DNA from: Arbacia lixula
Lineage: Eukaryota > Echinodermata > Echinoidea > Arbacioida > Arbaciidae
NCBI GenBank assembly: GCA_963669155.1
Contig: OZ022585.1
Coordinates: 10,364,378-10,428,377, forward strand
Direction: 5' to 3'
Length of the DNA: 64,000 nt
The position numbers were made by a program, and so were the translations under genes. Of this stretch, positions 1 to 64,000 are shown one piece after another. Positions within the stretch are counted from its first letter, which is position 1, and the number at the start of each line of letters is the position of its first letter. The notes below the pieces were generated by a model. The model worked only from the letters and a program-made list of their open reading frames with translations, searched no databases and had not been told where the DNA came from.

Positions 1-454
1 GTTTTTGTCAAACCTTCTCCTGGCTCCCAGAAACGTACCAGCCAAAGCTTCTTTAAGTACTTTTTCATCATATTTGAATGTTGTTGATATGTACAAGCAT
101 TAGTTCAACTATTCAGCCATAGTTCAAGATTATATTTATGGAACTTCTTTAGAGAAAAGTTACTTGAGAAGGATTTTACTAAAAATTGTATATCCGTCTC
201 TGAAGGAAGCCTGTATACCACTTTACACATTGCACGCACTTGCAGCATGTTTTTATTTACAATTCACAATATGTAGTGGATACACAATAGCAATGCTCAT
301 GAGCAACCAGTTACATTGGATATTCACCATTTGTTTATCAATAGTGTGCACACGCAAGGTACATAGGTACAGTGGCTGGTTGCCCAAAATAATCTTTTTT
401 CTGATCTAGAATCTTTGTAGTACACAGGTTTAGATAAATCTTTATTCTTTTTTT
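1..454. other. Intronic/upstream DNA, nothing recognised
   Basis: AT-rich sequence left of the first satellite. Short open frames show no family resemblance. Presumably the CFAP47 intron before exon 1 of the window. Confidence 0.4.
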
Positions 455-1560
455 GTCTCGCCCACCGGAGGTGAAGGCGAGACTAAGGGATCCAAATGGC
501 GTCCGTCCGTCGTCTGTCCGTCGTCCGTCCGTCGTCCGTCCGTCGTCCGTCACAAATGTTAAAGTTTACCTGCAAGACTCTCTTATGATCCATAACTTGG
601 CAACTGTTACAGCAATGGCAGCCACACTTGGTTGATAGAAGCACTAGGGGTATCTTCATGTTATGGTGTTGTCAGAGGTCATGTGATGATGTCAAAGGTC
701 ATTTGAGGTCATATATTAAAGAGTATGTGCAAGACTCTCTTTTTCTATGTTAAAGTTTACCTGCAAGACTCTCTTTTGACAAATAACTTCACATAGGTTG
801 CTTGGATTTCAACCTAACTTGGGTCATAGATGCACTGGGGGTACCTTCATGTTATGATACCGTTGGAGGTCACAGGATAAGGTCAAAGGTCATTTGAGGT
901 CATACGTTAAAGTTTACCTGCAAGACTCTCTTTTGACAAATAACTTCACATGGGTTGCTTGGATTACATCTAACTTGGGTCATAGATGCACTAGGGGTAC
1001 CTTCATGTTATGGTGCCATTGGAGGTCACAGGATAAGGTCAAAGGTCATTTGAGGTCATACGTTAAAGTTTACCTGCAAGACTCTCTTTTGACAAATAAC
1101 TTCACATAGGTTGCTTGGATTACAACCTAACTTGGGTCATAGATGCACTGGGGGTACCTTCATGTTATGGTGCCGTTGGAGGTCACAGGATAAGGTCAAA
1201 GGTCATTTGAGGTCATACGTTAAAGTTTACCTGCAAGACTCTCTTTTGACAAATAACTTCACATAGGTTGCTTGGATTACAACCTAACTTGGGTCATAGA
1301 TGCACTGGGGGTACCTTCATGTTATGGTGCTGTTGGAGGTCACAGGATAAGGTCAAAGGTCATTTGAGGTCATACGTTAAAGTTTACCTGCAAGACTCTC
1401 TTTTGACAAATAACTTCACATAGGTTGCTTGGATTACAACCTAACTTGAGTCATAGATGCACTGGGGGTACCTTCATGTTATGGTACCGTTGGAGGTCAC
1501 AGGATAAGGTCAAAGGTCATTTGAGGTCATACGTTAAAGTTTACTTGCAAGACTCTCTTA
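455..1560. repeat. Hairpin-headed repeat element with ~157-base satellite
   Basis: Starts with the inverted pair gtctcgcc/ggcgagac (455-483) and a gtccgtc-type array (about 503-550), followed by five to six tandem units of about 157 bases (about 755-1560). Each unit contains a core aggtcaaaggtcat. Units are highly similar, so the expansion is fairly recent. Lies in a CFAP47 intron. Confidence 0.85.
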
Positions 1561-1684
1561 TCACAATTGTTTTGCGTAGCAACGGAGATCGCGATATTTC
1601 TGGTTATTTTCGCAAGTGGGCGAGACACAATATTGCTAATGCCTTGTTTTGCATATAACTCAATTTTTCTCTTTGTTCCTTCAG

Positions 1685-1788
1685 GACCTCCCACCATTGA
1701 CTTCAAAGAAGTCTGCTTGAAATCTACAAGCAATAAACAGCTGAACATTGTCAACAACCTGGACCAGTTCATTCATGTGGTGGTGGAG
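1685..1788 (+). CDS. CFAP47: CFAP47 exon 1 of window
   Basis: Acceptor ttccttcag, donor gtgaat (weak +5/+6). The exon opens with the last two bases of a codon, so at least one upstream exon exists. It encodes PPTIDFKEVCLKSTSNKQ and then LNIVNNLDQFIHVVVE, the opening strands of an ASH-type beta domain. It ends in phase 0. Confidence 0.85.
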
Positions 1789-4700
1789 GTGAATATCTGG
1801 GATTCTCATTTTATTTTGAGCTGGAGTTTGTCAGTGAGGACACTTGATAATGTATATTTATCTTTCACTTCAAGTATTGACTGCCACTGAACATTCCTTC
1901 ATGCATATATTGTACATATTATTTGTGTACAGGTTTTGGTCAACTTGCTCAATAATATTCTCATTCTCACTTTCATTTCAGTCTCACAGATTGATGGATG
2001 AATCTGTATTTTGTGCATTCCTCGCTCTTTTATTTGTAAACTGCCATTAATTTCTAAATTCTCACAAACCTTGATAGGCTTGATAAGTAGCCTCCGCCAA
2101 TTTATTTTTGATCCCCCCCCCCCCCCCCCCCGCCCACCACCCCCTGACGTATGTTTGACTCCCTGCTCAGATTGACTGCAGAGAACTGCGCCAGACCAGC
2201 CCGCTCTCACAGGTTGTACCCCCTAACACTAAGGCAGAGCTCCCCCTCATCTTTGAGTCCAACATCAGAGGAAAGTTCACAAGGTAATGTTTCTAATGGT
2301 TGTCATGGTGATAATGATTGGGATTCACCAAGCTCTTTGTAAGCTACAAGCAACTTTAAGCATGACTGCATGGCTACCTAGTGTTCTTGCGATCAGATTC
2401 TCAATGATTTTGATTTCCATCAGCTAAAATTGAAAGCTGATCTTTGTCAATTAAAATTCTTGTCGCTAACAAGCGTCTGACTTCAAAGTTCATGATTTCT
2501 CAAATTTGTTTAGGATTGTTGGAGATTAACTCCCACTATGTCAAGACAGGAACAAGTATGGGTATCTGATTTAGCACCAGAACGGGTCACCAGTTGTGCG
2601 CAAAGTTGTTCATAGCTTACAGACAGCTTGGTGAAACACCTCCCTCTCCCCGGGTCCTGTAAACTCAGTAGAGCGCTTTAACGTTGGAAAGTATGCATCG
2701 GTCATATTAGAGCATAAATATTCAGATGTGTTCTATGTGTTTGTATATATTATACTTTCACTACATTTGTTGGGATTGTAAGACTTCATTGTATATGCAT
2801 AACATTACCCATAAAAATCATTCGCCATCCAAGCATTCACACAGTTTATAGATTTGACATAAGGTCATGTGTGATACATATTAATCATTGATTTACAACT
2901 ATAAACTTGTGATTATGTTTTTTTTGTTATCATTCAGGAATGTGAAGTACACAATCAACGGCCATCATCGAGACCATGTGACTGTCTATGCTGATGTTGT
3001 GCCTGTAGCCTTAGAGCTGACAACAGAAAAACTAGAGCTAACTCCAACACCAGGCATGCCGGCTGAAGCAGGTAGGCTGACAGAGAGAAGGATGGAATGA
3101 GAGAGAGAGATGGGAAAAGTGGATGAATGTTGAGAAGGAAATGTAGGTTGATGTCGTGCCTGTAGCCTTGGAGCTGACAACAGAAAAACTAGAGCTGACT
3201 CCAACACCAGGCATGCCGGCTTAAGGAGGTAGGCTGACAGAGAGAAGGATGGAATGAAAGAGAGAGATGGGAAAAGTGGATGAATGTTGAGAAGGAAAAG
3301 GGGAGCAAGAGAGGATAAATGAGAGATAGATACATATAGCAAGAGGGAGAGAAAAGATGAGAGAAAGAGCAAACAAGTGAAAGTGAGAGAGAGAAAGAGA
3401 GAGAGAGAGGGGGATGAGTAAAAGAGAGAGAGAGAGAGATAGAGTAAGAATAGAGAAAGAGAGAGCACAAGTAAAATGGACCAGGGGGGAAGCATGTGGA
3501 GTTACATAGCCTTTAAAAACATTAAGACTCAAATGTGTAACATGATGCAAGTTTCTCTCGGTGCTTACCATGGGTGAATTCCATATGAAGTGATGCAGAA
3601 ATGTTGTTATGTGTACTTGGGTTCTCCATACCTTATATAAGGGAAAGGCATCCCATGGTGGACCGCACAGCCACACTCAGACATTGATTGCAGTCATGTC
3701 CGCTTCCAGTCTAGTTTACTAGTGTATGAGACTGGAAGCAGTCATGACTGCCAAGTGAAATCTGGATGTGCATTATGGGACGACTTTCCCCTTAAAGGGC
3801 AAATACTGTACTGGGAAGGCAAAAAAGCCTTCAAAAGGTAATTGTTAGCAATCTTCTTGCCAATGGTCTTAAATTCATGTATTGTCTATTTTAGAAGCTT
3901 GCTGAAAGTTATTCGCCCTCAAATGATGTACATTTGTAGTAATGAGTGATTAAATCACAAATCCTCAAAATGTTCGGGCCGAACATTTTGAAGATTTAAT
4001 CATTAATAATTAATTACTCCATATGTGGATCATTTGAGGGCAAATAACTTTCAGCAAACTTCTAAAGTAGTCAATACTTGAATTTAAAACCATTGGCAAG
4101 AAGATTGCTAACAATTACCTTTTGAAGGCTTTTTTGCCTTCCCAGCACAGTATTTGCCCTTTAAAGAAATTTGCTGCTGGAGAATTCTCCCTGTCGCGTA
4201 TAGCTCCCCGAATCTGAACGTGTGTGGCGCTCTAATTTTTTTACCTTTAATTCTTGGGATATGAACTACCGGTCCACGAATATTCAGCAATCCCGTACAA
4301 TAGGGGACCAGGTACTATCCAACTAATTTTATGAATTTGAACCCTAAACCTATCCCTGACCTTAATACTTACCCTAAACCTAATTCTTAACCTAACCCTG
4401 ACTCTAACCATAACCCTACACAAAATGTTCGCTGCTTAATTCATTAAAAAAGGGATTTCTAGGTCACTTTCTGCCGACGACAAACTCTTATCGAAAGTAT
4501 ACGTCCCAAGAGCAATCGATCAGATATCGGTATCGCGAGGTGATATCGCTTGATATCGGCTAGATGCAATAGGGAGAATTGCTGTGTACCATGTGAACTA
4601 ATGGGAGTTTGTATGTATTCTTGCCATCGCTGCGTGCTGCAGGTCTGAGGGACGTGATCCGTCTGCTGAACAAGAGGAACTTTCCCGCTGAGTTCACCTG

Positions 4701-7700
4701 GCAGCCCATCCTGGGAGAGAGAGGCACGGCCTTCTCCATCAGACCTGCCACCGGTACGTACCAAGCAGACCATGAGGGTGTCTCTCTCAAGTACTATTGG
4801 TGGATTTATAGTTTACTTGTCATTAATTCATGTTTGTTTTGCTTGTTATGAATTTATTACAATTCATTACAAATTATTGCAGTCAATCACTGCTTAAAGG
4901 TGGCCCGTTCTTTTTACATACGTCTGCAAACTTCATGAAAGTTTACACATATTTAGCACATATGTTTGGGATACCAACTGTAAAATTTTAAGGTCAGAGG
5001 TTCTACAATTCTAGTAGAATCTCGATTTTATTTTTTGAAATTCCGATTTTTTTTGTGATAGCAAAAAAGAAAGCTCAATCAATTATCAAAGATTACTTCC
5101 TCAAAACCGATTGTTATACTTTGTCGATTCCAGGAAAAAATTATACAGCCACTCTCTCTCAAATGATGACAAAGTCAGGGAACTTTCAGAATTAGGTCTG
5201 CAAAAGGGATGGGCTACCTTTAAGCTCATGGAGCTGCATGGTTGTGATCAGTGGCAATTGCAGAATTCATCCCTGCCTTGTTCTGATAGTGTCTTTGCTT
5301 CTCCTTCAGGTACGGTGGAAGCATTTAAGGACTTAGAGTGTGAGGTGGTCTTCCATCCGTCCTACCACGCACCAGAAGACGGGGAGTTTGCCCTTCAAGT
5401 CCATGGTGGCGAGACGCAGCGACTCAAATGTGTTGCCGATGTAAGTTAAACTTTGCTTTAATGTCTTCCTCCGTCCATTCATTTCAAGGATGTGAATAAA
5501 GAAGCAGCGAATGTGTCACTATACTTCAGGACTTAATAAATCACCCAAATATTTATTTTAAAAGATTTTTTTTTGATGGGGGGGGGGCTTCAAAATATGC
5601 TTTATCAGACATAGTGTCAGTATAAGGCATACTATGTATACCATAAGATAATTACAGGCCACAAGAAGGATTTGATTCTCAAAAAATATGTGTCACATTG
5701 TTGTTAATCATTCTATTTATGTATTTTTGGAAATTGAAATGCATGTAGGCGTGATTTTAGCATTGTAACAGTTGAAGAGAAGGTTATACATTGCTCCTTA
5801 AAGTCAGGATGTCCCATTTGCAAAAGTTATGAAACTCGTCTGGAATTAGCAGTATACCCAAACAATGACGTGTATGAAATCTTACAGTCATAGCCTCATG
5901 AAGCTTTTCAGAAAGAGTGAAAAAACTATTGATGTTAACATTTGAAACCTAGCGGCCGCAGTCTACATTCACGATTGCCCCTGTCGATGCGCAATGTCAT
6001 GTACCGCGCACCGCAGACATGCTCTTATTGAAGGCATGAGTACGCAGCGGTCTCCGGTCTCTAGGCTATAGGTTTCGGACCACCAGCCCAAAACATCAAA
6101 ATGTAGCGATTGCTATAATTCAGTAATAAGTCAGTTTTCAATTCAATCATTGAGAAGAAATTTCTGATACAGTATCTTCTTCCACTTTCCATGGTTGTTA
6201 CAAAATTTAATTTTTTTATTGCTTTAACCTACAAAAGGGAATAGTGTCTTATGAGGAGTGTACTTACTGACATTGAATCCATCGTATTGTAAAACTCCTC
6301 TACACTCTTTGCACTGATTGTTTTTCAGCTTGGAGTGACACAGGTGATGTTCATGGAGAGGAGGGTATTGTTTGGGCAGGTCCCTCTTCACCTGACCACC
6401 ACCAGGACCGCTGTGCTGCATAACAACAGCATCAACCATGCATACTTCCAGGTGAGTTACACGGCTTTTAATCAGAGTGAAAGCTGCCTTAGCGACGGCC
6501 ACCACCATAAAACCAACAGTGCCTTGATTGTACTTCAGTTGAGCTGCCAAGTAGTACTGATTTTCAGTATTTCATACTGAAATTATAGAAGAATACTGAC
6601 GGTTTCATGCAAAATACTAATTTCTTAAGTTTTAGTTCATATGTTGTCCTATTGTCTTTATTTGAAAATACTGATTTTTTTTCCATCAAAATACTGATAT
6701 TTAGCCTTTAGATAACTGAAATGCTTTGTTGGCAGCCCTGCTTCAGCTTTATGTGTAGGTTCTGAATGGTTCTGCGTAGACATTTATATTTAAAAAATGT
6801 TTCTCATGGAAACCTTTGTTAAAGTAACCTGTCTATAGGGCCACCTGCTTATGAAGCCTGCCAATCTTGTCTCCCTTAAAAGGGATAGGTCACCCTGAAG
6901 ATGACTTGATTTCAATAAAAGCAGAAACATGAAAGCAACATATTAGTGAAGGTTTGACGAAAATCGGTCGAAGGAAAAAAAAGTTAGATTTTGACATTTC
7001 AATGAAGTCACGTCTAGGGGGTGGTGCCCGTGGGGACACCACGGAGCTGAAGAATCACCTCCATACATATTATTACACAACATCATCACCCCTGTTCCTC
7101 TACCCTAGGTGGTGGACCCAAACCCCGTCCCTGGCCTCAACGTGTCCCCCGTCCAGGGGGTGGTGCCCGTGGGGGGGACCACAGAGCTGAAGATCCACCT
7201 GACCCCCAGCGCCGTCATGAAGTTTGACACCCGCCTAGAGGTGGCCATCCGTGGCTGGAAGACCATTGACCTGCGCATGGGCGGTACCGTAGAACCCCCG
7301 CTGGTGGACATTGACATCGTACGTAGCCTCAGGGGTTTGCTTCTCATTTCAATGACTCATGATCACAGTGATCCAGACTTCAAGTAGAAACCTAGAGCAG
7401 TATGTTGAAAAATGAATCTTTTGTTATATCATTCTCAGATATTTAAGCTCTAATATTGTTGTAAGTTGGTAAACTTGTACGTCTTGATTATTTCTAAAAC
7501 CCTTTGATGAGTCACAACCAATCAAAATTTACTTTATATAGGTCCGTCAGCCAATTGAAACAATTTCTCATGCTTTGAAGCGAAATTTTGTGTTAACTTA
7601 AAAGAAGAAAGATAACCCTAAAAAATGAGACAAATGTCAGAATACCAACTTAGTTGTAAGTGCGTAGATACAAGAATATTAGAGATGCAAACATTTTCAG

Positions 7701-10700
7701 AATTCTGCACCAGGATGTAGGCCATGGGTGACACAATGGTTTTTATTTTGTATTTATGATTTTAGGCATATTAGCTATTAATGGCCTAGACTAAAAAAGT
7801 ACCTGAAATCCTTTGTTTCTAAGTTCTGCCCTGTCACCCTAAAACTTGTATCATGTCATCGAGACATATTTTCACTGGTATACACCAAATAGTGTGGATC
7901 TCTCAACTCTCTATGGACTATTGATTAATCTCTATTTAAAGTTTTCTGAGTGTAACTCTATGCCTTCACAGAAATGTGTAAGTCTAACAATTATGAAGGC
8001 AGCATTTTCTATTCTCCCTTGCTGTACTTACCGGTTATGATTTATTACTTTTCTTGTCTCTCTTAACCAGAGCTGCCAAGTCTCCCTGATTTCGCAGGAG
8101 ACTCCCTCAAAATAGACTAATATTACTGCCATGGAGTTGATCACATCACCCAATCTCCCTGATTATTGATAGATTATTGTCATTGGGTTGCATGCTTTTG
8201 ATAGACATCTCCCTAATTTCTGATGAAATTTCCCCAAATCTTCCTGATTGTTGAGTTTCAACGTTGGTAGCTCTGTTTTTAACCCTTCCTGTACCAGATA
8301 AAATGCTTCTTAATGGGATTTGTGTACATTGCTGGTGAGAAAACACATGGTACATAAAGAGGAACTAGTAACAACATATCAACTAGACAGACCGGACAGC
8401 TAGCCTCGTATACTTTGCTGCTGTACCAAAGTTCTATTGATATTAATGTTTACGATGGCATGTAGTCATGGACCCTGTTGCATAAAACTGACCATTGATG
8501 GTAACTTTGCTCCCAGTGGCAGTTTCTATGGTAACCTTGAATTTGATTGGCTGGCAAGCGATGTTACCATGGTAGTTACCATTGATTACAGAGTTACCTT
8601 TAATGGTAAGCTTTATGCAACGGGGCCATGATATATCGTTTCTGCTTATCCCCCAGCCACCATTCCAGCTTGGTGGGGCGTACTGTCATGGTGGCTCCAG
8701 CCCGAGTGTCCCCTTTAAGCTGCTGCTGCTGCTGTACCAAAGTTATAGTGGCATTAACGTTTACGATATCGTATAGTTATGATGTATCGTTTCTTCTTAT
8801 CTCCCCAGCCGTCATTCCAGCTTGGTGGGGTGTACTGTGGGTCCAGCCTGACTGTCCCCTTCAAGCTGATCAGCCGGGTCAGGACCAGAGCCATGGTGGT
8901 CTTTGACCTCTCCCGCTTCAGAGACTTCTCTCTCAAGTTTGATGCAGACGTCATGGAGGGTATGTCTCATGATGGCCAGTCACGTTTTCAAAATATAGCA
9001 TTTGTCATTTTTCTGTACCATATTCTCTTGTACTAGTAACACATGGAATAGCAGTAGACAATATGTTTAGGGGTGGTCTGTCCATCCCATTGTCTGTCCA
9101 TTCATGCCTGATCAATTCAAACAGATGAAGCAAACATAAATGTGTAGGCTGTTCTAGTTCTTATTTATGATTTTTTTTTAACAAAACGATCATGCACAAT
9201 CAGTGCTTATCCTAAGATAAGGCTTGATACAGGAGTTCATATCATGATAACACATTATCTTGCTTTGTTTATATCTGTTTTATTTTGTCTTTCCTGTATC
9301 TTCTATCTTGATCTTTTGCAGATTTCCTCTGTGCAGATCCATTTAAAGTGATTTTGTTTAAGATGCCCATGTAACTCCTCCCATGCCCCCTCTCTGCTCC
9401 ACCACAGAGTCTGAAGACACGCTGCACCCCGGGGTCTTCAAGGTGACGGTGGGCGGGGAGCAGACCATCCACTGCCAGCTCAAGTTCCGTCCGACCGAGG
9501 TGGCTTCCTACGACTTCATCATCCCAGTCAGCATCAACCAGACCGAGGCTCCCACCCCAGACGGAACCCCATTCCCGCCGACCCCCGCCCCTTCCTCCAA
9601 GAGCATCCAGCACATCATTGCGCCACGCCCAGTGCTGGTGTCCGTGTCGACACCCAAGAGGAGGATCGTTGCCACGGCACTGCGGCAGCCACTGCAGGTG
9701 TCCACTTCAGACCTCCACTTCACCCTGCCGTCGGGCTACCTAGAGATGGGTGAGTCAGCCAGGGCAGGGGCTTCGATCCATCTGAATGGGGAAGTCTACT
9801 CACAGAGCTATATAAGGCTAACAACCAGTTCACTTGATCAAAGCAGGTGAATCTGTAAAAATGAATATACAAAAGCATTGGACTAATTTTTTTTGACAAA
9901 GGATGAAAAAGGTTTCATTTTTTTTTAATAAGCCATTTGTGACAACTCCTTGTTATATACCTCAGTGGATTTGTTTCTCCCTTTGTTAAGCTTCAGCTAC
10001 AAAGTTGCCAGAAGCGGTGTCCATCCTATGTCCCTTTACAAAAGCCCTAAACCTGACAAAAGCATTCTGCTCTTTTTTTTTTTTTTGATGAAAAAGTTTT
10101 CAATTTGTATAATTAGCTAATTGTGACAACTCCTTGTAATATACCTCAGTGGATTTATTTCTCCAATTGGTAAGCCTCTCCTACAAAGTTTCAAGAGGCG
10201 GTGTCCATCATATGTCCCTTTACCTAGTCCCACTGCACAGATTTAACTTGGGTGTCATTGGGATTGGTTTTCCCCTGTATGCACCCCAGGCTGCATATCT
10301 GATTACTCGTTTTTGCCCACCAGGTCTGGCTGAGAACGCCCAGCAGGGCCAGTCCATCATGCTGGTCAACAACAGCTCAAAGAGACTGCAGTGGGCCCTG
10401 GACCTCCGGGCCTGTGGCAAGGCCATGGAGGAGGGCATCTTCCGATTCATCCGGTCCAACGGGGTCCCCTTCCTCACCTTTGAGAAGGGGCGGCAGGAGG
10501 TGAAGGAGGGGCTGGAGCCGGGAGAGGTCTACTGCATGGGATGCATGTTCTGCCCAGGTATGTAATGTTGAGAGAGAGAGAGAGAGAGATAGAAGAGGGG
10601 AGAGGGGAAGGAGAGAATGGAGATGAGGGACAGAGGAAGAGAAAGATCTTGTGGGAGAAAAAATGAAAGAGAGCTAAGATTACAAAGTTTGATTATACTC

Positions 10701-13700
10701 TTAACACTTCTAATTTTGTGGGGTAACCAGCTAATTTGGTATTTCCTCTACTATAAAAAAAAAAATGGTAACCATGCAATGAATTTTCAATGAAGAAAAG
10801 GGCTCATCCACACTTCCATCAATTCTTTCCCATCTCAGAGGAGCCTGGCGAGTTTCAGGCAAAGGTGCCTATCATCCTGGATGGAGAGACGGACAGACCC
10901 TACCAGTACATCAACATCCACGGCGTCCTCAAGTCACCCCAACTGACCTTTGACCCCTTGGCCATCGTCCTGACCCCCGTGCCCCTCTCCACCAAGGTGT
11001 CAGCTGACTTCACCATCAGGGCCGCCGGCTTCAGGAAGTAAGTCCCCTCAGGGGATGGCACCAGGGCCCTGTTGCATAAAACTTGCCATTAAGGGTAACT
11101 CTGTCATCACTAATAACTTTCATTGTAACACCGCTCAACAGCTAATCAAAGTCAAAGTTTCCATAGAAAATTCCATTAGGCTAAAGTTACCATCAATGGT
11201 AAGTTTTATGCAATGGGGCATAGGAGTCATCAACATGCTTAAAGAGAAGGTCCATTCTGAAGTTCAATTGGTTTAGATAAAAGCAGAAACATAAAAGAAA
11301 CAAATAAGTGAAGGTTTAACAAAACTCTGTTGAAGATTAACAAAGTAATGATTTTCAAACAGTAAATTTTGTGACGTCACTTGTGAGCTATGCTGCTGTA
11401 AGTTGTGTACTAATGTTTTTGAAAATGTTCTCAAAATGATATATACCAGTTTACCTGTGCATTTGATTTATCATCAGACACATGTTTTTACACGTACACA
11501 CTTCTATGAAACTTACTGATTCCTTCATAGAAAACAGAGAAAGGGCAATATACATGGATTCATAGAACATACAACGTATGGGAGAGCAGCTCAGAAGTGA
11601 GATCACAAAATCAATACTTCAAAAAGTCATGACTTTCTTATTATGCTTTGATGGAGTTTTGTTGAACCTTCAATAATATGTTGCTATCATTTTTCTGCTG
11701 TAATTAAAACCACAATTTAATTTCAGGGTGGACTTTCCCTTTAAATGAATAGAGAAACTTGTTGGAATAAGATAAAACATCTAGGCTTGCAATATTTCAA
11801 GCATGTGACTCCAGTACCAAGCTCAGTATGTGATCCTGATAGCTATCATTCAAAGCCGTCACATTTCAGGAATGAGAAAATGATGCACAATACATTATTG
11901 TGCAATGATTTTATTTTTTTAGTGCTTTCTGGAGTCATTTCAATTTAGAATGAAACTTCTGGCATGCAACAAGAAGAAGAGATAGTGTGCTCCATCCTGT
12001 AAATGAATGAAAACAGGACATTATCATGGTTGTGTGGTGACAGGTCTTCAGTTGTTATTATCATTATTTGTTTAACTCATTTCCAAACAAAAATGCAAGA
12101 AATAAACACTAAAGAACACAGCAATTACATAAAGATTACCATTGATGCAACGTCCATCTCGTTTCCCGTTGCCAGGGAGACAGTGATTGACGTGGAGCTG
12201 CCTGAGGTGGAGGTGGATGATGGCAGCAAGGTGTCGGTGCTGAGCGTGACCTTCCCTGAAGGTCAGACCATCCAGCCATGCAGCGCGGACGAGGGCCACC
12301 GGGAACCCTTCGTCCTCAAGTGCAAGGTGACCTTCAGCTCACCCAAGCCTGTCTCCTTCACTAGGCCAATCAAGTTTGTGGACACCGTGGGGAGCAGGTC
12401 AGTCTCACTACAGGAGAAGTAGAAGAATGAAGAAGTAGTAGCAGTAGTGGACAAAATAGTAGTCAAATTGTTATTAGAAGTAGTAATAGCAGTAATGATT
12501 GTAGTAAAAGTAGAAGTAGTAGATACTGGTAGTAGTTGTAATTTTAACAGTACTAATGTTATTAGTTGTAGAAGTAGTACAAGAAGTATAAAAAAAAAAT
12601 TCAAATGTATAACCATCAAATCTTTAGCGCGGAGGTTAATAGAAACAAATGTTTGTGTGTCATTGATTAGCAGGTATCAAATATTGTAACCATGCTGATC
12701 ATATCAGTATGGCTGATTAGGTTTGGAGAAGAGAAATAGAAATATGATACAGTAGGTGAAGATTGTATATTAAACAGAGAGATAGAGAGAGAGAGAGGAG
12801 AGATACAGAGATAGAAATAAATAGTTTGATGGATAGAGAGAAAAATATAAAAAAAAATAACAGGTAGGGACAGAGAAATGAGTAGGGGGAGAATTTGTTT
12901 AGAGACAAATTCTTTAAAGGGATAGGTCACCCTAAAATCAGTAATATGAAAGAAACATATTAGTGAAAGTTTGCCAAAAATCTGTCAAAGCTGTGTGGGT
13001 ATGATTCCATAAATTGCTCTTTTTCTGTTCTTGATGAAAGATTTTTTTTTTTTGGCATATGAATATCTGTGTAAATGATGATGAAGTAAATGCACAGGTA
13101 AAATAGTGCATATCCTTTTGAGAAAATGGACATCAAAAAAAGATACTGTGTACAACATATGGGAGGGCACCTCGCATGAGACGTCACAAGATCAAAACTT
13201 AAAAAGATTGTAACTTTCTTATCCTGTGACAGATTTTTATCAAACCTTGTTTCTTTCACATTGCTGGTTTTATTGAAACCAACTTAATTTCAAGGTGAAC
13301 TATCCTTTTAACAAACACATGCCTGTCTCCCCATAGGTTCTCCATCCCTGTGACAGCCACTGCAGACAATTGTCTCCTGGTGGCCTACCCGTTTGTGGCC
13401 CGCCACCGCACAGACTTCCAGATTGTGACTGAGCAGGGCCACAGCCTGCGAGGCCACAAGGCAGCTTCTAGGGAGTCGCTAAGCCACATGGGCGAGGCCA
13501 TGATCATGCCCGTTGAGTCCCCCAGCCGGCCCGCCACGCACACCAGTACCAGCACCAGTTCCCGCTTTGGTGCCACCACCTCCACCTACGAGGAGACGGA
13601 GAGCGTCACAGGTAAGGGCAGGACAGCTGTCACGGTGCCAGCTCAGGAAAAATTGCCAAATTTGTTCATTTTCCTTGCAGATGAAGCTTACTAAATCAGC

Positions 13701-16700
13701 TCAGCACAGATTGCTTTTATGAACAGAGCATTTTTGTGTGCATTTAGCTCAAGTTCAAATCAGCATTTTTAAACTCGCATACAGTAGATACACATTTAGA
13801 AACACTAACTCTAACTTTAGAAATGTACACACATACATGGACAGATGGTGTATTTATCAACTTTCTACGGTTAGAATCATCATTTCTAATCACGTTTGAG
13901 AACACTGATTATAGCCAAGAAAAGAGTTGACGTACCCATGGAAGGACACTGTACTCCTTTTTTATTTAGTAAAGTGTAGGTCAGACAGGCTTGTGTATTT
14001 GTCTTTATCGGGGGGATATATTGGACGGGCAATATACGATGGCTTTAACGGTACACCATGCGTCATGCTGGAAATTGCTACTGGATTTGTCCTCAAACAG
14101 CTATGGAGAACCTAGTCAGAGAGCAAAAGCTTTGTAAGAGGGTAGCTCTGATAAGAGCTTGGTGTTACATGAAACCCGCTTGTTGGAGAATTTATATCGT
14201 TCATGTGAAGAAGACCAAAATGATTATGGAATCTAATCGGGTCCATCTAATTACCCTGCGCAGAATCAACCTATCGCAGCACTCCCCGTGATGGAGCGGT
14301 GAACCGGGTCAACTACAGCGGGTCAGCCCCTGCCTACGAGGACTCCCGCATGGGGCTGGCGTCGCGGTCTCTAGGGTCGGCTGCCTTCCCCAACGAGGAC
14401 TCCGAGGAGGGCATCTTCCACTCGGAGGTGCTGATGGCCGTGCAGCGTTGGATCACCCTGCATGGCTGGTCAGGGGGACCCTTCCCTGTGTCTCTGCCTG
14501 AAGGACTCAGGAGGTCAGCAAACCTTCCATGTTTGGGGCAGTATTCTGAAATGCTCACCTAGAACAATTCTTATCCTAACTATCTCCTAAGTTTTCTCCT
14601 TACTTTTCTCATGACTTTATGCAAAATTATGCAAATCATAAAGTTTATAGGATTCTCATTGCACAATGCGCATATGAGAGGATTTAGGAGAATATTTAGG
14701 AGAAAACTTAGGAGAACCACCCCCTGTCCTAGCCATTCAACTTCAAGCAGCAATCAAATTCGTAAGCGTACATGATTGATGTGTAAGCATAGTTGCACAT
14801 CCACAGAGTTAGGATGAAACCTAGGAGAAAGTCCTGATGAGATGTTGTTATTGTGATTGGCTCTTCATAAATGAAACACTCTTTTTTTTTCATATGCTGC
14901 AGTCAGCGCACTGTAGGGACTCAAAACATCACTATTTGGCATTTATTTAATTTCAAGAATATAATGAGATGAAATATTGATATCACAATTTGTCATTGTT
15001 AACATCCATTCAGTACTATATTATATACTATAACCAACCACTATTACGAAGGCATTTTAACAAAAATTTAACATGAGATATAAACGAATGGGTTTTTGAA
15101 GGGAGGAAATGGATCCTTGTAAGTATAACTTAACATTATCTTGTATGTTGACCATCCAGTGGAGTGTCCAAGGGGTCAGCAGCCGAGGCCGCGAGGGACA
15201 AGTCCAGCCAGAGCTCTCCGGCCTCCAACAACCAGAAGCGCAGCTACACCAAGACCATCTACGATCTGATGGCCCACCTGAGCGGCCGCCTGGTGCCTGG
15301 TATCCCCATCAACCAGGCCCTCCCTGGCGACCCTACAGAGAGGGTGCTGCAGCTGCACTGGCAGCACTCCACACTGCTTACCTTCCTCAGGTAAGTGTCA
15401 TATACCATAATATGAACCTCATCTAGAGAATCCTGACTCCGCACTGCTCACCTTCCTTGGGTTGGTGTCATGTACCGCAATATGGACCTCATCTAGAGAA
15501 TCCTGTCCTTTAATTGGTTAAAAGCCATGATATAGATTCAATTATCCACCTTTGCTTCACTGGCAGCTAGGACTCCAACCTGCTCACATTCCTCAGGTCA
15601 GCACCAATGTCAGGGTTATATTGCATAATATTGACCTCATCTTAAGAATCATGTCCTCTAATTGGTTCAATGTTTTGACATAGTCACCCACCTTGAAACA
15701 GTCTATGGTACTTCATCGTCCTCCTTTGCTACACTTGCAGCACTATACCCTGGTCACGTTCCTCAAGTCAGTGTTATAAAGCGAACAAGTTGTAAATGAT
15801 TGGGCCTCGCTCTTCATCTCAATACACTCTACAATACCCTCTTGTACACTCTCAATACACTCTACAATACACTCTTATACACTCTACAATACCCTCTTGT
15901 ACACTCTCAATACACTCTACAATACACTCTTATACACTCTACAATACCCTCTTGTACACTCTCAATACACTCTACAATACACTCTTATACACTCTACAAT
16001 ACCCTCTTGTACACTGTCAATACACTCTACAATACCCTCTTGTACACTAGCTCTCAATACACTTTACAATACCCTCTTGTACACTCTCAATACACTCTAC
16101 AAAAATCTCTTGTACACTCCCAATACACTCTGCATACACTCTACATCTTAATACAGTGCAACAAGTATAGAGAAAGTGACCGAGTTTCCACTAATCCATA
16201 CCACATCTTGTCTTGGTCCCATCTCAGGAGCCAGGGTGCTGGAGTGGCAGGCATCAAGCCAGAGTACCTGTTTGAGCCTCAGGACTACCAGCGCTGGATG
16301 AAGCTGCAGGAGCAGGTCCGGGAGAAGAAGAAGGCTCAGCAGGAGGGCAAGTCGACCGTCGCCATCACCATTGAGGAGGAGCCCCTGGATGAGACACTCT
16401 TTGAGTCTGTTTCCAAGAGAGCCTGGACGGACCTACTGCTACAGACTATCAAGGTATGAAGGAATAAGAGAAGGAGAGGGATTGGGAAGGAATGAGGAGG
16501 AGATGCTCTTTGAGTCTGTCTAAGAGGGTCTGGAAAGACCTTCTGCTACAGACTATCAAGGTGAGTAGGAATAAGAGAAGGAGAAGGATAGAGAAGGAGA
16601 AGGATAGGGAAGGGATGACGAGGGACAGCTAGATGCTCTTTGAGTCTGTCTCTCTTAGAGTGCCTTGACTGACCTTCTACTACAGACTATCAAGGCAAGA

Positions 16701-19700
16701 AGGAAAATATAAGGGAGAATGAGAAGGAGGAAAAGGAGGAGAGAAAGAGAGGGAAAGGAGAAGGAGGAGAAGGAGGAAGAAAAGAGAAGGAAAGAGAAGG
16801 AAAGGGGAAGAGGGTGACAAGGAGATTCTAGACAAAATTTATAATCAAGAGAGTGTGTACAGATAGCTCTTCTGCTTGAGATTCTCAAAATGAGAAGGAA
16901 AGGAGAGGGAAGTTGAAGAGAAGAAAAGAAAAGAGAGGAGAAAGGAGCTGTTGAAGAAAGAGTAGGAGGTGTCACAGAATATAGAACCCTGTTTGAGCCA
17001 GATAGTGGAGTATGGTTCTGTACCAAAGCAGAAGAAACAAGATACATTAAAGAGCAAATAGACCCCCTCCATCAGATGTACTTTACACATTCTCAAATAG
17101 AGTCCTGGAGATTGAAATGCTCTTGTTGTTTTTGCTTGCAGGTGTTGGTTCTTGCCCGGATCACGCCCCGCCACTTCCGCACCCTGCCCACCCCCGGCAA
17201 TGTGAGCCTGCCGTCGGTCAACCACGACCCGCTCTGTAGCAACATCTACTCGGTGGGGGAGCGCATCTTGCTGTCATGGCTCAACCATCACTACGAGCAC
17301 CAGAGGGTTAAGATCTGGAACAACTGTGACAAAGGTAGGACAGAGGAGAGGGCAATTTAACCCTTTGTCTCCTAGGTCATGCCATTCCCATAGTTTCTGC
17401 ATAGACAACAAATCATACCTGTAAACTAAGATGTAAATTTGATGGTTTTATCTCCACTTCATCATTACTTTAAATATGAGTGAAAAAAAAAAAGCCTTAA
17501 CGGATACCACTTTACAGGTGTAAATCTGTTCTCAGACCCTTGCAAATAGCATACTTGGCTAATTTCTCTGGCTTTGTCTGTGCTTTCAGAGGTTCAAGTT
17601 CATTTGGAACAGGTGTCGTGCCAGGGTTAAAAATGTTACTGATAATCTTAACTGTACACGTGTGTATAAACGTATGCAAGATGTATGATACAATTGTGAT
17701 ATTCTTTCTCAAAAATATTGTTGAAACGGAAGCATTTTTATTCGAATGTGTTATCACATTAGTAGATCCCTAAATCATATTTATTGACATTGATCATATT
17801 GCAAACACTTTTTCAATTCAGAGAAATCTTATCTCTATGACAAAATTGTAACCTATTACATACATACTACATTTGTGTTTCATTTGAATTTCTCTACCAA
17901 ATGGCTTTCACACAGTATCGATATTTAAAGGATTAATGGATTAGTTTAGTATTCATTTAGTTTCCTTCTTTATAACTTTTCTTAGGTTGAAATACTACCT
18001 CATGAGCATCATCTTGAATTTAAACCAAAAACAACTCTCTCATACTACAAGTCATATAATTATTTAATATTCTTATGTGCATGATTGTAAACTATCATAA
18101 GTCTGTAACAGTTATCATATTTTTCTCCATTGATTTTACCTGATGCATTATTCTTTTAGCCTTTCTGGATTTATTCTATCCACCTCCAGGTATTTGCATG
18201 AGTCTGTACTGATCTTATTATCCCTATATAATCCTAGACCCCTTGTTAATCTCCTTGTTAATCCTCAATATTCCTTCATCAATCTCATGTTCCCCTGCTG
18301 AGCCCTGTTTTTTCTAATGCATTAAATCTGCTTTTTACCTCCCCCCTCCCCCCCCCCCCCCCCCCCCAAAGAAAAGAAAAATGGTTTGACCCATCTCAGT
18401 TCTTAGATTATATTTAGATAATATTACAACCAAATCCCTGGTAACAGGATACAGGAACGCATCTCCACTCCATGGGGAGTATTCTTTGCCCGTGCAGGAT
18501 TGTCTGCCCTGGGCCAAAATTACTCCAATAATGGGGCACTGGCCCTGCCAGATACTCATTTAGATTCCTGGGTGGAGAGCAGAAATGTGGACTTAATATT
18601 TTACTGATGGACACAGCTCACAAGAACTGTACAACAACTACTTAAAAATGAATTGATTCGAACTTTTTGAGGAAAAACAAATCCACAGGGGATATTCATA
18701 ACATATATAAAAAATACAGATACATAGATAGATATGATAGATAGATTTAGGTTTTTCAATAATGAAGAGGATTCTGTTTTAAATAGATAATTTGTGTGGA
18801 TTGTTTACAACAGTCTAGTCTTCTTTTGATGTAGATCAATATGGAATAGCCCTTTGTCAGTGTAAAGATAGATTACTTCTCTTCTCTGTTTAGTGTTTTT
18901 AAATGAGCTCGGTGTTCTTACTGGATAATGTTATTACCTCTTTGATGAGAATAAAAGTGGTATTTATTGCAACAATTGTAAAGTGCTATTCGTGCACTTT
19001 TGCACAAGTAGTAAACACAAATCCCCAAATGCAGGAAATTCTTTAATGTAAAATATATTTTGTCTCTATCTTAATATCTCTATGATATTTCATATAACTT
19101 GATTAAGTATATAATTGTTAGGTATTCTGATAACCATACAACTTCATATCTTACTCTAATTGCTTTTTGTGACATATCATTATTTACAATAAATAAGATA
19201 ATGGTGATGGATATTAATCAGGTGAAATAATACTGTAAATTCAGTGCAAATATAACCATGGATCATCTAGTTATTCAATGTACTTGCTTTTAACTGTACC
19301 TTTCTTATAACTATTTTGATATGATTCGGTATTCTCTATCTAGCCATATATCACATTCAGCCTAACCTAATTAAGTAGAGACACATATTCTGTACATATT
19401 CACAAGCTAGAGTTGGGATGGGTTTCTTAAGACAATGACAACTCTAAGCTCTGCTTTAAGTCAGATAGCGCTATCTAGGCTAGTGCTCAGATAGTGCTCC
19501 TCTACCTAGAACTGACATTGGAGTTGTCATCCTTTTGAGAAACTTGCCCCTGAATATAATGACAAGTTCCCATCATGCATTCCACTATTGTGGATTGTTT
19601 AGATGGTGTATTCCTCTCCTACCAAGCCACAAAGCACATACAGAAGCACAAACGTGCATACATATACATACATACACACATACACACATACACACATACA

Positions 19701-22700
19701 TACACGCACATGCATACATACATACATACAAACATACATATACATACAAAGCACATAAATGCAGATTTGTGTTTAGAATTATTTCATAATTTCTTTTTAA
19801 AACAAAAACCTACATTGCAGTTGTGGTAAATGTTGTGTGCATGAAAGCAATGGATATTGTCATTTCTTATGTGTCTGCCACATATACAGTACATATATCT
19901 TAATTGCTCATAGCCAGAATTTATGTAACAAAGAAATAACCCCTCTGGAAATTTACTAATGCAAGAAGCTTGATTACAGCAGGGGAAAATGGTGTATATT
20001 TATCGCCTCAATATATTTTGCATCTATAACTTGTTTTGTGAGGGTATAATCGCTTTAACCCCTAAACCCCCAAAATGTCCCAAACCATGCTTGTGTGTGC
20101 TGCCAATTATATCATAGAAGCTGAAGTGTAGATTTATCTCTTAGAAGTGGCACTGATATTTGTTTCAATCTATAATTAGTCATCATATTGAAATATTCTA
20201 GGTGTGAAACAGTGACTTTGATACTAGTTTTCTACTTGTCATACTTCCCATTGAAGATTGATTAAAAAAAAATCTTTCAATACAAAATATGTTGAACTAT
20301 TTTATAAGAAGCATAGCATAAGCATGGAGCAATCCTTGTATACTTATTTAAAGATTGTAATCACTGATATCTTGTTTGAGGTTTCGTTAGATATTACCCT
20401 CCGCTAGCTTTCTAACTTAAATTGTAAGGTCAATATTTATTGAGGTTCGAACCTCAATGACCTTAGGATTTAAGTAATAGAGCCCTAGCACCTCAATTAG
20501 TCATTATATTCTGAGGTCACTATCAATTGATATTTCCTCTGACATCTCAATTAATCAAAAGAAACTGAGGTATATATTTATTGATGTTTCCTCTGACATC
20601 TCAATTGATTGATAAATGCTAAGGTCAATATTTATTGATGTTGCCCCCTGGTTCAGGTGGAGTGCCCCCTTCTCGCTGGGTGGTGAACTTTGACTATGAC
20701 CTGCTTGATGGGCTGGTCCTGGCTGCCGTCTTGGCTGCTCATGTTCCCTTCCTGGTAAGTAGGGTCTTCTGTAAAGTCTCCTGTAAACTCTACTGTAAAT
20801 ACTGCTGTAAACTCTTTTGTAAACTCTGCTGTAAACTATTCTGTAAACTCTTATGTAAATTCTTCTGTAAACTCTTATGTAAACTCTGCTGTAAGCTCTT
20901 CTGTAAACTCTTCGATAAACTCTGCTGTAAACTCAGCTGTAAAGGTGCAAGATTACAGGCCCCACTATCATGGCAGAAATAATCCTGTCATCCTACCCCA
21001 TTCTCATTTGATAGCAGAATCACATGAAGGAATGGCATCAAAATTATACTGTCGCTATCGAAACTCCTGAAATTGAATGAGATCAGGATCTGGTGTTATC
21101 GTCTTTAATATCACATCTGCCTATTCCCTGTCATGAAAGTGTAGTGGTTATATATTTTTGGAAATTTTAAGAATGATGTGTCATCACATGAGTTGCAATT
21201 TGAAAAAAATATCAAGATCCTGTCCTATTTGATGTACAAATTAAAGTATGAATTGTATTTAATCGATTCATAGCTGTGATCCATCCATCTCTGAGAAACC
21301 ATGCAGGGATCCGTCACTAGAAAAAAAACTTTCATTTCATAGCAGTTTATCTTGAAAGCATCACTGAAAGGGGCATTATAAACATACCTGCCATCTCTAT
21401 TGTTTATGGAGGATTCTGCTTTTAAGCAAGGTCTTGTAACTTTAATGATGTTATAGATACATCCCTCCTTTTATCCATGGAAGGAAATCTGTACAATTGT
21501 GAATACTTGCTTTATGGCAGCTATGTTGAATGTTCCTTTTCACATATAATTCCATATTTGCTGTAGGTTGGCAGCTATGCTGACTGTTGTTTTTTTACAC
21601 CTTTTTTTGGTCCCTCGCTTCCTACCAGATCAAGACTCACCTGCATGGCATGTACACTCACCCGTGCACCGCTGAGCAGTGCCTCCATAACGCACTCAAA
21701 GTCGTCACCGCCTTCAGGTTCATCGGAATGGACTACGACATTCAGGCTATTGACATTACAGATCCGAACCCAATTTCCCTGCTGCTGCTATGTCAGCACC
21801 TCTACCAGCGCTTGCCTCAGTACATGCCCAAGACGGCTGTAGAGTTCACGGGGTCACTGCACTCTTCCGTCACCAGACAGGTAGGTGCCATCTCTCATCT
21901 GAATCGATGTCATTTGTAGATTGCTATTCAGACAGACAGACAGGTAGGCACTCTTACTATAGGCTGGTAATTGTTTCAAATCAATATTGTCAAAGGCAAG
22001 GGATAGTATTGGAAAAGACTTCTGTATAAGCCATATATTTCGCTGGTTATTATTTTTGGATCTCGACATGAAATCGATGTGCATGCGCAGTAGACAGTAC
22101 TGCACAAGGTGTGTGATGCATGATGGCGCTCCTACTGTGCGCGCACTTCTCGACATTATATATTACAAGTACGTATGCACTCCACGATCGCAAATTTAAC
22201 CACTCGCAAAATCGTTGGAAAGTCCCAATTTGTGAGGAAAAAAAAATAGACTCGCTAAATATATGGCGTATTGTGCTATGACCAAACTCTTGTTTAAATT
22301 CAGGATACCAAGAAGGAATTTTGTCAAAATGATAAAATCTTTTACAGTAAACGGAATCAGGTACATGGTGATTAGAGCAGAACATTTTTACCTTGATATG
22401 GACCGATACTCATTATACAATTATTACCCCTTGCCTTCAATTGACTGCCATTCAGCCGTGCTTTGAGATGAAACTGCCAATCTTATATTCGAGTTGACTG
22501 CGTTGAAACTTCTTTTAATGACCACTTGCTATGGAAGACAGTGGAACTATCAAAAGCACATCTTTTGGTTTTCAGTGTTCTCTGTAGGCAGGTAGATGGT
22601 GTTTGGGGAGGTTAGACTGAATGGTCTTTATGGATGTGTCTTTGAAAGGCAGTAAATATGGAAAGTGGTCTTTGTAGAAAGACTGGACTATGTTTATATG

Positions 22701-25700
22701 TTTACATCAATATTTTACTTCAAAAACTACTAAGTAGATAAAATGTATTGAGCACACTGAGAGCTGCAGTTGACCTATCCTGGGCCTTGTTGCATAAAGC
22801 TTCCTATTGATGGTAATTGTGCTTCCAATGGCAATTATTAGGGAAACCTTAAAATTCATCGGCTGTCAACCAATGTTACTATGGGCGTTACCATTAACGG
22901 CAGAGTTACCATTAATGCTAAGCTTTATGCAACACCATTGATGGCAGAGTTACCAGTGATGGTAAGATTTATGCAATGGGGCCTTGATGTGTCTTCTCTC
23001 CCCTCCCCCCCCCCCACCCCAGGTGCGTCTGACCAATCCAAGCAGCAAGCCGCTGACCTACCATGCCATGGTGGCGGGCAGGGATGCCCGTGACTTCCTG
23101 CTACCTCGAGGCAGCCAGGTGGTGATCCAGCCCCGAGGCAAGCAGGACCTACCCCTGGTCTTCACCAGCCGCTTCTTGAGGCCAGCTGAGGCCGTGCTGG
23201 TGCTGGTGGGCCGCAGGGTTGGTGCTGCGTGCGGCACCACCCTCGTCTTCAATCTCAAGACAACCATCGATAACATCGCCCCTACCGTGAGTTCTTTACG
23301 CAGTTGTTTACATTGTATATTTTGTATAAATAGTTAAACCATCTAGTCGACATAGATTTTGAAAATAATATTTTGCCAAATATATTTACTATAAGGCTTG
23401 ACTGGACTAGCACTTGTGCTATTTTTTGGTCGTTATTAGCAACGCCTATACATAATTGTATCAGCACATCTGTACTCAAATATCTGTGATCATTCTTGTT
23501 TAATATTGTTCATCATTCATATTGGAGTGCAAATTAGCGAGCTGAGGACAGCCATGCTGGATAGACAGGTCTGGAGGTGCTACTAGGTTGATGGAACCTG
23601 AGATGCCATATAGGCTAGTCAATGCATGCCCTTGAATTAGTTGTAGCAGTAGTAGTAGTGCAACTACTTATGTTGTTAATGCTGAATATGTTTCTCATTG
23701 CGGATATAACGCTAGTGATAATCCTTGTCTTCCAATGTATGGTCAACAAGGAATCTAAAAAGATCCAGACTTTTCGTGCGCCGCTGTAACACTTCGTCAG
23801 GTGGGATGTGGTTGTTGATGATAAAAGTCATCATATCATACATCAATTTGCCCTCCCCGTCGTTCCAGGCTACCATCAAGTGCGAGTCTCCGTGCTATGA
23901 GCTGCAGAAGGTGGACGTGGCCATCGTGAACCCGTTCAGCGAGGCGGGAGAGTTCCGCATCGTGCTGGTGGAGGCCAAGACGCCCTTCCCCGGCAGCGAC
24001 GCCAAGACCAAGGGACTCCTCAAGAACAGCAAGGGCGCCCCCAAGAAGGTGCGGTCCAAGACGGACCACGGCCAGAGGAAGGAGAGGACACCCACACCCC
24101 CTAAGGTGGAGGAACACAGCGCAGAGTACAACCTGTTTGACCGTGAGTGGCTCGTGATGATGGTATTGATATTAGAACCAATCTTAAATAATCCACTTCA
24201 GTAAATGTCTCTGTATATATGCGCTAATATCAAAGAAGTAATATCGAAAGGAGAGGCTGCTACACAAATGATAAAAGGAAAGTGTTTTGTTCTTACAATT
24301 ATATTTTATTGAGATATATCTTTAATGCTCTCTTGAAACTGGTGACTGAGTCAGCATTTTTGTCAAGGTGTGTGAGGTTGTTCCATAGTGCAGGGGTAGT
24401 ATGCCCTAAGGCTTTCTCTCTCTCTCTCTCTCTCCATAGAACCCAGTGTATGATAGGTATAACAATGCATTCCTTTCTGATCATAAGTTTCTAATGCATA
24501 CATGCTTCACAAGCAATTCTGTGACATAAGTGACTGATTCTGGCAAAGCCCTTAACTTTAAAAGTGTTCTAGTTCATATTAGCAAAATCACATATTCAGG
24601 TTTTATTATTAGCAAAAAAAAGTCACATTTTGGGGTTTTCGTAGAGTGGGTCACTTTTTGGCAACATTCTTTCAAACAAGGCTTGTAGAAGTCAACCCCC
24701 CAAGGAGAGAAATGAGTGTACCTTTGCCCCATCCACAGAGGACACGAGTGGGAACCTGGGGGCATTCTTCTGTGCTGAGCAGACTGTGAGGCTGGAGGGG
24801 GGCGGACCAGGCATCGTCACCATTGACTTCCTGCCCTTCTACACTGGCCGGCGGCAGTGTTCGGTTCTCTTTATCAGCGAAGCGGTGGGGGAGTTCCTGT
24901 ACTCGGTGGAGGCCACTGCCAGCCTGCCCCTGGCCTCTCTCCTGCCCTATGTACCCACCAAGCACAGTGTGCGCATCAGCAGCGCAGCAGCAGCAGGTTA
25001 GCAAACTGTCATCACTACAAATCAGCAATTTTAGGACAATACAGCATGATTGTTAGAAAGTGTAACTGCAACAGCAGCGTGTAACGTGTTGAAGAAATTC
25101 TGAATACCTACTGTTCATCTGTATGTATTGGTTTGTTTCTTAGTTTGCATCATAAAAAAGATATAAAGATATGATTGTGTTTCCAGGCTGAGGACATGAA
25201 ACAAACACAGTGGACCATGTATTATGCCATGGGAACAAAATATCCACTTTAGACAGGGGCTGTTTAGATGAATATGGGAATTTTTGTTGTTTTTACAGAG
25301 CCTGTTCCGATGATTATAGGAATTTTTTTTTTGTTTTTACAGAGGCTGAATTGGCATAAGCCCCTGCTTTATTTCTTTCACTGCTTGTTTTTATGTTGAT
25401 AACTTGTTCGTTATAGGTACAGGGCGTGGTCTGTATGGCGGTGACGACCGCATCATCTACTGGCGCTGTGACAGCAACTCCATCCTCAACGAGGAGCTCA
25501 TGGTGCCCATCACTAACTCTGCCCGAGAGAGGGCGCTAGTTGTGGCCGCCCAGCAGCGCATGTCTGACACGGAGATCCGCCGACGACAGCTGACCGGCAC
25601 GCTGGCCTGCGGGTCAGTCACGGCGGCCATAGCGGCCCTGGGGCTGTCCGATGACCACCTTATTACGGGCAATCCATCCACGGTGTCCTTCAGCACCAAG

Positions 25701-26580
25701 CACAACAAAGCAGAGGAGACGCAGGAGGGGACGCGCTTTGTCGTGGAGGTCAACTCCAAGTTCTTTCAGGGCCCTGCCCACTTCTCGGTGCCCTCCCCGC
25801 TGGCCCAGAAGGCCAGGTCGGCAGAGGACGTGGTCAAGAACGGAGCCCGGGTGGAACGGTCACCGGCTGGATTGGTGGGGAGCTCAGGTAAGGATCCTCA
25901 GTTTGCCTTTATTTAGTCAGAAAAAGTATTTCGCAAAAATAAGAGTTAATTCTCAGCAAAACCTTGAATCCAGGCCCTGTCACAATATACTTTTTTTCAA
26001 TTCAATTCAATTGCAGTTTATTGATTAAAGCATGCTGAACAGTGAACAGATGTAACATGACTGCAAATAAATAAATCACACATATGTACATAAGAGGTAC
26101 CAACTACGTAAAAAAAAAAAACACTTGTGAGACTAAGTAGGTATATTATGCCTAACAAAAAATATATTGCAACATCTCCAATATGCCCATATTTGCTATT
26201 ATTTCCAGCTTTTTGTTTCCCAGGCCCTGGGACATGTTGCATGTAGGTTTTGAATTTTTGTAACTTACCATCAATGGTAACTACCATGGCAACAAGTGCA
26301 ATAAAGAAATGTCATTGCCTATTGCCGCCGTGGTAGTTACCATTGATGGCAAGTAACCATAATTGAAAGTCTATATGCAAAATGGTTCTGGACACAAATA
26401 GAGCAAGCATTGATGTGCTCATATTGTGATGAATTGTATCTACATGTGCTGTACATATAAGTCAGTTCAGTTCTACAACCTGCATGCAGACATGCCAACC
26501 AGTACGATTTTGTCGTATTTAGTACGATTTTTAGAACTGAATATGACAGTACGATTTTCAAAAAAAAAAAAAAAAAAAAC

Positions 26581-26618
<38 letters not shown>

Positions 26619-29600
26619 TTATTTTGTGTGTGTGCCATATTCAATGGCGAAATGCCCATTCTATTTTGTAAAAGTATCCTTCCAGCATCTCACATTAGCA
26701 ATTTGGGGATGTTCATTGGTTCATCGAGCACACCAGTCATGACAAAATCATGCATATTCAACCAATGCTTCATAAAAAATGCCCGATGTGGGAACTGTAA
26801 GAGACATTGCTCTGTTTTTTTTTTTCAAATACATTTTTTGTTGCTAAAATACAACATTTTGGATTAAAGAATACAGTTTTTGAACTCCAGAAGTTGGCAG
26901 GTCTGGTTTAGGTGACTTCGCTGATCTTTATTCTAAGATCCAAATAGATGCTCTCATACTATTTTGATAGCATGTGTTGCCACTTATACATTTGCTTTAC
27001 AGCGAAGATGTCCCATTATTGGTAATACTGTAATCGGTATGGGATGAAAAGAGTGAAGATCAGATGAAAGAGCAAACATTTCACTTTCCCATTGTTACCA
27101 GTAAAACATTTTTCTAACATTTTCCTGGCTTGGGGCCAACAGGCCACTGGTCATGTTGAGTTTTCGTGAAAATCTGATTTTTCACTCAAAAATACGATTT
27201 TTGAGGATATTCAGTCTGACTTTTTGTGTCAAGAGGTTGGCATCTCTGTGTATGTAGGAAGAATGGTAAGAGTACCTGCGTCATGTGCCAGTTGTGTTGC
27301 AATGTCTGGATGTTGTAATTACTGTAGTCTATGAAGTTGTCATAGGAAAACAGAGAAAGTGAACAGTGATATCATGACCAATCCTTCTTTTTAGTACAGA
27401 GTGGGGGCTATTTAAAAAATCCCCCCCCCCCCCGAAAAAAAGAAGAGGAAAAAAGTGGCATGACTGTTTTCAATGGTTGTCACGTGACTGAAACCCACAA
27501 ATGTCTCCCTCTCTGTTCAGGTGTGGTGATGGATGATGGCCTGGTTGCCCTCCCGCTGCGCTTTGCTCCCAAGGGGGCGGGCCACTACCCCTGCAGGGTG
27601 GTGCTACGCTCGGCAAATGACATCAGGGTCTACCAGATCGAGTGCACTGTCAACCCTGAGGGCACCGTGGCTCAGATTGAGTTCACGGCTCCCGTCCACC
27701 AGTCTGTCTCCCAGAACATTCCCATCGTAAGTTGATTTGTGCGATATGAGAGGTCACTTTCCCCGTGTCCACAGAAAAAAAAGTAATTGTATAGTTATAC
27801 CGAAACATGAAACATGAAGCATGAAAGCATTAGTTTACCAGAATATACAATTGTTAGTAATAAAGAAAACTAGAATCAATGAACTAGTCAGTTTCACAGG
27901 TTTACGTCAAAATGGCACCAAAAAAAATACTATCACTTGATTACTTAAGTACTCACTGAGTCATGTATTCACTGTTATGCAAACTATCCACATGAATGTA
28001 TTTGTTTCTTATGTATTTTTCTTTATTTCATACATGTTTAGAGCTTAACTATTGGGGATAAGATTGTAAACTGAGACAAGTATTGATATTTAAAAGTCTA
28101 CTCTACTCCTTTCAATGCTGTCACTTAGAAATGTATCACACACTGAACATTTCTGACATGAGAATTAGACTGTAAATCCTTTCTTGTTTGGTCTTTCTTC
28201 AGGTGAACCAGACGAGCGTGGACTGGCCCCTGAAGGCTAGCATCCAGGGCCCGGGGTTCCATGGGCCCCCCTTCCTCCTGGCCAAGGCCATGCAGACCAC
28301 CCACTACCCTCTCATGTTCAGACCCACCTTTGAGTCTTTCATCTCGGTGAGTTGGTGTGAATTACGCCCTCTTGAGGGCAGCAGACTTAATTCTCAGCAG
28401 TTCAGCAATGTCAGAAAAAATCTTTGGTTTCCAATGGAAACAGATTGTTTCACTCATTATTTTCACTGCTAGGCCACACCTTGAAAAATAGGCTGTTTAT
28501 ATCCTCTAGCATGAATTTGTAACAATTTTTCACTCAATTAGTGTTGATAAATTGATACACTATTTTCAAAATCACAAGGTATGTAATTGCTGTTCTGTTA
28601 TCGCTTGTTATTGATTTACTTGCAATATATATGTAATGTAATGCGTTACCCCCAAAGATTATTACCTGCATGGCAAATAATCATGTAAAGTTTGCATTCT
28701 AGAGGCTAACTCTTTCTTTTGCCAATATTCTATCATGCATGTCTGTTCCTCCATCTCTCTGCTCATGTAAACAGGCTAACCTAATGATGCTGAACAGCTA
28801 AGGTGGACACATTTTCCTTTTTGCCAATATTCTATCATGCATGTCTGTTCCTCCATCTCTCTGCTAATGTAAACAGGGTAAACTGATGATGTTGAACAGT
28901 GATGACGGAACGGAGCATTACTTCAATCTTCAGGGGACTGGCCAGAAGCCGCTAGCTCTGGACCATGTGCAGGTGGAGTGCAAGGCAAGGCAGAGGTAAA
29001 AACAGATTCGCAAACATGAACACAACTTCACCAAAATTTGTGAAAATTTCTAGAAAATCTGCAACGAAAAACCTGTATTGGCAACTTCAAATGTCTAGTT
29101 GCATGATTTTAAAGAAGAAGAAAAAACATTGAACTGGAAAATCTGAAGTTCCGTACATGAACATTACAAAACAATCTCTCTTTGTATTGCCTGATTTGTT
29201 TAAGTCTCGTTTCCCATTTATCTACTTCCCTTTCTCTACTAATCACATATCTCTCCTTTTCTCTCTCTATCTCTCTCTCCTTTCCTCTTTCCTAACTTGT
29301 GCATCCATCTTCATTTCTCATTGCTTGATTTATTTGTTTTTCTCTTTCTCACTCTCCCCCTGTATCTTTCCATTTTTCATTCCTCATTGCATTCCCTCTC
29401 TTCCTTTTTCTTTTTCTTTTTACCAATTTCATTGTCTCTTCTTTTTCTTTATCTCTCTCTACTTCTCTCTTTTCCTCTTTCCCATCTTGTGCATCTGTCT
29501 TCACGTCTTCCTCTCTCTCTCTTCCGTTCTCTTCCGTTCCCCCTGCCAGAGTGAAGCGCTTGATTCGTGTGCCCAACGTCACCAGCAAGAAGATGGTGTA

Positions 29601-32600
29601 CCGAGCGGTGTCTGACCTGCCCATCATCACTGGTCCTCCCACGGTTACTGTCCTCCCAGGCAAGGAGGAAGAGTATGCCATCTCGGTGTCACCATGGAAA
29701 CGGGGATCATTTGAAGGCATCTTGTCCTTTATCGCGGGTAACTCTCAGAATCTCAGGTGAGTTCTTAAGCACAAAGCAGTTTATTACTGACTAATCCATA
29801 CAAAGTTCCCTTTCTTAGGGGATACTGATGAATGCATTTGATTTATACAAATATTTAAATTTCATAATATATAGTTTGATAATATTGTCATGGAAACAGG
29901 AAATGAAACATTAAAGAGAATATTAGGATATCTTCGTCATCATCCCCCTTCCCCACCCTCTTCAAGTCTCTCACATAAGTGTAAAGTTGCAACTGAGGTG
30001 GCACACTCATTTTGTGATATGCTTTTTATTTTTAATGAAGTAAATTGGTTTCCCTAACTCTACTCTTAATAGAGCTTGCTTGACATCTTAAGAGACCTTC
30101 CTGATGTAAAACTGATGTAAAATCTGTATCCCATGTCCAGAGATGACGCTGATGACAGTGACATGAGTTCCGACCAGCCGGAGCGTAGCTTGGCCGGCAA
30201 GCGCCCTCTCAGTGGCAAGTCGTCCGTCAGCAGCCTGGGGTCATCTTCCCAGAACACCGGAGCAGGCAGCAGCAAGATCCGGGACGAGTCTTCCGGTTAC
30301 CGGGTGTGGTTCTCCATCGCCGTGGAGGCCAAAGCCCCGCCCCCTGAGTGCTGCATCAGCATTGCCTGCGAGGCGCAGTCTGAGACGCTGATGGAGGTAG
30401 AGGTTTTTAATCCGTCCAAGGATGAGCTGACATTTGACGTGCTGATTGAGGGAGAGGGTCTGAGCGGGGAACCCACGCTGACCCTGAAACCAGGACAGAA
30501 GAAGTACTACCAGTTCTCGTTTGCCCCAGCTATCATTGGCAACTCTACTGGCAGGTAGGACATGTGTGGCTCTCTGTTCTGCCTATGGAATGGATCTATT
30601 TGCTCATGAAATGTCCTGTAAGAAATTTCCTGTAAGCTATGCTGTTGTTCATATATTGAGTTAATGTGTGCATATCACAATCCTGTCTCTTTGCCCCTTA
30701 GAATAAATGGAATAAAAGAAAGTGAGAAAATAGTGTAATTTGTAAAAATAGAAAATATTACAGAACCTAACTTGCAATTTTACTTGCTTTGTGAAAATGC
30801 ATATCTGTTTGTTTGAAATATTTTGAAACATATGTGTACTATTTTCTACGGCCTGATCTTCCAGAATGAGTTGGTTGGTCAGTTCTGGTACTCGTTGAAC
30901 CTTTCATTCAACGCCCCTGCCCCTACCACGCTAACCCACATGAAATGTTTAAATAGTTCTGTTCTTGTTTTATGACTTTTCCTGACAGCCTGATCTTCCA
31001 GAACGAGGCGGTAGGTGAGTTCTGGTACTCCCTGAACCTGACATCAGAGACTCCCGCCCCTACCACGCTACCTCATATGGAGTGTGAGCTGGGGAAGTGG
31101 TCTCGTCTCTTCATCCCTCTCCGTAACCCAACTGAAGAGACGCTGGAGCTGAGTCCCAGCTGCTCCAACCCGGAGAACTTCACACTGGAGATCGACTGTG
31201 AGCGCAAGGTCAGTTACGAATCGCCCTTCATTGTGTTTTGCGGCTGTCAAAAACTGTGGACCCAGCTGAAAATTTCACAACATGCAGAAAGTATTAAGCA
31301 GTTGTTAACCCCCTTTAAACCTTGAAGATTACCTACACATGAAGTTATGACAAGCAAATGTTTTCGGTACCTCTAGAGTTCTTTATCTAGTGGACTTGAT
31401 GCCAGCCTCTATAGAAAAGATATAATGTATTTAAAGGAAAGCGATAGCTAATCTTTAAAATGTGTTGAATCTTGATGCCACTGGATGTAAAGTTCTTGCG
31501 GAAGTTGTTTTGAATATTTGAATGATCTTGCAAATTTTATTTCAAAATACTTTTAATGTGATATGCCATGAAAATTCAAATGTTTTAAAATGTGTTGAAT
31601 CTTGATGCCACTGGATGTAAAGTTCTTGCGGAAGTTGTTTTGAATATTTGAATGATCTTGCAAATTTTATTTCAAAATACTTTTAATGTGATATGCCATG
31701 AAAATTCAAATGTTGCTCCTTTTGTATAATGAAATGTTTCCCTTTTTGATTTCTGTTGACTAGATCATCTTGGCCCCCCACTCCACTGAGGAGGTTCCTC
31801 TTCAGTTCATGCCATCAGCCCTGGGCCAGTCCACCCACACTGCAAAGATAACCTTCAAGTGTGAACAGGTATGTATGGTATAGAGATTTTTTTTCTGTCA
31901 AGTGAACGTTTCTTGCTGGAAATGTTTTAATTTGTACCTTGTGACAATTTGTATAAGATTTCCGAACAATGAGCCTATCCACCCACACCCCAAAGATAAC
32001 TATCAAGTGTGAACAGGTATGGTATACGTCATAAGTGGTCAGGGAAGTATTCAATGGTGTGGACATTTCTAGTTGTGATTGTTTTCACTAGTGCCCTACA
32101 ATAATCTTGATGCGGTCTCCTGATGATGGGTAGTTGTCTGAAACACAGGCTCCGGCACCTCTACGGCTTTTACAGGCGTCCCTTTAGAACCATTTTTCAT
32201 CAAATGTGATATTTTTTGTCTTAATGTTTGGATTTGAAGTAGCTCTATAAGATGATATCAAAGAAAAGTTAAAATTCCCAGTAAAAAGTTAACAAAAATG
32301 GCAAAGAAAAATCACTTTTTTCGCAAAAGGGTTAGATCCGTTTCAGTTTGTTTGCAAAAGGGGTTAGATCCACAAAGGTAATTTTTTTTTAATATATTTT
32401 TAGAATATGGAGACAGGTAGATTTCTTTTATACCCAATTTTATGTTCACATATTAGGATAGTATATCATGACAATTTAGTTTTGCATAAGAATATTGTAA
32501 TATAGGAGAATAAACAAGCTAGATGCTCTAAAGTGGATCTAACCTCTTTTGCAAACAAAATGTGGATCTCACCCCTTTTGCGAACAAAATTAAGAGTTTG

Positions 32601-35600
32601 TTTGCAAAAGGGGTTCGATCCATTTTTCATCAAATTTGTTTTTTTTTTTTACTCAATGTATAGATTTGAAGTAGCTCTATAAGATGATACCAATGAAAAG
32701 TTGACATTCCCATTAAAAATGAACAAAAATGGCAAAGAAAAATCACTTTTTTTTAAAAGGGGTTCGATCCATTTCAGTTTGTCTGCAAAAGGGGTTAGAT
32801 CTACAAAAGGTACTTTTTTGAAAAAAATATTTTAAAAATATGAAGACGGGTAGATTTCTTTTAGACCACATTTTATGTTCACATGATAGGGTAGCATATT
32901 ATGACAATTTAGTTTTGCACAAGAATATTGCAATATGGGAGATTAAAAAAAGTAGATTTTCTCAGAATGGTCAAAAGTGAATCTAACCCCTTTTGCAGAC
33001 AAAATGAATAGATAGTTTGCAAAAGGGGTTAGATCCGTTTTTCATCAAATTTGTTTGTTTTTTTTTACTCAATGTATAGGTTTGAAGTAGCTCTTCATAT
33101 ACTACATGTATATTCAAATTGTTTACACATGTCCAAAATTACTTGTTTATTATTGATTATCTGTGAAATGTATTTGATCCTATTTTACCATGTGTGTAAA
33201 TATAGTTCATTTTTTCACGTTGATGGAATTTAATGAATGAGTTAATCAATCAATCAAACCTCTTCAAGGTTATGACCAATGTTATTTTTTTTTTTGACAT
33301 TCAAGCTTGGTGACTGGGTGTTTGTAGCATCAGGGACCGGACTGACACCCACCCCACTAGACCCAGTCAGTGTGAGTGCTACGCTGGGCTCCAACACTTC
33401 CCTCATCATCCCGTTCAGGAATCCGACAGCAGATAACATCCTGGTGGATGTGGCGCTCACTGGTGAGTCTATGAACCCTCCCAATACCAAGCAATTGTAG
33501 TCCCATGTCAAAAGCAGCACTATTTATTGTCTATGGGACTAAGAGTGATAAACCTCTCAATACCAAGCAATTGTAGTCCCATGTCAAAAGCAACACTATT
33601 TATTGTCTATGGGACCAAGAGTGATAAACCTCAATTATTTCCTCAATCAATTATTTTGATGTTTATAATGTAAAATTGACATTATGCGTTACTCTCAAAA
33701 ACATATTAAGATGCATTAAATGATATTGAAAAAAAAATCTGAGAATGTTTGTGATTATATTGAGTGACAATGGAATAACATTCATAATCAGTTTTACAGA
33801 TATTACTTTTAAAGGTCCTCAAATAAATCTTAATTTCTCTGCTTGATGCCAACACCTAGACAACACTGAGCTGCCTGAGCAAGCCCAGGTACTCTTTATA
33901 AAGTTCCCAAAATAAATTTTAATTCCTCTTTTTGATGCCAACCCTTAGACAACACTGAGCTGTCAGAGCGAGCCCAGGGCCGGTTGGAGCGTAATCGCAT
34001 TCAGCCCGAGTCTGCCTTCTGTCTGCTGCTGAAGAGAACAGCCAGCATCCCCGTGGCGCCAAAGGCCACCCTAGACATCCCCATCACCTTCGCCCCTGGA
34101 CAGATGTGCCTCCACGAGGCCCTTTGTCTGGTCTCCATTAAGAGAGAGAGCGGGGAGCATTGGGACTACCTGCCAGCCCACGACCCTGACCACCCAGCCG
34201 CCAGGAGGTGGGTTCAAAGAATCGATTCACTGTCTAACATGTCTGGAGGATATTTCACTAAGCTGTTCTTAAGCTAAGAACAACTAGTACCAGTCTAGTG
34301 TTAGTCTAGTTACAGTCTAGTCCCAGTGTAGTACTATAGTCTAGTCCCCATCTAGTCCCACCCTAGACCTAGGCTAGTCTGAGTCTAGTACTAGTCTAGT
34401 CCAATTCTAGTCCCATTCTAGTATCAGTCTAGTCCCAGTCTAGTCCCAGTCTAGTACTAGTTTAGTCCTAGACTAGTCCCAGTCCAGCCCTATTCTAATA
34501 ATCACTTCTGTCCTTACACAGAGACCATGACCGGCGTGACCCAGGCAGTGGTGGCCTACGGGATATCCGCTGGATCTATCCCATCAGGGGTATCCCTGAG
34601 TCCCAGCCCAGGGTGGAGAGGGGCGCTGTGGTCAGTTGCCAGGCCCGCAGCAGGATCGAGGAGAGGCTGGAGGTCTCGCTGACGGGTGCGGTGCCCAGCT
34701 CGGCCTCAGCCAGCGGTCATCAGATGGTCAAGACCAGGGCGGTCACTCCCAAGGACCAGGTCAATGCCGCATCTCCAGCCGGGGGTGTGGGAGGGGATGG
34801 GGGTGATGATGGAGTGGTTGTAGGAGAAGGTATGTTCCATGAAGCTCTCTCTCTCTCTCTCCTCTCTTTTCTGTTTCTCTGTATCCATCTTCACACATTG
34901 TCTTTGCATTCTTTGTTGCATAGGACACAGGTTGAATCTTCCGTCGCCATCTTCCTAGGCACAGAAAGTGTTATTCCACTTATATATTAGTTCCTTTGTA
35001 GGTCATGCATGAGCTGCAAAATGATTTAGAAGAAGACACTCATTTGAAATGTTGTCATTGGTAGTGAAAGTCAAATTGCTGCTCGATAGTGTACAGTAAG
35101 AACCTTTTTTGTCTCGCCTGAAAGAAGTTCGGTAGAGACCTAGTGATCACTTTTCCTGTTAGTCTGTTGGTCTGTTAGTCTGTTGGTCTGTTACAAAAAT
35201 GTTAAAGTTTTTCTTTAACTTGCTCTCATTTCTTTATTTCTGCATCAATTGTGATCACACTTGGTACGAATGATCCTTGGGTAATACCACATGTGTCGTC
35301 ATGAGGATGATTGGGTCAAAAGGTCAAATGATATAGGCCATGTGCATAATTTTTTCTCAAAGTTTTTGTTTGACTTGCTTTCATTTCTTTATTTCTGCAT
35401 CAATTGTGATCACACTTTGTACAAATGATCCTTGGGTAATACCACATGTATCTCTTCATGAGGCTGATGGGGTCAAAGGTCATCTAGGGGTCAAAAGGTT
35501 TGAAAAAAATATTTGAAAAACAAACTAAGCACTGTTTATAGATTGTGAAATCAGGCGAGACTTGTGGTTCACGAACCTCCTTGTTTAAATGAGTGATGAT

Positions 35601-38600
35601 TTTTTAAATGGATCCATTACTATGCTTCCATATTAAATGTATTATATAATGATAATAATTGTTTCTTTGTACGATTGTTTTGATTTATACTTCAACATGT
35701 TATTCAAGTTCTATGTCAATTGTTATAAAGAGCCCCATGTAAAGACTACCAGTATAAAGTGAATGGGCTACCCTGTCAACATCAGAAGTATCAGTTACTA
35801 AAGAACCCAATGACCTTCCCTCCCAGGTAACACAGTCGCCAGTGAGTTCAGCTATGAGCTCCTCTACCCCAATGACGAGGCCCGGGTGCAGCTAGAGAAC
35901 GCCGTCTCCCTACAGCTGGTCCGTAGACAGAGGGAGAAGCTGACTGGGAACATGACCCTCGTCTTTAACATCGTCTATGCTCCCTTCAAGACCATGAGGT
36001 CAGTCAGTGCATCTTGATCAGCTCTCATGGTCTCATATTTGTGACCCTTAGCCACAAAACTAGGATGAAATTGCCAAATTTAAACTCATGTTTTATTAAC
36101 TCGTCCATGACCAGGGCCCTTTTAAAGCAAACAAAAGCGTTCTTTGGCTTTCAAATTGGCCACAATATCTTTTGTAAACACAATTTCAAGCAGCAATTTA
36201 TTGAATATGCAGTGTAAGTTCAGCATTTTCAGTTTGTTGCCAATTTGAAGATTTACTGATCTTTTCGCCTTTATTTCGCTAACTGGAAAATTAGTAGGGA
36301 AGGTTGATTAAGCACTGTTTTGGATGAAGCTCATAAACCGTAGTGCACTTCAGAAGCTAACAGAGTGCTTGTTGTTTCTTTGTTGCAGGCATGATGTTCA
36401 GCTGTGTGTGAAGGCTACTACTGGAGGGGTGTGGCGGTTCCCTCTAGGTTTCATCTCCACTGAGCCAGCTGTAGATGATGTCATCACCATCGAGTCTATC
36501 GGCCTCAATCAGCAAGCCATGGTTGGTTTCAGGCTCACCAGCCAAGCGAGGTAGGACACACCTTTAGTATCTCATCCAGGATTTAGTTTTGGGGGAGGGG
36601 AAGGGGAAGGGAAGGGGAAAGGGGAGAGGAAGGGGAGGGAGGGGTATATGGGAAGGGGGGGGGTAGGGGAAGGGAAGGGGGTGGAGAGGGGAAGGATAGT
36701 TGAAGGGAAGGGGATGGGGAGGGGTAGTGGAAGGGTTAGGAGATGGGTGATGGGAAAGGAGAAGGGGAATATGGGAAGGGGGAGGAGTAGGGGAAGGGGG
36801 AGGGGAAGGGGAATCCCTCAAGCCCTCTGTGTCAGCCCTCATGCAGGAGACTCAAGTATCAAACAATATCATATTAATGGAGTATTATCAAAATCAGTAT
36901 TGTATGGTTCATGTTTGGTGTTGCAGACACCCAGTTGGGTTTCAGGCATATGTACTTTGGAGCGCCAAAGAATATCATAAAGATGGCATATTTTCATCAT
37001 TATTATTATTTTCATATGATTGATGATTGCTGTTGCAGACACCCGGTTGGGTTCCAGGCCTACTTTGTAGCCGGGAGTGACCAGGAGATTTCGGTGAGCC
37101 CTCAGACGGGAGAGCTGAAGCCGCAGGGAACCCATGGCACACTCATCACTGTGGGCTTCTCTCCCAAGCTCTACGGCAAGACTTACCATGCAAGGCTGGT
37201 CGTGCAGGTGAGTCAACACGGCAGTAAACTTGTCCTTGGTTGTGTTAAAGGGATAGTTCACCCTGAAGATAGGATGGTTTCAATAAAAGCAGAAACTTAA
37301 AAGAAACGTAATAATGAAGGTTTGATGAAAATCCGTCAAAGCTTAAAGGATGAGAAAGTTTCTGGTATGTATGTAAAAAAAAAATGTATTTCTGATGATG
37401 TATCAAATGCACAGGTAAAAGTATGCATATTTTTTTTTAGAAAATGCACATTTTTCAAAAAAAAATTGTACACAGCATATGGGAGAGCACCTCACACATG
37501 ACGTCACAAATTCAAAATTGTAAAAGATCATCACTTTTTTATCCTTTGACAGATTTCCATCAAACCTTCACTAATATGTTTCTTTCATGCGTCTACTTTT
37601 ATTGAAAGAAACATGATTTGAGGGTGAACTATCCCTATAAGGCCCCTGCAGAAAACATGTTCCAATCAGAACTACGACTCTATGACTGGCTGAATCTCAG
37701 CACCCAGTCATGAGATTTGTACAAACATGTGATGCAGATTACCAGTCATAGGCCATCACTACTGCAGAATCGTGGCAAAAATTATGTCATTACAGTGGCT
37801 TTCAGACAATCATTGCTGATTTGCAAATAGTGTTATTTCCATCGAAACAGCCAGGTATGTGAGTATTGTACTCATAGGTATCTGTTTCTGCCAGTTACAG
37901 ATCTGTCTAAATTGTATTTACTAAAATTACATTTCAATTCAATTCAATTTTATCTTACTAATATTTTGCCCTCAGAGACTTTTATTGCATGTTCAAAACT
38001 ATGCATGCATGATATTTACAAGTATGCATTCTATCTTTGTTGATGATTGAATTAAAAAAGAATGCAGAATTGACAAAATGAGTACTTAGTAAACACATGT
38101 ATATAATGGAGAGGTAAATCAAGATGTGTGTTGCATATGTATGATGTAGAGAGAACTGCAAGTTTTAAAGTGTTGTATTTTCCTTTCCCCTCCCCAGAAG
38201 ATATTCTGAGTCTTATAAAATAAACAAGCTGGTCGATCCAGATTTGTGTTGGATATGTATGACGTTGAATGAACTGCAAGTTTAAAGACAGGATGTCCCG
38301 TTTGAAACTCGGCAGGAATCAACGGTATACCCTTACGATAACGTGTGTGAAATTTGACAGTCATAACTTCACAAACATTTTCAGAAAAATTGAAAAACTA
38401 CCCTTGTTTATGTGTGAAACGCACCGCCAACAGGCTATAGTCATAGTGGTATTGTCCCTGTCACTGCATGATGCGGGAATTACTCCCATTGAACGCATGA
38501 ACTGTGGAGAGGACCGGTGCGGAGCATAGCGCACAGCGCTTGCCGGTCTCTAGGCTATAGATTTCAGACGACCCGCCCAAAACCTCCTCAAAATCTTCTG

Positions 38601-39258
38601 ATCGATATAATTTCGCTTAACCCTTAGTGTGCCAGACAAAATGCCACTGTATAAGATTTGTATGTATAGCTTGTGAATATAAATACACATGTTGCACACA
38701 AAGAGTACAGTCAAACCTGTCCTAGCGGCCACCTGTCTATGGCAGCCAACCTGTCTTCAGTGGCCATGAAATAATTCCCCCGGAGAGAGATCATGTGTTA
38801 AAGAACCTGTCTATAGCAGCCACCTGTCTATAAAGGCCACAAGTTTTGTTTCCCTTGAGTGGCCACTATAGACAGGTTTCACTGTAGTTAGTTTCTAGCT
38901 CTATTATTGGGAGGGAAGTTCTCATAAAGTATCTACTTCCATTTTCTGCTGTTTTTACAAAATTGTATTTGTTTGACCTGCAAAAGGTACATCCCGTTTT
39001 TTAAGTGTTGTGCATTCCCCTCCTCCCCCGCAGACGGCTGACATGCAGTGGACGTACCAGATTAAGGGGGTGACCCCTGAGTACACCCCTCCTCTGGGCC
39101 AGTCCCAGCGGCCCATTCAAGGCCCCCACCCCTCCCCCATCAGGAGGACCAAGCCCAAGAACTTCTTGCTGGATAACCTGCGCCTCACCACCACCGCTGT
39201 GTCTTCCCCCATCAAGGGGGCGCCCATCCTACCCAACAAGGCCGACAGTGGATTGTAA
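1685..39258 (+). CDS. CFAP47: CFAP47 (cilia- and flagella-associated protein 47), 3' 37 exons; gene is 5'-partial in the window
   Basis: Thirty-seven exons (listed separately) join with compatible phases at every junction and give about 2,576 residues plus stop. Human CFAP47 is about 3,200 residues, so roughly the first 600 are expected left of the window. The family works in motile cilia and sperm flagella as an axoneme-associated protein, and loss in mammals causes sperm flagellum defects. Visible hallmarks are a chain of ASH/MSP-like beta-sandwich segments, a CH domain over exons 17-19 (about residues 1060-1190 of the visible protein), and family blocks such as IKCESPCYELQKV, IDFLPFYTGRRQCSV and HYPCRVVLRSANDIRVYQIE. 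Serine/proline-rich, probably disordered inserts occur in exons 13, 21 and 28. Exons are GC-rich while introns are AT-rich. Many introns hold copies of neighbouring exon ends. Identification rests on recalled family motifs, not a search; an extra phase-0 exon could be missed. Confidence 0.92.
2171..2283 (+). CDS. CFAP47: CFAP47 exon 2 of window
   Basis: Acceptor ccctgctcag after a poly-C tract, donor gtaatg. Phase 0 in, two bases (AG) out. Encodes IDCRELRQTSPLSQVVPP and a terminal IRGKFTR, continuing the first visible beta domain. Confidence 0.87.
2393..2643. repeat. Fragment of inverted-repeat element family C
   Basis: Shares the run gttcatagcttacagacagc and cttggtgaaacacc with the right half of the complete copy at 52109-52442 and with 50361-50483. 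Intronic. Confidence 0.6.
2938..3071 (+). CDS. CFAP47: CFAP47 exon 3 of window
   Basis: Acceptor cattcag, donor gtaggc. Completes the split AG|G arginine codon and leaves one base (G). Encodes KYTINGHHRDHVTVYADVVP and TTEKLELTPTPGMPAEA. Its 3' half, donor and first ~80 intron bases are tandemly repeated just downstream. Confidence 0.9.
3149..3300 (+). pseudogene. Tandem copy of CFAP47 exon 3 end and intron start
   Basis: Near-identical to 2992-3148 at an offset of 157 bases. Keeps the donor-like ggtaggc but has gcttaagg with an in-frame TAA, and lacks an acceptor. A decayed partial exon duplicate. Confidence 0.9.
3792..4164. mobile_element. TTAA-flanked palindromic element
   Basis: Two ~185-base arms pair imperfectly around the centre ttcgggccgaa (about 3972-3982). 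Outer ends are ttaaagggcaaatactgt and acagtatttgccctttaa. TTAA at each end suggests piggyBac-type mobilisation (inference). Confidence 0.8.
4337..4425. repeat. Degenerate telomere-like CCTAAC repeat
   Basis: About 14 imperfect 6-mers of the form aaccct/cctaac. Intronic and short; common as an interstitial microsatellite. Confidence 0.7.
4643..4753 (+). CDS. CFAP47: CFAP47 exon 4 of window
   Basis: Acceptor cgtgctgcag, donor gtacgt. Phase G|GT in and G out. Encodes GLRDVIRLLNKRNFPAEF and WQPILGERGTAFSIRPATG, a start typical of an ASH domain: new alignment to 'structure' followed by a W-x-P motif. Confidence 0.92.
4894..5223. mobile_element. Inverted-repeat element family A, copy 1
   Basis: Begins ttaaaggtggcccgt and ends atgggctacctttaa, so termini are inverted. 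The interior matches 44945-45322 over its length (cttcatgaaagtttacaca, ggaactttcagaattaggtc). Nonautonomous; no coding capacity. Confidence 0.8.
5310..5440 (+). CDS. CFAP47: CFAP47 exon 5 of window
   Basis: Acceptor tctccttcag, donor gtaagt. Phase G|GT in, 0 out. Encodes DLECEVVFHPSYHAPEDGEF, a typical MSP/ASH 'F-x-P' strand, and then ALQVHGGETQRLKCVAD. Confidence 0.93.
5803..6130. repeat. Dispersed repeat family B, copy 1
   Basis: Matches 38284-38615 in the same orientation (gtcaggatgtcccatttg and later ccggtctctaggctatag). Locally GC-rich in an AT-rich intron. No terminal structure seen. Confidence 0.7.
6329..6451 (+). CDS. CFAP47: CFAP47 exon 6 of window
   Basis: Acceptor gtttttcag, donor gtgagt; phase 0 in and out. 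Encodes LGVTQVMFMERRVLFGQVPL and AVLHNNSINHAYFQ, the conserved 'N-x-x-x-N-H-A-Y/F-F' strand of a beta domain. Confidence 0.93.
6876..7012. mobile_element. Truncated left half of TTAA element family T
   Basis: Begins ttaaaagggataggtcaccc, then gaaggtttgacgaaaatcgg as in the full copies. It stops where the exon 7 fragment copy begins. Confidence 0.75.
7013..7060 (+). pseudogene. Copy of an internal CFAP47 exon 7 fragment
   Basis: gggggtggtgcccgtgggg and cggagctgaagaatcacct match exon 7 positions 7152-7200 with a few changes. No splice sites are carried. Confidence 0.85.
7109..7318 (+). CDS. CFAP47: CFAP47 exon 7 of window
   Basis: Acceptor taccctag, donor gtacgt; phase 0 both sides, 70 codons. 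Encodes VVDPNPVPGLNVSPVQGVVP and then TTELKIHLTPSAVMKFDTRL, a beta domain ending RMGGTVEPPLVDIDI. About 48 bases of it recur in the preceding intron at 7013-7060. Confidence 0.94.
8418..8722 (+). pseudogene. Degenerate upstream copy of CFAP47 exon 8 start and its intron end
   Basis: Matches 8727-8871: gctgctgtaccaaagtt, an acceptor-like cttatcccccag at about 8658, then ccattccagcttggtggggc and cccctttaagctg. It is interrupted by the element at 8471-8627. The exon part has a small insertion and is diverged. Confidence 0.88.
8471..8627. mobile_element. Inverted-repeat element family M with ATG target duplication
   Basis: Termini gaccctgttgcataaaac and gctttatgcaacggggcc are inverted. ATG flanks both sides (8468-8470, 8628-8630). 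The sister duplicate at ~8780 has an uninterrupted atgatgtatcg, the empty site. Confidence 0.88.
8809..8959 (+). CDS. CFAP47: CFAP47 exon 8 of window
   Basis: Acceptor atctccccag, donor gtatgt. Phase 0 in, G out. Encodes PSFQLGGVYCGSSLTVPFKL and VRTRAMVVFDLSRFRDFSL. A degenerate copy of its 5' half with acceptor lies ~150 bases upstream. Confidence 0.93.
9408..9749 (+). CDS. CFAP47: CFAP47 exon 9 of window
   Basis: Acceptor caccacag, donor gtgagt. Phase G|AG in and G out; 342 bases. Encodes HPGVFKVTVGGEQTIHCQLK and FRPTEVASYDFIIPVSINQT, then a proline-rich linker (TPDGTPFPPTPAPSSKS), then the start of the next beta domain, LQVSTSDLHFTLPSGYLEM. Confidence 0.94.
9868..10215. repeat. Intronic tandem duplication
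   Basis: Two diverged units (about 9868-10045 and 10060-10215) share gtgacaactccttgt, atacctcagtggattt and gcggtgtccatc. Between exons 9 and 10. Confidence 0.85.
10324..10557 (+). CDS. CFAP47: CFAP47 exon 10 of window
   Basis: Acceptor tgcccaccag, donor gtatgt. Phase G|GT in, G out. Encodes QGQSIMLVNNSSKRLQWALD (typical 'L-x-N-x-S-x-x-x-L-x-W' ASH strand) and a cysteine-containing end, GEVYCMGCMFCPG. Confidence 0.94.
10839..11037 (+). CDS. CFAP47: CFAP47 exon 11 of window
   Basis: Acceptor ccatctcag, donor gtaagt. Phase G|AG in, AA out. Encodes EEPGEFQAKVPIILDGETDR and YQYINIHGVLKSPQLTFDPL, the closing strand of one beta domain and the linker to the next. Confidence 0.94.
11064..11219. mobile_element. 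Inverted-repeat element family M, copy 2
   Basis: gggccctgttgcataaaact to taagttttatgcaatggggc; same termini and size as 8471-8627. Confidence 0.82.
11239..11744. mobile_element. TTAA element family T, full-length copy
   Basis: ttaaagagaaggtccattct to ggtggactttccctttaa, with inverted subterminal blocks (gaaggtttaacaaaactc / gttttgttgaaccttcaa). TTAA at both ends. Holds a tgacgtca at 11372-11379. Confidence 0.82.
12176..12397 (+). CDS. CFAP47: CFAP47 exon 12 of window
   Basis: Acceptor ccgttgccag, donor gtcagt. Phase AA|G in, AG out. Encodes ETVIDVELPEVEVDDGSKVS and FVLKCKVTFSSPKPVSFTRP. A GTA-type triplet microsatellite starts soon after the donor. Confidence 0.92.
12421..12600. repeat. 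Imperfect GTA/AGT triplet microsatellite
   Basis: agtagtagcagtagtgg and similar triplets after exon 12. Confidence 0.85.
12914..13311. mobile_element. TTAA element family T, full-length copy
   Basis: ttaaagggataggtcacc to aggtgaactatccttttaa; contains the shared blocks tgaaagaaacatattagtga and gtaactttcttatcctgtga. Confidence 0.85.
13337..13611 (+). CDS. CFAP47: CFAP47 exon 13 of window
   Basis: Acceptor ccccatag, donor gtaagg. Phase AG|G in, G out. Encodes FSIPVTATADNCLLVAYPFV, an ASH closing strand, and then a Ser/Thr/Pro-rich stretch (PSRPATHTSTSTSSRFGATT) that looks disordered and precedes the CH-region. Confidence 0.93.
14264..14513 (+). CDS. CFAP47: CFAP47 exon 14 of window
   Basis: Acceptor accctgcgcag, donor gtcagc. 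Phase G|AA in, AG out. A Ser-rich linker is followed by EVLMAVQRWITLHGWSGGPF, a helical W-x-x-x-x-G-W element conserved upstream of the CH domain in CFAP47. Confidence 0.92.
14555..14730. repeat. Small imperfect inverted repeat
   Basis: tctcctaagttttctcctta pairs with taggagaaaacttaggaga, in the intron after exon 14. Probably a decayed inverted-repeat element. Confidence 0.6.
15160..15390 (+). CDS. CFAP47: CFAP47 exon 15 of window
   Basis: Acceptor gaccatccag, donor gtaagt. Phase AG|T in, AG out. Encodes KTIYDLMAHLSGRLVPGIPI and RVLQLHWQHSTLLTFLR, a strongly family-like helical region. The exon's 3' end plus donor recurs about three times in the following 400 bases. Confidence 0.94.
15391..15780 (+). 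repeat. Tandem copies of exon 15 end and donor
   Basis: Three degenerate copies of the exon 15 3' end with following intron: 15436-15506 (ctgctcaccttccttgg), 15553-15654 (ctgctcacattcctcaggtc) and 15724-15775 (ggtcacgttcctcaagtc), each followed by relatives of atatgaacctcatctagaga where long enough. Confidence 0.85.
15831..16145. repeat. Minisatellite ctctacaatacactctt
   Basis: About 18-35-base units of ctcaatacactctacaatac and cctcttgtacact. It lies just before exon 16 and has no stop in the exon 16 reading frame over most of its length. Confidence 0.92.
16228..16453 (+). CDS. CFAP47: CFAP47 exon 16 of window
   Basis: Acceptor cccatctcag, donor gtatga (less typical). Phase AG|G in, 0 out. 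Encodes IKPEYLFEPQDYQRWMKLQE, an acidic/basic helical linker, and then SKRAWTDLLLQTIK. The last ~65 bases recur twice downstream. Confidence 0.94.
16498..16710 (+). pseudogene. Two tandem copies of the CFAP47 exon 16 end
   Basis: Both contain gatgctctttgagtctgtct and tacagactatcaagg. The first keeps a good donor (gtgagt); the second has gcaaga. Frames are disrupted (TAA in the first). Confidence 0.9.
17142..17334 (+). CDS. CFAP47: CFAP47 exon 17 of window (start of CH domain)
   Basis: Acceptor ttgcttgcag, donor gtagga. Phase 0 in, G out. Encodes VLVLARITPRHFRTLPTPG and then SVGERILLSWLNHHYEHQRV, the first CH-domain helix (L-L-x-W-L-N). It is followed by the largest intron of the gene (3.3 kb). 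Confidence 0.94.
17335..20419. other. Largest CFAP47 intron, mostly unannotated
   Basis: AT-rich. Contains a poly-C tract (18344-18367), a small hairpin (19412-19545, gacaatgacaactc / gagttgtcat) and a catacaca microsatellite (19660-19745). No exon-like or RNA gene features seen. Confidence 0.6.
20420..20645. repeat. Satellite before exon 18
   Basis: Three to four ~65-70-base units with gaggtcaatatttattga and cctctgacatctcaatt, ending at the exon 18 acceptor. Confidence 0.8.
20657..20754 (+). CDS. CFAP47: CFAP47 exon 18 of window (CH domain core)
   Basis: Acceptor ctggttcag, donor gtaagt. Phase G|GT in, 0 out. Encodes RWVVNFDYDLLDGLVLAAVL, the CH-domain 'D-G-x-x-L' core helix. Short satellites flank this small exon on both sides. 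Confidence 0.93.
20764..20945. repeat. 12-base minisatellite after exon 18
   Basis: About 15 units of ctgtaaactctt, starting at the intron's tenth base. Open in the exon 18 frame (repeating C-K-L-x) to about 20982. Confidence 0.93.
21629..21880 (+). CDS. CFAP47: CFAP47 exon 19 of window (CH domain end)
   Basis: Acceptor ttcctaccag, donor gtaggt; phase 0 both sides, 84 codons. Encodes CLHNALKVVTAFRFIGMDYD and ITDPNPISLLLLCQHLYQRL, the closing CH helices and terminal 'L-L-x-x-L' helix. Confidence 0.95.
22023..22270. mobile_element. Inverted-repeat element family G, copy 1
   Basis: tataagccatatatttcgct to gactcgctaaatatatggcg. Related to 58736-58950 in inverted orientation. Confidence 0.7.
22782..22983. 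mobile_element. Inverted-repeat element family M, copy 3 with internal duplication
   Basis: gggccttgttgcataaagct to atgcaatggggcc; the right end is present twice (ctttatgcaac at ~22922 and atttatgcaatgg at ~22968). Confidence 0.8.
23023..23286 (+). CDS. CFAP47: CFAP47 exon 20 of window
   Basis: Acceptor ccccaccccag after poly-C, donor gtgagt; phase 0 both sides. Encodes VRLTNPSSKPLTYHAMVAG, DFLLPRGSQVVIQPRGKQDL and TTLVFNLKTTIDNIAPT, the beta domain that follows the CH domain in the family. Confidence 0.95.
23869..24142 (+). CDS. CFAP47: CFAP47 exon 21 of window
   Basis: Acceptor cgttccag, donor gtgagt. Phase 0 in, C out. Encodes ATIKCESPCYELQKVDVAIV (a family signature) and then a lysine-rich disordered insert (KNSKGAPKKVRSKTDHGQRK) before NLFD. 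Confidence 0.95.
24739..24996 (+). CDS. CFAP47: CFAP47 exon 22 of window
   Basis: Acceptor atccacag, donor gttagc (weak at +3). Phase C|AG in, G out. Encodes VTIDFLPFYTGRRQCSVLFI and EAVGEFLYSVEATASLPLAS, a strongly conserved CFAP47 block. Confidence 0.94.
25417..25887 (+). CDS. CFAP47: CFAP47 exon 23 of window
   Basis: The largest exon (471 bases). Acceptor cgttatag, donor gtaagg. Phase G|GT in, G out. Encodes ELMVPITNSARERALVVAAQ, an unusual Ala/Arg-rich helical section with RMSDTEIRRRQLTGTLACG, and then GTRFVVEVNSKFFQGPAHFS, a return to beta structure. Confidence 0.94.
26226..26384. mobile_element. Inverted-repeat element family N, copy 1
   Basis: gacatgttgcatgtaggttt to agtctatatgcaaaatgg; central accatcaatggtaactacca palindromic. 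Close to 60609-60768. Confidence 0.75.
26560..26613. repeat. Poly-A / poly-T foldback tract
   Basis: About 21 A, then cgat, then about 32 T in intron 23. Assembly length may be unreliable. Confidence 0.9.
27521..27726 (+). CDS. CFAP47: CFAP47 exon 24 of window
   Basis: Acceptor ctctgttcag, donor gtaagt. Phase G|GT in, 0 out. Encodes LRFAPKGAGHYPCRVVLRSA and DIRVYQIECTVNPEG, the classic CFAP47/ASH 'P-x-G-x-G-x-Y-P' signature. Confidence 0.95.
28203..28346 (+). CDS. CFAP47: CFAP47 exon 25 of window
   Basis: Acceptor tctttcttcag, donor gtgagt; phase 0 both sides. Encodes VDWPLKASIQGPGFHGPPFL and YPLMFRPTFESFIS, a beta domain ('Y-P-L-x-F-x-P'). Confidence 0.95.
28714..28799 (+). pseudogene. Upstream copy of CFAP47 exon 26 acceptor and start
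   Basis: gccaatattctatcatgcat through atgtaaacag, then gctaacctaatgatgctgaa; the real copy is 28816-28903. The acceptor is intact but only ~25 exonic bases are kept, and no donor follows closely. Confidence 0.9.
28877..28995 (+). CDS. CFAP47: CFAP47 exon 26 of window
   Basis: Acceptor atgtaaacag, donor gtaaaa. Phase 0 in, AG out. Encodes GKLMMLNSDDGTEHYFNLQG and QKPLALDHVQVECKAR. The acceptor and exon start are duplicated ~100 bases upstream. Confidence 0.93.
29550..29756 (+). CDS. CFAP47: CFAP47 exon 27 of window
   Basis: Acceptor cccctgccag after ~300 bases of pyrimidine-rich DNA, donor gtgagt. Phase AG|A in, AG out. Encodes RLIRVPNVTSKKMVYRAVSD and YAISVSPWKRGSFEGILSFI, an ASH-type domain. 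Confidence 0.94.
30141..30554 (+). CDS. CFAP47: CFAP47 exon 28 of window
   Basis: Acceptor ccatgtccag, donor gtagga. Phase AG|A in, AG out. It begins with an acidic/serine-rich insert (DDADDSDMSSDQPERS) likely disordered, then YRVWFSIAVEAKAPPPECCI and VEVFNPSKDELTFDVLIEGE, a beta domain. Confidence 0.94.
30849..30943 (+). pseudogene. Upstream copy of the CFAP47 exon 29 5' half
   Basis: Matches 30989-31083: gcctgatcttccagaa, cagttctggtactcg, cccctaccacgcta. It stays open (LIFQNELVGQFWYSLNLS) but has no AG acceptor directly before it. Confidence 0.9.
30989..31208 (+). CDS. CFAP47: CFAP47 exon 29 of window
   Basis: Acceptor ttcctgacag, donor gtcagt. Phase AG|C in, 0 out. Encodes LIFQNEAVGEFWYSLNLTSE and CELGKWSRLFIPLRNPTEET ('G-E-F-W-Y' signature). 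A 95-base copy of its 5' half lies ~140 bases upstream. Confidence 0.95.
31454..31713. repeat. 130-base tandem duplication, essentially exact
   Basis: tgtgttgaatcttgatgcca at 31461 and 31591, with all following bases matching to aaaattcaaatgtt. Very recent duplication or an assembly artefact. Confidence 0.95.
31764..31868 (+). CDS. CFAP47: CFAP47 exon 30 of window
   Basis: Acceptor ctgttgactag, donor gtatgt; phase 0 both sides, 35 codons. Encodes EEVPLQFMPSALGQSTHTAK and ITFKCEQ. Its 3' end plus donor recurs ~144 bases downstream. Confidence 0.94.
31973..32020 (+). pseudogene. Downstream copy of CFAP47 exon 30 end and donor
   Basis: ccacccacaccccaaagata then tatcaagtgtgaacaggtat; donor gtatgg intact. 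Offset 144 bases from the real exon end. Confidence 0.88.
32190..33095. repeat. ~400-base tandem repeat with gcaaaaggggttagatcc motifs
   Basis: Two long units plus a partial third. Each holds direct and inverted versions of gcaaaaggggttagatcc (e.g. gatctaacctcttttgcaaa), so single strands can fold. Confidence 0.85.
33306..33462 (+). CDS. CFAP47: CFAP47 exon 31 of window
   Basis: Acceptor acattcaag, donor gtgagt. Phase 0 in, G out. Encodes LGDWVFVASGTGLTPTPLDP and NTSLIIPFRNPTADNILVDV, the closing 'W-x-Y/F-x-x-x-G-x-G' strand of one domain and the start of the next. Confidence 0.94.
33477..33630. repeat. Intronic tandem duplication after exon 31
   Basis: ctcccaataccaagcaattg / ctctcaataccaagcaattg, ~78-base units. 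Confidence 0.9.
33816..33890 (+). pseudogene. Upstream copy of CFAP47 exon 32 acceptor and start
   Basis: ttgatgccaacacctag then acaacactgagctgcctgag and caagcccag followed by gtactc, giving a 29-base AG/GT-bounded mini-exon (33860-33888). Confidence 0.88.
33949..34207 (+). CDS. CFAP47: CFAP47 exon 32 of window
   Basis: Acceptor caacccttag, donor gtgggt. Phase G|AC in, AG out. Encodes AFCLLLKRTASIPVAPKATL and DIPITFAPGQMCLHEALCLV, a beta domain, ending with HWDYLPAHDPDHPAARR. Confidence 0.94.
34275..34500. repeat. Minisatellite of tctagtccc
   Basis: About 20 irregular units of 10-20 bases (gtctagtcccagtctagtac) before exon 33. Confidence 0.92.
34522..34829 (+). CDS. CFAP47: CFAP47 exon 33 of window
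   Basis: Acceptor ccttacacag, donor gtatgt. Phase AG|A in, G out. Encodes IRWIYPIRGIPESQPRVERG ('I-R-W-I-Y-P-I-x-G-I-P-E', a family signature) and RIEERLEVSLTGAVPSSAS, and then a Gly/Asp-rich insert. Confidence 0.94.
35111..35561. repeat. gtctcgcc-bounded repeat element
   Basis: gtctcgcctgaaagaagttc to aaatcaggcgagac, with an internal ~180-base duplication (tttatttctgcatcaattgt twice). Same terminal hairpin words as 455-483. Confidence 0.8.
35827..35998 (+). CDS. CFAP47: CFAP47 exon 34 of window
   Basis: Acceptor ccctcccag, donor gtcagt. Phase G|GT in, AG out. Encodes SEFSYELLYPNDEARVQLEN and NMTLVFNIVYAPFKTMR, a beta domain. Confidence 0.94.
36389..36550 (+). CDS. CFAP47: CFAP47 exon 35 of window
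   Basis: Acceptor ctttgttgcag, donor gtagga. Phase AG|G in, AG out. Encodes ATTGGVWRFPLGFISTEPAV and DVITIESIGLNQQAMVGFRL ('G-G-x-W-R-F-P', 'V-G-F-R-L'). Confidence 0.94.
36585..36815 (+). repeat. G-rich tract (ggggaaggga)n
   Basis: Dozens of G3-G9 runs spaced by 1-4 bases on the transcribed-sense strand of the CFAP47 intron after exon 35. Confidence 0.93.
36912..36960 (+). pseudogene. Upstream copy of CFAP47 exon 36 acceptor and start
   Basis: ggtgttgcag, then acacccagttgggtttcagg (from 36927), matching the real exon start at 37039. Acceptor intact. The frame stays open for about 30 codons and then stops. Confidence 0.88.
37039..37207 (+). CDS. CFAP47: CFAP47 exon 36 of window
   Basis: Acceptor gctgttgcag, donor gtgagt. 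Phase AG|A in, 0 out. Encodes AYFVAGSDQEISVSPQTGEL and GTLITVGFSPKLYGKTYHAR, the last beta domain. A copy of its start with acceptor sits 112 bases upstream. Confidence 0.94.
37245..37640. mobile_element. TTAA element family T, full-length copy
   Basis: ttaaagggatagttcaccct to agggtgaactatccctataa, with inverted arms including tgatgaaaatccgtcaaagc and gacagatttccatcaaacct. Confidence 0.85.
38284..38615. repeat. Dispersed repeat family B, copy 2
   Basis: Direct relative of 5803-6130 (acaggatgtcccgtttg; gccggtctctaggctatag). Confidence 0.7.
38706..38887. mobile_element. Palindromic element, tacagtcaaacctgtc ends
   Basis: tacagtcaaacctgtcctag pairs with agacaggtttcactgta; internal gccacctgtctat repeats. 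A fragment of the same family is at 6826-6870. Confidence 0.8.
39034..39258 (+). CDS. CFAP47: CFAP47 terminal coding exon (exon 37 of window)
   Basis: Acceptor ctcccccgcag, phase 0; stop TAA at 39256-39258. Encodes ADMQWTYQIKGVTPEYTPP (the family's closing 'M-x-W-x-Y-x-I-x-G' strand) and a basic, proline-rich tail ending LPNKADSGL. The tail sequence plus the start of the 3' UTR is repeated downstream. Confidence 0.94.
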   Translation, partial: TADMQWTYQIKGVTPEYTPPLGQSQRPIQGPHPSPIRRTKPKNFLLDNLRLTTTAVSSPIKGAPILPNKADSGL

Positions 39259-40240
39259 ATAATGGATGCATTGATATATAACACTGTATGAAGACTATGA
39301 CTTCAGCTTATATGTATGTGTCCATCACCTCTGTATCATCTCGCATCAAGGGGGTGCCCGTCCTATCCAAGAAGGCCGACAATGGAATCAACATAATGTA
39401 AATATGGACATATACCACTGTTTGAAGTCTATGACTAGATCAAGCTGTATTGGATCATCACAAATGTATCATCTTCTATCAAGGGGGCGTCCGTCCTTTT
39501 CAACAAGGTTGACAATGGAATCTAAATGATAAGTCTAAACTCACTTTCGAGTCTCGACAGTTGATCCACACTTTATAAAAACACAAGATAGCCACCACAC
39601 TGACAGTGGTCCCAATGGGACAAATCGTCTCAAGACTCAAGAAGCAGGAATTAAAGACTCTTTGAAGACTTTGTTGTAAGGCAATGTGCATCAGACCACT
39701 AGTGCCATGCCATCAGCCATCAAGGGGGGTGCCTGTCCTACTCAATATGGCTGACAGTGGAGTCATATATAACGCTGTTTGAAGATTCGTATTGAATTAA
39801 CCTGTCTGTGATCACCATTCTTTCTCCAAAAAAAAAAAAGACATCCGTCCTTCTTTACAAGGCTGGAAATCTTAAAGACTATGACTGGATTCGTGCACTG
39901 GAAGCAAACTTTGAGATATTACTCACCAATTTGAAGACTGTGAGTGGGTCAAGTTCACACGTATGGAAAGAGGATATAGCTGTAGAAAGGAGTATGATGA
40001 AAAATATGTTCATATCTAGTAATCTTATACATTCCAGGTGCACCAAATGGTCACACAAGTACTAAATCACCATGACGATGTTGTTTTTAAAGACTGCTGT
40101 CATTTTGGGGTGTGGGGAATTCAATATAAATGGCCTTGCTCAAAATGTTGTTGAAGGGATTGACAGGCATTTATAGAATGCTTTGTTTGAGTGAAAGTAA
40201 TATATATTTCAAATACAATAAAATAGTGTAAATATATATA
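39259..40240 (+). other. CFAP47: Probable CFAP47 3' untranslated region
   Basis: Noncoding sequence after the stop. The hexamer aataaa lies at 40217-40222 in AT-rich DNA, and further aataaa motifs are at 41115-41120 and 41332-41337. The true cleavage site is not determinable here. The first ~600 bases hold 3-4 degenerate copies of the last coding exon's tail. Confidence 0.55.
39330..39890 (+). repeat. Tandem copies of the CFAP47 last-exon tail
   Basis: catcaagggggtgcccgtcc (39346), tatcaagggggcgtccgtcc (39477), catcaaggggggtgcctgtc (39718) and a weaker copy near 39840, each with aaggccgacaatgga-like text; the originals are catcaagggggcgcccatcc and aaggccgacagtgga. Confidence 0.88.
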
Positions 40241-40258
40241 TTTTTCTTATATTAAAAC

Positions 40259-41560
40259 TTTGCTGGTGCCAGAATTCTATGATGTATTTAAAAAGCTGTA
40301 CTGTATTCAAAAGAGTGTTTTTGTATGTTTGTGTATACCATTATCCCTTGAGATACCCACCTTTGTACAGTAACTTTAGTTTGGTTGTTGTTTATCTAAA
40401 GGAATTGATACACTGGTTGTATATATGTATCAATATTCATGCGTTGAAAAATTTGGGTGATGAATTAAATTTATCTTAGCGCTTTGTGTCGGCAATACCT
40501 GATTTTCTGCATGCGAGATGTGGAAAGAGCTTATATGTGTACAGTGTGTATGATATAACTTGATATGTAAATACATCATACGTATGTATGGAAATGTGTC
40601 AAACATTCAGTTCTAACGGAGCAAATGAGCTCTGATTTATGGGCAGACCAATAACATTCCATAACAAATGTTGATATTTCCATATTCCTCGCAGACAGGT
40701 GCAGAAATTGGCGATTCAGAACATAAATGGTGATTTCTGAGTGTGTTGTGGTGCCTTTGAGTAAATTTGATACATGCTTCATGAAAGTTGAGAATGTTTG
40801 CATACTTTGAATATATTCCGTTCATTGTAGTTATGTGCCAGTATTCAGTTATACTTTTGTAGGAACTTATTCCATTAATGCTTTTCCAAGAAATGTTCCA
40901 CCTTTTATAATTACACTGCATTATTTTTGTATTATGCAGATATTTTACTTGGTTTGGCAAAAGTATTTAGTTCTTCATTTGAATGAACTTATTCCATCCA
41001 CTATGTTGCAAGAAATTACACCTTGAGTAATAGACTACAACATGATTTTGAATCATTCATACTTTTGACCTGGTTTTGCAACTGTACTTCCACTCCACAC
41101 TTGAATGAAATGTCAATAAACTTATTACATCCATTATTTACCAAGAATTGTATGATGTATTTAAAAAGCTGTACTGTGTTCAAAAGAGTGTTTGAGTATG
41201 TTTGTGCATATCAATACTTTTATCCCTTGAGATACCCACCACCTTTGTACTTATTTCCACCAATTTAATACACATTATTTTTGTATAACTTTTCACCTGG
41301 TTTTTGCCTCTATTCAGGTTATAAATTATAAAATAAACTTTCAATTATTTTATTCCATCCACTTGTTTTCATGAAATGTTCCACCTTATTCATTTCACTA
41401 CAACATGATTTTGAATAATGTTCAAATGTACTGTTCTTCAGTTATGCAACAGTACACAGTTTGACTTTTAACCTTATTCCATTCACTTCCAAGAATTGGG
41501 CCACCTTGAGTTGTGCACTCCAACATTCTTTTGTATTATATCCCTCATTAATATATTCCA
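40259..41560. repeat. Imperfect tandem repeats beyond CFAP47
   Basis: gtatttaaaaagctgtactg appears at 40282 and 41157. Shorter ~110-180-base units contain cttattccatccac and caagaaattacacc. Part may belong to an extended 3' UTR. Confidence 0.7.
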
Positions 41561-42235
41561 GCTCGTTGATTGGTTGAAAGGGTGTCACATGACCACAAAT
41601 AGATGAACTATTTGGAGGAAGAGAGCTCAGAGGGAAGAAAAGTACTATTTCGTGACGTCAGAGGGAAAAAAAGTACTATTTCATGACGTCATGTCGAAAA
41701 TAGTCTTTTCTTTCCCTCTGGACTATCGATATCCAGGCTATTAGTGATCGATACAATTTTCATGATTCATCCCAGGTAAATGCGCGACACGCAAAATCTG
41801 CGCGATACATTTCTTTCCAGCAGCTTTTCAGCGTTGTAGCGGAAAATCATTGGGCGCGCTGCCGGAACTCCAGCGGTGTTGCGGCCGAGGTGCAACTTGA
41901 ATTTCCGTTGGTTTGCTCAAGCCGCAGGAAATAACAAAACATCTGAATCGGGCTCCTGCGTTCGGGGCTTAGAGCATGGGCACTACAAGGTCCATGGTAA
42001 CGATTCAATTAATTAACAAAGAATATATTAATGAAGGATATAAAACAAATATTTCATGATCTTTATTCGGGAACTTTGTGGAATCTATTGGTCCCCTCGG
42101 TGAAGTGGAGGGCGTGCGGTACCATTTTCCCTCGACCTGCGGTCTCGGGAAAATAGTACCGCACGCCCTCCACTTAACCTCGGTGCAAATAGATTCCACA
42201 AGATCCCTCATGGTCATGAAATATTTGTATACTAT
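41561..42235. repeat. Foldback region with a strong ~165-base hairpin
   Basis: 42056-42222 folds: ccctcggtgaagtggagggc, cgtgcggtac pairs with gtaccgcacgccctccactt. Upstream 41640-41710 holds repeated gtactattt-tgacgtca blocks. Likely a foldback transposon relic. Confidence 0.75.
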
Positions 42236-43153
42236 TTATTCCTCTTACCAGTTCAACAGGTTGCTATTTTAAAATGCATTATTCTACTTTTGTTTATAAA
42301 TTTCGCATGTTAATTAGAGGAAATTGTTAATGTTGTAAATCCTTGCTAGTGCAAAAAATCAATTTGTATGTATGCTATGTATATTGTTTAAATTGTTCAG
42401 CTATCAATATAAATTACTAGTAACTTATTGCTTGAAGGTTCCAAGGGTCGTAATAACTTGGTTCTTAGTTTCTACAAGTCCCATTAATAAGAATATTTCA
42501 ATTAGACTGCATTGCGTGGTATATGAAGGAAAGTCTGAGTAATTCTTGCTAGCTTTGATGGTTATACTTTACAAATCAGTAATTTTGTAAGCAACAATTT
42601 CTAGTGAGTGGACAAAATCTTATAGTGTCAGAATTCTTCATGTGTGAGTTTTCTTTGTGTAAATACAATGACTACATCAGAAAAGTATAAGTCTAAAAAG
42701 ATATAAATTTCATATGATGTATATATTTTATTAGTACAAAATGCCTGTACATATACATGTATACACTGTAATGCAAACAAGTTTCAAAATAAACAACACA
42801 AAGTCTTGACTGTATTTTTCCAGAGTGTGAGATGTTTTCATTGCAGACTTTTGATACAATTTTTGTAACCCTTCACTCTTCAGCATACCATAGCACCAAA
42901 TAAAATGTTTAACTCTCTTCACCTCTTCAAGATTACAAATGCACGAGATATTGCTTCTGCAGCATTGAAGTGCATTCATACAATTGCTGATCTAGTACTG
43001 CCAAACTTTCACAAAAAGGTAGCAAGTAACAAATGGCTGAAAACAAGTTGTTGATGTTCCTTCTGTAGTTCAATGCGCAATGTAAGACAGAAAAGCGGAT
43101 TCTGTTCAGAAAAATGCAAGAGACGACAGTTATTGCATTGATGAGGATGTTAT
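42236..43153. other. Intergenic, nothing recognised
   Basis: AT-rich. No open frame with family resemblance, no RNA gene, no clear repeat. Confidence 0.5.
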
Positions 43154-43885
43154 CCCAAGGACGTTTAAGCACATGGATATACATCGCTTCTAACAAGGTT
43201 TGATGCCGCCACTTAATATTCATGACTAGCAGCTGCTCTCAACAACATGAACAATATGATGCATGCGCAATTCCGTCACGTTCACCTGGATTTCATAATA
43301 GGTCATACGCATTCCTATACATGCATACATTTCAGCTTTGGCTGCTGAACTTTTAATTTTGTCACTAAGTGCTTGTTATGTAGTTAAAAAGGACGAGCGA
43401 ATACAAAATTTGATACTTTTTGAGATGGAAATACTAGCTTTGGCGCAGCTGGACACGTTTTTCATGTTGTTTGTCTGAAAGGAAAACATCTGAAAGTAAC
43501 GTTTCATGCAATTTTTTAAGCAGGTATGAAGCGGAACATTGCGAAATTGAGACTTTTATAATGCAACTTAATATCACGTTTAGAGACTTTTTGCCATATT
43601 GTAACACTATTCCTCGATTGAATCTTTACTGATGCATCGTAGGTATTACATGTCACAACTGTGCAAGCATATGGGATGAAGATATTTCCCCAAATTCTTC
43701 TGCGCATCCGATTTTGTTTATACGTCAAATGCAGGCAAAACTCATCCAGAGAATCTGCGGCATTGAACATCGAGATCAAAGAGAAAATCTTTGTGAAGCG
43801 TTCTTTTGTGACTAGAAGGAGAGTACAATGAATCTGCATTAATTTAACGGCAGCTGGATATCCATGTGCTTAAACATCCTTGGTT
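43154..43885. mobile_element. DNA-transposon relic with 26-base inverted termini
   Basis: ccaaggacgtttaagcacat at the left pairs with atgtgcttaaacatccttgg at the right (one mismatch in ~26). TTATC directly flanks both ends. The interior has no transposase frame; nonautonomous. Confidence 0.85.
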
Positions 43886-44944
43886 ATCCTGACACTTTCT
43901 AGTCAGTTACAGCTCGTGTGGCTTTTCGCTTTTTGTCACAGTCATGCGAAATGCATGTATATTCAAATTAATGACATAACATATCCAGATATAACCGCAC
44001 CTATTTTCCTCTGTAATATTATGAGTCACTTTCACCACACTCTATCCTATACATTTTATAGAATTCAAATTTGCATTTTTTAAATTAATGAATTTCATTA
44101 GGTGTTGAGGTATTACTTTTGTTTATATATTCAGTACCTTTTTCTTTAACTCGGTTTTCCAAATCCCCCAAAGATGAGCTCCAAAATTTAACTCTTAACA
44201 AAAATACAAAATGGCAAGGATAGACTGTAACCAATGAATACTTAAAAACAAAAAAACACAAACAGCTCAAAAAATAATGGGACCACCCAGTATACAAAAT
44301 GGAATGCGATAAGATACCAATACTATATATGTGTACCATGTATTAGTTTTCTTGATTTAGACAGATATCCAAATGATAGATAAATATATACACCATGGAC
44401 ATAGAAAGATTGTAAATAGAAAGATACTGAGGTGGTTATATAGACACTACCACTTCTACTACTACGACTAAACTGGCTGCCACTAATACTGCTTCATCTA
44501 CGGTCTGATTAGTTTCTCCAATATGGATTATATATTACTGTATTGACTCCATTGTAACCAAAATGGATATGCAACAGTACACAATGACAACAAATAATGG
44601 ATAGAAGCAAATTCTAAAAACATCAGGAACACTTCCAACGTAATCTTGCACAATACAAGTACACCTTGGAAAAGAAATCATACCCTGTTGAAACAAAAGA
44701 CGATGCAACGTTTTGGTCCTACTAAAAGCCACTAAGAGCAGCCGAGAGTGACAATATTGAGCGCTGCCAAGAGGAGCCAAAATCAGCCAAGAAGCTGCCA
44801 AGAGCAGCAGAAGACTGAAGACATGTGCTAGACTTCTACAGGACTGTTAAAATGGTTTATACAAATTTCACATAAAACCAAAACATCTCTTGGCTGCCTC
44901 TGCGCGGTCTCTGTGTAGTGATACCTAACAATACACCGGGTACC
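43886..44944. other. Intergenic, nothing recognised
   Basis: AT-rich with a ccaagagcagc-type short repeat near 44720-44820; no gene or element found. Confidence 0.45.
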
Positions 44945-45322
44945 TTAAAGATGGCCCGTCCCTTTCACACACATCTGCAAACTTCATGAAAATTTGCGCA
45001 TATTTAGCACTTATCTTTGGGATACCCACTGTGAAATTTTCAGGTCAGATGAACTGTAACTCCTGTAGAATAAATGACAATCTAACGATGAGATTTGATT
45101 CAAATTTGATTACCAACCGTTAACTTTTTGAAATTACGACTATTTTTGTGGTACGAAAAAAGAAAGCTCGATAAATTATTGAAGATTATTTCCTCAAAAC
45201 CAGACATCACTCTTTGGTGATTCCAGGGAAAGGTTATATAGCCACTATCTCTCTCTCTCAAATAATGACAAAGTCAGGGAACTTTCAGAATTAGGTCTGC
45301 AAAAGGGACGGGCTACCTTTAT
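44945..45322. mobile_element. Inverted-repeat element family A, copy 2
   Basis: ttaaagatggcccgtccctt to agggacgggctacctttat; same family and orientation as 4894-5223. Confidence 0.8.
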
Positions 45323-47190
45323 ATGATCACAAGCTCTTGCCTGCCTCTTGGCTACAGCTCTTGGCTGCTTTTAGTAGAACCCTTATATTTCACTGTTAAT
45401 GCTACTCCTAACACTTGTATTACTCCACATCCACTCCTACATCATGCCCTGTTACCGTGCTCCATATGTTTTGTTGTTATAATCAAACAAATATTCATGT
45501 ATGGAGAATCATGTTGATGTCACCATAGGTCACATTCTTGTCTGATCACTGGATTTCGACATTATTAAATCATTAAAATGAAATAAAATTGGGTCTCTCA
45601 TAATTACGGCCCATAATCCTTTACAACTTCTACCCCTTACCAATAGATCAACAAGGCACCCTGATAACAAGTTGCTGTCATAAGAATCAGTGGCAGTTTA
45701 TTACAAAGCTTGGCAAATTGGCTAATTGGAATGGATAAGAACTACCTGACAACCTGATGACTTAGTTTGTTGTGTTGCATTTTGAGAGTGAGTATACCCC
45801 TATAGACAAATTAAATTCTGTAAAACCTGGAATGAACAATAACACATTTTATGTATCCAGTTTATGAAATATGAAACTGGACCGTGATAAAGATTTCATA
45901 CACAGTATGGAAAACATACTACTTTGTTGTTTGCCTCTCAATGTCAGATTCATTTAAAAATTGATATACATTGTAGTTCATGATAGTAAAGATAGTGTAT
46001 CTAGTTTGAAAGATTCAAAGTTGTCTAAATACCATGCCAAGTAGAAGAAAATGCTGTTCAAGTATTTCCTACTGAATGTAAGAGCTGAAAAAGACTTTCA
46101 TACTTCAAATTAATTTGTGATGTGTTTTCTAAGAATGTAGTCTTAAACCTACAGACACTTGGTCTGAAAATGTCAAATTAATCATAATCTACACAGCACA
46201 ATTGGGTAAAGATATTTTTTTCAACTTTATTATGTTGGCAAATGGGAGATATCATTGTTCAACTTTCATATTGCTTTTGAAAGAGGAGCTGAACTTGAGA
46301 GACAAAGTACAATGTATCACACATTTTCATAATTCGTTGTCACTGTTTCATTTTTCACAAACTGCACCTAATGTATCACATGTAGCTGTCCTTCAGTTTT
46401 GGGCAAAGTGTTTCAAAGAATTTGATTTGTAGGCAAAAGAGATATACAACTTTTAAAGAAAAGACCATAATCAACTCCTCATACGGAGTGAAATTTTCAA
46501 CAAATAATGACTTCTTTGCATTCAAATGAAAGATTAACTGCATTGGTGTAACACTCTCAAAATTTAAACTTGAATCATATTTACCTAAATTTATGCATTT
46601 GGATAAAAAGATTAAATCTTGAATATTCTTTGTTTCCTGTCACTCCTTAACCAAATGCCCACTGATGAGTGACATGAGGTAATATTCATTTGATAAAATC
46701 TAGAGACAATCGATGATTACCCATGTTGCACTGCCACTGGATACCAGTGATAATACAGTTACACTCAGTTTCTGACTGTTTCTAACAAAGAACTACAGCT
46801 TGTCCCTCCAAAAAAATCACAACAGCACTTTCCGCAACAATAACTTTGAAGATATTAGATGAATGAGAATGATATTTCAGGGTATGAAGCTATAATTTAT
46901 AACCTCATCTTGCAAAAAAAAACTATCTGATTTGCTTCAGTGGTCATGGAGAATGGGGAACTTTTGTCAATTAAACATGTCCGATGTCCCTTCCCTCCAG
47001 ATTTTGTAAGGAGACATATTGTCCATTGTGTTTAAGCTTTATGATTGAAATTTGTTAATGTGTTCTTGCACAAATATATCTCTTAAGAAAGTGATGACAT
47101 GTTTCCTTTTATTTCAATGTGATGACATAAATAATTAACTAAATGAAGTAAAAGAAACTAGAGCAATTCGACTGCCACGCAGTCGATAAA
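45323..47190. other. Intergenic, nothing recognised
   Basis: AT-rich unique-looking DNA; only short chance open frames. Confidence 0.5.
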
Positions 47191-48643
47191 TATGCCTCCG
47201 CCTCTTTGCTATTCTCAGAAAATGTATATGTTTGGTGGGCAATGCACCATTGCTCCTATGTGAAATGAAAATATCACATTCTGCTTTTTCAAGTTTAGCC
47301 AAGTTTGGCAATGTTCATTGACTTTTGACCTCTTACTTCTTTGCCTTCCAATCTAACCAGTATGTCTAAATCCATCCTTGTATAAAGTTTGTTTAAAATT
47401 AGCCAATTTTGGGTGAAGTTCATTGACCTTTGATCTTTCAGGAATTTTACCCAAACTTCACCAGTCTACCTCAATGAAGTGATACACCTCTGTACTATGT
47501 TTGGTTTGAATTGAATCATTAGTATTGGATTCAATGTGAAAAATATCTATTTGGGGACAATTTTTGGCCAATTTTTGGCAAAGTTCAGTGACCTTTGATC
47601 CCTGACCTTTGAGAAATTTCACCAAAAATGTCATCAGTCTAGTAGTGATCCATCTTTGCACCATGTTTGGTTAGTATTGCTCCATTGGATCTGGATATAT
47701 TTTGAAAATTATCACTTTAGGGGCAATTTTTAGCTATTTTTTGGCAAAGTTCATTGACCTTTGACCTTTGAACTCTCAGGAGTTTTACCCAAACTTTCAC
47801 AAGTCTACCTCCATGAAGTGATACATCTCGTACCATGTTTGGTTAGAATTGCGCCATTGGATTTGGACTTGGGTTTATTGTGAAAAATATCAATTTTTGC
47901 AAAGTTCATTGATCTTTGACCTCTGACCTTCCAGCAATTTCACCAACAATATCACCAGTCTCCCCCCAAGTAGTGATCCATCGTTTCACTATGTTTGGTT
48001 GAAATTGCACCATTGGATTTGGATTTATTGTGAAAAATTTAAAGTTTGGGGCAATTTCTAGCCAATTCTGGCAAAGTTCATTGACCTTTGACCTCTGAAC
48101 TTTCAGGAATTTTACCAAAAAAGTCACCAGTCTATCCCCAAGTAGTGATCTATCTTTGTACCATGTTTAATGAGAATTGCATCCTTGGATTTGGATTTAT
48201 TGTGAAAAAGGTCAATTTTTGGCAAATTTTCACAAATTTCATTGACCTTTGACCTCTGACCTTTCAGGAATTTTACCCAAAATGCCACCAGTCTATCTCC
48301 AAGTAGTGATCCATCTTTGTACTACGTTTAATGAGAATTGCATGCTTGGATTTGGATTTATTGTGGAAAAGATCATTTTTGGGCAATTTTTACAAAGTTC
48401 ATTGACCTTTGACCTTTGACCTCAATCAGATTTGACCCCAATTTTACACGCTTCATTAGTGTCATGCAATACATATATGTACCAAGTTTGAAGCAAATCT
48501 GGTTAACGGTTCTCAAGATATTGCCTAAACGGATTCGGGACGGACGGGACGGACGGACGGACGGACGGACGGACGGACGGACGGACGGACGGACGGACAA
48601 CCCGAAAACATAATGCCTCCGGCCACTTCGTGGCGGAGGCATA
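47191..48643. mobile_element. Element with tatgcctccgcc inverted ends, internal satellite and GGAC array
   Basis: Ends tatgcctccgcc and ggcggaggcata. The interior has about seven ~165-base units (cattgacctttgacctctga, gtagtgatccatctttgtac) and then (ggac)n at about 48538-48600. No protein coding. Confidence 0.85.
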
Positions 48644-49255
48644 AAAAATATTTCTGAGTTTTGTGTACAGTGGTAAGGTGTGGAAATGAATGATTGTTGT
48701 CAGGAAATTATTTCCATTCATTTCGGTGCCAAGAGCATCCAAGTGTCAGATTTGGAAGAAATGGACACATGACATGACTGACAAAACATCCTCATTTTCC
48801 ATGACCATTTGAAGCAGATCTAATAGGATTTTATGGTAATAAGTTATAGTTTCATATCCTGAAATATCATTCTAAATGATTTAATATCTTTAAAATTATC
48901 GTTTATTGGGACAAACTGTATGTGGTTTATAATCCAAGGAGCAACCATTATAGACAGTCACTTTTCCCGTCTTAAATACTTGGTCAATTTGGTCAAAGTT
49001 GCAACACACCAATGCCATACTCCTACATGCTGTGTTGGTTTAGTACATATATTTTTTTCAAAACTTTTTTGACAATAAATGACTGTTACAAAAAACAAAA
49101 ACACTTTTACACATAAGAAAACAAATCGGAAAAGTACTTTTTTTCCTGACTATACAAATCTATTTGTGCACATGATGCACTGCAGCTTCTGAAACAACCG
49201 TGCACAGACATGCATTAGACAGTGTTTTCAGCCAATTTTGCTACTGTAAACATAA
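48644..49255. other. Intergenic, nothing recognised
   Basis: AT-rich, no supported feature. Confidence 0.5.
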
Positions 49256-49352
49256 CATACACTCATACATACATACATACATACATACATACATACACAC
49301 ATACATACATACACACATACATACATACACACATACATACATACATACATGA
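49256..49352. repeat. catacata microsatellite
   Basis: Repeated catacatacatacacacata. Confidence 0.95.
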
Positions 49353-49845
49353 CATAACATACATAACATATAAACATGCAACTACAATAACACAATATCC
49401 AACATTAACCCCATGGCAGCACAAATACACACTTTGTATTCAAATTTTGACACCAATAAGCTAAGAAGAAAGAGCGTTTGATATATGGCGCATTTTGCAA
49501 AGTTGAACATTGAATAAAGAATAGCAAGAATAGGCATTTGCATGATATCAACAAATAATGTTTGCAGCAATATGATAGAGTACATAAATGTATGAGCACA
49601 AAATATTCAACTGGGAAAAAATTGAATGAATCAGACATGAACTTGATTTAGAAGTCTTCAGGTTCTACATTATAGTTCACATAATTCAGCCGTCAGCTGT
49701 GTTTGCTGCTCCCATGTGGCCCGAACTGTATTGACTTGCTCTAGTGAAGCTGCTTTCTGGCATCAAGCAGCACACTAGGGGACTTCAGAGAAAGAATGAC
49801 TATTAGTAATTGGTGTAGCATCCAATAAAAGACAAGTAAGAGAGT

Positions 49846-49849
<4 letters not shown>

Positions 49850-49905
<56 letters not shown>

Positions 49906-50180
49906 AGAGAGAAGAGAGTAAGAGAAGAGAGTGAGAGAAGAGAGAGAGAGAAGAGAGAGAGAAGAGAGAGAGAAGAAGAGAGTAAGAGGAGAGAGAGAGA
50001 AGAGAGAGAGTAAGAGAGAGAAAAGAGAGAGAGAAGAGAGTGAGAGAGTAAGAGCAGAGAGAGAGAGAGAAGGAGGGAACAAGAGAGAAAGAGGGGAGAG
50101 AAAAGAGGGGGAGTGAAAAGAGGGGTAGCCGGTAGCGAAAGAGAGGGAGAGGGGAAAGAGCAAGAGAGAGAGGGAAAGAA
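49850..50180. repeat. GA-rich simple repeat
   Basis: (GA)n then gagaagagagagag variants. Open frames here are low-complexity artefacts. Confidence 0.95.
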
Positions 50181-50360
50181 TCAAAAGAAAGCAATAGAAA
50201 CTGTTCTTCTCATATGTTAGAGGGCGTCATTGCCTTTTACTAGATACTACAAAGCGCCATTGTCCCACTTTGGCACCCATAGTACACACTATCCCCTACA
50301 GCTTTTGACATATCATAAAATTTGTATTCAGACGCTTGTTGGCAAAAAAAAAATAATAAT

Positions 50361-50483
50361 TGACAAAGATCAGATTTCAACTTAAGCTAATGGGAATGAA
50401 AATCATTGAAAATCTGAGAACAGGTCACAAGTTGTGCATAGAGTCATTCGTAGCTTAATAACAGCTTGGTGAAACATCCCCCT
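50361..50483. repeat. Family C fragment
   Basis: gtcacaagttgtgcatagag and acagcttggtgaaacatccc, like 52340-52442. Confidence 0.6.
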
Positions 50484-50671
50484 GGAATGTGGCAAGCTAC
50501 TAAATGGCCAATCCAGACATCACTATGAAGCACACAAAACTTGCCATATATTAATATGGAGAGTACTCTTTAGTCTCTAGGTGGATGCAATAGCATGGAT
50601 AGCATCGAGAATATCCAGAAAGGAAATAAATCATCCAATCCCATATTGTGGGGAAAATGACTAATAAGGGT

Positions 50672-50975
50672 AATGAGGGTGAGGAGGACGAGGAGGACGA
50701 GGAGGAGAGTGAGGAGGACAAGGAGGACGAGGAGGACGAGGAGGACAAGGAGGACGAGGAGGAGAGTGAGGAGGAGGAAAAGGAGGAGAAGGAGGAGGAG
50801 GAGGAGCAGCAGCAGCAGGAGCAGCATCAGCAGGAGGAGGGTGATGTCTTCAAGAGAAGAATGACTATCATGAGGATGATAAGGATGACGATGAAGACGA
50901 CTTTGACAGTGATGAAGAGGATGACGATGATGATGATGATGACAATAATGAGTAGGAGGAGGATGACAATGACGA
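50672..50975. repeat. GAG/GAC triplet repeat and GAT array
   Basis: gaggaggacgaggaggacga, then agcagcagcag, then gatgatgatgatgac. It gives long Asp/Glu-rich frames without family resemblance. Confidence 0.92.
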
Positions 50976-51201
50976 TTAAGGGGGGGGAGGTGGAGGAGAA
51001 GAACATCAGACATCTGCAGGGAGTTGGAATCATTGTGTTGATTTCAGCTTGTATCTTGTGGCATGAGGGAATGGCAGTGAGTCGGCACTCAAGGAGATCC
51101 TGAGGAGATGCTAGGAACGTCTTCAAAGGACCAGCAGCTTGGGCCTCATGTTTCTTGTTGCATATTTCTGTTCATGTGTAGAGATAGGGAAACAAAGAGC
51201 A

Positions 51202-51202
<1 letters not shown>

Positions 51203-51267
<65 letters not shown>

Positions 51268-51360
51268 GCAGAGAGAGACAGAGAGAGACAGAGACAGAGA
51301 GAGACAGAGAGAGACAGACAGACAGACAGACAGAGGCAGAGAGAGATAAACAGAAAGATG
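51203..51360. repeat. (GA)n / gacagacaga microsatellite
   Basis: Pure GA of ~60 bases grading into gacagaga and gacagaca. Confidence 0.95.
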
Positions 51361-51699
51361 GAGAGATATAAATAAAAACAGAGAGATAGAAAGAAAGAGT
51401 TGAAGCGCTTATTACTAATCAGACAATGAATGTTACGGGGAAATCTCTTTAAAATCTATGAAGAAAGGAATACAAATTGAGATTCTCCTTTTTCAAACCT
51501 TATATGTAACCACAAAATAGGGATGGCATTAATTAAAGTTTTAATATCACTTTTTATGTCTTGGTCTTGATTTTAGCCCAAGATCTAATGCTACACAAAT
51601 GCAAATGAGAAATCTGAAAACTAGCTGGACTTCACGTTTGGTTTCAACTGTCAATCAGTTTGAACTGTGGTGCATACAGAAAACTTGTTAATGATTGTA

Positions 51700-51923
51700 A
51701 CCTAAAAAGGTCAATTTTTCGCAATTTTTAACAAAGTTCATTAGACTTTGACATCAGTCAGAATTGACCCCTATTGGTTTCATAAAATATACACATGTAC
51801 AAAGTTTGAAGCATGTCTTTCAAATGGTTCGCAAGATACTGCGTAAACAGATTTGGAATGGACGGACGGACGGACGGACAACCCAAAAACAAAATGCCTC
51901 CAGTCACTTTGTGGCGGAGGCAT
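51700..51923. mobile_element. Right end of a tatgcctccgcc-type element
   Basis: gttcattagactttgacatc, a short ggacggacggac and the terminus ggcggaggcata as in 47191-48643; 5' truncated. Confidence 0.8.
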
Positions 51924-52108
51924 AAAAACCTGTGCACACACGAGCCCTAATGTCCATGCACTCATGATCACAGTAACCCCTTGACACAGTGAAGAAATGA
52001 GCACTGGTGTATAAAAATGAGAGATGTTGGCTTTTGCAGACAGATTCTGGGTTCTAGTCTGGCCTGGTGCATACACCCTTGGACAAGGTGTTTCACTCAT
52101 GTGTCTCC

Positions 52109-52442
52109 AGGTGGGTGTTTCACCAAGATGTTCATAAGTGACGCACGACTTTACAAACGACTGGTGACCTGTTCTTGTGCTAAATGAGATCCAAATTTGC
52201 TCCTATTTTAATGTGATGGTAGTAAATTCCCTACAATCCTAATAAAATTTGACAAGTTATAAGGTTAGCATTTTTAAATGCCTGTTAACAACAAGAATTT
52301 TAATCCACCAAGATCAGATTTCAACTTAAACTGATCAGAATCAAAATTAGTGAGAGTTTGATTTGGCACCCAAGAACATGTCACCAGCCATGCGTAAAGT
52401 CGTGCGTAACTTATGTACATCTTGGTGAAACACCCCCCTGGT
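52109..52442. mobile_element. Inverted-repeat element family C, complete copy
   Basis: ggtgggtgtttcaccaagat and gcacgactttac at the left pair with gtaaagtcgtgc and atcttggtgaaacacccccc at the right; ~100-base arms. Just downstream of the SUPT3H stop. Confidence 0.82.
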
Positions 52443-52586
52443 GTTGTAAATAAGTATCTGGCAGGAATGGTTGTTCCTGATCGATTTAGCTCAACTAGCT
52501 TCTAGCCTCAACTATGGATGCTCGCTAAAACCAGAGTAAAAATCAAGCACCATGAATGGTATTCTGGTATTTTGAACAGCGCTATT

Positions 52587-52748
52587 TCAAATCTGATTAT
52601 CTTGATAATTATGAACAGAATCTGCTTTCCTTACTGAGAATGGAGCCATTGGTCTGATGACGTCATTGTATCTCCTCATAGCCTCCATGATGTGATGTGG
52701 CTGGATGGCACGGTATTGGCTGAGAGCAGCAAGGGTCACTCCATTCCC
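52587..52748 (-). CDS. SUPT3H: SUPT3H terminal exon f
   Basis: Minus-strand acceptor ccctgtag, phase 0, stop TGA at 52587-52589. Encodes AALSQYRAIQPHHIMEAMRR and YNDVIRPMAPF, the closing helix of histone fold 2. After PFS a gtaagg could act as a donor to a further exon; the simpler reading runs on to NYQDNQI and stop. Confidence 0.83.
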   Translation of the reverse strand, partial: GNGVTLAALSQYRAIQPHHIMEAMRRYNDVIRPMAPFSVRKADSVHNYQDNQI

Positions 52749-55700
52749 CTACAGGGGGAGGAACCAAAGAATTTCTTCAGGAAGTAATTCATTAATTAGT
52801 TGAGTATGACTGCCTTGAATTTGAAGTAATTTATTAGTCGAGTATAGCTGTCCTTCATCTTAACAAAGTTACAGAATCACAGAAAGAGTGCGGTGTTTAC
52901 CATTTTTTCATTAAATGGTAAACCTGAAAATGTATTTCAGGTCGAAGAAACATAAATTTGTGAGTTTTATGTATGTGTATAAGATATAATGATTTTTCTG
53001 ATTTTGTTTAGTTTTTATTATCATTATCAACTATTACTATTTCCATGGCGCTTTATCTACATGTATGCATTGAAATGAATTATCATTTATATTTGATCTC
53101 TTAGCATAAGTCATTTCTTTGGCACACATTGATGACTGCATAATTGCTGCTTTACTTAGGTAAAATACATGTCTTAATACCAACAAAAAATTATCGCTAC
53201 GAATGAGAGAAATAAGATGCTACGGACCTTTTTCTTCTTCTTTGACTTTGATTTCGCCGTTCCTCCGGGAGTTAGCGGTGCTTTGGTCTCCCCCTGTGAC
53301 TGCGATGAGCTGTCCGAGTTGTTGCTGTTGTTGGAGGCACTCAGCCCATTGCCGTTCCCATTGGTGGAGGACAGGAAGGGCGAGACCATTTTGTCGGTGG
53401 GGGACTTTGGGGAGGAGGGGACGGGGGACTGTGAGGGGGTGGAGGGAGGGGTGGAGGAGGACTTGAGTTTGGCGAGCTGTGGGTGGGTGTTGAGGGGGGA
53501 CAGGTTACTGAAGTAGATGGGAGACATGGACTTGGAGATGGGATCGCTGGGAGAGGCGAGCATGTCCCTCTGTACAAGGAAGGAGAGGTCCACAATCTGG
53601 AAGTGAAACAGAAACAATGACAGACCATATTCCCAGTTTTGTAATCTGTTTAATTATCCACCATTCATGTTAAATTCCATGCCTTTATGTCATTCATCCA
53701 TTCATATATTTATGTGCTTCTCATTGAAGTCATTGAAGATATATTACATACGCATCACGTAACAAAGCTACTGTGAATATCAAGCATAACCCAAGCAGAA
53801 TGTGAGGGAGAAAAAAGAGAAAAATTGAGGAGATAGCAAAGTACAAGAACATAAAAAAGAGGATGCTGAAAGAGAAAACAAAGAAAATGAGAAGAAACCC
53901 TCCTCCCTGTGCTAACGTTTTCATCCATTCGTTCACTCATTCATTAATTCATTCATTCGTTCATTCGTTCATTCATTCATTCTTCATTCAATCATTAACT
54001 CTACTCCATGGGGTATTCATGTCATGGCATACAACTTCTAGATGTAGTAGTCAAAAACTGTTGACACTTTTGAAAAATGATTAGAAAATCAGTTTCAACT
54101 CACATCAAGCTGAAATTGACACATCATAAAGTCAAGGGATGTCAATTTTATTAGAGACATGTTTGGTGACAATTTCATTGATTACTTTTCTTGTAAAAAT
54201 CTTTGAAAAATTTGCTTTTGACAAGGATATTTAGGTACATGGAGTACCATCAGCCGTTTAATTAATGCAGATTCATTGTACTCTCACTGAGACTCCTTCT
54301 AGTCACACGAGAATGCTTTACAAAGATTTTCTCTTTGATCTCATATGTTCAAAGCCGCTGATTCTCTGGATGATTTTTGCTTGGAATTGACGTATAAACA
54401 AAATCGGATGCGCAGAAGAATTTGGGGAAATATCCTCATCCCATATGCTGGCGCACTTGTGACATGTAATACCTACGATACATCTATAAAGATTTAATCA
54501 AGGAATATTGTTACAATAGTTGTTGCAAGAAGGCTCTAAACGTGATATCAAATTGCAGTATAAAAGTCTCAATTTCACAATGTTCCGCATCATATTCCAT
54601 TCGAAGATTGCATGAAACACTACTTTCAGATATTTTCCTTTCAGACAAGTAACATGAAAAACATGTCCAGCCGCGCCCAAGCTGGTATTTCCATTTCAAA
54701 AAGTATCAAATTTTGTATTCGCTTGTCCTTATTAACTACATAACAAGCACTCAGTAACAAAATTAAAAGTTCAGCAGTGAAAGCTGAAAAGTATGCATGT
54801 ATAGGAATGTGTATGACCTATTATAAGGATCAAGAAAAGAAAGAAAAAATACAAAGAAGAAGACTCCTACTCACCTGTGCTACTGTTTCATGTGCTAGGT
54901 AGCCCACAATCTCCATGGCGAAGGCATTTGGCTTGGGCTCCAGATGACTAATCTCCAACCATTCCTTGAACTTGCTGCCCTTCTTGACTAAAAAAGAACA
55001 GCGAACAACATCACACAAAATTAAGAAGCTGGGTTGATAACACAGCAATGTTTTCTGATTATATATAGAATGATTGGGAGAAAGAAGGGAGGAAGAAGGG
55101 AGATATGGATAGAAAAGCATTTGAAAGACAGAAGTGGAAGAGCAAGAGGAAGAAAACAGAGAAAGATGATTAATGACAAAAGGAGATGAAAGAGAAAAGA
55201 GGAGCAAAGGGGGAACAAATAGAAGCAGGGTGCAAAGGAAAGGGGAGGAATGCAAACATAGACATTAATAATGAAGATGAATACTTTCAAAGTAGGAAGA
55301 AAAACAAAACATGAGAGGGAAGATGAGATGACAAAGAAATTGTTCATTCAAGTTCAGAGCTCATTCAAGTTCAATGAAGAAGAGAAATACCTTCAAGGAT
55401 GGAGAAGCAACATATAAGAGGTGAAATTGCATAATGTGTCTTGTCAACAGTTCAAGACACAAAAGACTGCAGTTATATCCGGGAATCTTTTCTATGAAAG
55501 GCTCGATAATCCCCCGTCTTTTTATATACAGCCACCAGTGTTCTTTTTGTTCAAAAGACGTGTGCTGTCCTTTCCATCACTACAACGCATTTGGTCACTT
55601 ATGACAAGTAAAAACCAAGCAGGGAATGAAACAAACAACCCGATAGACTATTATTGGAACGCTGGCCTTTCCGGTCTTTTCACCCGTCTGACGGCTATTC

Positions 55701-57978
55701 AGGAAAGACGTATAAGTATAAAGTATAAAGGTCCATTCGTTCTTTTGTCTAAAAGGCGCGATGGAGACTGTCAACATGTTTTGGCAGAGTGCCTAAGGAA
55801 ACTGTGAGAAGGCAGGAAAGAAGAAGAAGGAAAAGGGATTGTCTTACTGAAGTTCATCTGCCTGGCCTCAGTGTACTCCTTGTAAGCGTTGAGGTCCATG
55901 CCCCGAGCCTTCAGGTCAGCTCGGTCCTGCCTCTCCAGCTTGACCGCGTCCACCTCCTCAGAGTCCAGCAGCACGGAGAGCTCCCCCGTGTGGTCAATGC
56001 TGGACAGGATGTCGTGGCAGAGCTTCCTCCGTTTGGCCTGCGATGCCTTCAGCTCTGGGTGGGGAAAGACAACAAGTTGATTACTTTCAATTTCAATTTA
56101 TTTATTCCACTTTGAAAAAAAATGTAAAAAAAAAAGCATAATGATGTAAATTTGCAAGTTTGTCAGGGAACCAAAATAACCATGCAGACTTGTTGGTATG
56201 GTCCCATTACACATATCAACACATGGGTTACAGTTTACCACATAAAGAAATACCAGATTAAGATTTTAATAATTTTAAGAAATTAAGATTTTTTTTACAT
56301 CTAACTTCTCTGAAAGACTACTCTGACTCTCATCCTTTCCACTTTACATTCTCTCTCTTCTAACTCAGTCTCTGAACAGCTCTTTTCAGAGCTATTCCTG
56401 AATAATTTGCAACTTTAATGTGTATTGACAACAAGTTCCAATAATGTCCTGAGAGGACCGTAATGTCAAATCTTGAATGCGTGTGAGATAAAGACAAGAC
56501 CCCACACATTGACCATTTAAACATTCACATCACCCTCCCCCCCCCCCCCCTCCCACTGCACCTTACAAAAGGCCTTCATCTCCTTGACAGCTGATCTGCC
56601 TGCCAATCTAGCTTCCCAAATGTCCTTCCTCAAGCCCAAGGAGAACCATTTCCCTGTACCACACTTTTCCAAGATCCTCCACCCCTCCTTAGCCAAGCAC
56701 CCCTACCCCCTTAACCTTCCAACATTTCCTCCTCCTCACAGCCGATCTGTCTACAATCTTGCTTCTGTTTCTTTCACCCCTCCACCCCCCCCCCCCCTCC
56801 CCCAACCCCCAAACCCCACTTTCACTATCCTTGTCCCGTACCTACCCCTTCCCTCTCCCTCATCTTCCAACACCACCTCCTCCTCCTCCTCGCAGCTGAT
56901 CTGTCCTCATGTCTTCGAAGTTCAGGAAATGGGAGAGCCTCCCCAGCTTTCCTTCTACCACCCCTAATAAAATACTCCTCCATTTCAATAACCCCCCCCC
57001 CCCCCTTTCCTTCCAGCACCACCTCTTACTCCTCCTCACAGCTAATCTGTCTACCAATCCTTGAAGTTCTAGAACAGGAAGAGCATCTTCAGTGTGCCTT
57101 CTACCACCCCTAATAACCCTCTCCCCCTCCTCCCTCCTCCCTACCACCCCCACAATTACGACCACCATCACCATCACCCACTTCCCCCTCCCTCACCTTC
57201 TGACACCACCTCCTCCTCCTCTTCACAGCTGATTGGTCTTCCAATCCTACTCCTCATGTCTTTAAAGTTTAGGAACTGGAAGAGCCTCCTCAGTGTGCCT
57301 TCTACCACCCCTAATAACCACCCCCCCCCCCCCTCCCGACCACCACCACCATTACCACCACCATCACCACCACCCCTTTCCCCCTCCCTCACCTTCCGAC
57401 ACCACCTCCTCCTCCTCTTCACAGCTAATCTGTCTACCAATCCTGCTCCTCATGTCTTTAAAGTTCAGGAACTGGAAGAGCCTCCTCAGCTTGCTGTGGT
57501 CACTCCTCATCAAGAAGATGAAGTCCTCGATGCTGATCAGCCGCGCTCCCCGTAACAAACACATCTCTGCTGCCCTCTGTAGCTAGAAATTGAAACAGTT
57601 TGTAGGTGCAAGACCTGATCAGATTCATTCTACACCAAACAGGTGAAGATTTTTCTTTATCAATATCTTTCTTTCCTTTCTGATGACTTTATTGTCATTT
57701 TTATGTGCATGTTGTTATCTAAATTTTCTCCTTGTTTTGCTTTAATAAACATTTTATTAATTTTATCAAAAAGATTTTTTTTTAATTTGTGCCAGACAAA
57801 CTGCTGCTCTGCAATGCCTCGTGATATCAAATAAGCACACATCTGACAGCGGCATGTGAGAACTTTATGAGATGAAAATGTATGAGAACTTACTAGAATG
57901 GTCATCTGATGATGCACAATGTCTTCGATCAGAGACGCGGATTCTTGCAAGGGCTTTTTACAGTCTCCTAGTGCAAAC
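52587..57978 (-). CDS. SUPT3H: SUPT3H / SPT3-like SAGA subunit, 5'-partial
   Basis: Six minus-strand exons (listed separately) join in phase to give about 374 residues plus stop. SPT3 is a nuclear SAGA/STAGA coactivator subunit that carries two histone folds and helps deliver TBP to promoters. Matches to the family recalled by motif are: LGDxxxPLxEsAxLIEDIVHxQ plus RGARLISIEDFIFLMR and KLRRLFQFLNFKDMRSRI (histone fold 1); LSSIDHTGELSVLLDSEEVD; SKFKEWLEISHLEPKPNAF, AMEIVGYLAHETVAQIVDLS and AIQPHHIMEAMRRYNDVIRP (histone fold 2). A Ser/Pro/Asn-rich insert of roughly 75 residues ending in poly-lysine sits between the halves of fold 2 and has no counterpart in the human protein as I recall it. The first exon(s), encoding about 30 N-terminal residues, were not found to 64 kb. 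The gene is convergent with CFAP47. Confidence 0.9.
53228..53596 (-). CDS. SUPT3H: SUPT3H exon e, with low-complexity insert
   Basis: Minus-strand acceptor cacttccag, donor gtccgt (weak); phase 0 both sides, 123 codons. The start IVDLSFLVQRDMLASPSDPI continues histone fold 2. The rest is Ser/Pro/Asn/Gly-rich, ending in KSKSKKKKK at the donor. The weak donor makes the 3' boundary the least certain one of this gene. Confidence 0.85.
54228..54830. mobile_element. Older inverted copy of the 43154-43885 element
   Basis: Reverse complement of the element interior: caaaatcggatgcgcagaag, atttggggaaatat, cagattcattgtactctc. In the SUPT3H intron. Termini are degraded. Confidence 0.8.
54875..54987 (-). 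CDS. SUPT3H: SUPT3H exon d
   Basis: Minus-strand acceptor cttttttag, donor gtgagt. Phase A|TC in, 0 out; 113 bases. Encodes KKGSKFKEWLEISHLEPKPN and AFAMEIVGYLAHETVAQ, the start of histone fold 2. Confidence 0.93.
55421..55807 (+). other. Antisense open frame in a SUPT3H intron, no family recognised
   Basis: A 128-codon ATG-start frame of non-repetitive composition, opposite to SUPT3H exon c's intron. No motif, signal peptide or splice context identified. Probably chance; listed because it is the longest non-repeat frame outside the two genes. Confidence 0.15.
55848..56054 (-). CDS. SUPT3H: SUPT3H exon c
   Basis: Minus-strand acceptor ccccacccag, donor gtaaga. Phase G|AG in, A out; 207 bases. 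Encodes ASQAKRRKLCHDILSSIDHT, GELSVLLDSEEVDAVKLERQ and AYKEYTEARQMNF, matching the SPT3 middle segment. Confidence 0.92.
56560..57330 (-). repeat. Tandem copies of SUPT3H exon b end and donor
   Basis: On the + strand, copies of cttccgacaccacctcctcc, cacagctaatctgtctacca and ttcaggaactggaagagcct occur at about 57193-57310, 57010-57110, 56860-56965 and, weaker, 56560-56760, separated by C-rich linkers. Period about 155-190 bases. Confidence 0.85.
57393..57582 (-). CDS. SUPT3H: SUPT3H exon b
   Basis: Minus-strand acceptor aatttctag, donor gtgagg. Phase 0 in, G out; 190 bases. Encodes LQRAAEMCLLRGARLISIED and FIFLMRSDHSKLRRLFQFLN, and then an acidic run, CEEEEEVVSE. Its 3' end and donor are tandemly amplified in the following intron. 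Confidence 0.92.
57894..57978 (-). CDS. SUPT3H: SUPT3H exon a (first recognised)
   Basis: Minus-strand acceptor ttctctcag, donor gtaagt; 85 bases. Enters with the last base of a split codon, phase 0 out. Encodes FALGDCKKPLQESASLIEDI and VHHQMTIL, helices 1-2 of histone fold 1. An upstream exon is required. Confidence 0.9.
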
Positions 57979-58735
57979 CTGAGAGAAAAACAGTGAAAAA
58001 GGGAAAACAGAAATTTAAAAACTGTAAATATACACCACATTTTAAAAGCATTTTGACATATTTGGTCTTTTAATACTTTTCATGTACTTTTTTTTGGGTA
58101 AAAATAGTGGTCTACCCTCTCATGGAAAAAAACACGATATCTCTGGTTTCTATCAGTTTAAGCATTATCCGTCATTCCACAGTGTAATGCCGCCATCTGT
58201 TGGTCTGTTACATGTATTCGCAGCATTTATGATCAACCAGGCATGGACTCTGCTCCTACACTGTTCACTAGCTTGCAGGATTTTGAGAAATCACAAGAAT
58301 GAAAAGTAAACTGTTTCCTGGATCTGCTTTCAAGCTAGCAAAGCCCTATTGCAGATCAAGAAGTGAAATTGTGTAAATACAAAATATGAAAGTACATGAA
58401 AGCAATGACCTTTTGCCCATTTCCCATTCTACTAATAACCCTTTCTGTGCCAGTCAGCATACTACTGTATTAAATTTATCATGTGAACACAACAAGGGGA
58501 CATACGAGTTTCATTGCTCAAAATGTGCAATGCTCAACACAACACACCATTCAAATATACAATGCGAATGTCCACAGTTTGATTGTGGAGCTGCTGCATT
58601 TATGGCTTGCATGTGGACAGGGAAAGAGGGGCTACACCCCTAGATGAAATAAGCAATAGGACTTTCTCAAATTCTGCTCTTATCCTATCCAATCCTTTCT
58701 GGACCAGTATAAATGCTACTCTACTGGGTATTCAT
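57979..58735. other. SUPT3H intron or upstream DNA, nothing recognised
   Basis: AT-rich. I looked for the missing SPT3 N-terminal exon (F-x-x-E-[LI]-Q-x-M-M on the minus strand) and did not see it here. Confidence 0.45.
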
Positions 58736-58950
58736 GTACTCTATACGCCATATATTTAGCGAGTCTAATTTTTCGCGATTCAGGACTTCTCAACAATTTC
58801 GTGAGTGGTTAAATTTGCAACTGTGGAGTAGTAGTACTGGGTGTGCATGTCGTATTCATATTTTTTGAAGTTCTTAAATTTGTGAATAGTACCCGACTCG
58901 CTAAATTCGCGAAAATAAAAATCCCGTGAAATATATGGTGTATACAGTAC
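58736..58950. mobile_element. Inverted-repeat element family G, copy 2
   Basis: gtactctatacgccatatat pairs with atatatggtgtatacagtac; the interior includes tagcgagtctaattttt and gactcgctaaattcgcg. Confidence 0.8.
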
Positions 58951-60608
58951 TTGGGGAAAACAGAGCCATGATGCAGAAAAAAATAATGATCATATTTAAA
59001 CAATGATTTTAAAAAATTACATCGAGACGCACAAGAGGATTGCATGGGTTCGCTCGTACAACTGCATTTACGTTACACACTGCATGGCTTGCATGTGAAC
59101 AGGGCTGGATAGGACAATCACATTTGAGGAAACGACGCAACGTGAGAGGGAAGGCTAAGTGATGTTTGAAACAGAGTGAAGAGAAGCTATCTTGAACCCG
59201 GACTCCTTCAAGAACGGACATCGCTATCAAGTATCATGGTCACTGTCCCCCTTGCTATGCTCAGCGAAACTGGATAGTGCAAGTAAGTTCAGCTTACAAA
59301 TTGGTCTTGAATAGAGGGGGTAGGGGGATTCATTTCAGGGAACTAGTATGGACAAACAACGTGTAATTTAATGATGTTGTCTCGAGTGGTAAGGAATGTA
59401 AGAAAAAATCACACACAATGCAGCCTCTATTCTTTTAATGACTAACATTTAAAATATTGTAACATGTACCTTGTGCTTAGCACTACTCAGTTGATGTGTC
59501 AGCATTTGGTTACTGGTATTTAACTTGTTGAAATTATAAAAATAAAATGAGCAAATCTATATTGGACATTTTTTTTACAATAACATTACATTTTCTTGTC
59601 TGGTATCTTACCAAATATAGAATAAAGATTTGTATTATCATCAACACTGTAGTTATATGATTACCAGAATCATATCAAGCTTATCTGTTTTTGTTGATGT
59701 GGTTATGAAGGGCCCTCAAGCATTGAATCTACTGGGTCAAAACAGGACCCGCTTATTTCATGTCACTATGCAATTTTTCTTCAATTTTTATGCAATATGG
59801 CTCTTTAACATTAAAACAGTTGAATTAATTAAATTAATGTTGCACTTTCATTGCATTAATTCAATTTGGGACACTTAAATCGAACTAAAATCTGTATTTG
59901 TTGATATTGTCATTTACAGCTTTGAAGCAATGGTGACAGCAATGGAGGAGGGTCAAACCGGAACATCTTTATCACAAATAAACTAGGCAATATTCCTGAA
60001 GTTCATGTATAATATGGCTCTGTAACTTACAATACTTGAATAAATCTAATGAATGTTGCACTTTCCTTGCTTAAATTCGATTTGGGAATATTAGATTCAA
60101 CATTGTGGTGGCTGTATTGCCAATGGAAACACGGGGGAGAACAAGAGACCTGACTTGTGGTTAGCTTAGTCAATTAGGCCTGGAACATATCCAGATATAA
60201 ATGAACATTTCTCCCAACATGTTTATCCTGACATAAGCGTCCAAGCATCTGTCACATGCTATCATGCTAATGAGCATTTTAATTCATCTGAATAGTTCTT
60301 TTGACAGAGTTAAATGAGACAATAGTTATATTGCCACTCCACTGATGATGATATGATGAAATGACGATTATGATTGTTGTCAGATCCAGTTTTCACTAAT
60401 TCTGCGATGTTGCCTGCTTCACTGAACGAGCATACATATTGAGCAGAGTAACCGCAGTGCAGCTAATAACATTGACTTGTTTCCGATAGACCCCATATAA
60501 GTCAGTTTATTGGTCTACTTTCCATACCTTCTATCTGATCAGTCTTCTGCCTTATAGCCTAAAATCCAGGCTGCTGGATATATTTTCAAATGATCATATT
60601 ACAGACCT
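58951..60608. other. Nothing recognised
   Basis: AT-rich; a partial direct repeat (gaataaatctaatgaatgttg / ttaattaaattaatgttgca near 59820 and 60040). No gene. Confidence 0.45.
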
Positions 60609-60768
60609 AGGCCATGTTGCATATAGGTGTTCAAGTATTGTAACTTACCCTCCATGGTAACCACCACGCCAACAGGTGCAATAATGAGAGCTCATTGGCT
60701 GTTGCTATGGTAGTTTCCATTGATGGCAAGTTACAATAATTGAAAACCTATATTCAACATGGCCCTGT
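60609..60768. mobile_element. Inverted-repeat element family N, copy 2
   Basis: ggccatgttgcatataggtg pairs with aacctatattcaacatggcc; central bases match 26226-26384. Confidence 0.82.
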
Positions 60769-62860
60769 ACCCAAGGCTAGTGCTATCTATAGCAATCTAG
60801 TCTATATCCGTCAGACTCATTTGTTGAGCATTTTGAATATGTGAATGAATGGGGGAAAGACATGGGGGCTCAGTATGATTTATCCCCCACAAAGAAAACA
60901 AAATCTCTTCTGTGAACAACAAAAGACCCATTTAATCTTCTTTGAATGTTTCCATGATGAGAGTATACTAATAAATACTATTTAGAAAATAGTAAAACTT
61001 TTTGTAATACCAAGTCGTTGTATTCTTTCAGATAATTGACCTAGTTATGGGGTGAAGAAAGGAAAAGAAAGAATGAAACAAGGAGAGATTATTATTATTT
61101 TCCAGCTTTTGTTTTCAGTGCTTTAAACAGAAAATAAATGGGATGAAATGGAAGTAGAAGAAGAGGGTGGTGATGAGAGTTGTGAACTAGACACAAAGTA
61201 GTTATACAGAGAAAAGGCAAAAGAAATGAGAAAGGGAAAGTGTGGAGAAGTTATGGTAAGTTTTGCAACTAACTACAGGTTTCTTTCAAAGTCTGAAAGA
61301 GAGGGTATCAGTCTTGATGTTTCAGGCAGTATGCTCTGTCCGTCATCCGGCGAATAACTCGAAGAAACTGATGAACGCAATGGGTATTTATGGGATCCGA
61401 AGGGATCCGAAATGACCAGAGAGTGTCCGAAACCAGCCAATAAGAATAGAGCGTCGCACTGCGAATGTGCTGTGCACAGAAGAAGATGCATTTGTTAACA
61501 AACTTTTTACCCTCATGAATGTGTACTGCACGACATGGCATTTCTTGCATGATAAACATTCTTGAGGAGTAACCCCCCCCCCCCTATTGTGTTTTTCTTG
61601 ATGTGAAATGGAGAGATTGGATAAAAATAATCTCAAAAGTCTGAAAGCCAGGCTACTGTCTTGAAGCTTGGCCCACATCGCTAGAGGGCTGACATTGGAT
61701 TGATGAGGCAACCTAGGAAGACCCAGGTGCCTTTTGGAGGTGCTCCAGGTTATCAGGAACAGTTAGGTCATGTATGTTCTTACTGCGAAGATGGGGGGAG
61801 GGGAGGGGACCAGGCACGGAAAAAAGGAAAAGGGTAATGTAACCATGAACAGCAAGTCACTTCAGGTGAAACGCCTGCTTTCTGAGAAGAGACCTTTATT
61901 ACATTTTGGTTTATTTAGAAATCACATTTCATTGCCAAAATACATTTATGTGCTTGGATAATTGTGTGATTGTTTTGTATGTTTTTGTATGGCAGCATAA
62001 CATGTGTGGTGCATGCATGATTTTGCATGGAAAGGGTAAAAGGATATAATAACTGTTGATCCGCAGTTTTCCTAGAATAAGAATGGACTACTGTTCAAGG
62101 CACTAAATCAATTATAATTAGTTCCATATGGCTCTGAACAAACAGTTGTTTATGATGCTCATGTTCCTGCCAAGTAGACATCCACTGGATTAAGAGGGAC
62201 GAGTCGCAAGCAGAACATTTAACCAGTCAAAGGGTGTAGCAACCAGGCGAGGCCTGAACCAAGGACCTATCGGAGAAGAGTCAACAGCTCTAACCTCTAG
62301 ACCAGAATGCTCATAATGATATTAACAAATTTGTGATCTGCCCAGTGCTTGCCAAAGTTCCTTCACACTTTTCGGATCTATACTCCCTAACTTTCCACTC
62401 TAATACAAAGTCAGATCATATTAGGGTATGGTGCACCTTTAAATAGTATATGTCATTTATAATGCAGAGTAAACAATTTTACTCCTTTTTTTCACGAGAT
62501 CGCAATAATTTATGTGAGTCAGGGCAAATGTGGTTTAATTGTAATTCAATTAGACTGAAATTTGAGAAGTTGATGATGTCAACGAAATGATATTTGATAC
62601 TTTATTACATTTAGAAAAAGTAAAAATACTAACACAATAAAACAAAGTCACAAATCACACAGCAATACATGGAACATAATGATATAATCAACAGTATCAT
62701 ATTACGCAGCCTCTGGCTATATAATGGCAGAGTTTCCTGAGGATATTTTTTTGGCTGACTTCAGCATGGGTAGGTGACACAGATTAATGACGATTAGTTA
62801 TGTTTTGCCTGACAGTGTGTGGTTTAAAGGGGGCCTTTCCCCAAGGTGTACTTAGAGCGT
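60769..62860. other. Nothing recognised
   Basis: Mixed AT-rich DNA with a poly-C run at ~61575. No supported coding or RNA feature on either strand. Confidence 0.45.
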
Positions 62861-62864
62861 GTGT

Positions 62865-62865
<1 letters not shown>

Positions 62866-62940
<75 letters not shown>
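62866..62940. repeat. (CT)n microsatellite
   Basis: About 37 uninterrupted CT units. Confidence 0.97.
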
Positions 62941-62943
<3 letters not shown>

Positions 62944-63079
62944 GCTGTCCTCGACTCCACAAAGCATCCGCTCACAGTTAGCCTGGCTTTCAGGCTGTTG
63001 GGACATTTATATTGCAAATTGAAAAAAACAGTACGGTTCACAGGAGACTGGTAACTTCATCAATCCCCTTCTTTCTCAG

Positions 63080-63585
63080 AAGGTGCGTCTACATTAGCCC
63101 GATCAGACGAAATAGAGAGCTATTTTGCTGATCCGGGGAAGTAGCCTAAACTTGCAATCGCGTCTTCATGAGCTCGAAACTGGGGATACGTAAGCTCGAA
63201 ACTCGGGATGCATAAATTATCCCGATGTTTGCGCATGCGCAGTGTGCGACGGATATGGGCCATGACTGCATGGCTTGGATTGTGAGCTCTCATTCCCGCA
63301 CATATAAAAACTTAAAAATACACATAAAAAACATAAACAATGCCTTAGCGCGCTCTGATACATGATGGGATCGAGAAAGTTTCAGGCTAATGAAGAGGCT
63401 CCGCAAAAAAGTGAGCTAGTTCGCGCTCACTGTTTGGCCATCTAGCCCAAGATTTCTTGGGAAATTTTCTCAACCAAATAGCTGGCTATTTTCGCCTAAT
63501 CTCGCTAATGAAGACACAAATAGCTAGCTATTTTGTGATCTGGCTCGGCTATCCTGATCAGAACTAGCTAGCTATTTTGCCGCTA
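63080..63585. repeat. Probable inverted-repeat element relic
   Basis: Contains ggtgcgtctacattagcc at the left and ctagctagctattttgccgc, taatgatg at the right, with several agctagctatttt motifs. It abuts the right half of a TTAA-family element. Confidence 0.45.
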
Positions 63586-63589
63586 ATGA

Positions 63590-63718
63590 TGAAATTTCAC
63601 AATCTAATAACTTTCTTTTCCTTTGACTGATTTTCATCAAACCTACACCAATATGTCTCTTTCATGTGTCTGCTTATATTGAAAGAAAAATGATTTCAGG
63701 GTGAAGTATCCCTTTAAT
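63590..63718. mobile_element. Right half of TTAA element family T
   Basis: aataactttcttttcctttg then tcagggtgaagtatcccttt aa; the left half is missing. Confidence 0.75.
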
Positions 63719-63849
63719 CCTGATTATGGAGGTAGTTTCTCCTCAAGTGGCAGTGGCCCACAGACCCCACATCCTTGCAGCAATCCCCGTCTTCCTTCCC
63801 TTGGTTTGCCACTCACCATGTATCAACCAGAAATACTAACGAACAAACC

Positions 63850-64000
63850 TCCTCTATACCACTCAATCTCCCTCTCTTTCTCTTCCCCTCTCTCTCCCCT
63901 TCCAACATTTCTCTCCCTCTCTCCTTCCAACCTATAATTACCACTAATCCCTTCCCTTATCTCTCTTGTTTTCTTATTGTATTCATACCCCCCCCCCCTT
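63850..64000. repeat. CT-rich tract at window end
   Basis: Pyrimidine-rich sequence ending in poly-C; no feature. Confidence 0.6.

What the first reader, a model, noticed from the sequence alone, without database searches (positions are those of the whole stretch)
2992..57582. Tandem copies of exon-intron boundaries recur across two unrelated genes
At least eleven of 37 CFAP47 exons and one of six SUPT3H exons have degenerate local copies that carry part of the exon, often with the splice site and adjacent intron. Periods are about 85-190 bases, and both 5' and 3' exon ends are involved, on both strands. This could reflect a high rate of short tandem duplication in this genome, seen best where exons conserve one copy, or duplication biased to GC-rich exon edges or splice-site DNA. 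The detection bias is real: intron-only duplications (9868-10215, 31454-31713, 33477-33630) also exist.
Basis: partly seen in the sequence, partly recalled or inferred. Interest (0 to 1): 0.75.

Follow-up and report, generated by a model that had tools for sequence, protein, structure and literature searches.

The report
Ordinary tandem duplications straddling exon edges
In this sea urchin genome, short stretches of DNA are often copied head to tail, and because exons are packed closely in genes some of these copies happen to carry an exon edge and its splice signal; the same thing is known from amphioxus as 'mirages'.

Summary
Of 37 CFAP47 exons in the window, 11 lie in local direct-repeat clusters: 9 have a copy crossing a splice site, one has an exon-interior copy only, one is the last exon (stop codon and 3' UTR). 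One of six mapped SUPT3H exons has donor copies. Ten shuffles gave no cluster. The window lies in a 607 Mb chromosome-scale assembly.

Exon-edge bias is not supported. Over the whole CFAP47 gene 10 clusters span splice sites, 8.3 expected (p=0.30); the window part alone shows 11 against 7-8 (p=0.04-0.10). Around 30 kinesin exons, chosen blind to duplications, 7 against 8.6; in loci with 87 predicted exons, 15 against 14. Exonic and intronic parts of crossing pairs are equally diverged (86.8%, 87.0% identity).

What remains is a load of mostly 60-220 bp tandem duplications of many ages: 3.7 per 10 kb in CFAP47 and around kinesin exons, 1.2 at 17 chromosome points. This is the amphioxus 'mirage' in a sea urchin. 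About 20% of exons are touched; 9 of 10 crossing cases keep a decoy splice dinucleotide.

The parts
2992..3298 (+). 157-bp tandem pair, 96% identical; first copy holds the end of CFAP47 exon 2938-3071 and its donor; decoy donor GAG|GTAGGC in the intron
7011..7200 (+). exon-interior copy: 7011-7060 in the intron copies 7150-7200 of exon 7109-7318; acceptor not detectably copied
8416..8868 (+). 151-bp offset pair with the acceptor of exon 8809-8959; decoy acceptor CCCCAG kept
9869..10223 (+). intron-only tandem pair, offset 187, 81% identical
15352..15683 (+). degenerate copies of the donor end of exon 15160-15390 (offsets 70 and about 202); decoys TGG|GTTGGT (weak) and CAG|GTCAGC
16387..16767 (+). 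three degenerate copies (offset about 109) of the donor end of exon 16228-16453; second copy AAG|GTGAGT scores better than the real AAG|GTATGA
28717..28899 (+). 102-bp offset pair, 94%, with the acceptor of exon 28877-28995; decoy acceptor kept
30848..31085 (+). 137-bp offset pair, 78%, copying the start of exon 30989-31208; decoy acceptor lost (ACGG)
31454..31714 (+). intron-only tandem pair, period 130, 100% identical
31822..32021 (+). 148-bp offset pair with the donor of exon 31764-31868; decoy CAG|GTATGG kept
33474..33632 (+). intron-only tandem pair, period 76, 95%
33807..33978 (+). 89-bp pair with the acceptor of exon 33949-34207; decoy acceptor kept
35204..35482 (+). intron-only tandem pair, offset 155, 90%
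36860..37062 (+). 106-bp offset pair with the acceptor of exon 37039-37207; decoy TTGCAG kept
39188..39530 (+). 134-bp offset degenerate copies of the last CFAP47 exon's CDS end and 3' UTR (not a splice site)
56769..57492 (-). three or more copies (offsets 146 and 196) of the donor end of SUPT3H exon 57393-57582; one decoy AAG|GTGAGG identical to the real donor (57197), two others lost

Best explanation
The genome of this sea urchin steadily acquires short head-to-tail duplications, mostly of about 60-220 bp. They fall without regard to exon edges, decay, and sometimes expand to more copies. Because a coding exon edge occurs about every 600 bp in CFAP47, some 40% of duplications in the gene are expected to include one; these are 'mirages'. 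Selection keeps the exon-adjacent copy as the working splice site; the other copy drifts in the intron as a decoy. Shown: copies, positions, placement close to random, range of ages, decoy motifs. Inferred: that duplications arise by DNA-break fill-in and end joining or by template switching, that further copies come from slippage or unequal crossing-over, and that decoys are seldom spliced.
For: 23 clusters in the window against 0 in 10 shuffles. Whole CFAP47: 22 clusters in 59 kb, 10 splice-spanning against 8.34 expected, p=0.30. Kinesin exons: 39 clusters, 7 edge-spanning against 8.57, p=0.80. Predicted exons outside CFAP47: 15 of 45 clusters edge-spanning against 13.95, 17 of 87 exons touched. 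Offsets of 79 clusters: 67 lie at 50-199 bp, 9 above 250. 41 of 66 with offset under 260 are two-copy. Equal divergence of exonic and intronic parts. Amphioxus units of 150-160 and 157 bp with the same anatomy.
Against: The window part of CFAP47 alone shows a weak excess over random placement (p=0.043 for 17 short clusters), and exons touched in the whole gene are 11 against 7.5 for the 21 short clusters (p=0.069). Density around kinesin exons is 3.1 times that at 17 chromosome points (permutation of loci p=0.001), so placement is not uniform on the larger scale. The null ignores selection against duplications that disturb exons (coverage inside kinesin matches is only 0.07), which could hide a bias at the level of mutation. 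No junction mechanism was established: three window pairs reach 95%, with length/offset 0.96-1.09.
Confidence: 0.85

Rival explanations
1. Tandem duplication is mechanistically biased to exon edges or splice-site DNA, for example through R-loops or GC steps at exon borders.
For: 11 against 7-8 expected in the window part of CFAP47, p=0.04-0.10. Selection against edge duplications could mask part of such a bias elsewhere.
Against: 10 against 8.3 (p=0.30) when the upstream part of the same gene is added and the last exon's end is not counted; no excess in kinesin loci (7 against 8.6) or around 87 predicted exons (15 against 14). GC of clusters equals local GC.
Confidence: 0.06
2. Detection bias: duplications at exons stay visible longer because the exon copy is conserved.
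For: Expected in principle; could account for a weak excess such as that.
Against: Exonic and intronic parts of the crossing pairs have the same identity, 474/546 and 515/592 (11 pairs at nine exons, two exons contributing two overlapping pairs each; local alignment ends may hide part of an effect). There is little excess to explain.
Confidence: 0.06
3. The copies are functional: alternative exons or regulated decoy splice sites under selection.
For: Decoy splice dinucleotides are kept in 8 of 9 crossing CFAP47 exons and in SUPT3H; by a simple score of mine three decoys (one donor, two acceptors) exceed the real site.
Against: All 11 decoy extensions examined at the nine CFAP47 exons hold in-frame stops and 10 of 11 shift the frame, as chance DNA would. 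Retention is roughly what the pair identities would leave. No RNA was available.
Confidence: 0.03

Closest known systems
[quoted passage not shown] globins BflGb6 and BflGb9, Adh3, TnC, PGBD5; PMC3087553 and PMC3902484, passages read)
   Same: Tandem copies crossing 5' or 3' exon boundaries, units of 150-160 and 157 bp (globins), 60 and 108 bp (PGBD5), identity 81-100% in BflGb6, splice signals kept in many but not all copies.
   Different: Here in an echinoid, in CFAP47, SUPT3H and kinesin genes, and measured against random placement. Length polymorphism and undisturbed splicing, reported in amphioxus, were not testable here.
[quoted passage not shown]
   Same: A tandem duplication crossing an intron-exon boundary provides ready splice signals.
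   Different: No new intron is shown here; the coding sequence is read with one site at each exon edge.
Small tandem duplications from break fill-in by CST-Pol alpha-primase and end joining (PMC8355091, passages read)
   Same: Two-copy head-to-tail duplications.
   Different: That paper speaks of insertions under 100 bp and used 43-bp overhangs; here units are mostly 50-200 bp. Mechanism not tested here.

Membership tests
Mirage (amphioxus type) | Tandem copies that cross an exon-intron boundary | tested here: met
   9 CFAP47 exons and one SUPT3H exon
Mirage (amphioxus type) | Both 5' and 3' exon ends affected | tested here: met
   CFAP47: 5 acceptors, 4 donors
Mirage (amphioxus type) | Unit length in the reported range (10-160 bp) | tested here: met
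   70-157 bp best-pair offsets at CFAP47 exons; SUPT3H, 146-196 bp, reaches beyond it
Mirage (amphioxus type) | Many copies keep AG/GT signals | tested here: met
   8 of 9 CFAP47 exons and SUPT3H keep at least one
Mirage (amphioxus type) | Length instability between haplotypes | not testable with these tools
   One haplotype seen; the one stretch searched in the genome, 9868-10215, has a single match
Mirage (amphioxus type) | Normal mRNA splicing not disturbed | not testable with these tools
   No RNA data; the coding frame has no stop when the exon-adjacent sites are used
Intron gain by tandem duplication | A new intron uses duplicated splice signals | not tested
   No genomic sequence of a related urchin was available

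The most novel reading that the evidence does not exclude
Mirages are pervasive in this sea urchin: about one coding exon in five carries a local decoy edge, and short tandem duplications are made or kept about three times more often in and around genes than elsewhere, giving a continuing supply of cryptic splice sites in a second deuterostome lineage.
Probability: 0.4. Interest if true: 0.5.

Novelty: new member of a known kind. Interest (0 to 1): 0.33.

Why it matters
It shows that the amphioxus mirage, which the two papers seen here describe gene by gene, also occurs in a sea urchin and can be explained by a background of short tandem duplication without targeting of exon edges. If the load is general in sea urchins, their genes hold many decoy splice sites, which makes tandem-duplication models of intron gain and intron sliding testable in another animal group.

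Tried and rejected
Exon-edge targeting: rejected as unneeded. GC-rich targets: rejected. Transposons as the cause: 2 of 23 window clusters, 3 of 20 at chromosome points and 5 of 32 in kinesin loci share more than 30% of their bases with another sampled locus, so most are not dispersed repeats at that sampling depth. A search for a copy of the acceptor of exon 7109-7318: I compared overlapping stretches by mistake and got a self match; done properly, no signal above shuffles. In one search I assumed that minus-strand loci were reverse-complemented; the shared clusters show that they are not, so its 'nonredundant' figure (38 clusters in 92,063 bases) is wrong. instead drops loci L041, L044, L049 (seven clusters: five second sightings and two seen only there, one of them across the exon edge of L049) and leaves 32 clusters in 27 loci; L027 and L030 still share about 490 bases, without clusters. 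Rfam gave nothing, tRNA search nothing.

Literature: of nine searches, seven bear on mirages, internal duplication or sea urchins; their listings showed no paper that I recognised as reporting mirages in an echinoderm. Only listings and the named passages were seen, and the library is incomplete.

Full report
What the window is. A protein joined from window reading frames is 74% identical to CFAP47 of the sea urchin Lytechinus variegatus and 73% to Diadema setosum, each over 55% of the query in the best local alignment; three joined exons match a solved CFAP47 chain. The window is C10:10364378-10428377 of an assembly of 606,990,701 bases in 590 contigs. Arbacia lixula, 607.91 Mb with 22 chromosome-scale scaffolds from PacBio HiFi and Omni-C (PMC11310861, passages seen), fits this, but the species is not proven; the paper counts 676 further unplaced scaffolds. 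SUPT3H, named by its match to the Lytechinus pictus SPT3 homolog, lies on the other strand at 51126-57905.

The observation. Self-comparison gives 23 local direct-repeat clusters in the window and none in ten shuffles. Eleven overlap CFAP47 exons and one overlaps a SUPT3H exon. Aligned copies cross a splice site at nine CFAP47 exons. One further case copies exon interior only, with no sign of the acceptor, and one covers the stop codon and 3' UTR of the last exon. The SUPT3H donor end has three or more copies, one decoy donor being identical to the real one and two lost. Best-pair identities run from 73% to 100%, so the copies have many ages and most cannot be assembly errors.

Is there a bias to exon edges? 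Placement was tested four ways. (a) Window part of CFAP47, independent random placement: 11 of 18 clusters span an exon edge against 7.87 expected, p=0.097; for the 17 with offset under 250, 11 against 7.04, p=0.043 (the end of the last exon counts as an edge there). (b) Whole gene of 59 kb with 22 clusters, splice sites only: 10 against 8.34, p=0.30, and exons overlapped 11 against 8.21, p=0.14; with the 21 of offset under 250, 10 against 7.67, p=0.19, and 11 against 7.47, p=0.069. (c) Thirty kinesin-motor exons with 1.5 kb flanks, taken from a family search without sight of duplications: 39 clusters, 7 span an edge of the match against 8.57, p=0.80; for the 34 under 600 bp, 6 against 5.85 (match edges only approximate exon edges, and five clusters are seen twice in overlapping loci). 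(d) 87 predicted exons in 27 kinesin loci and 18 other 10-kb loci (17 chromosome points and L004), CFAP47 left out: 17 exons touched, 15 of 45 clusters span an edge against 13.95, p=0.42; with stricter exon scores 13 against 12.09 and 10 against 10.08. Loci without a predicted exon contribute no clusters, and this set overlaps (c). The exon scorer found 23 of 30 kinesin exons and nothing in three shuffled loci. Together these give no good support for an exon-edge bias; (a) is a weak result for it in the gene that drew attention. The null takes no account of selection against duplications in exons, which is visible as low coverage inside kinesin matches (0.07 against 0.12-0.21 outside), so a bias at the level of mutation could be partly hidden.

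Is it detection bias? If exon copies were conserved, exonic parts of pairs should be more alike than intronic parts. They are not: 474 of 546 against 515 of 592, over 11 pairs at nine exons. Two exons contribute two overlapping pairs each, and local alignment trims diverged ends, so this is a modest test.

How common is it? 22 clusters in the 59 kb of CFAP47 and 32 in 27 kinesin loci both give 3.7 per 10 kb. Seventeen 10-kb points on as many chromosomes give 20 clusters, 1.2 per 10 kb; the kinesin-to-point ratio is 3.1, p=0.001 when loci are permuted. The points were taken at base 5,000,001 of each chromosome, a systematic draw. The four of them with a predicted exon scoring above 40 hold 6 clusters, the other 13 hold 14, so I hold the genic excess as a lead. 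No other animal genome was at hand, so whether this load is unusual was not measured. Offsets of 79 clusters have median 138, 67 of 79 lying at 50-199 bp. Among 66 with offset under 260, 41 are two-copy, the rest longer arrays.

Decoys. At the nine crossing CFAP47 exons, eight keep at least one GT or AG decoy. By a simple scoring of my own three decoys exceed the real site: one donor (GTGAGT against GTATGA) and two acceptors. All 11 possible extensions contain in-frame stops and 10 shift the frame, as expected of chance DNA. The parsimonious reading is that the exon-adjacent site stays in use and the other copy drifts.

Mechanism. The two-copy form fits fill-in of staggered breaks followed by end joining (PMC8355091, passages) or template switching, with later slippage or unequal exchange where arrays have grown. 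This is inference; I did no junction analysis beyond lengths.

What is known. [quoted passage not shown] 60 and 108 bp repeats at splice sites are reported in lancelet PGBD5 (PMC3902484). The present case has the same anatomy. I file it as a new occurrence of that kind, in a sea urchin, with the added result that placement at exon edges is about what chance gives.

Noticed in passing
L039:823-1565 (C21, kinesin locus): An array of period about 105 bp runs into a kinesin exon; the family search shows four matches of the same exon start (model positions about 66-89) within 900 bases.
   Followed up: partly
L011:4327-4952 and 6038-6235: In a 10-kb point sample two predicted exons (4916-5082, 6218-6364, - strand) each have a duplication cluster across an edge.
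   Followed up: partly
43295-43882 (+) and 54222-54824 (-): Inverted pair of about 600 bp, 87% identical, 11 kb apart, probably two copies of a mobile element.
   Followed up: no
47296-48445: Minisatellite with offset about 165 bp, essentially all of whose bases resemble sequence in other sampled loci.
   Followed up: no
32184-33094: 430-bp direct repeat in an intron with inverted repeats inside, looks like a tandem pair of a short mobile element.
   Followed up: no
L020:1-10000 (C18:5000001): The whole 10-kb sample is a satellite with offsets of 132 and 198 bp.
   Followed up: no
27 kinesin loci against 17 chromosome points: Density of short tandem duplications is 3.1 times higher around kinesin exons (p=0.001).
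   Followed up: partly
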